DNA from: Bryoerythrophyllum caledonicum
Lineage: Eukaryota > Streptophyta > Bryopsida > Pottiales > Pottiaceae
Direction of reading: 5' to 3'
Assembly: GCA_963971425.1 (NCBI GenBank)
Contig: OZ020519.1
Span: 21,287,397-21,351,396 of the forward strand
Length of the DNA: 64,000 nucleotides
Shown here: piece by piece, positions 1 through 64,000 of the stretch
Numbering within the stretch: position 1 is the first letter of the stretch
How the letters are laid out: the number at the start of each line of letters is the position of its first letter
Made by a program: the position numbers and the translations under genes
The notes under the pieces: generated by a model
Databases searched by the model: none
What the model saw: only the letters and a program-made list of their open reading frames with translations
What the model was told of the DNA's origin: nothing

Positions 1-554
1 CACTAGATCTAATACTATCTACTGATGACTTTCAATTTACTTATAAATTCAAAAACTAACCACACAGCCGGACTCCTAGCACCCTAATTAGTGTACCTGA
101 ATTTACTTAGCATTTTTGAAGGTTCCTAAGTATTTTTCCCGAACGGTCAACCCGCCGATCCACTAGTCAAACCCTAGAAATAAATAGCAATTCAACTCGG
201 AAAATTCTAGAAATTTTACCACTACTTCTACCTGCTAGGAGACACTCTTCCAATTTTTCCCATATTTTTTGACCCATTTCTCAAATTTTAGTCATTTTCC
301 AAAGACTTTTCTTTCCATTGTTTATCCTTTTCTTCATTTCCATTCTACTTCCACTACACTTTCAAGCATATTAGTAGGAAGGAGGACGAATGGGAAGTTT
401 AATGTCACATCATGGCTCTAGGCCTATTAATCTAGGAATTTGACCCTAATAGATGGGTTGTCCACCAATTTAACTAAAACTTGGTTAATACTATCAAAAA
501 ACTCAAAAAATTGAAGAAAAAGAGTGAGGGCCCACTTTGCCAGAGTGGGACTCA
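1..554. mobile_element. 3' part of an LTR, diverged relative of the Gypsy-2 LTR
   Basis: The segment aligns along its length with the last ~550 bp of both Gypsy-2 LTRs (39,948-40,504 and 48,010-48,568), including the blocks around 'gactcctagcaccctaatta' and 'gagggcccacttt', with scattered substitutions. It ends in CA at 554, directly before sequence that matches copy B from about 55,574 onward. It therefore seems to be the end of an LTR or LTR element inserted into the third exon of the ParB-like gene of copy A. Its 5' end and target duplication partner lie outside the window, so I cannot tell a solo LTR from a complete element. Confidence 0.75.
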
Positions 555-664
555 GAGTGGGACCTTTGCATCTTTGGGGTCTGTTTTACCGAGGTGTGTG
601 AAAATCGCTGGCACCACTTGCCGTTGGAACGTCTGCAATGAGAACAATAACAAGGTGTAAGCTG

Positions 665-678
665 CCGGAGATCTCCGG
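665..678. repeat. 14-bp palindrome CCGGAGATCTCCGG (exact), intron 2 of copy A gene
   Basis: Exact copy of the dispersed palindrome, lying in the relic of intron 2. The orthologous site in copy B is 55,686-55,699, also exact. Confidence 0.97.
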
Positions 679-2242
679 ATGATTGGTTTGGTTGTTGTGA
701 GGATAGAGCACATCCACGGAATTAAAATCTATTCAGGTTCAGAATGTATGCTTTCCGAGAATGCGTCAGATTGAGGACGACCATATAGTTGGGGGGCTGG
801 TTTTCCGAACTCAAACCACTTCACTCTGCACGTCTGCAGGTGCTCAATGAAACTCTGCTCCTTCCGCAGACCCGTCAGATCTTGGTTAAGAGCGGGCAAG
901 AGTTGTAGCACGGTCATGTCTTTGGGGTCCGGTTTGTCCTAACCGGGATGATAGAAAAGTGGGAGATCTCTTCGAGCGTCCACGTTGCAGGCAATTCGTG
1001 TGACAAAACCTTGTGCACCGCCACAGTATGCTGACCTCCGATAATGTAAAAGTGTGTCGAGTCCCTCAGGCAGTCCTCCTTCGTCGGCTTGGTCGCGAAA
1101 AACTCCACCTTACTTCCTTCAGATTTCTTCTTCAGTGGCAAGACTCGAATGTGAATCTCAGGTGCCGTGGCCTTTATAGATGCGCGAACTGCGTTGATAA
1201 TTCCTTCAAGCCGTTCTTTCTGGATGCCCTTGTATACTAATCCTCCAGGGGGGGCCCGGTGCAGCTTATTGAAATGAACGAGCTTCAAGACATCCTTCTT
1301 CGTGTCAGGGTCTTCTACAGTCAAAGGCTTATTATTGTGTATTTAAACATTTTTGAACGCGTCATCGAGAACCTTGCCAATTGCTTCCACTTTTGTCTGC
1401 TTCATTTTGGTGAGGTCAGCCTGTGTGAAGTTCAGGCACCTTTCGATCGCGAGGCCAGGCTCATCGGCCTTCGCTTTCTTCCCCTTCTCCGCCCGCGATG
1501 AGGAACCTGGGGTCGAAGTCTTCAAGGTGGTCTTGCGTTTTCTTGCCAAAGTTGATGCTGGTGTCAGAGACAGATTGGGAGTTGCCTCAGGAACGGGCAT
1601 TCAGGACTTCTCTTGTGCTTCAGCCATCCACTTCCACTGCTCATTAATGTACTCCGAAAACCACGTATCACCTGTTGGAGGGGCAAATAAAAAGTTCTCA
1701 CTCTGGCAGGTCTCCACCATCGCATCTGAAATCTTAGATGATTCTAGGATCAAGCCGTATATGTGTGGCTCGGTGGAGGAGTCCACGTTCTCCTGGACGA
1801 TAACGAGACTGACCTCGTCATCAAGACCCTGCAACTCGAAAACCTGGAGACCAATGTCGGGGTGACCCCGTTTGCCAATCCGAAGCTGAGGGACGAATTC
1901 CCAGGCACGGTCAGGGGTTTTAATGAGCTTGATGCCCCACTCGGATATGCTCTTTCGGCATATGTATACGTAGCCGACATTGTGTATCTCTCTGTAGACA
2001 AACTCAGAGAGCCAATACTCTACAAATGCCCCAAGTTTCCTGGGTCGACATTCAGTCGGAAGTGTGGATGTCCACGAATCCCTGCAAGATGATTTTGAAA
2101 GAACACGCAGGCAGTTTAGAATCACTGCAATTGTCTGGTCAGTAACGGGAATCCGAAAGTAAATCACCTGACTTATTTCTAGATGTTGAATCCATGAATC
2201 GTGCTTCCAAATCTGTATCACAGTGCCAGCAAGGGACAGTAC

Positions 2243-2558
2243 CCGGAGATCTCCGACTGATTTGGGGAAGTCGAGTGCATCCGACAAGGAACGAATCCTG
2301 GCTGCTCTGACGGATCCATTTCTGACCTGAACCGATGATCTCCGGTTAATGACCCCTAAGTGGAGGTTCTCGATATTCAAATGTCCATTAACGCGAACCT
2401 CCACTGTTTCGATACGTCCGGAGATCTCCGGCTGCTTTCGAGAATAACTAACGCCTGTGTAGGGTTTACATATTCATCTGACCGCTACATCATCCGGAGA
2501 TCTCCGGGTGATTACTGGAACTCCGTATTCATTTTGGGATATAGCCGGAGATCTCCGG
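2243..2558. repeat. Cluster of five palindromes in intron 1 of copy A gene
   Basis: Members are 2243-2256 (one mismatch), 2332-2345 (two mismatches), and 2418-2431, 2494-2507 and 2545-2558 (all exact). All five match positions in copy B (57,266, 57,355, 57,410, 57,486, 57,527) and lie inside intron 1. The first two are intact in B, whereas the last is intact in A and damaged in B. Confidence 0.95.
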
Positions 2559-3173
2559 CTGACGCACGTACGGCTCTTCATAGCACTAATCGGATCATAT
2601 CATCACTCGAATATTTACATTCATTTACAGAGAGGTTTGACGTATAACTCTTGAAGTTTGACATACTTAAATAGCAAGTTACATAATTGAGAACATAAAT
2701 ATATGTATCAAAACAGCTCACACAATTCTGTTATAACTCGACCTTACACACAAGAAGAATAATCCGCTAATGTTACGATGGAACGCCAAATTTGACGACT
2801 CTACATGGATTACACTATATACATTGAATCGAACTAGACTCGACAGACTCAGTGAAGACAAACACATTCAAACATTCTTGGAATTCCAAAATCATTCGCA
2901 TATTCATGAATAGATATACAATTATGTTCACGGGACAACAAAAAACCAATCGACTATAGCCAAACAGACATCTGAATTCTAGTATGCAATTTCTGAGGTT
3001 TTTCTAAATCATTCAAGTGTTCGTCCACTCCGTAATAATAGAACTAATTCGGAACTCACTCAAAAAAAGGACCCCACCCAGTTGCTCGGACTGAGCATAA
3101 ACAGTTCGATTATGTAGACTTACCGGTTTCCATCCCACGCAGTCTCACTCGACGTCCCTGCTGTAGTCGCCAT

Positions 3174-4215
3174 TTTCCAATCTCCTCCAAGAACTGCTCT
3201 GGATTAAAGCGTATACACAACTCTGCAGTACATCAGCATTCAACAACTCAGAACGACAAACTATACAATTACTCAAATGCCCTAGAATGTTAGGTCCAGT
3301 TCTGACTGACAAGAATTCGGCAGAGTATATTTCAACAGTGCATAAATTGCTCAATTACGGCCCTTCGAAACTGAATGCACAAAACACCACAACCCTAAAC
3401 CCTAAACCCTTCTATTACGCTCAAACGATTAACAACATCAGTACTATTCGACTCTCTCAAACCCTAATGAAGCTTACCAAACCCTACACCTGCTCCAGTG
3501 ACGATTCTAAGAAGTCCTGTGCAAATTCAACTGAAATTACACTGAAAGCCATTTTTGAGACTTTACATACCTCTTCACTTGCTGAATCGGCGCACCCGTA
3601 CATCGTGGTTGTTCGTGTTGACGCCACCCTCAACCGCAGCGTCGTTCACTCTTGGCTGCTGAACCTAGGTGCTCTTCAAATTTCTTCCTAATGCATTCGC
3701 TCTCTTTCAGTCCTACTCTCTGACCTTCAGTCTATATCCAATTAACAACCTTTCCACGGTACGCTCAATGTCCCTCACATAAATCAACACTCACCTCGCA
3801 CACCAACGGCCTCTCACAGCGCATACGAAACTAACCTAATGCGTCGACGCCGACTCCGCAAACCAAGAAAGAAAACCCCTCCCGCCACTTCCGCTCACTA
3901 CCTTCGACATTATGAAGACAAAACCCAAAAAAAACAAGAAATGGTTCATTCTTGGAGTTCCCAAAATCCAAAGAGGACTAGCTGGACGGCTTAAGGGTGT
4001 GACGGCTCATGATGACAGTGGGTGAAGTTAAAAATCAGCTGAAATGACGTACATGTACAACGAGTCCATTTCACAATCATGACATTGTCAATGTCGTGAG
4101 CATGCGTGACAAGACGTATTGATACCCGGTTTCATGGGTATTAGATATGACTATAATAGATACTCGGGTTCACCGGATATTAGAGTAATTATTATACTTG
4201 AATTTAAAACGACAT
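3174..4215. other. Upstream region of copy A ParB-like gene
   Basis: This matches 58,155-59,200 of copy B. It should hold the promoter and 5' leader of the minus-strand gene that starts at 3173. A 134-codon plus-strand reading frame (3287-3691) is open in both copies. The A/B differences in it are mostly amino-acid changing, so I do not regard it as coding. A short telomere-like run (two to three CCCTAAA units) lies at about 3390-3412. Confidence 0.5.
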
Positions 4216-4219
4216 TAGT

Positions 4220-5070
4220 GGAAAATCTTAATCTCCCTTTCCGTTACTCTCCCTCCCTTCTTTCCCTCACTTATTTTTCTTATTTTTCTTATTTTTGTTC
4301 TACTCTCCCCTCCTTCACAATCTCCATCTCTTCTTTAATCTTGATTCTAATATTTTTTAGACTCCTCGTGATTTCAATACTTACACATTCTATAATTAAC
4401 TTACTACTCTAAAAAAATCCCTTACTCTCCCTATTTTACTCTTCCTCTCCCTTACTCTCCCTCCCCATCTTTTTTTTACATTTGATTTTCTTTTTAGATT
4501 CCCCTTATTACATATTCTAAAAATATAAACTACTCTAAAAATAAATCCCTCAAGTCTCTCTCTCTCTTACTCTCCTTTATGTCCCTTCTTTACTCTCCCT
4601 CCTACTTGTTTTTTACTTATTTTAGTTTTACTCTCCCCTCCTTCTCCATCTCCATCTCTATTTTATTTCTGAATTTTTAAATTTTTGGATTTCTCCTTAT
4701 TTCAATAAATTCACATTCTAAAAATAATTAACTACTCTTTAAAACAATCCCGCACTCTTCCTTGCTTACTCTCCCTATCCCTTACTCTCCCTCCCTTACT
4801 CTCCCTCTCTTCCTTACTCTCCCTCTCCATCTCTTTTTTACATTTGATTTTCTTTTTAGATTCCTCTTATTACATATTCTAAAAATATAAACTACTCTAA
4901 AAATAAATCCCTCAAGTCTCTCCCTCTCTTACTCTCCCTCCCTTACTCTCCCTCATACTTGTTTATTTATTTATTTTAGTTTTACTCTCCCCTCTTTCTC
5001 AATCTCCATCCTTAATTAATAATATTGAACTATTGTAATAGTATTTTTTTTCTATCCCATTCTATTACAT
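4220..5070. repeat. CT-rich degenerate tandem array (TTACTCTCCCTCC-type units)
   Basis: Long pyrimidine-rich stretch with recurring 'cttactctccctcc', 'ctccatctccatctc' and 'tacatttgattttctttttagattc' blocks. These recur at about 360-bp spacing (for example 4,470 and 4,845), which indicates higher-order tandem duplication. The same array with a different internal duplication is present in copy B (59,205-60,090). Confidence 0.85.
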
Positions 5071-5487
5071 TATTCAAATTAATGCATAGGTTTCAAAGAT
5101 ATATTCATATTTTATGTAGATTGTTGTTACTTTTTTTCTCAAATACTTTGTGATATAAAAACTACATGAAAATGGTTGATTTAATGCGTTGCAAACCAAG
5201 CGCCAACTCCTAGTCAACTCTAAAATTAAATCCATTACCCTCCTTCTCTTCTTTATTCTCTCTCTAAATAAATTATAATGTATCAAAATAAATAGTTATT
5301 GTTCAATTCTTGCTAAATTTCCTTACACTCTATAATATCCAGGTTTGTTTTAAAAGTTATGGTTATCGTTAAACTTAAGGTTATAGTTCATAGTTATAAA
5401 ATAATTTTAATTTATACATTTATAGGTGATATAAGCCCTCAACCTTCATGAACTCAGACCCCTCCACGGTGAACCGTGAACCCTGAA

Positions 5488-5605
5488 TCCTTAATCCTAA
5501 ACCCTAAACCGTGAACTAGGAACCGTGAACCCTAAACCCTAAACCCTAAACATAAAACCCTAAACCCTAAACCCTAAATCCCTAAATCCTAAATCCTAAA
5601 ACCCT
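5488..5605. repeat. Interstitial telomere-like repeats (CCCTAAA)n
   Basis: Runs of CCCTAAA, the plant telomere unit read on the C-rich strand, alternate with 'accgtgaac' spacers and degenerate units (CCTAAAT, CCTAAAA). The equivalent array of copy B is at 60,735-60,879 with a different unit arrangement. Confidence 0.93.
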
Positions 5606-5699
5606 GATGCACAATCCAGCCTGAACACGGAAGCTGTACCCGAATTCACAGGACTAGGTTGTTGTACTTCTAAAAGCATCTGCTCAGTTATTTATCTAG

Positions 5700-8327
5700 G
5701 ATCCAGAAGAGGCTTCTAAAGAAGAAGAAGACGTAGGAGATGAAGACATGACCAGTCCAGCAAGGGAGGACGCAGAAGAGGAGACGCCAGGGTCACATGA
5801 AGCCCCTGCACCAGCGAAAGACAAGGGGAAGAAACCGTTAGCGGAAGTACAGAAGAAGAAGGTGAAGCCCCCGATCTCCACTAGAGGTGTCTTAAGTATC
5901 ACCTCGGGACAGGAACCGCGTCCACCAGCATCAACAAAGTTGTCCAAGACAACATCTAAGCAGATGGTTCCGTACACTGCTCCCGAGGTTGTTACAATGG
6001 AGGACCCTGAAGATGAAGCTCCTCTCAAGCGAACAGAGAAGAAATCGCAGGGAGCAGATAGCACCAAACAGGGTGAGGTTCGGGAGTTGAACAAGGCGAA
6101 TCTTGAGTTGATGGTGATCCAAAAGGATGATCTCGTAGCTCAATATCAAGCCACCAACAAAGATATCTTGTTGGCTAAGGATCAGATGCAGAAGGACTTC
6201 CAACGCGAGAAGCTCAGGTTGGAGAAGTCGTTGTTGGAAGCGGAGCGAGCTAGAGAGCTGCTGGACATGGAGCGGGGTGAACTGCGAGGGAAGTTGGCCC
6301 AAACAACTGAAGAAGTCCAACGCTGGGAGACTTTGTGCAACGAGCAGACGACGAAGGCACAACAACGCGAGGAGTTGCAGAAGAAACTGAGCCACATGGA
6401 GTAGGAGTACCATTGCCTCAAGGCGGAATCGGAGAAGGAGAATTCGGCTCTAGCAGGAGACAAGTAAGCATAGGTGCGAGATTGGCACACGTTGCAAAAA
6501 GAGCTCCGGCAAGCTTCCGGTACCGCTGCCCATTGGAAGGACCTCTGCAATGCGAAGGAGAGACAAGTGGAAGAACATTTACTTGAGATCGAGAGTCTTA
6601 AGACTCAACACCAGCTGGTGAAGGAGCAGTATCAGGCTGAGAAGAATCTGGCGAAGGAGTTGGCGACATCGCTAGCACAACAGAAGAGAGAGGTGCATGC
6701 GAGCAGGGAAGCGTCGACCGTAGCTACGCCCGACTCTTCACAAGTAGCAGAGTTGGAAGGGAAGGTAGTACGGGAGGTCATTGAGGCTAATGCACGATTG
6801 ACTTCACAGACGACCACAGATAGAGGAGCGAAGAGCAAACTCCAAGAGGCGATTTGGCTTCAGGACTTACATAGTCCGCCAACCTTTGCACTCTTCAGAG
6901 CATACGAGTTGCAGAGGAATGCTTGTTTCAGCATGATGTGCTTGAGCGCTGGAGACAAGCTGAGCCGGGGAGAATTTTAGAACTTGTGGACCGCAGCGGC
7001 GAACTTTGCCAATATGCAGAATTTGATCTGCGAAATGATCGTGAGGCAGGACCTTCAGTTGGAGGACGCCAGACAGTTGCTGGTGCCGATTGGTGATATT
7101 GGAGCCAGAGTGCTACTATATTACTTGCACTTGGAGGGGCAGCTACAGATGCGGAGGCAGTGTGATCAACCGGATGTAGCTCAACGAATGGTAGTCATTC
7201 TTGAGGTTGATCTTAAGACCGTTCCCCTCTCTACGGACTACCTGGGAGAATGGAAGAACCAGATGGAGAAGCTGACGAAGCTATTACAAAATGAACAGAG
7301 CTTCGTGGGATGCATGACTCAAGTCCAAGAGCGCGAGGACATGGCTCAGCGGGGTGAGATCACCATGGGGCAGTATCTCTATGCCAAGGTCCGAGCTCAC
7401 CACCGACTTAAGCGTGCAATCGAGGGAGCAAAGAAGAAATCAGTAGATGTGGTAGATGCGGTTCAGATGGCCACTTTCATGTCACCACCTCCAGATTATA
7501 GACACACGATCTCGGGAGGCTTGCCACTACCAGTGACCGGATCGTTGAACAAGCAGCAATTTCTCGGAGAATACGAGAATCTGTTTAATAGCGAGGAGGA
7601 GGTGTCATTTCCCTCATGGCAAGTCATAGATTGGCTGTTGGAGGACTTCGGCTTGTCACCGCAGGTCTGGAGACAGTGGGATCAACTATATCCCAAGGCA
7701 TCCCAGACTTGGTCAACGGTACCGCCAGCAGCGATCACGATGAGTTACCACCAGTGTCCCTTGAAGGGATATCGGCGTTACAAGTGGGCGCCCTGGAGTA
7801 AGCTCGACACAGTGCCTTACAACTGGCCACAGATTCCAGGGAGTTTTTCTTCTCCCTAGGAATGCAGTGATTCCTATTGGGCATTTTTTGAGATTCACCG
7901 CAGACACACGGATCTTGTGTGTTTTCGAGTTGCAGTGTTCTGCAATATTTTGTCTCATATGTGTATGCGATACAAGTGCGTGGTGAATGTCAACAGATTT
8001 GACGAGACCAAGCCCGAGTTTCACCTATGGACGAAGATGCAGCAGATGCCAAGTCGCCATATGAGGACTTTGGAGTGTATGGTAATTACCAACTTCCTCC
8101 ACGGTGCGAGCTCGGTGTTTGCCTTGGAGAATTCCAGCAAGCGTCAAGAGCAGTTGGTTGCCTGGTTGAGTTACCAGAAGGCACACGAGACGTATCTCTT
8201 CAAGCATGATGAGGATGTTCGTCGTAATGTGGAGATGGCTGAGTTGCAGCTGATTCTCGAGGAGTGTGAGTTCAAGGATGCGTACAAGCACAAGCGCCCT
8301 CGACTCGAAGCCAGACCAAGATCTTAA
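5700..8327 (+). pseudogene. X1 element protein, gag-like family of unknown function, stop-riddled
   Basis: One frame runs through the whole stretch but is broken by stop codons at 6402, 6465, 6471, 6978 and 7857. Several of these (TAG or TAA within glutamine-rich coiled coil) look like CAG/CAA changed by C-to-T. The N-terminal part (to about 6980) is charged and coiled-coil forming. The C-terminal part is a conserved globular domain shared with X2 (33,250-34,826): blocks around MQNLICEM, GARVLLYY, LPVTGS, W..WL.EDFG, RRYKWA, KLDTVPYNW and VVNVNR. I do not recognise the family. Its position between the lost 5' LTR and the 3' LTR suggests a gag-like or element-specific structural protein; no protease, RT or integrase is encoded. 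Confidence 0.7.
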
Positions 8328-10638
8328 AATAGATGTGATCTTAAGTAATATTAGGAGGAGCTCTGTGCAGACAATGTGAATACTAGAAAGAAATTTTGCA
8401 GTTGCAGCAAGAGTTTAGACGTTTGCAGCTTCGAGAACTCATGATATGGCTTATTATGGAAGCCAAGATAATGAGCCGATATTTGAACAAAGAATTGTAA
8501 AGTTGCAATCTTCTGGTGGAAATATGAATGATATTGGCTCCATGAGACAGTGTCATAAGATTATGATCACAAATGAGTCAACAACTACTTAAGAGGAATA
8601 ACTGTCTGAGAATGAAGAATTCTAGGAGTGTTCTACAAAAAATATACAAGCGAAAGTCTGTTGAAAGGAGGTTTGGTGACTTGGAAGTGTACACACAAAG
8701 AAGGAAACACTAAGCAGTAAGTTATTGAAAAAAAAAAAAAAAAAAACCATGTTGAACTGCTTGTAACTACAGGAGTCAGCACTCTAGTCAAGCGTGGTGG
8801 GATAAGCCATGTGTGATGGATACATACCCGGCACTAGCACCCGGAGGTTGCCACGACAGTATGTACCCGCGGTACATGTTAACCGACCACCAAGGCCTGC
8901 TAGATGAAAGCCAGGGGTTAGCCAGCCTGTATATCGTGAGCCGCAGGAGTCTTACCAAACGATATGGGACGAATGCTGAACCTAGTATACAGAAAAATAC
9001 TAACTTCTTCCACTGTTTCGATTATTTGGAGAAGTATATACAACATATTCTCACGAAGCTGAAGCATGATGAATAACACTGATTAAAGGAGCATGAGGAA
9101 CTTAGGAGAGAATGGCAAAAGAAAAATTGATTTTAGAAGCCTGCAACTTGTGAAAAAAGGAGAAAACCCTGTCAATACAGACAGAGCTCTGTCTGTACGA
9201 AGTTAAGAGCAAGTTCGGGAAGAAATGAACGAGCTGAAAAAACAGATCATTTTTCCACTTAAAAACGAGTATGTAGTAAGTTTATCCTTTGAAATTAAAC
9301 TCCTTAAGTCAAAATTTTAGAGAATATCTCTTTAAGTACAAATTGTAAGAGCCTTTAAACACATTGTTTTGAGTGAGATCATCTTTTCCTGTGATTTTAA
9401 GAAGTAAGAGTTTAAGTCACAACCGTGAGCAGACTAGAATCTTAAGAATCAGACGAGCAAGTGAAATTCAGTCTCTTAAGGAAAAAGAACAAATAGGGTA
9501 GATCCTTATTTTCCTTAAGTAAGTCAGTTCTTTAAAAACTTGTTATGAGTCAGTTTCCTTACAAAACCAAAGTCAGTTCCATTTTGGATGAAACAAAAAT
9601 CTTAAGACTTAGATGTAGTGTGAGAGTTTTAAGAACATCTGGAGGGATAGTGTCTTAAGGAAAGAGCAAATTCAATCGAATTTGTAAAAAATAATAATAA
9701 TAATGATAATAATAATAAAAAAAATACAAAATAAAATAAATAAATAAATAAATAAGTAATTAAGGCATATGGATGAAAGGAAAAAATAAAAAGGAGAGAA
9801 CATGATAATTCTAAAAAGAGAGTATCATGAAAGGAAAAAATAAGAGGGAGAGAACATGATAATTCTAATGAGAGAGTATCATGAAAGAGAAAAATAAGAA
9901 AGAATATGATAATATTGAGAGATAAAGCAAAAAGGCTATGGAAAACAATGTGAGTAATGTAGATAAGACGATTAGTGGTGAAGTAATATACACAGTACTT
10001 GAATTGTATGATAGGATAGCTCACACAAGATAGAAAAAATAGAAATTAAAGAGTGTGGAAAGAAAATTAGTAATCTAGGATTAGTAATTAGTTGTGAGGA
10101 TGCACTACTAATTTACTAATCAAGAGATGTGAGGACTAATTTTCTAAAATTGAAAAAAAAATGATGAAAAAAAATGATGAATGAAGTAAAAAGAAAAAAA
10201 ATAAAAAAATAAAAAAAAGATGATTGCAAGTGGAGTGTAGAGGAAAATATGGAAGAAAAAATTAATTGAAAAAAACAATTTGAAAAGCAATGAAAATTAA
10301 AAATGAAGATTTAAAAGAGAATGGAAAAATTCAAAGCTAAAATGAAAAAATGTTATGGAAATCTACAAATGGAAGACTTAACCAAAATAGTTAAGTTAAA
10401 ACGAGAAACTTGAAGCCAAGTATGTATGAGACATACTCATTAAAGAGGAGAACAATGGAAAGCAAATGGAGAAAATCAACAATTCTTAGGGAAGAAAGAC
10501 AAGTAAGAAAAAATGCTATATGGAGCATAAAGAGACTACAAGAAAATGATAGAAAGGAAGATGGAGTGCGGAAGATCAAGTTCAAGGACAAAGGTCTTTG
10601 AAGTCGACGAGGACGTCTCCAAGCTAAGAGGAGGGCTA
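8328..10638 (+). other. X1 3' non-coding region
   Basis: AT-rich sequence between the X1 gene and its 3' LTR, with an 18-nt A run at about 8729, repeated CTTAAG-containing segments (9300-9660), simple A/T repeats (9690-9760, 10,140-10,220) and purine-rich DNA. It ends in a purine-rich stretch (about 10,617-10,638) that could prime plus-strand synthesis. No convincing coding sequence was seen. Confidence 0.6.
8832..8965 (+). other. Conserved non-coding block shared by X1 and X2
   Basis: About 500 bp after the X1 stop there is a GC-richer block almost identical over its first 28 nt to X2 at 35,536-35,563 (starting CACTAGCACCCGGAGGTTGC). It is followed in both by 'accaaggcc' and then an imperfectly shared 'ccaaac...tgggac' box. 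The conservation in otherwise diverged 3' regions suggests a structural or cis-acting element. Confidence 0.65.
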
Positions 10639-12622
10639 TGTAGAGCTAAAATGACAAAAATAGATTTTTTCCAAAAATTAAGTGTAAAAAGGGTTGTAGA
10701 TATATGGAGAATTAAAAAATAATGATTAAGTTTACACTAAGTACTTAATTAATTGGAAAGTACCTATTCATATCCAAGAAATAGGAAATAATGGGAAAAG
10801 GGTTGAATTCACACCCTTTGGGTAGGGTGTACCTTTTCATGAATGGATATGAAGAGATGTGAAGATTTAGTGGAATTAATCTTAATGGTTAATACTAGGG
10901 AAAACCTCTTTCCAAGAGTTGTACCTCTTGGATGTTGAGTAGAATGACTAGCTTGAATTTTTAGCATTCTTGGCCATTACCATAGAAATTCCTTGGAGGA
11001 AGATTGGAGTGAGCCCTAGCTTTAGGTGAAAGAGCTAGTTGATGACTCTTAATGTTGTAAGAGTATTTAATTTTATATATGAATATATAATTGTTATTAA
11101 ATTTGCATATGTAGAGTCTTGTGACTTGAGTCATATGTATAATTGCAATATTATGTGAACTTCATTGCATAAATTTGACATTGTGTGTTGTAAATGCAAT
11201 TGCATGCATTAGGTATTAATTGTGGATAAAATTCCTATGCATGAATGCATTGTATATTTATTCTTCATGGAATAAGTTAGGGAAATACCCTAACTACTAA
11301 GGTCGTAGGTGTGACCTTGTGTGTGTGTGTTGGAGCATTAATCATGAGTGAAGATTAATGGAGATAATATGAAATTAAGTGACTTAGTGCATGAGATGTG
11401 TGATGTATAAGTACTTAATAAGATCTCAAGTGTGAATGAGCATAACTTGAGTATCATAAGAATAAGAGTGGAAATCTTATTCGTGTTAATGCAATTTATG
11501 CAATAAACATTAAGAGTGGCATACCTTGATGCATGGCAAGAGTGTCATATTATGCATACAAAAAATTGGCATTAAGTCTAACCTAAATAGAAGGGATTCT
11601 CTAAGGTAGACTAAGTTGTGAGTATTTAAGAATCTATCATAAGAGAGAAAATAAGGAACAAATCCCGAAGAAAGACTTAAGGAAAGAACATAGAAACTTA
11701 AGAATCTTAAGTCCAAGTTTGGATACATAAGCTTATAAAGATCGAGACCTTAAGTACTAGGAGACCCTTAAGTTTAAGGGCTTGGACTTAAAGGTTCGTA
11801 TAAGTAAGAATACGGGACAATATTTGCATTCAGTGAGATGCACTCCCGGTTCTGGAAGTCTTAAAGACAGAAACTTAAGAACACTATAGGGCTGAATTGG
11901 TCTAGATAGTGCAGGTTCTTAAGAATCAGGCCTAAGTGAGTAAGTGAGTGCTTAAGAACTAAGGGTCAGAGACTGTGTCCTTAAGAACATCGAGACGACC
12001 GAGTAGGAAGTCTTAAGAACCAGTCAGAGATCTTAAAGACTAAACGGTAGAAGTAAGTGTAGAGCACCGTAGTCTTTAAGAATTAAGTATGGATAAGTGA
12101 ACTTCAGTGGAGACTTAAGAGCTGAAACTCCTTAAGACTTAAGTTAACTTGTGTATGGGATTTTTGTGACTAACCATTGTCTTAAGAACGTGATCACATG
12201 GACGGAGTGGACAGACGTGAAAAGTGGAGCGTTTTTGCATGAGGTAAGAATTTGAATTCTTAAAAATTGTAATTAAATAACCAATGCAATGAGACTTAAT
12301 GGAAACTTCCATTAGCCCAGTGTGGCAAGTGTTTAAGGATTAGTGGCATAAGCACAATCTTAAAAGCACTAATGTTCCGACTTAAGGCACGAGAGATCCT
12401 TGGGATTTAGACTTTGTTTGTGGATCCCTTAAGAGTGATGCTAACAACCCTAATTTCCTAAAAATAGATAGATAACCTTAAGAATTAACCAAAAAGATAG
12501 CTTTAACGACACAATTAATCTCCAATTACTTAAAACTAGGCGTATGATCATCCCCGTAACGAATCCTATGAGGTGTGGGTATACTTGGGTGTTTTCCAAG
12601 AGTGGTGAAAAACCACTCTACA
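10639..12622 (+). repeat. 3' LTR of X1 (TGTAGAG...CTCTACA)
   Basis: The 1984-bp LTR starts TGTAGAG and ends CTCTACA, a perfect 7-bp terminal inverted repeat. It shares its first ~400 bp with the X2 3' LTR (37,523 and 48,574 onward) and, reversed, with the solo LTR at 29,126-30,972. It is rich in ACTTAAG/CTTAAG motifs between 11,690 and 12,480. Confidence 0.9.
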
Positions 12623-13891
12623 TATTGCCTGATGAACAGTACTAGAACGCAACAAAGGGCCGTCTCTTTTCCTTGGGTAGGGTAAAATTTAATTCACAAA
12701 AGTGAGTATGAGAAGTCCAGTACGATTACATTTTTACTGTGATTTAGTCTAAGACGTGATACGGCCCTAGTATATTCAAAGATACATCATGGGGCATACT
12801 TCATCATCCGTTTTCAAATTTGCAGCACTCTGGGAACTAGATGATATCCTTACAATACGGTTATCCCAAGAGTACGAGCCTTTCATTATCATGAGTGGAA
12901 TGTGGCCTCGATCGTGGGCACGTCGAAGAATGCGCACAATCATGATGGTGTACAGCAGTTAGTTTGAAGGAGCATGCATGCCCAAGATTCGTTTCAAATT
13001 TCAGCGCCTGAATTTTCCCTCCATGAGGTGATGGAAAGGTGGATAAGAGTATCCTTCAACTCAGCTCTCATCTTTTTTTGCTCTGGAGGTTTGAGATACT
13101 GTGGGAGCTGAGCAAGTCGATGAGAGTGTTCGCGTGCACGACAATTTGAATTTGTTCGCGGGAAACGAATCGACATTATTCCAGGAATGTTAAGTATGTT
13201 TCCTCGTATAATTCCGTATTTGCTATCTATCTTTGAGGATTGGTGAAGATTGTGTTGCATTCTGTCCTCTGAGTCGATCGGGAGCTCTCGTGTAGTGATT
13301 CTGTATCTAATTCGTCTCCGAAGATATAGTCATAGCCCTGAAGCACTAATTTAATTCGACTCGAGTATATAGATGACGTATTTGCTTGGCGTGTGAATCC
13401 GAACTGTTAACCGGGTTTTGCAACTGTATCACACCGCCATACCCGCGAATATTCTGTACGGTTGTTGTTTCGATCAAGAAAAATAAATTCAACCGGAGAT
13501 CTCCGAATGTTCATGCCGTGCTATTCTGGATTCTGCCAATCTCGCCTGATAACCGCGGTTTCACCCCTTGATTCCAGTGGCTGTCAGAATCATTGAAAGC
13601 AGGATTCCCGGAGATCTCCGGCTACTTCTGTTTTGTGTAAAATGTTCATTGAAAGTCTCCTCCCCAGCCTAGTTCTGATTAACCAGAGATCCCGGTTAGG
13701 TACGACTGGAACTTTAAGCTCCACCTTTCTCCCGCTTAATCAAACAAGAAGTCGTCGTTGTTGATCATTCTCCACTCTGCCAGTGATCTCCGGCTAGCTC
13801 AACCGATGATATTGAAGTTGGTCATCCAGATTGACTCTACATGCACACAATTTCTTATTGAGGACATTAGCCACCAACCGAGCATCCACCA
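12623..13891. other. 5' flank of the transposase-like gene, copy A
   Basis: Closely matches copy B 61,073-62,248. It carries no reading frame conserved between the copies. Its last 400 bp hold the palindrome cluster described separately. Copy A has about 95 bp (about 13,637-13,735) that B lacks, with a degenerate palindrome-like sequence near 13,683. Confidence 0.6.
13493..13793. repeat. Palindrome cluster upstream of the copy A transposase-like gene
   Basis: 13,493-13,506 (one mismatch), 13,608-13,621 (exact) and 13,780-13,793 (degenerate) correspond to three exact copies in B at 61,941, 62,056 and 62,137. A further eroded relative lies at about 13,683 and has no counterpart in B. Confidence 0.92.
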
Positions 13892-14304
13892 ATGCAACAC
13901 GAGATTATGTCTGACTCAGATTGGTGGGAGAGTGACTCGGAAGACCTTGCCATGGTCGCAGCTCAGTGCCCCGGTTTTGGACATGTGAATTACACGGAAG
14001 AAGATGATCCATCCCAAGAGTCTACTAGAAGATCGGAGGTTCTGTGGTCAAGAATGTCCGTGAACCTTATGAGGCTAGGTTCAGGCGAAATTGGAGAAGC
14101 ATCCATTGTTGAGGTTCACCCCATGGATCAATGGCTTGGAGTTGACATACCAGTCGGATCCAGTGAGTTCGTATTACTTAGACCAACGGCCATATGCTCC
14201 GCAGTGGAAGAATTACCACTCATTCCTTTGCAACGCGGATACGATTCACTTGTTCACACTCCGGCGGACCGTTTTATGGAGAAGGGCGGATGTCATGATT
14301 CCAA

Positions 14305-14318
14305 CCGGAGATCTCCGG
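14305..14318. repeat. Exact palindrome inside coding exon (copy A)
   Basis: One of only two exact copies that lie in coding sequence (the other is its counterpart at 62,664 in B). Read in the gene frame it encodes part of T-G-D-L-R-S. Confidence 0.95.
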
Positions 14319-15285
14319 TCCGACGAGTCCCCATTCGTACCACGAGAGCGATGGATTGGACTTGAAGTCCAGCGGTTGGACGCAGATGGGTTGGTGCTCT
14401 ACCCTGGGAGAATCATGGCCGCTTTCCCAGCAGATCATTTCCGAAGTGGATGTTTGGGAGAAGATAATATTGGTGTAACTGTCCTTGATGTTTTTGTGGG
14501 AGACACGGAGAGAATTATGAGTCATGAGTCGTGGCCCATTCTTGAATGTTGTTTTCCTTCCGGTCGGTCTTTGAAAAGCACAATTGATCATTTCGCATCC
14601 CTGCCTTTACAACCTGATTCTGGTGCTCATTTGGGGGGTCGTGCGAAGGAGCCATACCGCTTCATTACCCGACAGCAAGACCTTAACAAGAAGGAATCCT
14701 TGTACACCAAGAGGACTACCGACGACGAAATTCGCAAAGTCAGCTCGGAAAAGTGCTGTCCCAAACGATGCTGCCAGTATTTTCATCAATCCCAGACTCT
14801 TTCGGTTAGACAGAAATTCTATGACAAATCCTTTGAAGATAGAAAGGAGTATGCGATCTCGGTAGGCGGGCAGTTCCACTCCATTGATGGGGACTGGAAG
14901 AGAAAGTACGTCACGCTTTTGGGAACGGAGGTCTGCTCCGTTGCATGGTACACAATCCATGGAATTCGAAAGTCCACGTTTCACACGTACATCGGCCATT
15001 TCAGTAGAGGAGTCATTAATGCAACTCACGGTAACAAGGGCATCAAGCGCCCACGGCTTGCCAATATACAGGCGATGGGCTCAATGACGTCGATTATTAA
15101 TGACAACGCGGATCAAATGCCTCACCAAATGCGGAGTGTCGGGAATGGTCGGATTGACATTCTCAAGTATCTTCCTGCGGGAAACAACTGGAAGCAAATT
15201 CGAGCCAGCGTCAATGATGTACGTTATCAGTCCCCGCATATTGCAATGGATTTGTACTCTCCTTGCTCCGTCGACCGATGTCCAA

Positions 15286-15423
15286 GTATGTGAACCGGAG
15301 ATCTCCAGCTGGGTCATCGTTGAGATGCATTGACCTTCAATTGATTAACTCTGTACTTCGCACCGTCTGTTGGATTGTACTTCTAAATTTTTCCTCTCAC
15401 TAGGTTAATTTTTCATTTTGCAG
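15286..15423 (+). other. Intron of transposase-like gene with degenerate palindrome
   Basis: The pyrimidine-rich 3' end and 'ttttgcag' at 15,416-15,423 mark the acceptor; the coding frame resumes directly after it. A palindrome relic (15,295-15,308, one mismatch) lies near the 5' end. In copy B the intronic copy is exact (63,653-63,666). Confidence 0.65.
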
Positions 15424-17415
15424 ACAAACGACTCCTACGGTCTCTCTCTTGTAAGTCAGTCCACAGTTAGTAGGATAAGGAAGGAATTCTTCGGGAATGT
15501 TGCTATTAAGCCATCCGGAAGCACCTTCGCAAAATGCAGTACTTGCGATGAGTTCAATTAGTTCTTACTGACAACTCCAAAGGGAACGCCCGCATACGAG
15601 CTCTTCTATAGCAACAGGCAGGCTCACTTGAATCACCAACAATCATGCCGGAAGCTTTACGCGACATGGAGAGAGGAGTCGAAGGGGAAGCCGCTGACCT
15701 TTCTTTGTGTCATTCACGACAAGATGGACACTGCAAAGACGGCCCTTCCACGCATGTGGAGGACTACTAAGGCGACATCTGGTCTCGGACAGCTTCCCAT
15801 GAATGTCACCGGAATGGTGGCACACGGTCATGTTGATGGAGCGTATGCTCACTATGCTCCTGCTTTATGGCCGGGAGATTCGAACGCCACCATATCCTCT
15901 CTGGCAAAACTTTTTAGGCGGCTTGAGGGAGCACCATTACAAGAGACGCGCGCGCTCTTCGAGCGCCCTCCTCCAAACTCGATGTTTGTGACGCTCATGA
16001 GTGGAAAGAGCAGGTGTGTCGACGCTTTAGAGCCCGTGGAGCCCAGTGCTTTTAAGGGACCGAAACCGTTGCCACCGAAGTTGTTTCTACAGCTCGACAA
16101 CTTAGCGAAGGACAACAAGAACCAGTACTTGATGGCATTCTTATCACTGCTAACTGCTCGATGTGTTTTCAAGGAGATATAGGTTGGCTTTCTGGTGGTC
16201 AGACATACGCATGAAGATATTGATGCTTACTTTAGTCATTTATCGAAAGAACTCAAGAAAAGCAGTACATATATTCTATCGGATCTGATGAAGGCATTCA
16301 TGAAGTCACAGAAACTAGCCTTCATGCCAGAAGTTATCCAAGAGGTGGCCGACTTTAAATCTTACGTCGGTGGCTACTTATGTAGTGGGGCGGCACGTCT
16401 GGTGGGACTAAGTGATATGCATCTTTTCAAGTTCTACGTTGACAATGATGGTGTTCCGGTCATGAAGTTCAAGAAATCTGTCGTTGACGCAGAGTGGTTG
16501 CCGATGAACAGAGAGCCGATAAAACTCTGGAAGGTAGATGACAGCGAACGTCCCATGCTTCCAACAGGCTCTCCGAAGCCCGTCCCTTTCAAGCCTATAT
16601 GGGGTAATGAGGAGCAAAACCCGGTCGGAAACCAAGATGTTGCCAGAGACAAGGCCAGAAAAGCGACGGAGAACAAAATTTTTGTTAAGATGGGGCTTCG
16701 GAAGTACGTGGACTATTGGGCGTCCGGAATGTCAAAGTGCGTAGGGTACGCAGACTCCATCCGCCCATACCTGCAGTATTGGAGGGACGTCATCGACGAG
16801 CTTGACAAGCCACTTCCACAGACGCCCTTCGAGCTCGAAGAAGGATTCTGGCCTGCCCATGATTGGAGAGGCCCTCATGAGGGAGGTGAAAATCCGCTAG
16901 GATCGCTTCCACAACCATTAGATGTCACCCCCGAAGATGAGGTTCTCGAGCCTTACTGTGGACCTGCCAATGAAGCCCCAAAGTCCACATTTAATCCTTG
17001 GCGTGATATTCGTCTCGGGTCTTGGATTTTAGTTAGACCTAGTGATCCAGACATCTATCCTGTCTGGCAGGATAGAGCAGTTTCGGACGTCGTCAGAGAT
17101 GAGGATAATGTCAACCACGGAAAATTCCTCGTTAAGTATTGGGAGCCTGATAACAAGCAGAAGAATCTGAAGCAGAAGTACCTGGACTGTTAGGAAGCCA
17201 CTTGGGTTCCGGACCAAGAGAAGCTTGTATGGTGTCATGTGAGTTCCGTGTTGTTTGCGACTTGGTCAAGCAAAGTTAACCAACTTACGGGATCCATTCC
17301 ACGTAAAATGAAGAAAGCAACGCTTGTGAACTTAGAGAGAGCGAATGCCGCTGACCCCTATTACGGTGATCAGCCCCAATACCTAAAATTCTGTTCTGTG
17401 AAATTCTGTTTCTGA

Positions 17416-18231
17416 AAAATCTCGTTGAGTCTCTTCGTGCTCACGGAGGAGCACCGGAGATCTCCGGCTGTAAAGACGTTTATTTTCTGGTTTCGAGTTC
17501 GACATCCCTCCTTTCAGCTCTTGCCAGTTTTCGTGAAGAGAACCGGATTTGTGCTCTTCCATTCACTGTAATTAAGATACATTGAGTAGTGACACAATTA
17601 TTATTGACTGGTTTATGCCACCGGAATATTTTTAGACCGGCATATCTCATAGAAAGCTTACCGGAGATCTTCGGGTATGGAAGACAAATTTTGTGGTCGG
17701 ACAGATGTTCATGTATTGCCTTGTTCAAGTGGGTGAGATCTAGCCGGAGATCTCTGGATACGAGATTCACATCTACCATTTTTAACAATGGGGTCCACAT
17801 TTCCCAATTTTGAGCTTCCCTAGGTGTTCTAAATAGTATTGTATTTTATCCGGAGATCTTCACTAACTACGATACTGCAATTTCTCTGATGATGGAACTT
17901 GTTTCAAAATAACAGAGACCTTTTTGGCATTCTCCTGGCTGGTTTCTTCTTTGATTTATGACATGCCACTGCTAAAATGAAAATGGGCGGTCAATTACAC
18001 AGTTAATATCAGTCATCCGAGTTCCTTCTTATGATTGAAGTGATGCTGATGGTTGGCGGCGGAGATTGTACTTCTCACATGTCATTACGACAGGACGCTT
18101 GACGCGTGGCCTACCATGTTGTTCGTTCATGAATTTGGCATCTGCCATTAAGTCCATTAGTCTCGGTGTTATGGCAACTTAAATCAATGTACCTACGCTC
18201 GGGAAGTGTAATTAGTGGGTGGGTGGGGAGG
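17416..18231. other. 3' flank of transposase-like gene with palindromes
   Basis: No gene is seen. Palindromes: 17,454-17,467 exact; 17,661-17,674 (one mismatch), 17,744-17,757 and 17,850-17,863 degenerate. Copy B does not reach this part within the window, so conservation cannot be judged. Confidence 0.7.
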
Positions 18232-18234
18232 ATT

Positions 18235-18242
18235 GTATAAGA
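18235..18242 (+). promoter_or_regulatory. TATA-like box before the acidic ORF
   Basis: TATAAGAG lies about 90 bp upstream of the ATG at 18,328, a normal distance for a plant core promoter plus leader. This rests on sequence and spacing alone. Confidence 0.4.
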
Positions 18243-18327
18243 GAGGGTTCAGGACTGCAACAATCCATATGTTTTGTCTTTCAGCCGTAAGTCTTGTTAG
18301 GCCATAGCCACGGTGGAGAGAGAGGAG

Positions 18328-18765
18328 ATGGCTTTCGGAAGTAGAAAGAGGGGGAGGGAAGTCTCTGATTTGGTAGACAGGAGAGTTTCACGAAGGATGG
18401 TGAGCGAAGCTTAGGGTTCGGAGAAGGGAAGAATGCTTTACTTACAAGTCGAGGTCAGAAGGGCGATTTGTTCCGATCGGCGTGTTCTGGACGAATTGGA
18501 GGATGATGCTGAGAGCAAGTTTGTTCAAGAGGAGGACGTCGGCATCGACTGTGATGCGGAGGACGAGAAGCAGATCGACTCCGATGTGGAAGAGACCCTT
18601 AATGGAGCTGCTTCGGTTGAAGAAGAGGAGGAGGACGACCCGTGGTATGAAGACGAGGAGGAATCTTCTTCGGATGGCGGCTGCAGCCTATTACAAACTG
18701 GGTGTGACACAGGGTCTAATGTCGATTCGGACATGTACGCACCGGCTCATTGGCAGGATCTTTAG
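18328..18765 (+). pseudogene. Small acidic hypothetical protein with one in-frame stop
   Basis: The frame starts at ATG 18,328 with a basic N-terminus (MAFGSRKRGREVSDLVDRR), meets a TAG at 18,412-18,414, and continues in the same frame from ATG 18,433 to TAG 18,763-18,765. The second half is strongly acidic (runs of Glu and Asp, then serines). The reading frame, the TATA-like box upstream and the location inside copy A suggest another gene of the large unit. I recognise no family. The downstream ATG could still give a 110-residue protein. Confidence 0.45.
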
Positions 18766-18951
18766 AGCTCTTTAGAGAGGTAGTGCAAGGATAAAATTTG
18801 TTGTTAGATCCAGGAATTTTGCTGAGACCAGTCACTGCTTTTTCCTACATTTGGTCTTGTATCAAACACTTTTGTAAAGAGATTTCATTCGAGAGTAGCA
18901 TTGTCGTTTTTGAACAACCGAGCAATTATTTTTTTAGTACTTTGCTTTCGA

Positions 18952-19202
18952 CTGGATATCTCCGGATGTCTGAACGGCATTCCTTACATGTCAATGCTTC
19001 AAGCTCTGAAATGCACTGTACTCATCTTCTACACGATATTACCACAGAAATGTACAGTATACCATATAACATGGTAGTTTTATAAACGTGTTAGCTTGAA
19101 AAATGTTATCATTTTGTCGATCACGACGAACGAAATTTCACGCTTGTTTTATCACTATATTCGATTCGTAATGTATCACTGAAACCATCCGGAGATATCC
19201 GG
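18952..19202. repeat. Two degenerate palindromes near the right edge of copy A
   Basis: 18,952-18,965 (two changes) and 19,189-19,202 (CCGGAGATATCCGG, one change). The latter is the last palindrome before Gypsy-1 sequence and the rightmost trace of copy A that I can see. Confidence 0.85.
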
Positions 19203-19648
19203 CTGAATGATCAAAATAAATTAACTGGGTATCCCTTTCATATTCTTTGGTGCGACTATTTTACGAGACTAAAATCCTTCTTCTTTATTTCTGGTTTTTG
19301 CAAAGTCAAGAAATAGTTAAATACAGCATAATAGCCAACATTTGAAATACTTAATTATTCCATAGAGGAAATAATTAAAGAATGGTGATCTTATGTATTT
19401 TAAAATTCATGAGAACTTAGATTGGAAAAATTGGGTTGTTATAAGCATAATACTTAAGAAAAAGTTTGGTTGAAGTACAACACTGAGTTGCTAAGAACGG
19501 AAAGAAAGCGCCAATTGATATCCTAGCAAGGATTAAGCAGCTTTATTAAAAATTAAAAAATTAATATAAATATTATTAAAAATAATAATAATAATAATAA
19601 TGAATAATAAAGATTAAAATTAAGATAAAAAATCTATGGGGATTTCTA

Positions 19649-22323
19649 ATGTCAGGAAAAGACAAAGAGAAAAGAGAAAAACAAAAAGTTGAGAGAGCCC
19701 AACGTTATAAGAAAAGGGCAGAGAAAAAACAACCATCCATAGTATTGGGAATACATAATCCTACCTTTAACACTGTTGCAACTCCTTCTCCCTTCAAACT
19801 AGATGATGAAATAGAAAAAGTCTTGGAAAAGGCATTGAGACAGACTAAAAGGGAGAAAACATATAAGACATTGTCCGACCCTCCAAATTCTCCTGAGTCA
19901 GAATCAAAGACAACACAATTTATCCCAGAAGAGTTAGTACTCGTAGCTTTAAAAAATCATAAGAAGGAATATGTAGGGAAAAAAAAGATAAAAAAGATAC
20001 CACTCACTCTTGTTCTAATAGCCCAAAAGTAGTAAATTGGGAGACCCAAAGCAAGAAAGCTTGGTCTAATTCCTTAGAAAATGAAGAATCCTCAGAAAAG
20101 GAAGAAGTAGATGAAAAACTTGTCAATAAAGATATACTTAACATTAATGCTCAACAACTTGATGAGTTAGAGCAATTGTTTAGAACCCCCATACCACACT
20201 CCTTAACAATTAATCGTACCTACGAAGTACATAACTCCTCAAAACAAACAGACTTTGAGACACCCTATCCAAGTTCTTTTGCCCAAAAATTTGAGTCAAA
20301 ATTAGAAACACCAATATCTACCCATACTGAAGCAAAAGAATCTATTGACCATTTTCTTAATGACAGACCATCGGAAAATGAAGAAGAAAAACATATGTTT
20401 CGTAAGGAAGTGTTAGAAGCATTTAGCCAAATCCTTAAACCTACTACCTTAAACTTTGACATACAAGAAGAGATTGACCAATCTAGTGTGGAGGAAGAGG
20501 AAGTTAAGTATAATCATATTAAAGAAGAAGAATTATACGTAAGTGGGTAAAGTGAGTCTAAATGAGGTGAAAATAAACTTAACAGTGATAGTGAAGAAAA
20601 AGAGCATTCAGAACCACCATCACGAGTAGAGAGTCCTGCTGGACATTCTTCAGGTACTTTTGGGAGGACTTCTCCTTCTGACACTTTTGTTAATTCTACT
20701 TCTAGCAGGTCCTCATTACCCTCACGACCTTCAACCCCTCCTACTCCTGACGACCCTTTGATTGATCCCATTGCAATGGCACATCATAGGATGTTTAATA
20801 TAGCTCCATTTCCTATATTCTATGGTAATGTAGGGGAAGATCCAGATTCCTACTTGGAAAGATTCCAAGTAGTGGCAATAGCTAACAATTTAGAAGTGGA
20901 TAAGTATATCACTAGTTTTCTTGGTAATTTATTAGGGTAAGCTCAGAGGTGGTATGCAACATTAAATCCTCAACCAACAGATTGGGATGCTTTAAAAGAT
21001 GCATTTTTGGCTAGGTTTAGACCCCAGTCTTATCATAATACCTTGCAAGATCAATTACAAAGTTTTCAGATGTATCCTACTGAATCTATAGTAGGTTACT
21101 ATACCAGACTTAAGAATTTGTTACACAGATGGAGGGATAATGAGATGCCCGAGTCATGGATTACAAATACATTCACCAGAGGATTATTAGATCCTTTGTG
21201 TATATATCAAGTCAAACTTTCTAATCCTGCAAACTTAACTGCAGCATATGAGGCTGCCAAAAATTGGGAAGCTGCTATGGAGAGATCTAACATGTTGTAC
21301 CAAAATAGGAGAATTACACAACCAGATCCTCAATATATGCCTATACCTTACCCAATTGGAATAAATAGAAGTGGAAGAGGCTACTATCCTAAAACAATAA
21401 TCCAGCAACCTCAATTAATGTTACCAAGACCAATCTCAGACAGAGAAAAACAGTTAGCTTTAATGCCTGCTAACAGTGAAGAAACTGAAATCCAAGCTTT
21501 ACAAAAACAATTCAGGGAATTGTCAGTTCAAATTAATGAGGGAAGGAATAAGAGACCTAAGGCTACAAACCAAAGAACTAATATTTGGTGTAGCAATTGT
21601 AAAGGACATGGACACTTAAGTACTGAGTGTAGATATCCTATTGGGAGAATCCCTAAACTTAAATGTGCTTGTTGTGGTGCAAACGGCCATGACATAACTA
21701 CATGTAGAAATATAAAAGAAGTTAAGGCCTTGGTGCAAGAACAACCTGCACAAAGTAATAATAATCAAAAAGTCCCTTATAGAATTACTTTTAAACAACC
21801 ATTTATCAAACCCGGTGAAAATAGACGTCCGAGTGGGACCAATGGATATTGTCAACATGCCGTTTGGAAAGGACCATCTAATCAAGATAGGAATGACGGA
21901 GTTGTATGTTTTAGGTGTGGAGAGTCGGGTCATTACTGAAGGGAATGTCCAAATCCACGTCAGCAAGTGGGATATAACCCAGTCTGTGGAAGATGTGGAC
22001 AACCAGGTCATGTTTCTACTTAATGTACTGCTGTTATCACATAATTTCCTAATGTAAGAAAGCAAGTTCAAATTCAAGAGATAGAATCCTCTAATGCTAG
22101 AGATGTAAATTATCCGGCTGTTGATACACCCCAAGATGTTTTTATTACCAGATCACAAGCTAGAAAAGCTAAAGAACTAGAGCCAATTAGTAGTTCGGAA
22201 AGTGATTACAATAAAGTTAAACTTAATCCTGTGCTTAGTAGACAAATGCCCACTATACTTAAGAAACCTAAACCACCTAAACCCAATCCAGAAATAATAG
22301 ACATGACAAATAGTGATTCCTAG
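19649..22323 (+). pseudogene. Gypsy-1 gag with four zinc knuckles
   Basis: Starts at ATG 19,649 (lysine-rich), shifts frame before 20,176, then stays in one frame with stops at 20,548 (TAA), 20,938 (TAA), 21,937 (TGA), 22,021 (TAA) and 22,321 (TAG). The gag core with its W-Y motif lies at about 20,945-21,130. Four CX2CX4HX4C knuckles follow at about 21,590-21,635, 21,665-21,710, 21,907-21,951 and 21,982-22,026; the last two each contain a stop codon. It would package element RNA in the cytoplasm. It is inactive as it stands. Confidence 0.8.
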
Positions 22324-22359
22324 ACCAACTTTAGGTCAGAGCCTATACAACCAAAAGAT

Positions 22360-25300
22360 GTGTCTCCACCTAAAGATAAGCCAAGTATTCCAACAAAGCC
22401 GTTGGAACAGCCTACTTTTTATAGACCTTCAAAGACCATTGTTAAAGAACCATCATTGACATTGAAAAAGAGAATGCATCATAGAATGATGAGATTAGCT
22501 GTTGGGATGAATCCTTATGACATCCTTATAGATTTGGATAGCCTACAACCTCATATATCCTTAAAACAGTTACTTGCTTTGTCACCATCTTGTAAGAATG
22601 AATTATCCTCCTCTTTAATAAGGAAAAGAGCCAAAATAATTGAGGACACAAATGTTAAGAAAGCTAAACCAAAAACAAACAAAGAGACAAGCAAACTTCA
22701 ACTTGAGATTGTTAGTGTCCATGATATCTCTTTTGATCCAGAAGCATCCACAGTTGATGTCAATATAGATGGAACTTTAGTTGATGGAGTCCAAATTGAT
22801 AGTGGGAGTAGTATTAATCTTATGAATGTTAACTCTATGGAAGAGTTAGGTATAACTAACATAGTACCTACTCCTACTATCTTAAGAATGGCAGACCAAA
22901 GCCGAGTGAAACCATTAGGTAAATTGTTGCAATTAAATACCATAATTGGTGGGATTGACTATAAAGTTGATTATATTGTTTTTAAAGTAACCGAGTCTAT
23001 ATCAACTTACTCTATTTTCCTTGGCAGACCTTGGTTATCCTTAGCCTAAGCTAAAGATGATTGGGATAAAGGGACGTTAACAATAGGGGAGGATAAAAGT
23101 AAAATAGTGCTACCTATGTTTCCAGTGGAGTACCACGGAGAAACTCAAAATGAGGATTGAGATTGGACTACTGAGGCAGACTCTGAATCTGAACCTGGTG
23201 ATACTAATAAAGTCCAAGATATGCCTACTATTAAAAGTTTAGGCCCTGGAGAATACTTTGTTCCTCCTAGTTAGATGGATGACTCAGATGTAGCCATAGA
23301 GGCATGGCAAAATGCCCCAATATATAATGTGACAATTGAAAAAGAGTCAGATAAGGAACTTCCTTATGTAAGTGATTCAGAAGAATTATTGGGTGAAAAG
23401 AAGACACCTAGTGTTATACCCTTAATAAAAAATACCGTAGAAATAAACTTAGGAACTAAAGAAGATCCTAAGCCAATAAAAATATATGACGGACTACAAC
23501 CTCAAGAATATGATGAGTGGTTGGAATTTTTTAAGAAAGAGAAAGATGACTTTGCTTGGATATACAAAGACTTAAAAGGCATACCTCCAGATGTTTGTCA
23601 ACATCGTATTATCCTAGAAGCAGATGCTAAACCTGTTAGGCAAAGACAATACAGGATGAACCCAAAGTATTCCTTAATGGTAAAAGAGGAAATTGATAAA
23701 TTACTAGAATGTAATTTCACTTATCCAGTACCATTTAGCGAGTGGGTATCACCTATTGTCATAGTACCTAAGAAAAATGGTAAGATTCGTATTTGTCAAG
23801 ACTTTAGGCAGCTAAACAAAGCCACTAAGAAAGATTTCTTTCCCTTACCATTTTCTGATGCAGTTCTTGATGGTGTAGCTAGGCATGAGTGCTATTCATT
23901 CCTAGATGGATTTTTGGGTTATAACCAAATTCAAATAGCTCCGGAGGATAGACCATTAACCACCTTCACCACAGATTTGGGAACCTTTGCATATAATGTT
24001 ATGCCCTTTCGACTGTGCAATGCACCTACAACTTTCCAAAGAGTTATGACACAAGCTTTTGCAAAATATCTAAGAAAATTTATGGAGATATTTTTAGATG
24101 ACTTCTGTGTATTTGGATCTAAGGAAGATCATCCAAAGGCATTAAAACAATGTTTCGATAGTTGTCGAGAGTATGGAATATCCATAAATGCTTCTAAGTC
24201 TGAGTTTGCCACTGTATGTGGTAAGATATTAGGTCATGTTGTCTCAAAAGAAGGGATCGTAGTTGATCCTGACAAAGTAGCAATTATGATCACAATGAAA
24301 ATCCCTGAGCACTTAACTGCACTTAAAAGATTTCTTGGTGCCACTGGATATTATAGGAGATTTATATATAGATTTGCATTTATAGCTGCACCTTTGAATG
24401 CTTTAACTAAACAAACCCTTATACCTAGAGTTTGGTCAGATGACTGTACTAACGCTTTTATTAAGTTAAAACGCCAGCTTAGCAAAGCGCCAATTTTAAT
24501 TCCTCCAGATTGGGACAAATCTTTTGAAGTTTATGTTGATGCTTCCAATGTAGCAATTGGAGTGTCTTGAGTCAAAAAAATAGTAAAAGTCATGATAGAC
24601 CCATATATTTTGCCAGTCGCCAAATAAGTGTTGTTGAGAGAAATTACTCTGTCACTAAACGTGAAGGTTTGGGAATGATCTTTTCTGTCCAAAAATTTAG
24701 ACATTACTTATTGGGATATAAGTTCACTTTCCACATTGATCATGATGCATTAAAGTACATGATCAATAAACCTCAATTGAGTGGACGGATTGCAAGATGG
24801 GTTCTACTTTTACAAGAATTTGACTTAACCATTAATGTGAGACCTCGGAAGATCCATCAAAATGAAAATTTCTTATCTAGACTTAGTGAGACAATCAATT
24901 CAGAATCTATTGATGATAGCTTTTCAGATGCACATATCTTTGAAATTAAAGATGGTGTAGAAATACTTGACATAATTCCTCGAGAATATGCAGATATTAT
25001 CTATTATTTAACTAAAGGAATTTTCCCTATTAACTACACTACTAAAGATAAAACAAGGTTAGTACACCAATCCTTACCTTACACTATGATTAGTGGAGTT
25101 CTTTATAAAAGAGAAAAAGATGATATACTTAGAAGATGTGTAAATCCTAGTGAAGTGCCTATGGTTTTACAAGGATGTCACATAGATGCTTGTGGTGGAC
25201 ATTTTGCGGGGTGGGCTATGGCTCAAAAAGCGTTAAGAACAGGCTATTGGTGGCCTACGCTTTTTACAGATGCCACTACCTACGTTAAGAAATGTGATCC

Positions 25301-26234
25301 GTACCAAAGAGTTGGTAAACCTATAGCTACTAAGGCTATGCCTTTGACACCAATTTTAGTCCAAATCCCTTTTGAGAAATGGAGAATAGACTTTGTAGGC
25401 TCCATTAAGCCACCTAGTTGGGTAGGAAAAAAACGTTTCATCTTAGTTGCCACAGAGTATGTAACTAAGTGGGTCGAAGCCGTAGCAACTAAGACAGATG
25501 ATGCAGATACTGTAGCAAAGTTTATTTATGAAAATATTATTGCTAGATTTGGTTATCCCAAAGAAATTGTAAGTGATAGAGGGACTCACTTTATTAATGA
25601 CACTATTGCAAAAATATTACAACGATATTTTATTAACCATCGTAAGTCATCTCCCTATCACCCCAGAGCTAATGGGCAAACCGAGAAGTCTAATGGTATT
25701 CTTTGTAAAATAATAACAAAAATATTAGAGGGAAATGCATCAAAATGGGATTATGAGTTAACTAATGCTTTGTGGGCCTACCGTTGTACCATTAAAACTA
25801 CAACTAAGGCTACTCCATTTTCATTGGTCTATGGCTTGGAAGCCATGCTACCAATTGAAGTGGAACTACCATCATAACGGATTGCTATTTCTCAAAGATT
25901 GGGAGATTCGGCTTCCTCGAGGGAACGTCTAGATAATTTAGAGCGACTCGATGAGATTCAAGCACAAGCTTACATGAATATGGAAGCAATTCAAAAGCAA
26001 CGGAAAACTTACTATGATAGTAAGCTACAACCAAAAATATTAAAAGATAATGATCTTGTCTTACTCTATGATAGTAGATTCCAGAAATTTCCAGGGAAAT
26101 TCAAAATGAGGTGGTTTGGTCCATATCGGATACTTAAGTCTTATCCTAATGGATCTGTTGAGTTACAAGATTTTGCAGGGAATACCCATGCAACAAGATA
26201 CAACAATTACAGATTGAAAAAATATGTAACTTGA
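22360..26234 (+). pseudogene. Gypsy-1 pol: protease, RT, RNase H, integrase
   Basis: Protease active site IDSGSS near 22,795 and the family signature GRPWL near 23,025. RT fingers and palm follow at 23,640-24,240, with the catalytic box as FLDDF near 24,095. RNase H begins near 24,525 (YVDAS) and the frame shifts at about 24,566. The integrase has a HHCC-type zinc segment near 25,180-25,310, a core with DFVG, DRGTHF and the Glu in NGQTEKSNG, and a C-terminal tail with no chromodomain. Stops: 23,047 (TAA after GRPWL), 23,158, 23,272 and 25,876. Despite the breaks, domain order and length are complete, so this is a decayed full-length pol. Confidence 0.85.
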
Positions 26235-26290
26235 GGGCAAGTTAAGCATTAAGAAGGGGGCAGGACCTCCAAGATGTGACCTTTTATGTG

Positions 26291-28148
26291 GTCCGAAATG
26301 ACCCTAAACTACCCAGGTGAAAGTAAGAAATAATCGCAAAGTTTTGAAGTCAAATTAAGGGTGATTTTATAACTTTGCATTAAAAAATTTCTTACTTTAT
26401 GGGATAGGTCACAAGTTGCTAATAAAGTTACTTGTGTGGTAAATAAAAAATAGAAATTAAAAATTAAAAATTAAAAAAATTACATAATAGTGCCTCATGA
26501 AGGAAATGAAAAATAAAGCAATAAATTGAGAAAGTACCCTCAATGAGTTAATTTTTAAGTGATTAAATGACTCTACATTTCTTGGATGAAAGTGGAAAAA
26601 TATCTAAAAGATTTAGAAGCATTATGAGTTTGAATAAGTTAAACACTCACAACTTCACAATAAAAACTTTTTTTAATGGGATCTTAGAAGATTTTGAGAG
26701 ATCACTAAAAATAACCATTTGTTTATGTTAAAAAATAAAAACAAAAATAAAAAGAAATTTTTGAGTAGAATTCTCAAATTTACAAGTGGTAAAACTTTTT
26801 AGACATGATGGCATGAGTATGTACTTAAGAAAAAAATTAATGAGTAAGATTGACAAAACAAATGCAAGATAAAAAAGAGTTAAGTCTCGACCAACTTTAA
26901 CTTTAATAAATAATCGTCAGTATAAGTTCATTGAAGCTGAGAAAATGCACTTAAGGGAAACCAGATAAGTAAGGGAAAAGTTAATGGCCGAGACAAGACA
27001 AACACTGTTAAAGCTACTTTCCACATGGATGCCAGGCAACATGATCATGAAAAAATCACAAGAAAACGAAGATTTGATCTTGACAATGATGAATAGTATC
27101 GAGATCAGAGATATTGACACGTTCCGCTGATCAGGTACGTTACACTCGTTGAATTAATCATCATGCAGACTTGTCAAGAACGAGTAAAGGGAGTTCTCCT
27201 TCTGCCTGTTGATGTCCGCCATAGCTGCAAAGTTGAGAGAGCATGGAGGAAATTGAGGGTGTAGAAAAACATGTGTTGTGTGAGAGTAGGGAAATTTGAC
27301 TTTGTAATTCAAAACAAAACTCGTGAGATAGTGTGTGAACGTCCTGCGTTGAGACAAGCAACTGAGGTATGTGTTTCAACATTTTGTGATGGCTGGAAGT
27401 TGATTTACACACCAACCTTGTAAGTTGATTTCTGCACAGACTAACGGAAGTGTGTGTGACAGAAGAGAAGAAACTGCTGTTTGGAGCCAAGACCAAACCC
27501 TGTTGAGGTAAACAGTGCTGACTCACTCGTAGGAAGTATAATAGTGAATGCCGCGGAAATTGAAGAACAAAGTTAGTAAGTTTATTTTGTGTGTAACCGT
27601 CAAGAAGTTTAAACTGAAAAGTTCAGTCGAACTTAGAATCATTATGACAGTTAAGAAAAATCTTCGAAATTGTAAAGTAGTTATGGATCAGAGGCATCAA
27701 ATGGAAACTATCATGAATGAAGACAACCGTGAGAAGGTGAAGTCTCTGAGTGAATAAACAAACATATACTCCAACACGATGGAGAGTATTTGCTGTAATC
27801 TCTCTGTTGTGTATGAGTTAACATCAATCCTAACAGTTTTTCTAAGAAAACAAAAAAATCAGACTTAAACCTAAAGACATTTAAGTTGTTGTGTGCGTGG
27901 GAATAGTGTTAGCAAACTGAATCGTCAGAAGGAAGTGTAATCAGGAAAGAAAAAAGAGTTTGTAAAAGTCTCAGTCTTTTTAGTAAGATTAGCGCTTAGG
28001 TGAACTCAATGAATTTCAGTCTGCATGTGTAAAAAGAAAAGGTGTGGAAGTCAAAACTTACATTTTTGTGACTAAGTTGATAGAATACAGTTGTCAATAA
28101 GTTCTGTCGAGTGAACACTGAGGAAATAACAAAAACAGAAGAAGAGTG
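26291..28148. other. Gene-free region between Gypsy-1 and the X2 gene
   Basis: AT-rich. The first part may hold remnants of a Gypsy-1 LTR; the part from about 27,120 is presumably the 5' leader of X2. I see no 5' LTR for X2, no conserved reading frame, and no copy of the CCGGAGATCTCCGG palindrome. Confidence 0.5.
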
Positions 28149-29125
28149 ATGAAGAAGACGAATATTGAAGGAACCTTCTTACAAATGGTGATACCAAGTT
28201 GGAGTATTGATGAGGCTTGCACCAGAGCAAACACATTAGACAAGATGACGGCAGCCAAGAGCAGGAAAACCGACTTCCTGTTGGTCTCATCAAGAAATGC
28301 ACTGCTTGACAGAGAAGGCAATGACAGCCAATGGCCAGAATTTGGAGAGCGCATGATTGTGGCCGTTTATCATGCAGAGATGCCCCGAACCGAATCTTCA
28401 ATGAGCATGAGTGTTCATCATCGCCAGTGAGAGAGGGACCCTTGACGAATTTTTCATTGAAGACCAGGTGGTGGTGTTCGACCTCGCGACCATCAAGAGC
28501 CACTTTCTTGGACTGAGTGACAATAGACCGACACTTGTGAATATTCCCCTCCTGGATCGTGAGACCCTGCTGAAGATCTTTGAAGCGCTAGAGAGCGCAA
28601 AGGTTGACAAGAAAGACACGAAGAAAGGTTATACTGAAACTAAGGCCAAGTCAAGGTGGAAGGACTGGCTTCAGTTTGTGAATCAACGATTGTTGATGTC
28701 ACTACCAGGCCCAAACGTAATCTCATTCGAAGGGCTTGGAGCAGCTTACAGGGCTTGGCATGGTGATAGATACAATTGGAGCAAGATCCTTTATGTGCAC
28801 ATCAAGTTGGAGATGGTAAGCAAGACCACCTTCCACACAAAGTCCTACTTCTGCACCACCTACCTTTCTCAGTTTTGTCCTGAATTACGGAAGCAAGCTT
28901 TATCTAAGCGGATGGAGGAGAAGAAGAAGATAGCACCAACTATCAAGAAGTGGACAAGAGAGTCGTCAGTTCATCCAGAGAAAAATCGACCAAGGAAGAT
29001 GCTATCTTGCCAGTGGGCAAGAAACAATTAGAGTTGTTGGTCGTAGAAGAAAATGATTTGATAAAGGAGTATCAACGGACTAACAAGGCCATCTTCCGTG
29101 CCACAGAAGAATTGGAGTTTGCGCT
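28149..29125 (+). pseudogene. X2 gene, N-terminal part
   Basis: Starts at ATG 28,149. The frame shifts near 28,405 and again near 29,000, then reaches the coiled-coil part also seen in X1 (ELLVVEENDLIKEY matches X1 near 6100). The middle (28,440-28,900) reads GTLDEFFIEDQVVVFDL...FLGL, which faintly recalls the N-terminal domain of plant retroelement gag-like proteins annotated as putative plant transposon proteins; I hold this weakly. It is interrupted at GCGCT (29,121-29,125) by an inverted solo LTR. Confidence 0.65.
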
Positions 29126-30972
29126 TGTAGTTCGGAAAATTTACCTTCGCAAAATATCCAAGACTCACACAAGTCTATCCTTGATTCTAAATTCTTCCCA
29201 GGATGGTCTAGCGTCAATCGTTAAGTAGTTTGTCTTTAATTATAGGTCAAAAAGCTATCTTTCCATTGAAATACTTAAGTTTATGCACTCGTTTTTAGGG
29301 AATTAAGCCTTAAAACATATCACCCTTAACATTCCACTCTTAAGGTATTAATCCCAAGGATTTAAGTGCTTAGATAGAGCCTTGCTCTTCCAAAGAGCCT
29401 TGCTCTTGAGTTAACTATGAATATGCATGTTTGTTAGTTTCCTATACTTTTGCCATCTTCGGCTCTTGGATACTATCCATTGCACTCATGGTTGATTCCT
29501 TAATTAATTCCATTTAGAATTCACGAACTTACCTCGTGTAATTCGCTCCACTTTTCACGTACATCCCACGGTTCACGTACTCACGTACTCACGTACTTAT
29601 CACAAGTGTTAGTCTCGAACAACATACAAGTTAGATTAAGCCACTAAATATTTCTACTCAAAGTCCAGACTTAAGTCTAACCTATCTATTAGTCCTTAAC
29701 ACTTAAATACAAAAAGAGTATCTTCACTCTTACACTTGCATGACTTAAGTTCTGTAACTCAGACTTAAGTTTTACCATTCAGACTTAAGTTTTCCCTCAC
29801 TCTAGACTTAAGTCCTAACACTCAGACTTAAGTCCTATCGTCTATACTTAAGTTCTTTCTCACTCTGGACTTAAGTTTTATCACTGAAACTTAAATTCTA
29901 TTCCACTGTAGACTTAAGTTCTTTCACTTAGACTTAAGTCCTGTCATTCATACTTAAGTCCTTCCTAACTCTAGACTTAAGTTTTGTTGTTTACACATGC
30001 ACAAGACTCCCGTCTTATGTCTTAATACTTAAGTTTCCACACCTGAACTTAAGTATTTCATCGATTACTTATGCATTCCTCACATTAATGCATTAAGTTT
30101 CTTACTCCAAATTAATTTCTAAATGCCTTACATACACTTAGAATTATTACATTAATATTCACAATGTCACTTTGACATAGTTAGGATCTTCCCTAACTTT
30201 ATCTCTTGAAGTTTCAATATTAAGTATTCATATTTCACTCATATGTAATACATTAAATTTAATTCATCACACACACAATTTCATGTCACATAATTAATTA
30301 GAATAGTATTCTAATTTTTACAATGAAGATCTAAATAAATAATTAATGCATTTATGCATAGGAATTTATTCACAATCAATACATCATGCATATATTTGCA
30401 TTCACAAAACACAATATTAAATTTATTCAATGAAGTTCAAATATTATTGTAATTATACATATGATTCAAGTTACACACAAGACTCTACACACGCAAATTC
30501 AATAATAATTATATATTAATAATTTCACACACAACATAATACTCTTACAACATAAGAGATTTCTTCAATTACTAGCTTTTTTCACCTAAGCTAGGGCTCA
30601 CTCCAACCTTCCTCCAAGGAATTTCTATGGTAATGGCCAAGAATGCTAAAAATTCAAGCTAGTCATTCTACTCAAACCCAAGAGGCACACCTCTTAGAAA
30701 AACGGTTTTGCCTATAATTAACCATTGAGATTAATTCCACTAAATCCTCACATCTATTCATATCTAGATATGAAAGGGTACACCCTTCCCAAAGGATGCG
30801 AGTTCAACCCTTTTCCCATTAATCCTTCTATCTTAGATATGAAGAGGTACTTTTCAATTAATTAAGTACTTAATGTAAACTTAATCATTAATTATTTAAT
30901 TCTCCATATATCTACAACCCTTTTTACACTTAATTTTCTGAAAAAAGCTATTTTTAGGATTTAGGCTCTACA
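29126..30972 (-). mobile_element. Solo LTR, inverted, with perfect GCGCT target duplication
   Basis: On the plus strand it begins TGTAG and ends CTCTACA; on its own strand it starts TGTAGAGCCTAAATCC, as the X2 3' LTR does at 37,523. It is flanked by GCGCT at 29,121-29,125 and 30,973-30,977. It has no internal domain, so it is a solo LTR left by LTR-LTR recombination. It interrupts the X2 coding sequence, which resumes on the other side with coiled-coil coding sequence. Confidence 0.93.
29640..30060. repeat. Clustered ACTTAAGT repeats inside the solo LTR
   Basis: More than ten copies of the palindromic octamer ACTTAAGT or near-forms at about 19-26-bp spacing, each followed by a pyrimidine-rich spacer. 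The reverse-complement equivalent is in the X2 3' LTR at about 49,280-49,560. Spacers are not unique sequences of constant length, so this is an LTR minisatellite. Confidence 0.85.
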
Positions 30973-31468
30973 GCGCTTCAGAAGGAGAAGATACGGGCTA
31001 CAGCAGATGTGCAGAAGGTACAACAAGAAGTCGACGACTCGAAACACAAGCATGCTAAAACATGCGTAGAGGAAAGCTAAGGAGCAGGTGAATGAGAAGT
31101 TAGCAAAAGAGAGGGATGAATTGAAAAAAGAGGTGGCACAGCAAGTCACTCACGTGACACACTGGAGGAAGAAATGTGCCGACCTGCAGGAACAAGTGAG
31201 ACAAGCCCAAGGACGTGAGAAGGAGGTCCAAGACCTAATGACCAAACGTGATGCGGTAGTTGCAGGAGTACGTATAGCAAAAGATCTATACGAGCATGAG
31301 CGAAGCTGTGGGGAGCAGTTGGCTAAAGAACTCGTGAAGCTTAAGCAACGGTATGCAAGAGAAGTCGCGGACTTGCAAAAACAACATACCGAGGATGTTG
31401 CTGATGTGAAGGGGCAACATGCGCAAACAGTAGGAGACTTGAAGAAGCAAGTCAAAGGAGTGAGTAGT
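30973..31468 (+). pseudogene. X2 gene, coiled-coil middle part
   Basis: Continuation of the X2 gene after the inverted solo LTR. A frameshift lies near 31,060-31,080. The frame that starts near 31,080 (QVNEKLAKERDELKKEV) is a long charged coiled coil, as in X1. It ends at GTAGT (31,464-31,468), where the next solo LTR is inserted. Confidence 0.7.
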
Positions 31469-33244
31469 TGTAGAGCCAAAATGATAAAGTTGTGAAATTT
31501 CAAAAAATTAGAGCTTAAAAGCTATAAAAACAACTTCGATAGAATAAAGTAAAAGTAAAAGTAGAAGTAAAATAAAAAATAAATAGAAAATACTAAAATA
31601 AATAGAAAAGAGAATTAGAAAGGTACGAAGAAGGGACATAACTCCTAATGATATGAAAGGATTTTGAAATTAAACTAAAAGAGGTGATAGGAAAAGTCAT
31701 TAGGAAAAGTGGTACCTTTTCGTAATTAGATAGTATAAGTGAATAGAAAGTGATGATGATCACACCACATTTGAAGAAAACTATGTGAGTCCTAGCTTTT
31801 GGATTGAAGCTAGTAAGAATTCTTACATGTGATTTGTAAGAAATTTGTGTGAAATATATTTAATTATTGAATTATGTGTAAGTCTACGAGATGCTAGCCA
31901 CATAATTGTAATTGTTGTATGAAAATTGTTCATGTGTAATAAGACACATTAAGAAAGGAATTAAATTCAAAATTATGAATTGTGGAAGTTAAATGTGAAG
32001 GAAAATTGTAATGAGATTACGAAATTCACTAGAATAGAATTTATAATAAATAAATTAAAGTGGTGAATTTTGGGAGTGAACTTGGTTAGAGTAGAAATTG
32101 AATATCTACAGTACCAATTTGTGAACAAATTGTAAAAAATAAAAAATAAATAAAATAAATATATAAACAAAAAATATGCAAGACAATTGAATCATTGATG
32201 CATAGAAATGAAGTAAAATTAATTGCAATTGAGAATAAAATTAATTTTAGATTGCTTATAATTAATTTTGATAGAATGCATCATGTATATGATGTACTAA
32301 TGTTTGTTTGAAGTTTGTGATTCAGAATCGTTGGAATGGGAATTCATGAGAATTGAAGTTTCAATATTAAATGCAATATTAATTTGTGAATTAATAATTT
32401 TGATTATTAATGTTTGATCAACACATGGTTGAGTTGATCACACAATGTGGAAATTACATTGACTTGTGAGTCAAGTAATCACATTATAAATTGTAGATCA
32501 AGAGTCTAGTTGTGTTTAAAGTTAATCTTTAAGACTAGCTAAGTAGTAGAATTGATCAAAACTTATATTACAAGAATATCCTTAGAAATTGTAAGAGTAT
32601 ATGAAGGATAATAGTGTAGTAAGTAAGTTAGAATTAACAAAGGAATAAAAGTTTGATATAAAGAAATATTCAAGATATAGAAAGTCTAATTAAAAGAGAT
32701 AATAGTGCATCTAGTTAATTGAGTCAAGAATTAGACTTAATACTTTGAATCTTTAAGAATAGTGTTCATTATTCCTTGTGTGTTGTTTGTGCTTTAACTT
32801 GTGGTTTAAAGGTGTGATGACGAGAAGTATAAAATGAAGGCATAAGAAAGCTTGGAGCTTGTTGCTAGAGGTTAGATTGTGATTTATTAACTTGAACTAA
32901 TTAAGGAATTGGCAATGAGCATGAAAATGGATAGAATCCATTTACCCATGAGGGTATAGGTTAGAAGTCGATGGGCACTTCACAGAATAATGACAATGAG
33001 CAAGGCTCACGTCATAATTGCACATGCTTGTGGGAATAAGAGTAATAAGTAAAAATCCTTAAGAGTGTAGGTTATAGATACACTTTTACCTTCAAAACCT
33101 TAAAGCAAACAACAATTGACACATATATTAGTGGAATTAGAGGTAACTACCTAAGTCTAGACGCCAGACCATCCCCTAGAACGAACCTAAAGGTGGGTGT
33201 AGCCTGGGTGTTTTGTAAGTCGACCCAAGTTTTAAAACCTTACA
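31469..33244 (+). mobile_element. Solo LTR with perfect GTAGT target duplication
   Basis: Starts TGTAGAGCC and ends CTTACA. It is flanked by GTAGT at 31,464-31,468 and 33,245-33,249. Its body differs from the LTR at 29,126-30,972, so it is a related but distinct subfamily. Removing it together with one duplication copy joins the two halves of the X2 coiled coil in the same frame. Confidence 0.94.
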
Positions 33245-33249
33245 GTAGT

Positions 33250-34826
33250 CCTCCTCGAGAGTGGAGTGTCCACTCCAAGTTACAGAAGGAGGTGGAGACT
33301 CTAACTCAGGAGAGAGATCAACTTCAGTTGAAAGTCGCGACTGAGTGTGGGGCGAAGAAGCGAATGCAGGAGTGTTTGTGGGAGCATGAGTTGCAATCCC
33401 CTCCTCCTTTCTCCCTTTTTCGTAATTACGAGTTACAGCGGGAGACCTTCCTTTGCATGACCCAGATAGCTCTAGGAGCAACACTCCAAGATGTGGAGTT
33501 TGATGTTATATGGGATAGTGCAGAACATTATCCCAATATGAGAAACTTGATCTGTGAAATGCTAGCACGAGGTGCTTTGCAACTTACAAGTGTAAGTAAG
33601 TTTACACACCCAATAGGAGACATGGGTGCCAGAGTTTTGCTTTATTACATGACACTTTTGCCTTCAAGAGGGCGCTGGATAAGCCCGATGAAGTTTTTAG
33701 AATGGTGAAGATCCCTGAGAACAGGGTGGCTCCAGCGAATCCTCCAGAGTGGAGACAGCTGATTGAAACTCTCTATCACGAGATACGTGATGAGAATGCG
33801 CCTCTAAGAACCTTGACTCATGTACAAGCTCAAGAGGCAGTTGCTCAGAGAGGAGAACTCTCTACGGGACACTACGTCCATGAGTACATCAGAGTGTGTC
33901 AACGTCTCAAGAAGATAGTGGATGGGCAACAAGTGGCTGTCCATAGTATAGAAAATACTTATCAGCAGGTGCTTTTTGCTCCACCTCCATTCGACTTCAA
34001 GGTGCCACCAGGTGTGAAGATATCCCTACCAGTGACGGGATCCTTCCTCAAGCAGCGGTATTTGGGCAATTATGACCTTATGTTTGATGAAGCTTCGGAG
34101 AAGCCCTTTGCTACATGGACTGCGATGGAGTGGCTGGTTGAAGATTTTGGTGTGTCGCCCAAGCAATGGCGACCATGGGACGTAGTGTATCCCTTGCTTA
34201 CTCAAAGTTGGCCGGTGATTGTCCCAGCGGCGGTAGCTCTCGACGCACATCTATGTCCGCTACAGGGGCAACGGCGTTATAAGTGGGCGGTATGGGCGAA
34301 GTTGGACACAGTGCCATATAACTGGTCCATTATTCCGGGGGCATTCGACACACCAGAGGAGTGTGTGAATTCTTACCGAACCTTTTTTGAAGCTCACCGT
34401 CACCATATAGATCCAGTTTGTTTTAGAGCTGCAGCGTTTTGCAATATGTTGTCGTATATGTGCTCATTCTACAGGATTGTGGTGAATGTTAATCGTTACA
34501 ACGAGAAGAAGGTGGAGTTTTGGATGTGGATTAAGTTCCAACAGCATCCATCGTGGTGGATTCGAATGTTTGAGTGCATGATCATCACTCAGTTCCTGTC
34601 TCCATCCAGTTCGGCGTTTGCATTGGAGTTTGAGCCAAAGAGGTACAAGGATATCGCATTATGGCTGAATTTCCAACGGACCCGTAAGACTAATTTGTTG
34701 ACAGATGAAGATGTGTGCCGTAACTTGGAGGAAGTGGACAGGCAGAGTCTTGTGAGTGAATTGGAGATTGACGATGAAGCTAAGCATAAGCGTCTGCGAC
34801 ATGACAAGCGGAGGAACGATGGTTAG
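33250..34826 (+). pseudogene. X2 gene, C-terminal conserved domain
   Basis: The frame continues from the coiled coil, shifts once near 33,665 and then stays open to TAG 34,824-34,826. It aligns throughout with X1 6,830-8,327: NLICEM, GARVLLYY, QRGEL, LPVTGS, WLVEDFG, RRYKWA, KLDTVPYNW and VVNVNR are shared. Compared with X1 it has lost fewer codons to stops. The function is unknown; the conservation of aromatic-rich blocks between two diverged elements indicates past selection on a folded domain. Confidence 0.7.
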
Positions 34827-35535
34827 ACTGACTCGTAGTGGCATAAAGAAACTCATTATGCTCATGAACAAGTTTTATTTTGTGTAAGTCAGGATTGGCT
34901 AGCTAAGTAGAGCTGTAATTTTGAGACCTAAGATTATCTTGAACTATTGATGAAGACTATGATTTCCGGATGTTGTGAGTTTAACTTTCAACGTTAAGAA
35001 TGGTTTATCAAGTTCACATGAGTTTGAATCAAACTTAACAAAGAAGTATAGACAGCTTTGCAATATACCAGCTAAGACATAGCGACTTAGAATTGTAAGA
35101 CTGTCGCATGCTTCTCATGCACAAACACAATGTGAAGAAGTGATACAAAAGCACGAGGATTTTAAGTATGATTAAGAAACCCCAAAGTGGGCTAAACTTT
35201 AAAAAGCACCTCAAGATAGAAGAAATGTGAAGAAAGACCTCGAGCAAAGCCTACAAATTTTGAGAGATCCCATTCATATGTAATATGCTACATTCAGAAT
35301 ACACAGGTTGTGAAGAAAGAGATTGAAGATTAAAAGACCGAAACTAGGTGTTCCAACTGTGAGAAATTGTAAAAAGTTTGAAGAATGCTATAAGTGCAGC
35401 AAAGTGCGGGAATTTGAAAAATAAAAAATAAAAAATTTGCTCCAACTGCAAACCTTTATCTAAACCTGCACCTGTACCTGTATTACACTACGTGGCGTGG
35501 TGGGGCGGGTGTTGATTGGATGAGTAGAGACTCAA

Positions 35536-35720
35536 CACTAGCACCCGGAGGTTGCCACGACAGCGTCTACTTGCGTCCATCGATCACCAGGCCACCAAGG
35601 CCGAACTGAAAGAGTGTATGCCATGCACCCATTATATACTGGCGCGTAAAGGGCGCACCAAACAAATTGGGACAATGCACTAGCACGCACAGACTCGGCT
35701 ACCCGTCACCAAAGAGAGAA
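35536..35720 (+). other. Conserved non-coding block of X2
   Basis: Counterpart of X1 8832-8965. It starts with a 28-nt stretch identical to X1 and is followed by 'ccaccaaggcc' and a 'ccaaac..attgggac' box. It is markedly GC-richer than its surroundings. Confidence 0.65.
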
Positions 35721-35811
35721 TCCTGTAGCAACTAACTAGTAACAAGGTGCTGGAATGCCAAGCGCTGATGTTGTTTTTGATTAAGAAGTTAGGCTACATA
35801 TTGAGCAGATA

Positions 35812-36169
35812 AAGATTGTGGTGGACAATGATGAGCTGAGCATGGAAGGTATCAAACAGTCTAAGTGAATGTGGACTGGGAGAAGAAGTAAAGATGGACT
35901 CGTTGACAGACATGATACGCCTTCGCGAATACACGACGCTGGACATGTATGGAAGACATGGATCAGGACCCCTGCGACATCATCATGCGCAAGTTGCTAT
36001 CCGAGTCATCTCGGGTACTGATCACGATTGATTTGTTGGCGCGTGGTATCGACGTGCAACAGGTGTTACTGGAGATCAACTATGCCCTGTCAACACACCT
36101 AACGAAGTACATGCATGGTATGAACGCAAGAGGTATTTCGACCGAAATAGAGTAGCTATCAACTTTAAG
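35812..36169 (+). pseudogene. Captured fragment of an eIF4A (DEAD-box helicase) gene
   Basis: Three frames together give the C-terminal helicase domain of eIF4A: DELSMEGIKQ (35,827-35,859), then after a deletion of about 25 codons [12 protein letters not shown] (near 35,895-35,935), then [14 protein letters not shown] and [20 protein letters not shown] (motif V), and a worn motif VI region ending in VAINF (36,152-36,166). eIF4A unwinds mRNA 5' leaders during translation initiation. Here only an intron-free, frameshifted piece remains, on the same strand as the X2 gene. It looks like a host transcript fragment taken up by the retroelement. Confidence 0.88.
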
Positions 36170-37522
36170 CTGAAGGAGGATCGGCATAGTTCATAAAGCA
36201 CGTATAAAAATAAAATAAAAATAAAAATAATAAAAATAATAATAATAAAAAATGAAAGAGGATATGTAAAGAGAATCTTAGAAAAGATAATCCAAGTTAG
36301 AATAAAAAGAATAACTAGGATAGCACCTTAAGATGTCTCAAGAAAAGAGGAAATTAGAAAAACAAGAAGTAAAATACGAAGATAGTATTTTAAGAAAGAA
36401 CAATTTGAATAGAACCTTGAGTCTAGGTATGGCATTGGGAGAATTTTATAACAAAAGAACAATTAGAAAAGAATATACCTATAGTATCTCAAGAGAGACT
36501 TAATACATAAGAAAAAATGAAGTTCAGTCTAGTAGTGAAAGATGAAACAAAATGGATAATAAACATTCTAGTTTAGAATCTATTAACTTCAAAAAGAAGC
36601 CTGAGTGGATTTAATCAGGATATGATAGAGTTAAAAGTAAATCTCAAAAAATTAATGATTTAGCACGTCTAGGTAAATAGAGTAGTACCTAAACTTCTAA
36701 ATCTAAAAATAAAAGTTGGAAGAAATGGGAATATAGTTGAAAGGAAAATATAAGAGAGAACATAATAACATAATGACAGAATCTTATGTTAAGAGAGAAT
36801 AGGCTAGAATAGAAAAAGATAGTTAGCACAATTAGTAGTGAGGTGATATACACACTACTTAATTGTATCTAGTATGATACTTCAACTGAAATTGAAGGTA
36901 CAAGTAGAAGAGAGAAAAGAAAGTAAGAAAATTAGCAATATAGAATTAGTAATTAGTAGTGAGGACACAATCTACTAATATACTAATTTATTGATGTGAG
37001 TACTAATGAGTGCTAATTTTCCAAAAAAAAAATGAAAAAAAAAAAATGAAAAAAAAAAATGAAATGATGAAGAAGAATAGAAAGTGAAGAAGAAAGAATG
37101 AAGTTTAAATTTTTTTTTAAAAAAACAATGATGGCAAGTGAAGCCTAAACAAAGAATTAAAAGAAAAATTAAAGTGAAAGAGAAGTATTTGAAGAACAAT
37201 AAAAGTAAAAAAGAGAAGATCTAACAGGGAATGGAAAATTCAAAGCTAAAAAGAAGAAATATTAACGTCTAAGTGGAAGACTAAAGTAAAAAAGTTAAGT
37301 TCAGAAGAAACTTAAAGACTTAAGTATGTATGAGACATACTTATCAAAGATGGAAGTATGGAAAAGTAAATAAAGACATTCCACAATCCTTAAGAAGGTA
37401 AAGGAAGAAAGCTATATGGAGACTTAAGGATAAATAAGTACGAGCTGGAGAGCAAAAGATTAAGTTCAAGGACAAAGGTCGTTGAAGTCGACGAGGACGT
37501 CTCCAAGCTAAGAACGGGGCTA

Positions 37523-37726
37523 TGTAGAGCCTAAATCCTAAAAATAGTTTTTTTAGAAAATTAAGTGTAAAAAGGGTTGTAGATATATGTAGAATTAAAT
37601 AAGTAATGATTAAGTTTACACAAAATAGTTAATTAACCAAAAAGTGTCTATTCATATCCAAGAGATAAGAGATAATGGGAAAAGGGTTGAACTCGCATCC
37701 TTTGGAAAAGGTGTGCCTTTTCATGA
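37523..37726 (+). repeat. X2 3' LTR, first part (split by Gypsy-2)
   Basis: Starts TGTAGAGCCTAAATCC after a purine tract. The last five bases, CATGA (37,722-37,726), are repeated at 48,569-48,573. The LTR continues at 48,574. Confidence 0.9.
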
Positions 37727-40504
37727 TGTAAGCCCAAAAATAAACCCCCTAAGAGAATCCATTTTTAAACCTACGAGGTCCTATTGTTACACCACTTACC
37801 ATTCCTTATGCTTAACTGTAAACCCTAATTTCTACTGGATTTGGATCTTGGCATATCCATTTATATATTTAGAAATCAATAGTACTATTATCTTAATCCA
37901 GTTAAGTGAACTCGATTAACCCTCCTTGGTATTTAAAGGCTTAACTCTGGATAAATTAGATAGGTATGAATAGTTAATTAATTAATTGTTATCTAATTAT
38001 TATGGCTATTAGTTATTATGATTATTATTACTTATTCTTTATTTATTTATTTATTTTAATTTTTTGTTGTTTTATTATTATTATTATTATTTTTTTTTTA
38101 TTTTTTTTTTAGTTTAGGTCAGCTGATCAGGCCTGATCCAGACCCTGGTTGGAGCAGCAACTTCGGCAGCCTTTATCTATTGATTCGGGACTCCGAATAC
38201 CAAAAAATTTCCTCTTAAAATGATCACCAGCTCAATTCCAACTTGGTTAAAACACTAAATACCTAATTTGAGATTGATACCGGCCTCCACCAGCAGTCGC
38301 AGCAGACAGTCCCTGTGAGTCCCAGGTTTTGTTTTTTTTTTAAAACATCTTAACTTCCTAGGATTAACTCCGAATTGAGCGTTTTCAACTTCTAATCTTA
38401 TTAGTTTTTCGTGCTCTTGACGATGGACTCCTCAGAATGTCCAATCAGACCTTGAGGACTGCCACATACAGACGGACAGCGGCGACCCAACAACCACAAC
38501 AAGTATTCACAGCTTCCTCATGAGCTCACACATCATTCAATTGGGAACACCATTCACCAAATTCTCAACGATTCCAGCAAGCACCAACTTACAAGCATCA
38601 GCATTCTTGCATCGGCCAGCGAGCAATCATCACCAAGTTTTGGAACCCTAATGTCAAAAAAAATCCTCCAGCGCTTCCGCACAAGTTTAGAGATCCCACA
38701 AATTCAATCAACACAAGAAGGAAACCGCAACGACCGCATGCAGGTAGGAATTAGGGAAGGTAGCTTCACCCAGGAAATACTCCCTGGTCCGAGCGCCGCA
38801 GCCTCTTCTCGCCTGGATCCTCCAGCTCGAGTCTTCTCAGCTCGCGGCACCTTCACACCACCGCGCGCACACACGGCTCCACGATCACCAACGCCGACCT
38901 TCAACAGCGCCTCCACACCGAAGCTCCCACCGCAGGAGCACTCCAGCGCGCTCTCTCAAAACCACAAAAAAAAAAAAAAAAAACACGGCTCTCTCTCCCG
39001 TGCTCAGAGCCAGACCTCGTGATCACAATCACGGACCCTTGCGCGCACAGGTGCGCCCCTCGCCGAGCAGCCTTCCGGAACAGAGCCCAGCTCGTGCAAG
39101 CCCCAGCTCCGATCCCCGCGCACACACACAAAAACAGAAGAGTCCAGCTCTTCTCTCGCGCCGGAGCTCACCCTCCAGCTCCCCGAACACGAGACATCCT
39201 CGCGCAGGCAGGCGCAGACCCTCCTCGCGCGCAGCCGGTGCGCTCACCACAAAGACGAGAGACTCTCCTCGCACAGGAGCCTTGCACAAGAAAAACGAAG
39301 AAGAAAAAAAACAGAAGAGTCCAGCTCTTCTCTCGCGCCGGAGCTCACCCTCCAGCTCCCCGAACACGAGACCTCCTTCACGCGCTCAGAGCGCGCCTCT
39401 CCCCACAGAGCTCTTCCAAGAAAGAAAAAAAAAAACAGAGAGGCCAGCTCTCCCTCGCGCCCAGGGCGCACACACCACCAACCACCAAACAAAACAAACC
39501 CAACCCAAAAAAAAAACGAGAGCTCCAGCCCTCTCTCCTGCTCGCAGGAGCTCCTCCTCGCTCCAAAAACGGCCCCCCGAAAATCCCGTGACCCCAGCTC
39601 TCTCGCCAGCGACTCAGCCTGGCTGGTTCTCCTTTTTTTTCTTTTTTTTTTCTTTTTCTTTTGGTCTTTCTCGTTTTTCTTCCCCGACAAGACTGGCTTA
39701 GTTTAAATGAGGCAGCCCATGACCTCTCACAGAAGTGCAGGATTGGCCACTTACAGCCGTTTTTGCATGTTTTTAGTTTATTACTAGCATTAACTCGCCG
39801 CTTTGCTCCTGACAAGCCTCCCTAAAATTAATTCCATGGTGGCAAGAATTGTCATGTGGCATGTGCATGGGGAAGCACACCCAACCACCTTCTTTTCTTT
39901 TCTTCCCCTTTTTTTTTCTTTTCCTTTTGATCTTTTAACGACCATTACCCTAGATCTACTACTATCTACTGATGATTTGCAATTTACTTATAACTTCAAA
40001 AACTAACCACATAGCTGGACTCCTAGCACCCTAATTAGTCTACACAAATTTTCCTAGCATTTTTGGAGTTCATTAAGTATTTTTTCCGAGTGGTCAACCC
40101 GTCGACTAACTAGTCAACCCCTAGAATTAAATAGTAATTCAACTCGGAAAATTCTAGAAATTTTACCACTACTTCTACCTGCTAGGAGACACTCTCTCAA
40201 TTTTTTCCATAATTTTTGTCCCATTTCTCAATTTTTAGTCATTTTCCAAGGACCTTTTTTTTTTTTTTCCCTTTTTTATCTTTCTCTTCATTCCCACTCC
40301 ACTTCCACTACACTTTCAAGCATATTAGTAGGGAAGAGGAAAAATACGAACCGTAGTGTGACATCATGGCACTAAGTTTATTACTCTAGGAATTTGACTC
40401 TAGTAGATGGATTGACTACTACTTTAACCAAAATTGGGTCAATACTATCAAAAACTCGAAAAAAACAAAGAAAAAAGAGTGAGGGCCCACTTTGGCCACT
40501 CACA
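37727..40504 (-). repeat. Left-hand (3') LTR of Gypsy-2
   Basis: 2778 bp. Unusually, a GC-rich, CpG-rich segment (about 38,760-39,630) sits within AT-rich DNA. It contains a 65-bp direct duplication (39,131-39,195 and 39,308-39,372). Low-complexity open frames in this part exist on both strands in parallel and are not credible genes. Confidence 0.95.
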
Positions 40505-41142
40505 CATGGCGACCATCTGGGCCGACTCGTGAGAGGAGAGTGGACCTAGACCTCTTGCTCACTACGGCACACGGTAATGAGAAAAAATAAAGAGATGTAG
40601 AAAGACAATTATGGAATTTGGAAGAAAACTAGGAAGTTAGACAAAAGTGATGGGATTGAAGAAAAGCTAGGAAATTTCAATAGAGAAGGGGGAAAAAATG
40701 AGAGAAAAATAGGGAAAATAGAGACGGCATTCGACTAGAAAGAATTGAAAGATTAGCAGAATGGATGCACGTCCCAATTTTTGAGTTAAACCCATTCGCC
40801 CTGGACGGACCCAGGTTGAATCTACAGCCAAAAAAGATTTCAAAACCGCCTTCCGCCTTCATCGGAGTGAACTTGGACTACAGAGAGATAGAAGTTCCAA
40901 TCTCTTTGGAAGGTAAGGAAAGCAAGGAGAGAAAACTATATTTTTGATAAGAATTTGGGAGAAAGGAAAACACTTGTCTCTAGTGTAGTGATGAAACTAG
41001 TATGGTTGACCCATGGAGAAGAGATGACCGGCTGCAACTAGTGGTCAAAAGGCACTTAGTTGAATCGGAAGAGTCATGTCCTCCCCGTTGTGAGGCCAAT
41101 TGTCACGAAGTGAGGTGGGCTGGTGATAGTGAATCCACTCTA
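40505..41142 (-). other. Gypsy-2 3' untranslated region
   Basis: Between the ORF stop and the left LTR. No clear purine tract is visible next to the LTR on the coding strand, which is odd for an element that moved recently. A 60-codon plus-strand frame at 40,765 is not supported by anything else. Confidence 0.5.
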
Positions 41143-44100
41143 TCATGTCCGGTATTCCTTGCAACGACTCCCAGCCGTGCGCGTTGGAAATGATTCACCA
41201 TTCAGGGTTTCGAGTTGGACCGAGTTGTTGGGAAACACCTTGGTAACGAGATAGGGGCCCAACCACAACGCATCAAACTTCCCAGGGAATTCTAGCCTTC
41301 TCGCATCTTGAAGCAAAACCAACATCCCTGGCGACAATGTCCGCTTCTTGTGGCATTTATCAAACGCAATTTTCCGGCGCCTCTGGACAACCTCAATGTG
41401 TTGTGCGCTCAGTCTACGATCCTCATCCAATTTCTCCAACCGTTCCAATCGATGGATCAGGGACTGCTTGGTCAATCGAGTGTCTATCGCTATTCGAAGT
41501 GATGGCACTTCAAACTCTATGGGGAGTACAGCCTCTACACCATAGACTAATGAAAACGGAGTGGCTTGGGTGGTCACCTTGTACCAGTCATGGGGGATTG
41601 GTGGATAGATGGGTAGATCACTTCCCACTTGTATTCCTGATGAAGTGGATTTGAAGTGCAACGGAGAAATGAGGGCTTCTTCATCCAAGATAGGATCTAC
41701 ATTGGACAATTGTGTGCCATCTAAGGTGACACCACAAACATCCTCGTAACGTAGGTCATCTACGAGAATGGCTAAGTCAATGTCCTTGAGAGGATCACCA
41801 CTAAGTTCTTCCATGAAAAACGTATCCATGGATCGGTCAGACTCAGTGTGCGGGTGCTCAGCCAACCAAGTAGAGAATTCTCCATCATCCTCCCATTCGT
41901 ATAGACTAGGCCCCAAGCAACTCAATGAGGGAGGAGTGGTGGTTTTTGTTACTTTTGGAAGCGCGAACTTGACCCCCTTGATTGTCTTCCTAGCACCGCG
42001 GGGCACGTGGTCTTCATCCTCCGATGATGAGCTAGAAGATCCTAAGGTCTTAGGGAAGCTAGGTTGAATATAAACCTTGGTTAGATTCGACCCCACACCA
42101 TAGGTGATGTGAGGTTTTTCGCCACTCCAATCTACTTTAGCATTGGCTGCCCTCAACCACGGTCTCCCTAGAAGCAAGGGAAAGGAATTTTTGTTCGAGT
42201 GCATTCGAAGCACTTGGAAGGTGATCGTGTAGTCCTCCCCTCCTGTGTTCATCTTACACCCAGAAATTTGGCCTATTGGTGCTTCTGGAATCTGGTTGGC
42301 CATGTTGATCACATAAGGTGAGGGCTCTGTGATCTCTAGCCCTAATTGTTCCATGGTGTGAAGAGGCATGATGTTCACACCACTACCACCATCCACCAAT
42401 ACTTTAGGCAACACCTTATCCACTATAGTGGCCTCAATTTCTACCGCACGAACCTCAAATGCTTTTTTAGAAGGTTTCCTAGAAGAGCTCATTCTAGCAG
42501 CTAAATTGGCCTTGACCTTTACCCTTTTGGCTAGGGGAATCTTCTTCTTCAATTCCTTTCGTACCAAGGGAGCCAAGTGGATGAGTTGGGCAATGGTAAT
42601 GTTGGCATTCAACCTATTCAAGTCCTCCCAAAGATCATACGGTCTAAACGTGGGGGTGGATGAAGGGTTTTTAATCCCCATTTCTTGAATGGGAATTGTT
42701 GGACCCTCCCAGGTTGGCTCGGGTGTGTGGGGATTCTGGGGTTTTTCACCTCCTTCAGAAGGGGTGGAATCTAACATCAATGGATTTACCGGAGGCACCT
42801 TCTGGTTGGCCTCCTTTGTGGACTTCAAGGCTTCATGAACTACATCATTAAGTTCTGATAAGTGTGGTGAATCCTCGAAGCTAGCATCTGATTCCTGAGC
42901 TACGAAGGGTTGGTTGGCCTTTTGGGCTCGTGTCAATACCGCATTTACGGGAAGTGAAAGGTGAGCCACTTGATGTGGAATGACAGGTTCATGCGATACA
43001 AAATGGGATTGAGAAGAGGTAGAACTCTGAGGAGCTCCTTGAGACCCGAGTTCTGTCAATGTGACGGTGGTAGAGGAAGATGAAGAAGAAGGAGATGCAA
43101 ATCGGGCATCTTGGTTAGGTGCCTGGTTTTGGCCAAAAGGCACAAAACCGTGTTGGGTTTGTAAGCCTTGGGGAGGTTGGTGGTTTTGACGATGATTATT
43201 ATAATCATAGTACATGTTGGGAGGATGGAGACTATTGTCATTCGAAGAGTTTCGAGCCCCTCTCTGGTTATCCATGGCTTGTTGGGCAAAATTCCCTCTC
43301 ATTGGCCTCATAGGAATGACTTTGTCCTTCTCCCTACATCTAATTGTGGGATGATTACCACCGCAATTCCCACACACTACTCCATTTTCCAACCAACAAC
43401 TCCCAGGTGGATGTCTTCTTCCACAGGATTGGCAGATCTCCCAACGAGGCTGGGACCTCAGACCTTGACCACGGTTAGGTGGTTGATTCCGGTGTGGGGG
43501 TTGATAGACGTTTGAATGGTGTGGGAAGGTGGTACAAAACTGCATGGTGTGACCATTCTCGCCGCATGAAGTGCACCACATACCAGAAGAATGCCTACCT
43601 GACTCTATCTGAGGAGGTGGGGCATTAGGGTTCTGGTTCCTGAGTAGAAGAGCCATCTGATCTGTCATTGCCCTCAATTGTTGTTGGAGTTGGTCTTGGA
43701 ACCCTTGCTGAGCGTCGTGGATCTCCTTCTTCATCTCGTGACGCCAAGTGGGTCCATATGTAAGAGCGGGTAGAGGAACGGGGGGCCTGACATTAAGAGG
43801 AATAGTATTCACCACAGGTGGAGAATACACTGTTGGGCCAGGTGGAGGTTCAACTGAGTCTGACTTCTCCCGGGCATGGATGGGAATAAAGCTAGGAATG
43901 CTCTCATTCTCCTTCCTCCATAGTTTCTCGTGTTCTGTTGCCACCGCTGCCACGGTCCTAGCTGCCTCCTTAGCTTCCTCTAAAGTGGTGGGCCTTGTCT
44001 GGAGGATTTCCCGTATCGTTTTCTCTAGATAAAACCCCTGAAGGAAAAAGTGTCTCAAGGTATCATCCGTGAGCAAATCACCCACGAACCGGGTGACAAC

Positions 44101-44736
44101 TTGTTCAAACCTACGGATGTAGGATGAAATATCCTCATCCTTCCCTTGTCTAAAGCTTGCCAAGGCTGTCAAGGCTGCACTCTGGCCTACTTCGGGTCTG
44201 TATTGTTCCAAGAATGACCTCATGAGGCCATCCCAATCACGGAAGGTGGATGCCGCATGATTGCGGTACCATTCGTAAGCCGATTCCTTGAGTGTGGTTG
44301 GAAACCACACCAAGTAGTAACGGTTGTCGGTTATCAAACACGTAGTCAATAACTCTATAAACCGCTCCACATGCATCGAGGGATCCTCATCCCTAGTTCC
44401 CTTGAAACTAGGAAGATTTGGGGGCATAGGGGCAGCTTGAAGCCCTTCAGGAACTACAATAGGCAAACCCCTTGGTTGAACCAAGGGGTTTAGGGGTGGG
44501 TTGACAATTGGATCTTCCATGTCACCAGGACTAGGAAGAGGGGAAGAGTGAGGAGAGGAGGAAGACCTAAAGCTTGATTCCTCAACGGTTGTACGGTCTT
44601 TTGGGCCTCCCGAGTTGGTTCTTGTACTAGGACCTCCTTCTAATGTCTCAGGATTGGGAAATGAAGTTGGAGTAGTAGAAATTAGGGGAAGGGGAAGCGG
44701 TCTATAACATCTTCCAGATCGAGTCACAGGGCTCAT
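41143..44736 (-). CDS. Gypsy-2 gag-protease fused to integrase C-terminus (1197 aa)
   Basis: Intact from ATG 44,736 to the stop at 41,143. Residues about 85-220 are the retrotransposon gag core. Residues about 385-460 hold three zinc-knuckle-like motifs (CTSCGENGHTMQFC; CQSCGRRHPPGSC; CGNCGGNHPTIRC). Near residue 777 is the aspartic protease site (VLVDGGSG, the DGG form common in Tat/Athila-type elements), and GRPWL follows. At about residue 1054 (near 41,575) the frame jumps straight to the integrase end (TPFSLVYG) and the terminal ~140 residues, with no chromodomain. RT, RNase H and the integrase catalytic core are absent without breaking the frame. The protein could still assemble particles; replication would need a helper. 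Confidence 0.9.
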   Translation of the reverse strand: MSPVTRSGRCYRPLPLPLISTTPTSFPNPETLEGGPSTRTNSGGPKDRTTVEESSFRSSSSPHSSPLPSPGDMEDPIVNPPLNPLVQPRGLPIVVPEGLQAAPMPPNLPSFKGTRDEDPSMHVERFIELLTTCLITDNRYYLVWFPTTLKESAYEWYRNHAASTFRDWDGLMRSFLEQYRPEVGQSAALTALASFRQGKDEDISSYIRRFEQVVTRFVGDLLTDDTLRHFFLQGFYLEKTIREILQTRPTTLEEAKEAARTVAAVATEHEKLWRKENESIPSFIPIHAREKSDSVEPPPGPTVYSPPVVNTIPLNVRPPVPLPALTYGPTWRHEMKKEIHDAQQGFQDQLQQQLRAMTDQMALLLRNQNPNAPPPQIESGRHSSGMWCTSCGENGHTMQFCTTFPHHSNVYQPPHRNQPPNRGQGLRSQPRWEICQSCGRRHPPGSCWLENGVVCGNCGGNHPTIRCREKDKVIPMRPMRGNFAQQAMDNQRGARNSSNDNSLHPPNMYYDYNNHRQNHQPPQGLQTQHGFVPFGQNQAPNQDARFASPSSSSSSTTVTLTELGSQGAPQSSTSSQSHFVSHEPVIPHQVAHLSLPVNAVLTRAQKANQPFVAQESDASFEDSPHLSELNDVVHEALKSTKEANQKVPPVNPLMLDSTPSEGGEKPQNPHTPEPTWEGPTIPIQEMGIKNPSSTPTFRPYDLWEDLNRLNANITIAQLIHLAPLVRKELKKKIPLAKRVKVKANLAARMSSSRKPSKKAFEVRAVEIEATIVDKVLPKVLVDGGSGVNIMPLHTMEQLGLEITEPSPYVINMANQIPEAPIGQISGCKMNTGGEDYTITFQVLRMHSNKNSFPLLLGRPWLRAANAKVDWSGEKPHITYGVGSNLTKVYIQPSFPKTLGSSSSSSEDEDHVPRGARKTIKGVKFALPKVTKTTTPPSLSCLGPSLYEWEDDGEFSTWLAEHPHTESDRSMDTFFMEELSGDPLKDIDLAILVDDLRYEDVCGVTLDGTQLSNVDPILDEEALISPLHFKSTSSGIQVGSDLPIYPPIPHDWYKVTTQATPFSLVYGVEAVLPIEFEVPSLRIAIDTRLTKQSLIHRLERLEKLDEDRRLSAQHIEVVQRRRKIAFDKCHKKRTLSPGMLVLLQDARRLEFPGKFDALWLGPYLVTKVFPNNSVQLETLNGESFPTRTAGSRCKEYRT

Positions 44737-45769
44737 CTAACGATTAAGTTGCCGTTCTTAGTTTTCTAGACCTATGTGAAGACATTTCGTAAACACCAAT
44801 AATTGACTTACAATGATTCCAAGTTTCTCCCAAACTCCCCCATGCTGGGAAGTAAACAAAACAGAAGGTTACATGTGGGGCTAACCTCCGGACGAGGTAC
44901 ACCCACTATGCCCCATACGATACAGACTCTTAGTTGGGCTGACCACCTACTTGGAGGTTTCTCCTCGGTATCAAGGTATCCCCAAATCCTCTCTCCAAGG
45001 GATGGCATCACCAACTTAAGAGAAACGACACCAACATGTACGAAAAATCCTTCATTGGTTCATCACAATTTGTTCATTAAGAAGGGGAGAACGTACCTGG
45101 CTGCAATTTCACCATCCCTGTTCGATCCCTAAGCGAATCTAAGTGCCTAGTGTAGGGTTTGGTGTAGTGAGGAAGGTTCGTGTACTCACCTTATGCCGTG
45201 CTCCTTCCTCACGACCCCTTCAACATGCATATCATTCCATGTATGCAACATTCATCCCATTCAACAACCAAGGCTATTGATAGCACGCAAGTTGCTCTTA
45301 CCTTGGTGGTAGATCAAGTTCGGGGGGGAAGGGAAGGGCGCCCTTGTCCCATGCCCGGGCACATGCACCTTCCCTCTTTGGCTTAGAAGCTCACTGATTA
45401 CTTTCAAGCAATCGTGGGAGGGCCTCAACCTTTCACCCCTAAGCCCCCTAACTCAACCAAAGCACAAGAGTTAGAAGGTGGTCCGCCTAACACAATGTGC
45501 TTGTGTTAGGAGGTCGGGAATTCCACACACCCTTCTAACTCCCCACCTCCATTACAACTTGGACAAAACACTTCATACAAGGATATATGCACAAAAGTAG
45601 TTCAGCAACTTACCTCAAGCAATAGCGCACTCCACTCCCCATATGTGGCAAAAACCACTCCATTCACGGTTTAGGTCAGAAATAGACCATTCAGAACCCT
45701 AGAAACCCTAAATTTAGCAATCCAGCAGTAAGACAAACACCTTCCAAGCAATGAACCAAACAAAAGCTC
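44737..45769 (-). other. Gypsy-2 5' leader
   Basis: About 1 kb between primer binding site and ORF start on the minus strand. No other frame is convincing. Packaging or dimerisation signals would be expected here, but none is recognisable by eye. Confidence 0.5.
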
Positions 45770-45787
45770 CTCCCGGCAGACGCACCA
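45770..45787 (-). promoter_or_regulatory. Primer binding site of Gypsy-2
   Basis: On the minus strand TGGTGCGTCTGCCGGGAG starts two bases inside the LTR boundary. It begins with TGG, complementary to a tRNA 3' CCA, and resembles the 'ttTGGcGCCGttGCCGGGG' primer sites of Tat/Athila-type plant elements. It sets the direction of transcription as leftward. Confidence 0.75.
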
Positions 45788-45789
45788 AA

Positions 45790-48568
45790 TGTAAGCCCAA
45801 AAATAAACCCCCTAAGAGAATCCATTTTTAAACCTACGAGGTCCTATTGTTACACCACTTACCATTCCTTATGCTTAACTGTAAACCCTAATTTCTACTG
45901 GATTTGGATCTTGGCATATCCATTTATATATTTAGAAATCAATAGTACTATTATCTTAATCCAGTTAAGTGAACTCGATTAACCCTCCTTGGTATTTAAA
46001 GGCTTAACTCTGGATAAATTAGATAGGTATGAATAGTTAATTAATTAATTGTTATCTAATTATTATGGCTATTAGTTATTATGATTATTATTACTTATTC
46101 TTTATTTATTTATTTATTTTAATTTTTTGTTGTTTTATTATTATTATTATTATTTTTTTTTTATTTTTTTTTTAGTTTAGGTCAGCTGATCAGGCCTGAT
46201 CCAGACCCTGGTTGGAGCAGCAACTTCGGCAGCCTTTATCTATTGATTCGGGACTCCGAATACCAAAAAATTTCCTCTTAAAATGATCACCAGCTCAATT
46301 CCAACTTGGTTAAAACACTAAATACCTAATTTGAGATTGATACCGGCCTCCACCAGCAGTCGCAGCAGACAGTCCCTGTGAGTCCCAGGTTTTGTTTTTT
46401 TTTTAAAACATCTTAACTTCCTAGGATTAACTCCGAATTGAGCGTTTTCAACTTCTAATCTTATTAGTTTTTCGTGCTCTTGACGATGGACTCCTCAGAA
46501 TGTCCAATCAGACCTTGAGGACTGCCACATACAGACGGACAGCGGCGACCCAACAACCACAACAAGTATTCACAGCTTCCTCATGAGCTCACACATCATT
46601 CAATTGGGAACACCATTCACCAAATTCTCAACGATTCCAGCAAGCACCAACTTACAAGCATCAGCATTCTTGCATCGGCCAGCGAGCAATCATCACCAAG
46701 TTTTGGAACCCTAATGTCAAAAAAAATCCTCCAGCGCTTCCGCACAAGTTTAGAGATCCCACAAATTCAATCAACACAAGAAGGAAACCGCAACGACCGC
46801 ATGCAGGTAGGAATTAGGGAAGGTAGCTTCACCCAGGAAATACTCCCTGGTCCGAGCGCCGCAGCCTCTTCTCGCCTGGATCCTCCAGCTCGAGTCTTCT
46901 CAGCTCGCGGCACCTTCACACCACCGCGCGCACACACGGCTCCACGATCACCAACGCCGACCTTCAACAGCGCCTCCACACCGAAGCTCCCACCGCAGGA
47001 GCACTCCAGCGCGCTCTCTCAAAACCACAAAAAAAAAAAAAAAAAACACGGCTCTCTCTCCCGTGCTCAGAGCCAGACCTCGTGATCACAATCACGGACC
47101 CTTGCGCGCACAGGTGCGCCCCTCGCCGAGCAGCCTTCCGGAACAGAGCCCAGCTCGTGCAAGCCCCAGCTCCGATCCCCGCGCACACACACAAAAACAG
47201 AAGAGTCCAGCTCTTCTCTCGCGCCGGAGCTCACCCTCCAGCTCCCCGAACACGAGACATCCTCGCGCAGGCAGGCGCAGACCCTCCTCGCGCGCAGCCG
47301 GTGCGCTCACCACAAAGACGAGAGACTCTCCTCGCACAGGAGCCTTGCACAAGAAAAACGAAGAAGAAAAAAAACAGAAGAGTCCAGCTCTTCTCTCGCG
47401 CCGGAGCTCACCCTCCAGCTCCCCGAACACGAGACCTCCTTCACGCGCTCAGAGCGCGCCTCTCCCCACAGAGCTCTTCCAAGAAAGAAAAAAAAAAACA
47501 GAGAGGCCAGCTCTCCCTCGCGCCCAGGGCGCACACACCACCAACCACCAAACAAAACAAACCCAACCCAAAAAAAAAACGAGAGCTCCAGCCCTCTCTC
47601 CTGCTCGCAGGAGCTCCTCCTCGCTCCAAAAACGGCCCCCCGAAAATCCCGTGACCCCAGCTCTCTCGCCAGCGACTCAGCCTGGCTGGTTCTCCTTTTT
47701 TTTCTTTTTTTTTTCTTTTTCTTTTGGTCTTTCTCGTTTTTCTTCCCCGACAAGACTGGCTTAGTTTAAATGAGGCAGCCCATGACCTCTCACAGAAGTG
47801 CAGGATTGGCCACTTACAGCCGTTTTTGCATGTTTTTAGTTTATTACTAGCATTAACTCGCCGCTTTGCTCCTGACAAGCCTCCCTAAAATTAATTCCAT
47901 GGTGGCAAGAATTGTCATGTGGCATGTGCATGGGGAAGCACACCCAACCACCTTCTTTTCTTTTCTTCCCCTTTTTTTTTCTTTTCCTTTTGATCTTTTA
48001 ACGACCATTACCCTAGATCTACTACTATCTACTGATGATTTGCAATTTACTTATAACTTCAAAAACTAACCACATAGCTGGACTCCTAGCACCCTAATTA
48101 GTCTACACAAATTTTCCTAGCATTTTTGGAGTTCATTAAGTATTTTTTCCGAGTGGTCAACCCGTCGACTAACTAGTCAACCCCTAGAATTAAATAGTAA
48201 TTCAACTCGGAAAATTCTAGAAATTTTACCACTACTTCTACCTGCTAGGAGACACTCTCTCAATTTTTTCCATAATTTTTGTCCCATTTCTCAATTTTTA
48301 GTCATTTTCCAAGGACCTTTTTTTTTTTTTTTCCCTTTTTTATCTTTCTCTTCATTCCCACTCCACTTCCACTACACTTTCAAGCATATTAGTAGGGAAG
48401 AGGAAAAATACGAACCGTAGTGTGACATCATGGCACTAAGTTTATTACTCTAGGAATTTGACTCTAGTAGATGGATTGACTACTACTTTAACCAAAATTG
48501 GGTCAATACTATCAAAAACTCGAAAAAAACAAAGAAAAAAGAGTGAGGGCCCACTTTGGCCACTCACA
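45790..48568 (-). repeat. Right-hand (5') LTR of Gypsy-2
   Basis: 2779 bp, apparently identical to the left LTR except one extra T in a homopolymer. As the 5' LTR on the minus strand it should carry the promoter. Confidence 0.95.
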
Positions 48569-50054
48569 CATGAGTAGATATGAATGGATGTGAGGATCAA
48601 GTGAAATTAGTTTTAACGATTAATTGTAGAAAAAACCGTTTTTCAAGAGGTGTGCCTCTTGGATTTGAGTAGAATGAATAGCTTGAATTTTTAGCATTCT
48701 TGGCCATTACCATAGACATTCCTTGGAGGAAGATTGGAGTGAGCCCTAGCTTAGGTGAAAAAGCTAGTAATTGAAGAAATCTCTTATGTTGTAAGAGTAT
48801 TATGTGATGTGTGAAATTATTAATATATAATTATTATTGAATTTGCATATGTAAAGTCTTGTGTGTGACTTAAATAATATGTATAATTGCAATAATATTA
48901 GTGCTTCATAGAATAAATTTGACATTGTGTTTTGTAAATGCAATTATATGCATAAGGTATTAATTGTGAGTAAATTCCTATGAATAAATGCATTATTTAT
49001 TTAGATCTTCATTGTAGAAATTAGGATATTATCCTAATTAATTATGTGACATGAAATTGTATGTATTAATGAATTAAATTTAATGTATTGCATATGAGTG
49101 TAATATCAATACTTAATATTAAAACTTCAAGAGATAAAGTTAGGAAAGATCCTAACTATGTCAAAGTGACATTGTGAATATTAATGTAATAATTCTAAGT
49201 GTATGTAAGGCATTTAGAAATTAATTTGGAGTAAGAAACTTAATGCATTAATGTGAGAAATGCATAAGTAGTTAATGTTAGACTTAAGTTTGAGTGTGGA
49301 AACTTAAGTATTAAGACATAAGATGGGAGTCTTATGCATGTGTAAATAAGTAAACTTAAGTCTAAAGTAGAATAGAACTTAAGTTTAAGTGATAAAACTT
49401 AAGTCTACAATGAGGAAAAACTTAAGTTTGGATGATAGAACTTAAGTTTGAGTTAGAAAACTTAAGTCATACAAGTATAAGAGTGAAGATACTCTTTTTA
49501 TATTCAAGTGTTAAGGACTAATAGAAAGTTAGACTTAAGTCGGGACTTAGAGTAGGATTATTTAGGAACTTAATCTGATTGGCATGTTGTTTGAACCTAA
49601 TACTTGTAATGAATGCGTGAGCGGATTAGACGCACGTGACAAGTGAAGAAAATTGTATGAGGTAATTCTGTAAATTTAAATGGAATTAATTAAGGAGCAA
49701 ACAATGAGTGCAATGGATAGTATCCATGAGCCGAAGATGGCAAAAACTAAGAAACTAACCAACATGCACATTCATAGTTAATTCAAGAGCAAGGCTCTTT
49801 AGAGGAGCAAGGCTTTACCTAAGCATATAAATCCTTGGAATTAATACCTTAAGAGTGAAATGCTAAGTGTGAGGCATTTTAAGGCTTAATTCCTTAAAAA
49901 CAAGTGCATAAACTTAAGTAATTCAATAAAAGATAACTTTTGACCTACAATTAAAGACAAACTACTTAACATTAGACGCTAGACCATCCCGGGACGAGGA
50001 ACTTGGATCAAGAGTGATTCTTGGGTTTTTGGGGAGTGGAATTTTTGGGCTACA
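48569..50054 (+). repeat. X2 3' LTR, second part
   Basis: Begins with the duplicated CATGA, then continues the LTR body, matching X1 10,840-11,250 and the reverse of 30,000-30,800. It ends GGGCTACA at 50,054. GTTAC follows (50,055-50,059) as the presumed target duplication; its partner on the 5' side was not found. ACTTAAGT-type repeats cluster at 49,280-49,560. Confidence 0.88.
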
Positions 50055-50975
50055 GTTACCATTGGCCAGGGGGGTACTCCGTCTAGATCTACGTATCAGG
50101 CTTTTTCCTATCTTGGAGGAAAACTCCGGCCTTGACCGGAATCCAGTTTAAAATAGATCCTTCCATGACCTAGAGATTACCAGGAATACCTCTGCAGTTC
50201 ATCTCTTTCCCTCCTGACTACTTCCGGACCTTGGAGACTACCAAGAATACCTCTGCAATAGCCCTCCAACTCTCCCAGGCGATCTCCTGACACAGATCCT
50301 GACCGATTTTCCTCTAGCAAAACAAGTGTATCACTCCACTCCGGAAGAATACTACAGAACCATACACACAAGAATGGATTTGTCGCTCACGGAGTTCCAC
50401 ACGTCACAGCAGGAGTACTAGGGAGCAAGTCTTAGTACGAAGGAGCAACGTATATTTCTAGGTGAGAAGAACAAGATGAAAGGTTTTTCCCCAAAATCTC
50501 ACTACTAAGTACTAATTAAGTCCCTTCTAAACTTAGCTTTCCTCCTAGCTACCCCTACGGAAAATCCGCTAGATCTTATCTAAAAGATCCAAGAAATCCG
50601 GAAAAGTCCCAGATTGGATCTCAGATCCTATAATCTTGGAACAATTTCCGGCTTTGGAACTCCCATTTTAACTACAAATTCTGGTCGTCGTCTCCGTCAG
50701 CAGCCAGGTGCACTTGGAGTTCCATCGTTAATTGCTGCTGGTCTGGAATCTAGAATGCCCAATTCAACTATTTCTGGACTATAAGGTGAATTCTGGACTA
50801 AGGACTAAAAGAAAGATCCGGAGATGTGCCTCATAAAAGAGAGTGAAGCGTAAAAGCCGAGGAGTTTTGAGTACTTTTCAAGCATTAAATGCATCACCAA
50901 TGACACTTATGAAGGAAGAAATGGCAAGAGCGACCAAATTTGAATTTAGACAATACGTGAGTCCGGAACATGCAG
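50055..50975. other. Unassigned region left of copy B
   Basis: No gene is recognised. The sequence has purine/pyrimidine-rich blocks ('aatacctctgca' repeated at 50,182 and 50,246) and a short worn frame from ATG 50,373. A single CCGGAGATG near 50,818 hints that copy B may start around 50,815, but I see no terminal repeat. Confidence 0.4.
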
Positions 50976-51161
50976 CCGGATATCTCCGGGTGAATATCAA
51001 AGTAGAAACCAGAAGAAGAACCGAGTCCTGAAAACAGAAATTAATGGACATACTGTACATCACAAATGTGTGGTTGGGAAACATGTGGTAGGAAAAAATG
51101 GGACAGAGATGCGGACAAAAATTACTCGCAATTGATAGAACATGCAACCGGATATCTCCGG
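50976..51161. repeat. Two palindrome variants CCGGATATCTCCGG
   Basis: 50,976-50,989 and 51,148-51,161 share the same one-base change and the same downstream GTGAA context, so they look like duplicates of each other. They are the leftmost members in copy B. Confidence 0.92.
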
Positions 51162-51277
51162 GTGAAATCAGAGTAAGAGTCCAGTACTAAACTGTTTCAT
51201 TATAAGAAAGTGTCATACAAAATATAAAGGGTAGCCGTTGATAAGAGGCGCGTGTAATCTACAGAGAATCGATTCAA

Positions 51278-51754
51278 CTATTCTAATTTTAGTGCTTTAC
51301 AGATGCCCTCTACCCGTCCTGTATGGTGTCTCCCATATGTTAGATAATGAACTATAGCCTTTCTAGGATTCTTGAATGGATCTAGATCTGCAACAACAAC
51401 AGATTTAGGCCACAAATAATGCCTTGTTCTAGGATTAAATGAGGCCTTCTTAAAGATGTGGAGAAACCTAACATAGCTAGGCCTTCGAGTCTGTTTGCTG
51501 GCATAGCAAAAAAGAATATCTGATAAGATGTCTAGGGGCAATAACACTCGGGCCACCTCCATGAGCCTATCTGGACGCATAGGAGACCAGATCCCGACAT
51601 TGAAATACCGCAGTAGTATTCGAATAACATCTGCGGTGTCATCAAAGGAAGGCAGCTGCGCGGATCGGGACTTGGCCGAGTCAAGGACCTCGTCCGAGCA
51701 GAGAGGACCACGGAGAGATATGATTATGACCTTCGAAATAGATGGCACGACCAT
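51278..51754 (-). CDS. FCP1/HAD-like protein, catalytically impaired (HAD2)
   Basis: ATG 51,754 to stop 51,278, 158 residues. The pattern follows the HAD fold of FCP1-type phosphatases: a hydrophobic strand (KVIIISLRGPLC) where active enzymes have DxDG, then GIWSPM (normally WS/TSS), and VVADLDPFKNPRKAIVH matching the LLVDDSPxKN box. The nucleophile Asp of motif I is gone, so it cannot act as a phosphatase. The frame is open further upstream to 51,943, but a palindrome at 51,822 and poor similarity there favour the downstream ATG. It lies on the same strand as HAD1 and the ParB-like gene and may be a final exon or a duplicate. Confidence 0.6.
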   Translation of the reverse strand: MVVPSISKVIIISLRGPLCSDEVLDSAKSRSAQLPSFDDTADVIRILLRYFNVGIWSPMRPDRLMEVARVLLPLDILSDILFCYASKQTRRPSYVRFLHIFKKASFNPRTRHYLWPKSVVVADLDPFKNPRKAIVHYLTYGRHHTGRVEGICKALKLE

Positions 51755-51821
51755 AGAATTAGAAATTGAACATTGAAAAGAAGAGAAAATATGGTAGGAG
51801 GAACTGAAGTCACATCCTAGA

Positions 51822-51835
51822 CCGGAGATCTTCGG
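51822..51835. repeat. Palindrome, one mismatch, upstream of HAD2
   Basis: CCGGAGATCTTCGG, about 70 bp upstream of the HAD2 ATG. Confidence 0.9.
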
Positions 51836-52082
51836 GTGCCCCTCCCAGACCAACGTTCTGCAGTGGAAATGGTCAGGAGAATACTCAATAGAGTTCACAG
51901 ATATTAAGGGTGAAGTTTGGGGGCGAGACACCAACAATAACAAATAAAATGAAGGACCTCAACAAATAACGTTACTGACAAGAACATTTGTCTTCAAAAT
52001 TGAAAGGTCAAAATCCGACAGACATTCATGACGAAACATTTACAAAGCATAGAGTTAATACTATCCAGTATATTTCATTGTT

Positions 52083-52756
52083 CTAAGGCGCCGAAATTAT
52101 GCCCTTCACCACGGAGCGAGCCTGAGTGGAATTTTTGTCTACTGGATCATTGGCAAACTTCAATTGATTCCGTCTAACAAAGTCGGGAACATCCTCATTT
52201 GACGCTAGTAGTCCGGAAAGCCATGGGAGAAACATGGTGGTCAACCAGGCTTCACCCGAATTCCCAGTCCATGATGGCGGATGAACTGCGCTGAAGGGAT
52301 CGTTAAGGATGTTCTTTAGTGGGGTATCGTCGACAAGCAAGACATCCTTAGGAGATGTGGGCGATGCTTTGCTATTATAAACTGTCAGGTCCTTTAGGAA
52401 AATTGGCTTCTTTGGCTGAGATGGAAGCATATATGATATTTTTGTGCAATCGGCCTGTGTCAGGATTCTGGCGCCTTCCGGAATGGTAGCACCTTTCTTG
52501 CGCAACTCCTTGATGATATCCACAATATTCTTTTCTAGTACACTGCTCCAGAATGAGACAGTAGCCTTCTCTCCCACGAAGTTCAGGATTTCAGTGGAAC
52601 CAGACCTTACTTTGATGTCTCTCGGTTGTCCCTGTTTAAATTCCCCCCTGTGCACAAGAACTCCATTTAAGTCAAACACGACATGATAAACCCGTTGTTG
52701 TGTTACCTGATCCTCGATTGGAGGCTCTCGGACGATCGTCGTAAACTTCTTCAGAC
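52083..52756 (-). CDS. FCP1-like HAD domain exon (HAD1)
   Basis: An open frame begins at a splice acceptor (TTCAG before 52,756) with no ATG near its start, and ends at TAG 52,083. Motif I reads VVFDLNGVL: the nucleophile Asp is present but the second Asp (general acid/base) is Asn. WSS and LLVDDTPLKN supply the later HAD motifs. FCP1-like proteins dephosphorylate phosphoserine, for example on the RNA polymerase II tail; plant relatives with DLNG exist and their activity is uncertain. The exon needs one base from an upstream exon. A CAG|GTGCC donor at 52,926/52,925, just before the stop of the ParB-like gene, would supply the right phase, making this the C-terminus of that protein. Otherwise an unseen short exon precedes it. 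Confidence 0.72.
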
Positions 52757-52917
52757 CTGAACCCAAAATACGAGTACATTGACTGAGATGAGGAACTTGT
52801 ACAGCTTAGAGAAATTGCAAAGATACATATAAAAGTGTTCCGCACTCACAATCCAGAAATGCTCGATGGAAGAATGAACACTATATAGATGATGGCACGT
52901 AAGTATGAATGTCCATA

Positions 52918-55900
52918 TTAGGCACCTGGGACAGTAGGTGTAGTATCCCTAGAAGTCTGAGCTACACCAGCGACTTCAGCAGTCTGTGCGAGGCTTCTGC
53001 CACCGACATCCTTCGACTGTGTTGATCCGGCCGACACCTGAATACCAGTAATGTAGTGGTAAGAACACGGTCTGCAGAGAGTGCACTGTCTTGAGAACAA
53101 TCAAGAAGGTTTGATGGACAAGTAACTGTTCACCTTATCTTTCTGGGCCCTTGTCCGAACTGTAGGCGGAGGAGGAGGAACTTTCGGCACAGGATTCTTC
53201 GCGATTGCCTTCTTCTTCTCTTTTTGAGCCAGCTGCCCGTGGCTCCGTGGAGGGCTGCGCGGAGGGCTCATAACATGTAATTCACGCAATGTTTGTTGCG
53301 CCGATGCCTCATCCATCGTGTGATCAGTGTCACGCAAAGTCAGGTCCTCGGCAGTCTTGGACACAACCTCCACTTTAGGACGCGTCGTGGAAGGGTTGTC
53401 CAGCAGGAGATCTCCGGGTGCTCTGTGGGTGTCGTCGAACTCCAGGCGATCGGACATTGCCGTGTCATCGTCCAGATCTGGCGGAGGAGAACGTTGCCTA
53501 TCGGAATGCGAACTGGTTTCCATTTGAAAGGGACGCCGTCTACCGTCCAGAGTAGAGTCGCTTGTTGAACTAGGCGAGGCACGCCTGACAGCAAGATGTG
53601 GTTCATCAACGTTTACCTGCAATGGGTCGATTGGGGTGCCCGCACCGATGATCCGAGCGGCTGTAGCCAAGGAATCGAGTCTAAAATTGGGAACCGCTGA
53701 TGAACTTGGTTCATTCCGCACATCAATATCAAGCATCGTGGCATCAGTCGTCTGCGTCACATTGACGAAGTCAGTGTGGAATACATTAAGACGCAATACG
53801 AATTAAAACGGTATCATACACCCGGAGATCTCCGGTTCAAAGTTGTCCGAGTCTACCGGGGGAACTAAAAATAAACATGGCAATGATAAAGACGAGTCCT
53901 AAAGAATGGAGGGCATCCGAATGGAATAAACATCCGGAGATCTCCGGGTCAGGTAGTATCCGTAGGCGTTATACCTCGCCGGTGTAATTCATCCTCGACA
54001 TAGCCCGTGTTTGAACCCCAGCGCCTTGGGTCGACCCAGTGATGTCAGTCTCCAGTAACTCCTCAGGATCGGCGTCGGTAACGTCAGCTAAGATATTCAA
54101 GTGGAATTTGAATATTTGTTCTGCGCAGGATTCGGCATTTACTTTGGCATCTTCGCTATTCACAATCTCGAGGACCCGCGCGTCGTGAGTCTGCAAACCA
54201 AAAAAAAATTAGGACGGCGATATCCAATTCATATAACTGTATGCGGACCGGAAATCTTAGACATTGGATTGCTTGGGAAGGATGTCTTGCTTACCAAGCC
54301 GAGGTATGTAATATGTGGTCCTCCATGAACATTGACGACCACCATACCCTCTCTGATGGATCCCGTGAACAGCGAATCGAGGACCGAGATCCTCAGCTGT
54401 GGGACACTGGTTTGCTTCCAGCGCTGGATGGTTTCTTTATGTTGAGCGGCTGAAAAGAAGGCCGGCATTTTTTCGGGGTGGCCTTTGAAGAGCCTCTTGA
54501 ATGATTGAGCAGGCGTCTCGCTTGAATCGTATTCATACAGGAATACGCAGTATACTGTCTCCTCGACCCCAATTACTGGAACCGGAAATCCATCACCAGG
54601 GTGGGGGAAGTAGTAGACGACATGCGTTGCCCACAATTTTACCTTGCCTCTGGACTCTCTCTGCCGAAGACTGATGTACCTCTTTAATTCAACGAATCCT
54701 GCGACGTCAGTGATAAGAACCGACGGTGATTTGACCCTCGTCCGCCCGTCCTTTGTGTCCACTTCGAGATGGTCGAAAATGGTTCTGAAGTCAAACACAT
54801 CTAGCACCTGTGCACGGCATATGTCGTCTTTAATGCGAAAAAGGAAAAAGAAGTAAAAGTGAGGGTCAGTGACGTTACGCCACTGCTGAATGTCCGGCAT
54901 GATAAGTACTTCGGCGATCTCGCCCCCTCTGTCAGGCATAACCCTGCAGGTGTATTTGGAGTCGAACAGGGACATATCATCCGTGGGTGTGGCCTCGGCA
55001 GCATCTTCAATGATGTGTTGACTCCAAATGGACACAAAGAAGTCTGGAGTGGGGTCGGTATCCTTGTTTATCGCCTTCAGTCGACCCTCAAGCCAAGCTT
55101 TACCCTTGGCAGAGTGATTAGCGGCGTCGACCCAGGACTCGAGCTGGACCCTTCCAATATTCCTCTCTTCGGCAAATGCGTCCCACTGCTCCTTCGTGTA
55201 TGGGACGAAGTCAGCAGACTTCAAGGGAAGGGGGTGCGACTTGTACTTAAGCATCAGTTCATTCTTCATTGCACGGACTCTCTTCTCTCTGTTCGCCGCG
55301 TTTTCGAGAGTCTCCGCCTGCCCTTTCATAGTACCTTGGTTTGCCGCTTTGTAAGACTTCACACAGACCTTCTTCTCGAGCACTAATTCCGCGAGGTAGT
55401 CTAGGTCTTCAGCGCGCATTTTGTAAAGAGGCTTGAAGTCGTTCTGCACTAGAGGTTTCTGCTTCAGCTTAGTTGGGTCCCCCGTCTTCCCGTTGGAGTC
55501 TGGTAAGACTCCAGCGACGAACAGCCTCTCGATTCGGATCCACTTCTGGACCACCGCATCATCCCTCTCGAATAGAGGTGGGACCTCTGCGTCTTTGGGG
55601 TCTGTTTTACCGAGGTGTGTAAAAACCGTTGGCACCACTTGCCGTTGGAACGTCTGCAATGAAAACAATTACAGGGTGTAAGCAGCCGGAGATCTCCGGA
55701 TGATTGGTTTGGTTGCTGTGAGGATAGAGCACATCCACGGAATAAAAAATATTTTCAGGTTGAGAATGTATATTTACCGAGAATGCGTCAGATTGAGGAC
55801 GACCATACAGTTGGGGGGTTGGTTTACCGAACTCAAACCACTTCACTCTGCACGTCTGCAGCTGCTCAGTGAAACTCTGCTCCTTCCGCAAACCCGTCAG

Positions 55901-58154
55901 ATCTTGGTTAAGAGCGCGCGAGAGCTGTAGCAGGGTCATGTCTTTGGGGTCCGGTTTTGTCCAAACCGGGATGATAGAGAAGTGGGAGATCTCTTCGAGC
56001 GTCCACGTTGCTTGCAATTCGTGTGACAGAACCTTGTGCGCCGCCACAGTATGCTGACCTCTGATAATGTAAAAGTGTGTCGAGTCCCTCAGGCAGCCCT
56101 CCTTCGTCGGTTTGGTCGCGAAAAACTCTACCTTACTTCCTTCAGGTTTCTTCTTCAGTGGCAGGACTCGAATGTGAATCTCAGGTGCCGTGGCCTTCGA
56201 AGACGCGCGAACTGCGTTGATAATTCCTTCAAGCCGTTCATTCTGGATGCCCCTGTATACTAATCCTCCAGGGGGGGCCCGGTGCAGCTTATCGAAATGA
56301 ACGAGCTTCACGACATCTTTCTTCGTGTCAGGGTCTTCTACTGTCAAAGGCTTATTATTGTGTATGTAAACGTTTTTGAACGCGTCGTCGAGTACCTTAC
56401 CAATTGCTTCCACTTCAGTCCGCTTCATTTTTGTGAGGTCAGCCTGTGTGAAGTTCAGGCACCTTTCGATTGCGAGGCCTGGCTCATCGGCCTTCACTTT
56501 CTTCCCCTTCTCCGCCCACGATGAAGAACCTGGGGTCAAAGTCTTCAAGGTGGTCTTGCGTTTTCTTGCCAACGTCGATGCTGGTGTCAGAGACAGATTG
56601 GGAGTTGCGTCTGGAATGGGCATTCGGGACTTCTCTTGTGCTTCAGCCATCCACTTCCACTGCTCATTCACGTACTCCGGATACCACGTATCACCCGTTG
56701 GAGGGGCAAATAAAAAGTTCTCACTCTGGCAGGTCTCCACCATCTCATCCGAAATCTTAGATGATTCTAGAATCAAGCCGTATATATGTGGCTCGGTGGA
56801 GGAGTCCACGTTCTCCTGGACGATAACGAGACTGACCTCGTCATCAAGACCCTGCAACTCGAGAACCTGGAGACCAATGTCGGGGTGACCCCGTTTGCCA
56901 ATCTGAAGCTGAGGGACGAATTCCCAGGCACCGTCAGGGGTTTTAATGAGCTTGATGCCCCACTGGGTTATGTTCTTTCGGCAATTGTATACGTAGCCGA
57001 CATTGTGTATCCCTCTATAGACAAACTCAGGGAGCCAATACTCTACAAATGCCCCAAGTTTCCTGGGTCGACATTCAGTCGGAAGTGTGGTTGTCCACGA
57101 ATCCCTGCAAGATGATTTTGAAAGAACAAGCAGGCAGTTTAGAATCGATGCAATTGTCTGGTCAATAACAAGAATCCGAAACAAAATCACCTGACAAGTT
57201 CCTAGATGTTGAAACCATGAATCATGCTTCCAAATCTGTATCACAGTGCCAGTAGGGGACAGTACCCGGAGATCTCCGGCTGATTTGGGGAAGTCGAGTG
57301 CATCCGACAAGGAACGAATCCTGGCTGCTCTGACGGGTCTATTTCTGACCTGAACCGGAGATCTCCGGTTAATGACCCCTCAACGCGAATTTCCATTGTT
57401 TCGATACGTCCGGAGATCTCCGGCTGCTTTCGAGAATAACTAACGCCTGTATAGGGTTTACATATTCATCTGATCGCTACATCATCCGGAGATCTCCGGC
57501 TGATTACTGGAACTCCGTATTTTCAGCCGGAGATCTCGGGCAGAAGCACGTACGGCACTTCGAAGCACTAATCGGATCATATCAGGACTCGAATATTTAC
57601 ATTCATTTACAGAGAGGTTTGACGTATAACTCTTGAAGTTTGACATACTTAAATAACAATTACATAATCGAGAACATAAATATATGTATCAAATGAGCTC
57701 ACACAATTCTGTTATAACTCGACCTTACACACTAGAAGAAGAATCTGCTAATGTTTCGATGGAACGCCAAATTTGACGACTCTACATGGATTACACTATA
57801 TACATTGAATCGAACCAGACTCGACAGACTCAGTGAGGAACAACACATTCAAACATTCATGGAATTCCAAAATCATTCGCATATTCATGAATAGATATAC
57901 AAATATCTTCACGGGACAACAAAAAACCAATCGACTATAGCCAAACAGACATCGGAATTCTAGTATGCATTTTTTGAGGTTTTTCAAAATCATTCAAGTG
58001 TTCGTCCACTCCGAAATAATAGAACTAATTCGGAACTCACCAAAAAAAGGAACCCCACCTAGTCGCCCGGACTGAGCATAAACAGTTCAATTGTGTATAC
58101 TTACCGGTTTCCATCCCACGCAGTCTCACTCCACGTCCCTGCTGTAGTCGCCAT
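52918..58154 (-). CDS. Six-exon gene with ParB/sulfiredoxin-like domain (about 1229 aa)
   Basis: Exons on the minus strand: 58,154-58,105 (ATG, MATTAG), 57,104-55,778, 55,653-54,295, 54,190-53,975, 53,751-53,134 and 53,037-52,918 (TAA). All junctions are GT-AG. Introns 2-5 are phase 0; intron 1 is phase 2 on both sides, so the frame stays open. Residues ~295-375 follow the ParB/Srx N-domain: HFDKLHRAPPGGL, a helix with RLEGIINAVRAS, IHIRVLPL, then FYIIRGQHTVAAHK, where ParB has a G-x-H/R-R motif. This fold binds or hydrolyses nucleotides in ParB and is catalytic in sulfiredoxin. A basic, Ser/Thr-rich linker precedes it. Exons 3-4 form an unrecognised domain (about 525 aa); exon 5 is disordered and Pro-rich (MSPPRSPPRS). 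Copy A is broken, this copy is open throughout. The domain call is by eye. Confidence 0.75.
53404..53417. repeat. Degenerate palindrome in exon 5
   Basis: GCAGGAGATCTCCGG-like. This is the only member located in an exon of the ParB-like gene, and its left arm is worn. Confidence 0.7.
53822..53947. repeat. Two exact palindromes in intron 4 of the ParB-like gene
   Basis: 53,822-53,835 and 53,934-53,947, both exact, inside the 223-nt intron 53,752-53,974. Confidence 0.97.
55686..55699. repeat. Exact palindrome in intron 2 of the ParB-like gene
   Basis: Lies inside intron 55,654-55,777 and matches copy A 665-678. Confidence 0.97.
57266..57540. repeat. Cluster of five palindromes in intron 1 of the ParB-like gene
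   Basis: 57,266-57,279, 57,355-57,368, 57,410-57,423 and 57,486-57,499 are exact; 57,527-57,540 is worn. All lie in the 1000-nt intron 57,105-58,104 at about 40-90-bp spacing. Confidence 0.97.
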
Positions 58155-59200
58155 TTCGCAATCTCCTCTCGTAACTGCTCTGGATTAAAGCGTATACAAA
58201 ACTCTGCAGTACATAAGCATTCAACAACTCAGAACGACAAACTATACAATCTCTCAAATGCCCTAGAATGTATGGTCCAGTTCTGACATACAGGAATTCG
58301 GTGGAACAAATTTCAACACTGCATAAATTGCTCAATTACAGCCCTTCGAAACTGAATGCACAGAAAACTAGAACCCTAAACCCTAAACCCTTCTATTTCG
58401 CTCAAACGATTATCAACATCAGTACTATTCGACTCTCTCGAACCCTAATGAAGCTTACCGAACCCTACACCTGCTCCAGTGACGATTCTATGAAGTCCTG
58501 TGCAAATTCAACTGAAATTTCACTGAAAGCCATTTTTGAGACTTTACATACTTCTTCACTTGCCGAATTGGCGCACCCGTACGTTGTGGTCGTTCGTGTT
58601 GACGCCACCCTCAACCGCAACGTCGTTCACTCTTGGCTGCTGAACCTAGGCGCTCTTCAAATTTCTTCCTAACGCATTCGCTCTCTTTCAGTCCTACTCT
58701 CTGACCTTCAGTCCATATCCAGTTAACAACCTCTCCACGGCACGCTCAATGTCCCTCACATAAATCAACACTCACCTCGCACACCAACGGCCTCTCACAG
58801 CGCATACAAAACTAACCTAATGCGTCGACGCCGACTCCGCAAACCAAGAAAGAAAACCCCTCCCGCCACTTCCGCTCACTACCTTCGACATTACGAAGAC
58901 AAAAGCCAAAAAAATCAAGAAATGGTTCATTCTTGGAGTTCCCAAAACCCAAAGAGGACAAGCTAGACGGCTCAAGGGTGTGACGGCTCATGATGACAGT
59001 GGGTGAAGTTAAAAATCAGCTGAAATGACGTACATGTACAACGTGTCCATTTCACAATCATGACATTGTCAATGTCGTGAGCATGCGTGAGAAGACGTAT
59101 TGATACCCGGTTTCATGGGTATTAGATATGACTATAATAGATACTCGGGTTCACCGGGTATTAGAGTAATAATTATACTTGAATTTAAAACGACATTAGT
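58155..59200. other. Upstream region of the copy B ParB-like gene
   Basis: Promoter/leader side of the minus-strand gene; matches 3174-4215 of copy A. The 134-codon plus-strand frame at 58,268-58,672 has its counterpart in A but evolves like non-coding DNA. A telomere-like run lies at about 58,375-58,390. Confidence 0.5.
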
Positions 59201-59204
59201 GGAA

Positions 59205-60090
59205 AAGCTGAATCTCCCTTTCCATTACTCTCCCTCCCTTCTTTCCCTCACTTGTTTTTCTTATTTTTGTTCTACTCTCCCCCCCTTCTCCATCTCCATC
59301 TCTTTTTTAATCTTGATTCTAATATTTTTTAGACTCCCCGTGATTTCAATAATTACACATTCTTAAATTAACTTACTACTCTAAAAAAATCCCTTACTCT
59401 TCCCCTCTTACTCTTCCTCTCTCTTACTCTCCCTCCCCATCTCTTTTTTATATTTGATTTTATTTTTAGATTCTCCTTATTACATATTCTAAAAATATAA
59501 ACCACTCTAAAAGTAAAACCCTCAAGTCTCTCTCTCTCTTACTCTCCCTCCCTTACTCTCCCTCCTACATGTTTATTTATTTATTTTAGTTTTACTCTCC
59601 CCTCCTTCTCAATCTCCATCCTTAGTTAATAATATTGAACTATTGTAATAGTATTTTTTAACTATCCTATTCTTTCCCTCACTTGTTTTTCTTATTTTTG
59701 TTTTACTCTCCCCTCCTTCTCCATCTCCATCTCTTTTTTAATCTTGATTCTAATATTTTTTAGACTCCTCGTGATTTCAATTCTTACACATTCTATAATT
59801 AACTTACTACTCTAAAAGAATCCCTTACTCTCCCTATTTTCCTCTTCCTCGCCCTTATTCTCCCTCCCCATCTCTTTTTTACATTTGATTTTCTTTTTAG
59901 ATTCCCCTTAACCCATATTCTAAAAATATAAACTACTCTAAAAATAAATCCCTCAAGTCTCTCCCTCCCTCCCTAACTCTCCCTCATACTTGTTTATTTA
60001 TTTATTTTAGTTTTACTCTCCCTATTTTATCTCAATCTCCATCCTTAGTTAATAATATTGAACTATTGTAATAGTATTTTTTTTTCTATC
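59205..60090. repeat. CT-rich tandem array of copy B, with a 431-bp duplication
   Basis: Same composition as 4220-5070. A unit starting 'ctttccctcacttg' at 59,241 starts again at 59,672, giving two diverged tandem units of about 0.4 kb. Confidence 0.85.
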
Positions 60091-60734
60091 CCATTCTATT
60101 ACATTATTCAAATTAATGCATAGGTTTCAAAGATATATTCATATTTTATGTAGATTGTTGTTACCTTTTTTCTTAAATACTTTGTGATATAAAAAATACA
60201 TGAAAATGGTTGATTTAATGTGTTGCAAACCAAGAGCCAACTCCTAGTCATACTACTAAAATCATAATTTGCGCAGTAAACCACGGAGTGAACTATCACA
60301 TAGTCAACCATGCAGTGAACTACAAAAACGCTACAATCAAGTGCGTTGTCAACAATATAGTGAACCATTCCACCTTTTACTTTTTAATACTTTTTAATAT
60401 TATAAATACATAAAAATGGTTGTGCTAATGCATTGCAAAGCAAGCGCCAACAGCTAGTCTACTCTAAAATTAAATCCATTACCCTCCTTCTCTTCTTTAT
60501 TCTCTCTCTAACTAAATTATAATGTATCAAAATAAATAGTTATTGTTCAATTCTCGCTAAATTTCCTTATACTCTATAGTATCCAGGTTTTTTTTAAAAG
60601 TTATGGTTATGGATAAACTTAAGGTTATAGGTCATAGTTATAAAATATTTTCAATTTATACATTTATAGGTGATATAAGCCCTCAACCTTCATGAACTCA
60701 GACCCCTCCACGGTGAACCGTGAGCCCTGAATCC

Positions 60735-60879
60735 TTAACCCTAAACCCTAAAACCGTGAACTAGAAACCGTGAACCCTAAACCCTACACCGTGAAAACCA
60801 TGAACCCTAAAACCTAAAACCTAAACCCTAAACCCTAAACCCTAAACCGGACACATTAAACCCTAAACCCTAAAACCCT
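60735..60879. repeat. Interstitial telomere-like repeats (CCCTAAA)n, copy B
   Basis: CCCTAAA units mixed with 'accgtgaa' spacers. Counterpart of 5488-5605, with different unit numbers. Confidence 0.93.
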
Positions 60880-62248
60880 GATGCACAATCCAGCCTGAAC
60901 ACGGAAGCTGTACCCGAATTCATAGGACCGGGTTGCTGTACTTCTAAAAGCATCTGCTCAGTTATTTGTGCACGTTTCTTCTCAAGCATCCATATAACTT
61001 CTGTCGAACTAGGCAATATTGGAGATTATTCTAATTGGTAACGAACGCCGATGTTCTACTTGAGTCTTGTATTGCCTGATGAACAATACTAGTAGGCAGC
61101 AGAGGGCCGTCTCCTTTCCTTGGGTAGGGTATAATTTAATTAACAAAGGTGAGTACGAGAAGTCCTATACGATTACATTTTACTGTGATTTAGTCTAAGA
61201 CGTGCTACGGCCCTAGTATATTCAAAGATACATCATGGGGCATACTTCATCATCCGTTTTCAAATTTGCAGCACTCTGGGAACTAGATGGTATCCTTACA
61301 ATACGGTTATCCCAAGAGTACGAGCCTTTCATTATCATGAGTGGAATGTGGCCTCGGTCGTGGGCACGTCGAAGAATGCGCACAATCATGATGGTGTACA
61401 GCAGTTAGTTTGAAGGAGCATGCATGCCCAAGATTCGTTTCAAATTTGAGCGCCTGAATTTTCCCTCCATGAGGTGATGGAAAGGTGGATAAGAGTATCC
61501 TTCAACTCAGCTCTCATCTTTTTTTGCTCTGGAGGTTTGAGATACTGTGGGAGCTGAGCGAGTCAGTGACAGTGTTCGCTTCCACGACATCGTGCTAGAT
61601 AACTGTAGGGAAACGAATCGACATTATTCCAGGAATGTTTAGTATGTTCCCTCGTATAATTCCGTATTTGCTGTCTGTCTGTGAGGATTGGTGAAGATTG
61701 TGTTGCATTCTGTCTTCTGAGTCGATCGGGAGCTCTCAAGTAGAGATTTTTAAACTAATTCGTCTCCGAAGATACAGTCATAGCCCTGAAGCAGTAAATA
61801 TATTCGACTCGAGTATATAGATGACGTAAATGCTTGGCGTGTGAATCCGAACTGTTAACCGGGTTTTGCAACTGTATCACACCGCCATACCCGCGAATAT
61901 TCCGTACGGCTGTTGATTCCATCAAGGCCAAAAAACTCAACCGGAGATCTCCGGCTGTTCATGCCGTGCTATTCTGGATTCTGTCAATCTCGCCCGGTAA
62001 CCACGGTTTCACCCCTTGATTCCAGTGGCTGTCAGAATCATCGAAAGCAGGATTCCCGGAGATCTCCGGCTACGTTTGTTTTGTTCTTTCTCTAAATCAA
62101 ACAAGAAGTCCTCGTTGTTGATCATTCTCCACTCTGCCGGAGATCTCCGGCTATCCCTGACGAGGATATTGAGGTTGGTCATCCAAATCGACTCTACATA
62201 CACACAATTTCTCATTCAGGACATTAGCCACCAACCAAGATTCCACCG
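60880..62248. other. 5' flank of the copy B transposase-like gene
   Basis: Intact version of the region disrupted in A by X1; it keeps about 105 bp (60,968-61,072) absent from A. No conserved ORF is present. Together with the CT-rich and telomere-like arrays it forms the 4.1-kb spacer between two divergently oriented genes. Confidence 0.55.
61941..62150. repeat. Three exact palindromes upstream of the transposase-like gene
   Basis: 61,941-61,954, 62,056-62,069 and 62,137-62,150, at 115- and 81-bp intervals, the last 99 bp before the ATG. They may lie in the promoter or in a 5' leader intron. Confidence 0.97.
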
Positions 62249-62663
62249 ATGCAGCACGGGACTATGTCTGACTCAGATTGGTGGGAGAGTGACTCGGAAG
62301 ACCTTGCCATGGTCGCAGCTCAGTGCTCCGATTCTGGACATGTGAATTTCACGGAAGAAGATGATCCATCCCAGGAGTCTACAGCAAGATCGGAGGTCCT
62401 GTGGTCAGGAATGTCCGTGAACCTTATGAGGCCAGGTTCAGGCGAAATTGGAGAAGCGTCCATTGTTGAGGTTCACCCCATGGGTCAATGGCTTGGAGTT
62501 GACATACAAGTCGGATCTAGTGAGTTCGTATTACTTAGACCAACGGCCATATGCCCCGCGGCGGAAGAATTACCACTTATTCCTTTGCAACGCGGATACG
62601 ATTCACTTATTCACACACTCCGGCGGACCGTTTTATGGAGAAGGGCGGATGTCATGATTCCAA

Positions 62664-62677
62664 CCGGAGATCTCCGG
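62664..62677. repeat. Exact palindrome inside coding exon (copy B)
   Basis: Same place as 14,305-14,318 of copy A and equally intact; it encodes part of T-G-D-L-R-S. Confidence 0.96.
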
Positions 62678-63652
62678 TCCGACGAGTCCCCATTCGTACC
62701 ACGAGAGCGATGGATTGGACTTGAAGTGCAGCGGTTGGACGGAGATGGGTTGGTGCTCTGCCCTGGGAGAATCATGGCCGCTTTCCCAGCAGATCATTTC
62801 CGAAGTGGATGTTTGGGAGAAGATAATATTGGTGTAACTGTCCTTGATGTTTTTGTGGGAGACACGGAGAGAATTATGAGTCATGAGTCGTGGCCCATTC
62901 TTGATGTTGTTTTCCTTCCGGTCGTTCTTTGAAATGCACAATTGATCATTTCGCATCCCTGCTCTTACTACCAGATTCTGGCGCTCATTTGGGGGGTCGT
63001 GCGAAGGAGCCATACCGCTTCATTTCCCGACAGCAAGACCTTAACAAGAAGGAATCCTTGTACACCAAGAGGACTACCGACAACGAAATTCGCAAAGTCA
63101 GCTCGGAAAGGTGCTGTCCCAAACGATGCTGCCAGTATTTTCAACAATCCCAGACTCTTTCTATTAGACAGAAATTCTATGACAAATCCTTTGAAGATAG
63201 AAAGGAGTATGCGATCTCGGTAGGTGGGCAGTTCCACTCCATTGATGGGGACCGGAAGAGAAAGTACGTCACGCTCTTGGGAACGGAGGTTTGCTCCGTT
63301 GCATGGTACACGATCCATGGAATTCGGAAGTCCACGTTTCACACGTACATAGCACATTTCAGTAGAGGAATCATTAATGCAACTCACGGTAACAAGGGCA
63401 TCAAGCGCCCACGGCTTGCCACTATACAGGCGATGGGCTCAATGACGTCGATTATTAATGACAACGCGGATCAAATGCCTCACCAAATGCGGAGTGTCGG
63501 GAATGGTCGGATTGACACTCTCAAGTATCTTCCTACGGGAAACAACTGGAAGCAAATTCGAGCCAGCGTCAATGATGTACGTTATCAGTCCCCGCATATT
63601 GCAATGGATTTGTACTCTCCTTGCTCCGTCGACCGATGTCCAAGTATCTTAA

Positions 63653-63666
63653 CCGGAGATCTCCGG
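63653..63666. repeat. Exact palindrome in the intron of the copy B transposase-like gene
   Basis: Lies near the 5' end of the intron whose 3' splice site is at about 63,782. The A counterpart (15,295) has one mismatch. Confidence 0.96.
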
Positions 63667-64000
63667 CTGGGTCATCGTTGTTCTGCATTGACCTTCAATT
63701 GATTAACTCTGTACTTCGCACCGTCTGTTGGATTGTACTTCTAAATTTTTCCTCTCACTAGGTTAATTTTTCATTTTGCAGACAAACGACTCCTACGGTC
63801 TCTCTCCTGTAAGTCAGTCCACAGTTAGTAGGGTAAGGAAGGAATTCTTCGGGAATGTTGCTATTAAGCCGTCTGGAAGCACCTTCGCAAAATGCAGTAC
63901 TTGCGATGAGTTCAATCAGTTCTTACTGACAACTCCTAAAGGTACGCCCGCATACGAGCTCTTCTACAGCAACAGGCAAGCTCACTTGAATCACCAACAA

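Follow-up and report, generated by a model that had tools for sequence, protein, structure and literature searches.

The 14-bp palindrome CCGGAGATCTCCGG, which is two-fold symmetric, forms an array that, in all places examined, belongs to one family of large DNA transposons. Because the 14-bp core has changed much less than its surroundings, it probably serves as a docking point for a protein involved in the control or the movement of the element. We give a probability of roughly 60% to the reading in which this protein binds DNA as a dimer and most likely comes from the element itself, with inner sites serving regulation and outer sites serving the joining of the ends.

The window, the whole 64-kb stretch analyzed here, corresponds to positions 21287397 to 21351396 of contig C7 in a 437-Mb genome of 894 contigs. 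It contained 33 matches to CCGGAGATCTCCGG with at most two mismatches, of which 19 were exact, 11 had one mismatch, and 3 had two. The first-pass annotation had reported 19 exact copies (7 in a block named A and 12 in a block named B), and our recount was identical; with near-copies added, A held 16 sites and B held 17. The total of about 35 given there was reached by adding two matches with three mismatches, although about two of these are expected by chance per 64 kb by our own arithmetic. The restriction to A and B also held, since all 33 matches were located there and 0 were found in X1 or X2 or in either Gypsy element (Gypsy-1 and Gypsy-2). In 100 shuffles of the window, the mean number of matches at the two-mismatch threshold was 0.07 and the largest was 1. 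The word was the most frequent 14-bp palindrome of the window, occurring 19 times compared with 2 for the runner-up. The extended arms described earlier (CAN-core-NTG) were present but weak: among 22 sites, the left C and A were found at 14 and 15 sites and the right T and G at 20 and 14. The asymmetry of a TGA on the right-hand side was not significant in these 22 sites (flip test, 0.21), and a strand-oriented motif was therefore dropped. A search of Rfam gave no match. AAACCCT-type repeats were also present in the window; with the named relatives of the transposase (below), they indicate that the source is probably a bryophyte.

Across the genome, exact CCGGAGATCTCCGG occurred at 2718 places, compared with 3 for the reversed control; these controls and the shuffles ruled out a chance origin of the array. 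The 50 exact sites listed, which cover contig C1 up to 6.8 Mb, all fell in four copies of one element (16 in c1, 16 in c2, 11 in c3, and 7 in c4). Among the matches listed, the motif thus marked discrete blocks of about 15 to 17 kb, and a uniform genome-wide spread, which the first-pass annotation had named as the result that would speak against its view, was ruled out. Its proposal of a site dedicated to the large unit is supported. With about 15 exact sites per full copy, the total of 2718 would roughly suggest on the order of 180 to 190 full-copy equivalents in the genome, and so would the 663 sites of an end variant at 3 to 4 per copy.

A and B represent separate insertions of a single family of large DNA transposons that encodes a predicted DDE-type transposase (DUF7869). 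Element borders were defined by comparison with other genomic copies, and five copies fetched whole with both ends were 16.9 to 18.6 kb long. The ends read ATGC...TATTTCTGGACT in inverted orientation, forming terminal inverted repeats of about 26 bp that were present in copies with both ends; in copy c1, the left and right repeats matched at 22 of 26 positions. Target duplications of 4 bp flanked six of the seven copies with both ends (c1, c2, c5, c7, and the copies at C1:8.7 Mb and C1:14.36 Mb), and no such duplication was found at c6. TAGA precedes B and AATA follows A, so that the outer flanks of the two copies are unlike, which indicates two insertions and rejects a tandem duplication. In A, the left and right pieces are parted by the insert X1, and the truncating LTR-like sequence at positions 3 to 542 matches the LTRs of Gypsy-2. 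The transposase lies on one strand of the element and further genes on the other. Coordinates are given in Table 1, in which intron borders were read by eye.

Table 1. Window coordinates of the element copies, their genes, and the palindrome sites.
Feature	Position	Strand	Remark
Element copy B, from left terminal inverted repeat	50755..64000	+	Extends past window end
Element copy A, left-hand piece	554..5693	+	Cut at 554 by LTR-like sequence
Element copy A, right-hand piece to right terminal inverted repeat	12623..19329	+	
Left terminal inverted repeat of B	50755..50780	+	ATGC...TATTTCTGGACT
Right terminal inverted repeat of A	19304..19329	-	
Predicted DDE-type transposase gene of A	13889..17412	+	Two exons
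Predicted transposase gene of B	62245..64000	+	Cut by window end
Left gene of B	54293..57104	-	Exons ~55778-57104 and 54293-55653, two homologues each
NLI-interacting-factor-like phosphatase domain (PF03031)	52083..52805	-	Left gene set; Pfam E 1.1e-11
Left subterminal sites, variant CCGGATATCTCCGG	50976 and 51148 (50976..51161)	+	
Right subterminal sites, same variant class	18952, 19189 (18952..19202)		18952 is CTGGATATCTCCGG; 19189 is CCGGAGATATCCGG, the variant on minus strand
Five-site cluster upstream of left gene, B	57266, 57355, 57410, 57486, 57527 (57266..57540)		
Five-site cluster, A counterparts	2243, 2332, 2418, 2494, 2545 (2243..2558)		Partly decayed
Three-site cluster, B	61941, 62056, 62137 (61941..62150)		Within ~310 bp upstream of transposase start codon ~62245
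Transposase upstream cluster, A	13493, 13608, 13780 (13493..13793)		Plus decayed 13683
Site in 124-bp left-gene intron (~55654-55777)	55686..55699		A counterpart 665
Two sites in left-gene intron (~53757-53986)	53822, 53934 (53822..53947)		
Site just within transposase intron	63653..63666		A counterpart 15295
Exonic site read T-G-D-L-R	62664..62677	+	A counterpart 14305
Second exonic site, majority form CGGGAGATCTCCGG	53404..53417	-	Minus-strand reading frame
Site upstream of minus-strand frame	51822..51835		First ATG near 51755
Sites behind transposase stop (~17412)	17454, 17661, 17744 (17454..17863)		Plus decayed 17850

The DUF7869 domain (Pfam PF25273) of A was recovered in two pieces with scores of 69.2 and 61.5 bits (cut-off, 26), split by an in-frame stop at 16180 to 16182, and the upstream transposase exon of B has a frame break near 62910. 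Pfam detected DUF7869 alone in the transposase frames, with no Mutator-like transposase. The 3' splice site TTTTGCAG precedes the second transposase exon, which begins like that of homologue P0001. A total of 130 relatives of the transposase were found, the named ones including those of Riccia sorocarpa and, at 53% identity, Ceratodon purpureus. No relatives were found in viral or prokaryote contigs. The motif itself occurred once per viral contig among the matches listed, and no 20-mer form of it was found in viral contigs. On the opposite strand, Pfam returned nothing beyond the NLI-interacting-factor-like domain in the tested left-hand frames. Both exons flanking the 124-bp intron of the left gene have homologues, and the splice sites were read from the sequence.

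Copy c1 carries 23 sites with at most two mismatches, and these are placed around the genes and ends. The outermost four are subterminal, two on the left and two on the right. Five lie upstream of the left gene and three upstream of the transposase start, and another precedes a third minus-strand frame. The left gene has three sites in its introns and the transposase gene has a single intronic one; four more follow the transposase stop, including one that has decayed, and two are exonic. The two exonic sites among 23 represent a deficit (P = 7e-5), for which the coding extent of 8105 of 16894 bp is an estimate. In the window, the 4- to 5-kb central noncoding part of the element has no sites, which counts against the docking-site reading. 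This observation also bears on the idea that the palindromes are landmarks for recombination or replication with no dedicated protein, which we regard as scarcely probable. Central tandem repeats do vary in length among copies, as such landmarks might suggest, but this variable part is the very part without sites, and the spacing of the sites elsewhere is stable among copies.

The outermost sites differ from the interior ones by one letter. By majority form, 17 sites have the exact core and the four outermost have the variant class CCGGATATCTCCGG, and the letters of the two left subterminal sites were identical in all seven copies. Genome-wide, CCGGATATCTCCGG was found 364 times in the forward and 299 times in the reverse orientation (663 in total), compared with 0 for its reversed control. 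Of 30 variant loci examined, 28 matched element ends, three of these being c1 itself. The other two were sites upstream of a gene in diverged copies, which counts against the docking-site reading; the rule for the ends is thus strong in the main family and not absolute.

We next consider the conservation of the core in nine sequences, c1 to c7, A, and B, of which c4, A, and B are partial, so that coverage varies by site. Since the sites had been chosen by c1, this copy was left out of the conservation counts. In the remaining copies, 205 of 6601 core letters differed (3.1%), compared with 4032 of 50052 flanking letters (8.1%), and the core was less divergent than its flanks at 22 of 23 sites; P values for such comparisons overstate independence, because the copies share ancestry. 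The three letters on each side of the core showed no lower divergence than the flanks. When A and B were compared alone, 8 of 154 core letters differed and 495 of 7872 letters in the rest, the latter count including the motif columns of one segment. In this pair the core was hardly better conserved than the rest, which counts against a docking site. Conservation was seen in more distant sequences as well: at the aligned sites of two diverged copies, 3 of 70 letters differed in one and 0 of 28 in the other, compared with 19.6% and 16.1% in the rest. Sites persist in these copies even beyond the aligned region: d1 has four sites in 974 bp of its upstream part, and L153 has three sites (at most three mismatches) in 266 bp of an unalignable upstream part, with a spacing nearly as in c2. 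The sites therefore outlast flanks that no longer align.

In the segment common to A and B, all 11 sites occupy matching places, and at least one member of each of the 11 pairs is exact, so that an exact core at 11 of 11 sites was probably ancestral. This bears on the suggestion of the first-pass annotation that the palindrome is a micro-MITE, that is, a tiny insertion (or an introner-like one) that spread within the ancestor of the family. A weak trace in its favor is an excess of identical 5-bp words around a 22-bp unit, which were found at 2 of 23 sites (random sites reach two in 1.35% of trials; P = 0.0135), and among 81 offsets tried, the 22-bp one gave the best mean match (0.38; overall mean, 0.27). 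However, 21 of 23 sites have no such repeats, none of the 11 shared sites is polymorphic by insertion, and the arms within the supposed unit are barely common to different sites. The exonic site at 62664 also shows no gap against four relatives (P0047, P0062, P0063, and P0065) in a distant alignment. We consider this origin highly improbable. Tandem repeats as carriers of the motif were likewise rejected, because the flanks of different sites are unrelated (in the best ungapped comparison of one side, 12 of 21 letters agreed).

A site that is symmetric, often exact, conserved over 14 bp only, and positioned around transcription units and ends fits a dimeric DNA-binding protein. Among the earlier guesses, a binding site fits best, judging from the conservation of the core against its flanks, its symmetry, and the noncoding clusters. 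Alternatively, the core might act in RNA or single-stranded DNA as a small hairpin (stem of 5 to 8 bp, GATC loop), such as during splicing or in transposition intermediates. Many sites are indeed transcribed, in introns or the 3' part, and folding of the core around a GATC tetraloop is feasible; however, no compensatory changes were noted, the weak outer arms vary freely, and transcription need not extend to the subterminal and upstream sites. Such a role is very unlikely.

The restriction to one family and the end variant point to a binder encoded by the element. Candidates would be the transposase, through its N-terminal part, or the product of a left-hand gene. No structure or homology pointing to a binder was found: the structure prediction for the left gene, a single model, had a pLDDT of 32, and profile searches of solved structures gave no match. 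In 122 homologues, the peptide footprint of the motif, GDLR, was found in 3, within a conserved domain. Palindromes are the usual form of host transcription-factor sites, and plant transcription factors often bind them, which counts against an element-encoded binder. A host transcription factor or chromatin protein might thus bind the sites, the element having recruited host sites for its own genes; the sites are palindromic, conserved, and clustered upstream of genes, which speaks for this view. However, all 50 listed exact sites were in element copies, where a host factor would lead one to expect sites at host genes too. The sites also occur in introns, in exons, and behind a gene, and those near both ends have their own variant. 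We therefore regard a host factor as unlikely.

If the binder is a dimer encoded by the element, its presence on the inner sites, which precede the two divergent gene sets, lie within introns, or follow the transposase gene, would regulate transcription or protect the DNA from packing into silent chromatin. The CCGGATATCTCCGG sites, the outermost four, would help to bring the ends together for transposition. Anti-silencing like that of VANC, self-regulation, and end recognition like that of TNPA may coexist. It is conceivable, although we hold it only tentatively, that the DUF7869 lineage of an early-diverging land plant evolved a VANC-independent system of anti-silencing or self-regulation, in which a dimer reads a palindrome before, within, and after every gene and a one-letter variant tells the ends from the interior, for the same protein or for the transposase.

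The statement in the first-pass annotation that no eukaryotic repeat of this kind has been described was too strong, since VANDAL elements have dispersed motifs bound by their own protein (PMC5735166). According to that report and PMC10398659, VANC21 binds VANC motifs, which are found in the introns of VANDAL elements and upstream. As in this Arabidopsis system, a short motif occurs here many times in the introns and upstream regions, the noncoding parts, of one family and, in the places examined, is restricted to it. However, the VANC21 motif is a nonpalindromic 9-bp word, YAGTATTAY, and it lies in tandem repeats whose number of units changes by gain and loss; the present word is a true 14-bp palindrome in unrelated flanks. 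VANDALs are Mutator-like, whereas this element has a DUF7869 transposase. In CACTA elements (En/Spm, Tgmt*), according to PMC2613891, TNPA binds subterminal motifs, and a large multigene element combines an encoded DNA-binding protein with repeated short motifs needed for excision. The present element is also large and multigene with a repeated motif near both ends, but most of its sites are internal, in contrast to the subterminal motifs of those elements. It has ATGC ends and a 4-bp duplication instead of CACTA ends and a 3-bp duplication, which does not fit CACTA (En/Spm). The array shares the plan of the VANC and TNPA systems, but neither their transposase, ends, motif form, nor tandem-repeat setting.

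A 4-bp target duplication is found in Sola-type transposons, which the element resembles in this respect and in its predicted DDE transposase. A literature search, conducted largely outside subscription journals, found no paper with the 14-mer or the word DUF7869, and thus no described element to compare; nothing fitting on dispersed palindromes in moss transposons was found among the matches listed. To our knowledge, few systems are known in which a transposon's own protein exerts sequence-specific anti-silencing. In the present case, exact palindromes recur about 23 times per copy and at some thousands of places in one genome, and they differ between end and interior. Several of the many genomic copies retain long open exons, which makes the binder and its role directly testable in the plant. 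As a minor observation, among the minority letters of this C/G-rich word, whose composition biases the count, 26 of 40 were C>T or G>A and 0 were reverse transitions, an excess that would fit the decay of methylated DNA.

In the two diverged copies of the element, L174-L175 (C1:14917001-14936200) and L153, which differ by about 16-20% from the reference copy c1, the 14-bp palindromic sites were retained in upstream parts where the alignment to c1 fails. These copies offer a starting point for work on site turnover. The word TTCTGGACT was found again at the left end of the element, and together TTTCTGGACTTTGCAAAGTCCAGAAA and TTCTGGACT appear to constitute a second, terminal repeat class. The central part contains a CT-rich minisatellite and AAACCCT-type repeats, and its length differed among the genomic copies compared. 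In addition, a Pfam match at 52083-52805 placed an NLI-interacting-factor-like phosphatase domain within the transposon, possibly a captured host gene.

Features of the element and of the Gypsy-2 retroelement
Feature	Position	Strand	Remark
Near-perfect 26-bp palindrome TTTCTGGACTTTGCAAAGTCCAGAAA	19300-19334		Adjoins right end of element; read in c1
Open frame, very acidic predicted protein (VEETLNGAASVEEEEEDDPWYEDEEESSSDGG)	18415-18762		Inside element, behind transposase gene
Central part of element	57600-61900 (B), 2600-5690 (A)		Between two divergent gene sets
Gypsy-2	37726-48572		Paired LTRs
Sole long frame of Gypsy-2	41143-44736	minus	

Because the LTRs of Gypsy-2 (2784 bp each) are 99.96% identical, its insertion is judged very recent. 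Read by eye, its long frame runs from a gag/protease-like start to a short integrase-end-like part, and reverse transcriptase is apparently absent from it.

Similar proteins are encoded at 5696-8414 in X1, the insert parting copy A, and in a second stretch at 33049-34826; the frame at 33600-34826, the one of this pair searched, had no Pfam match. The two would represent an additional, unnamed repeat family.
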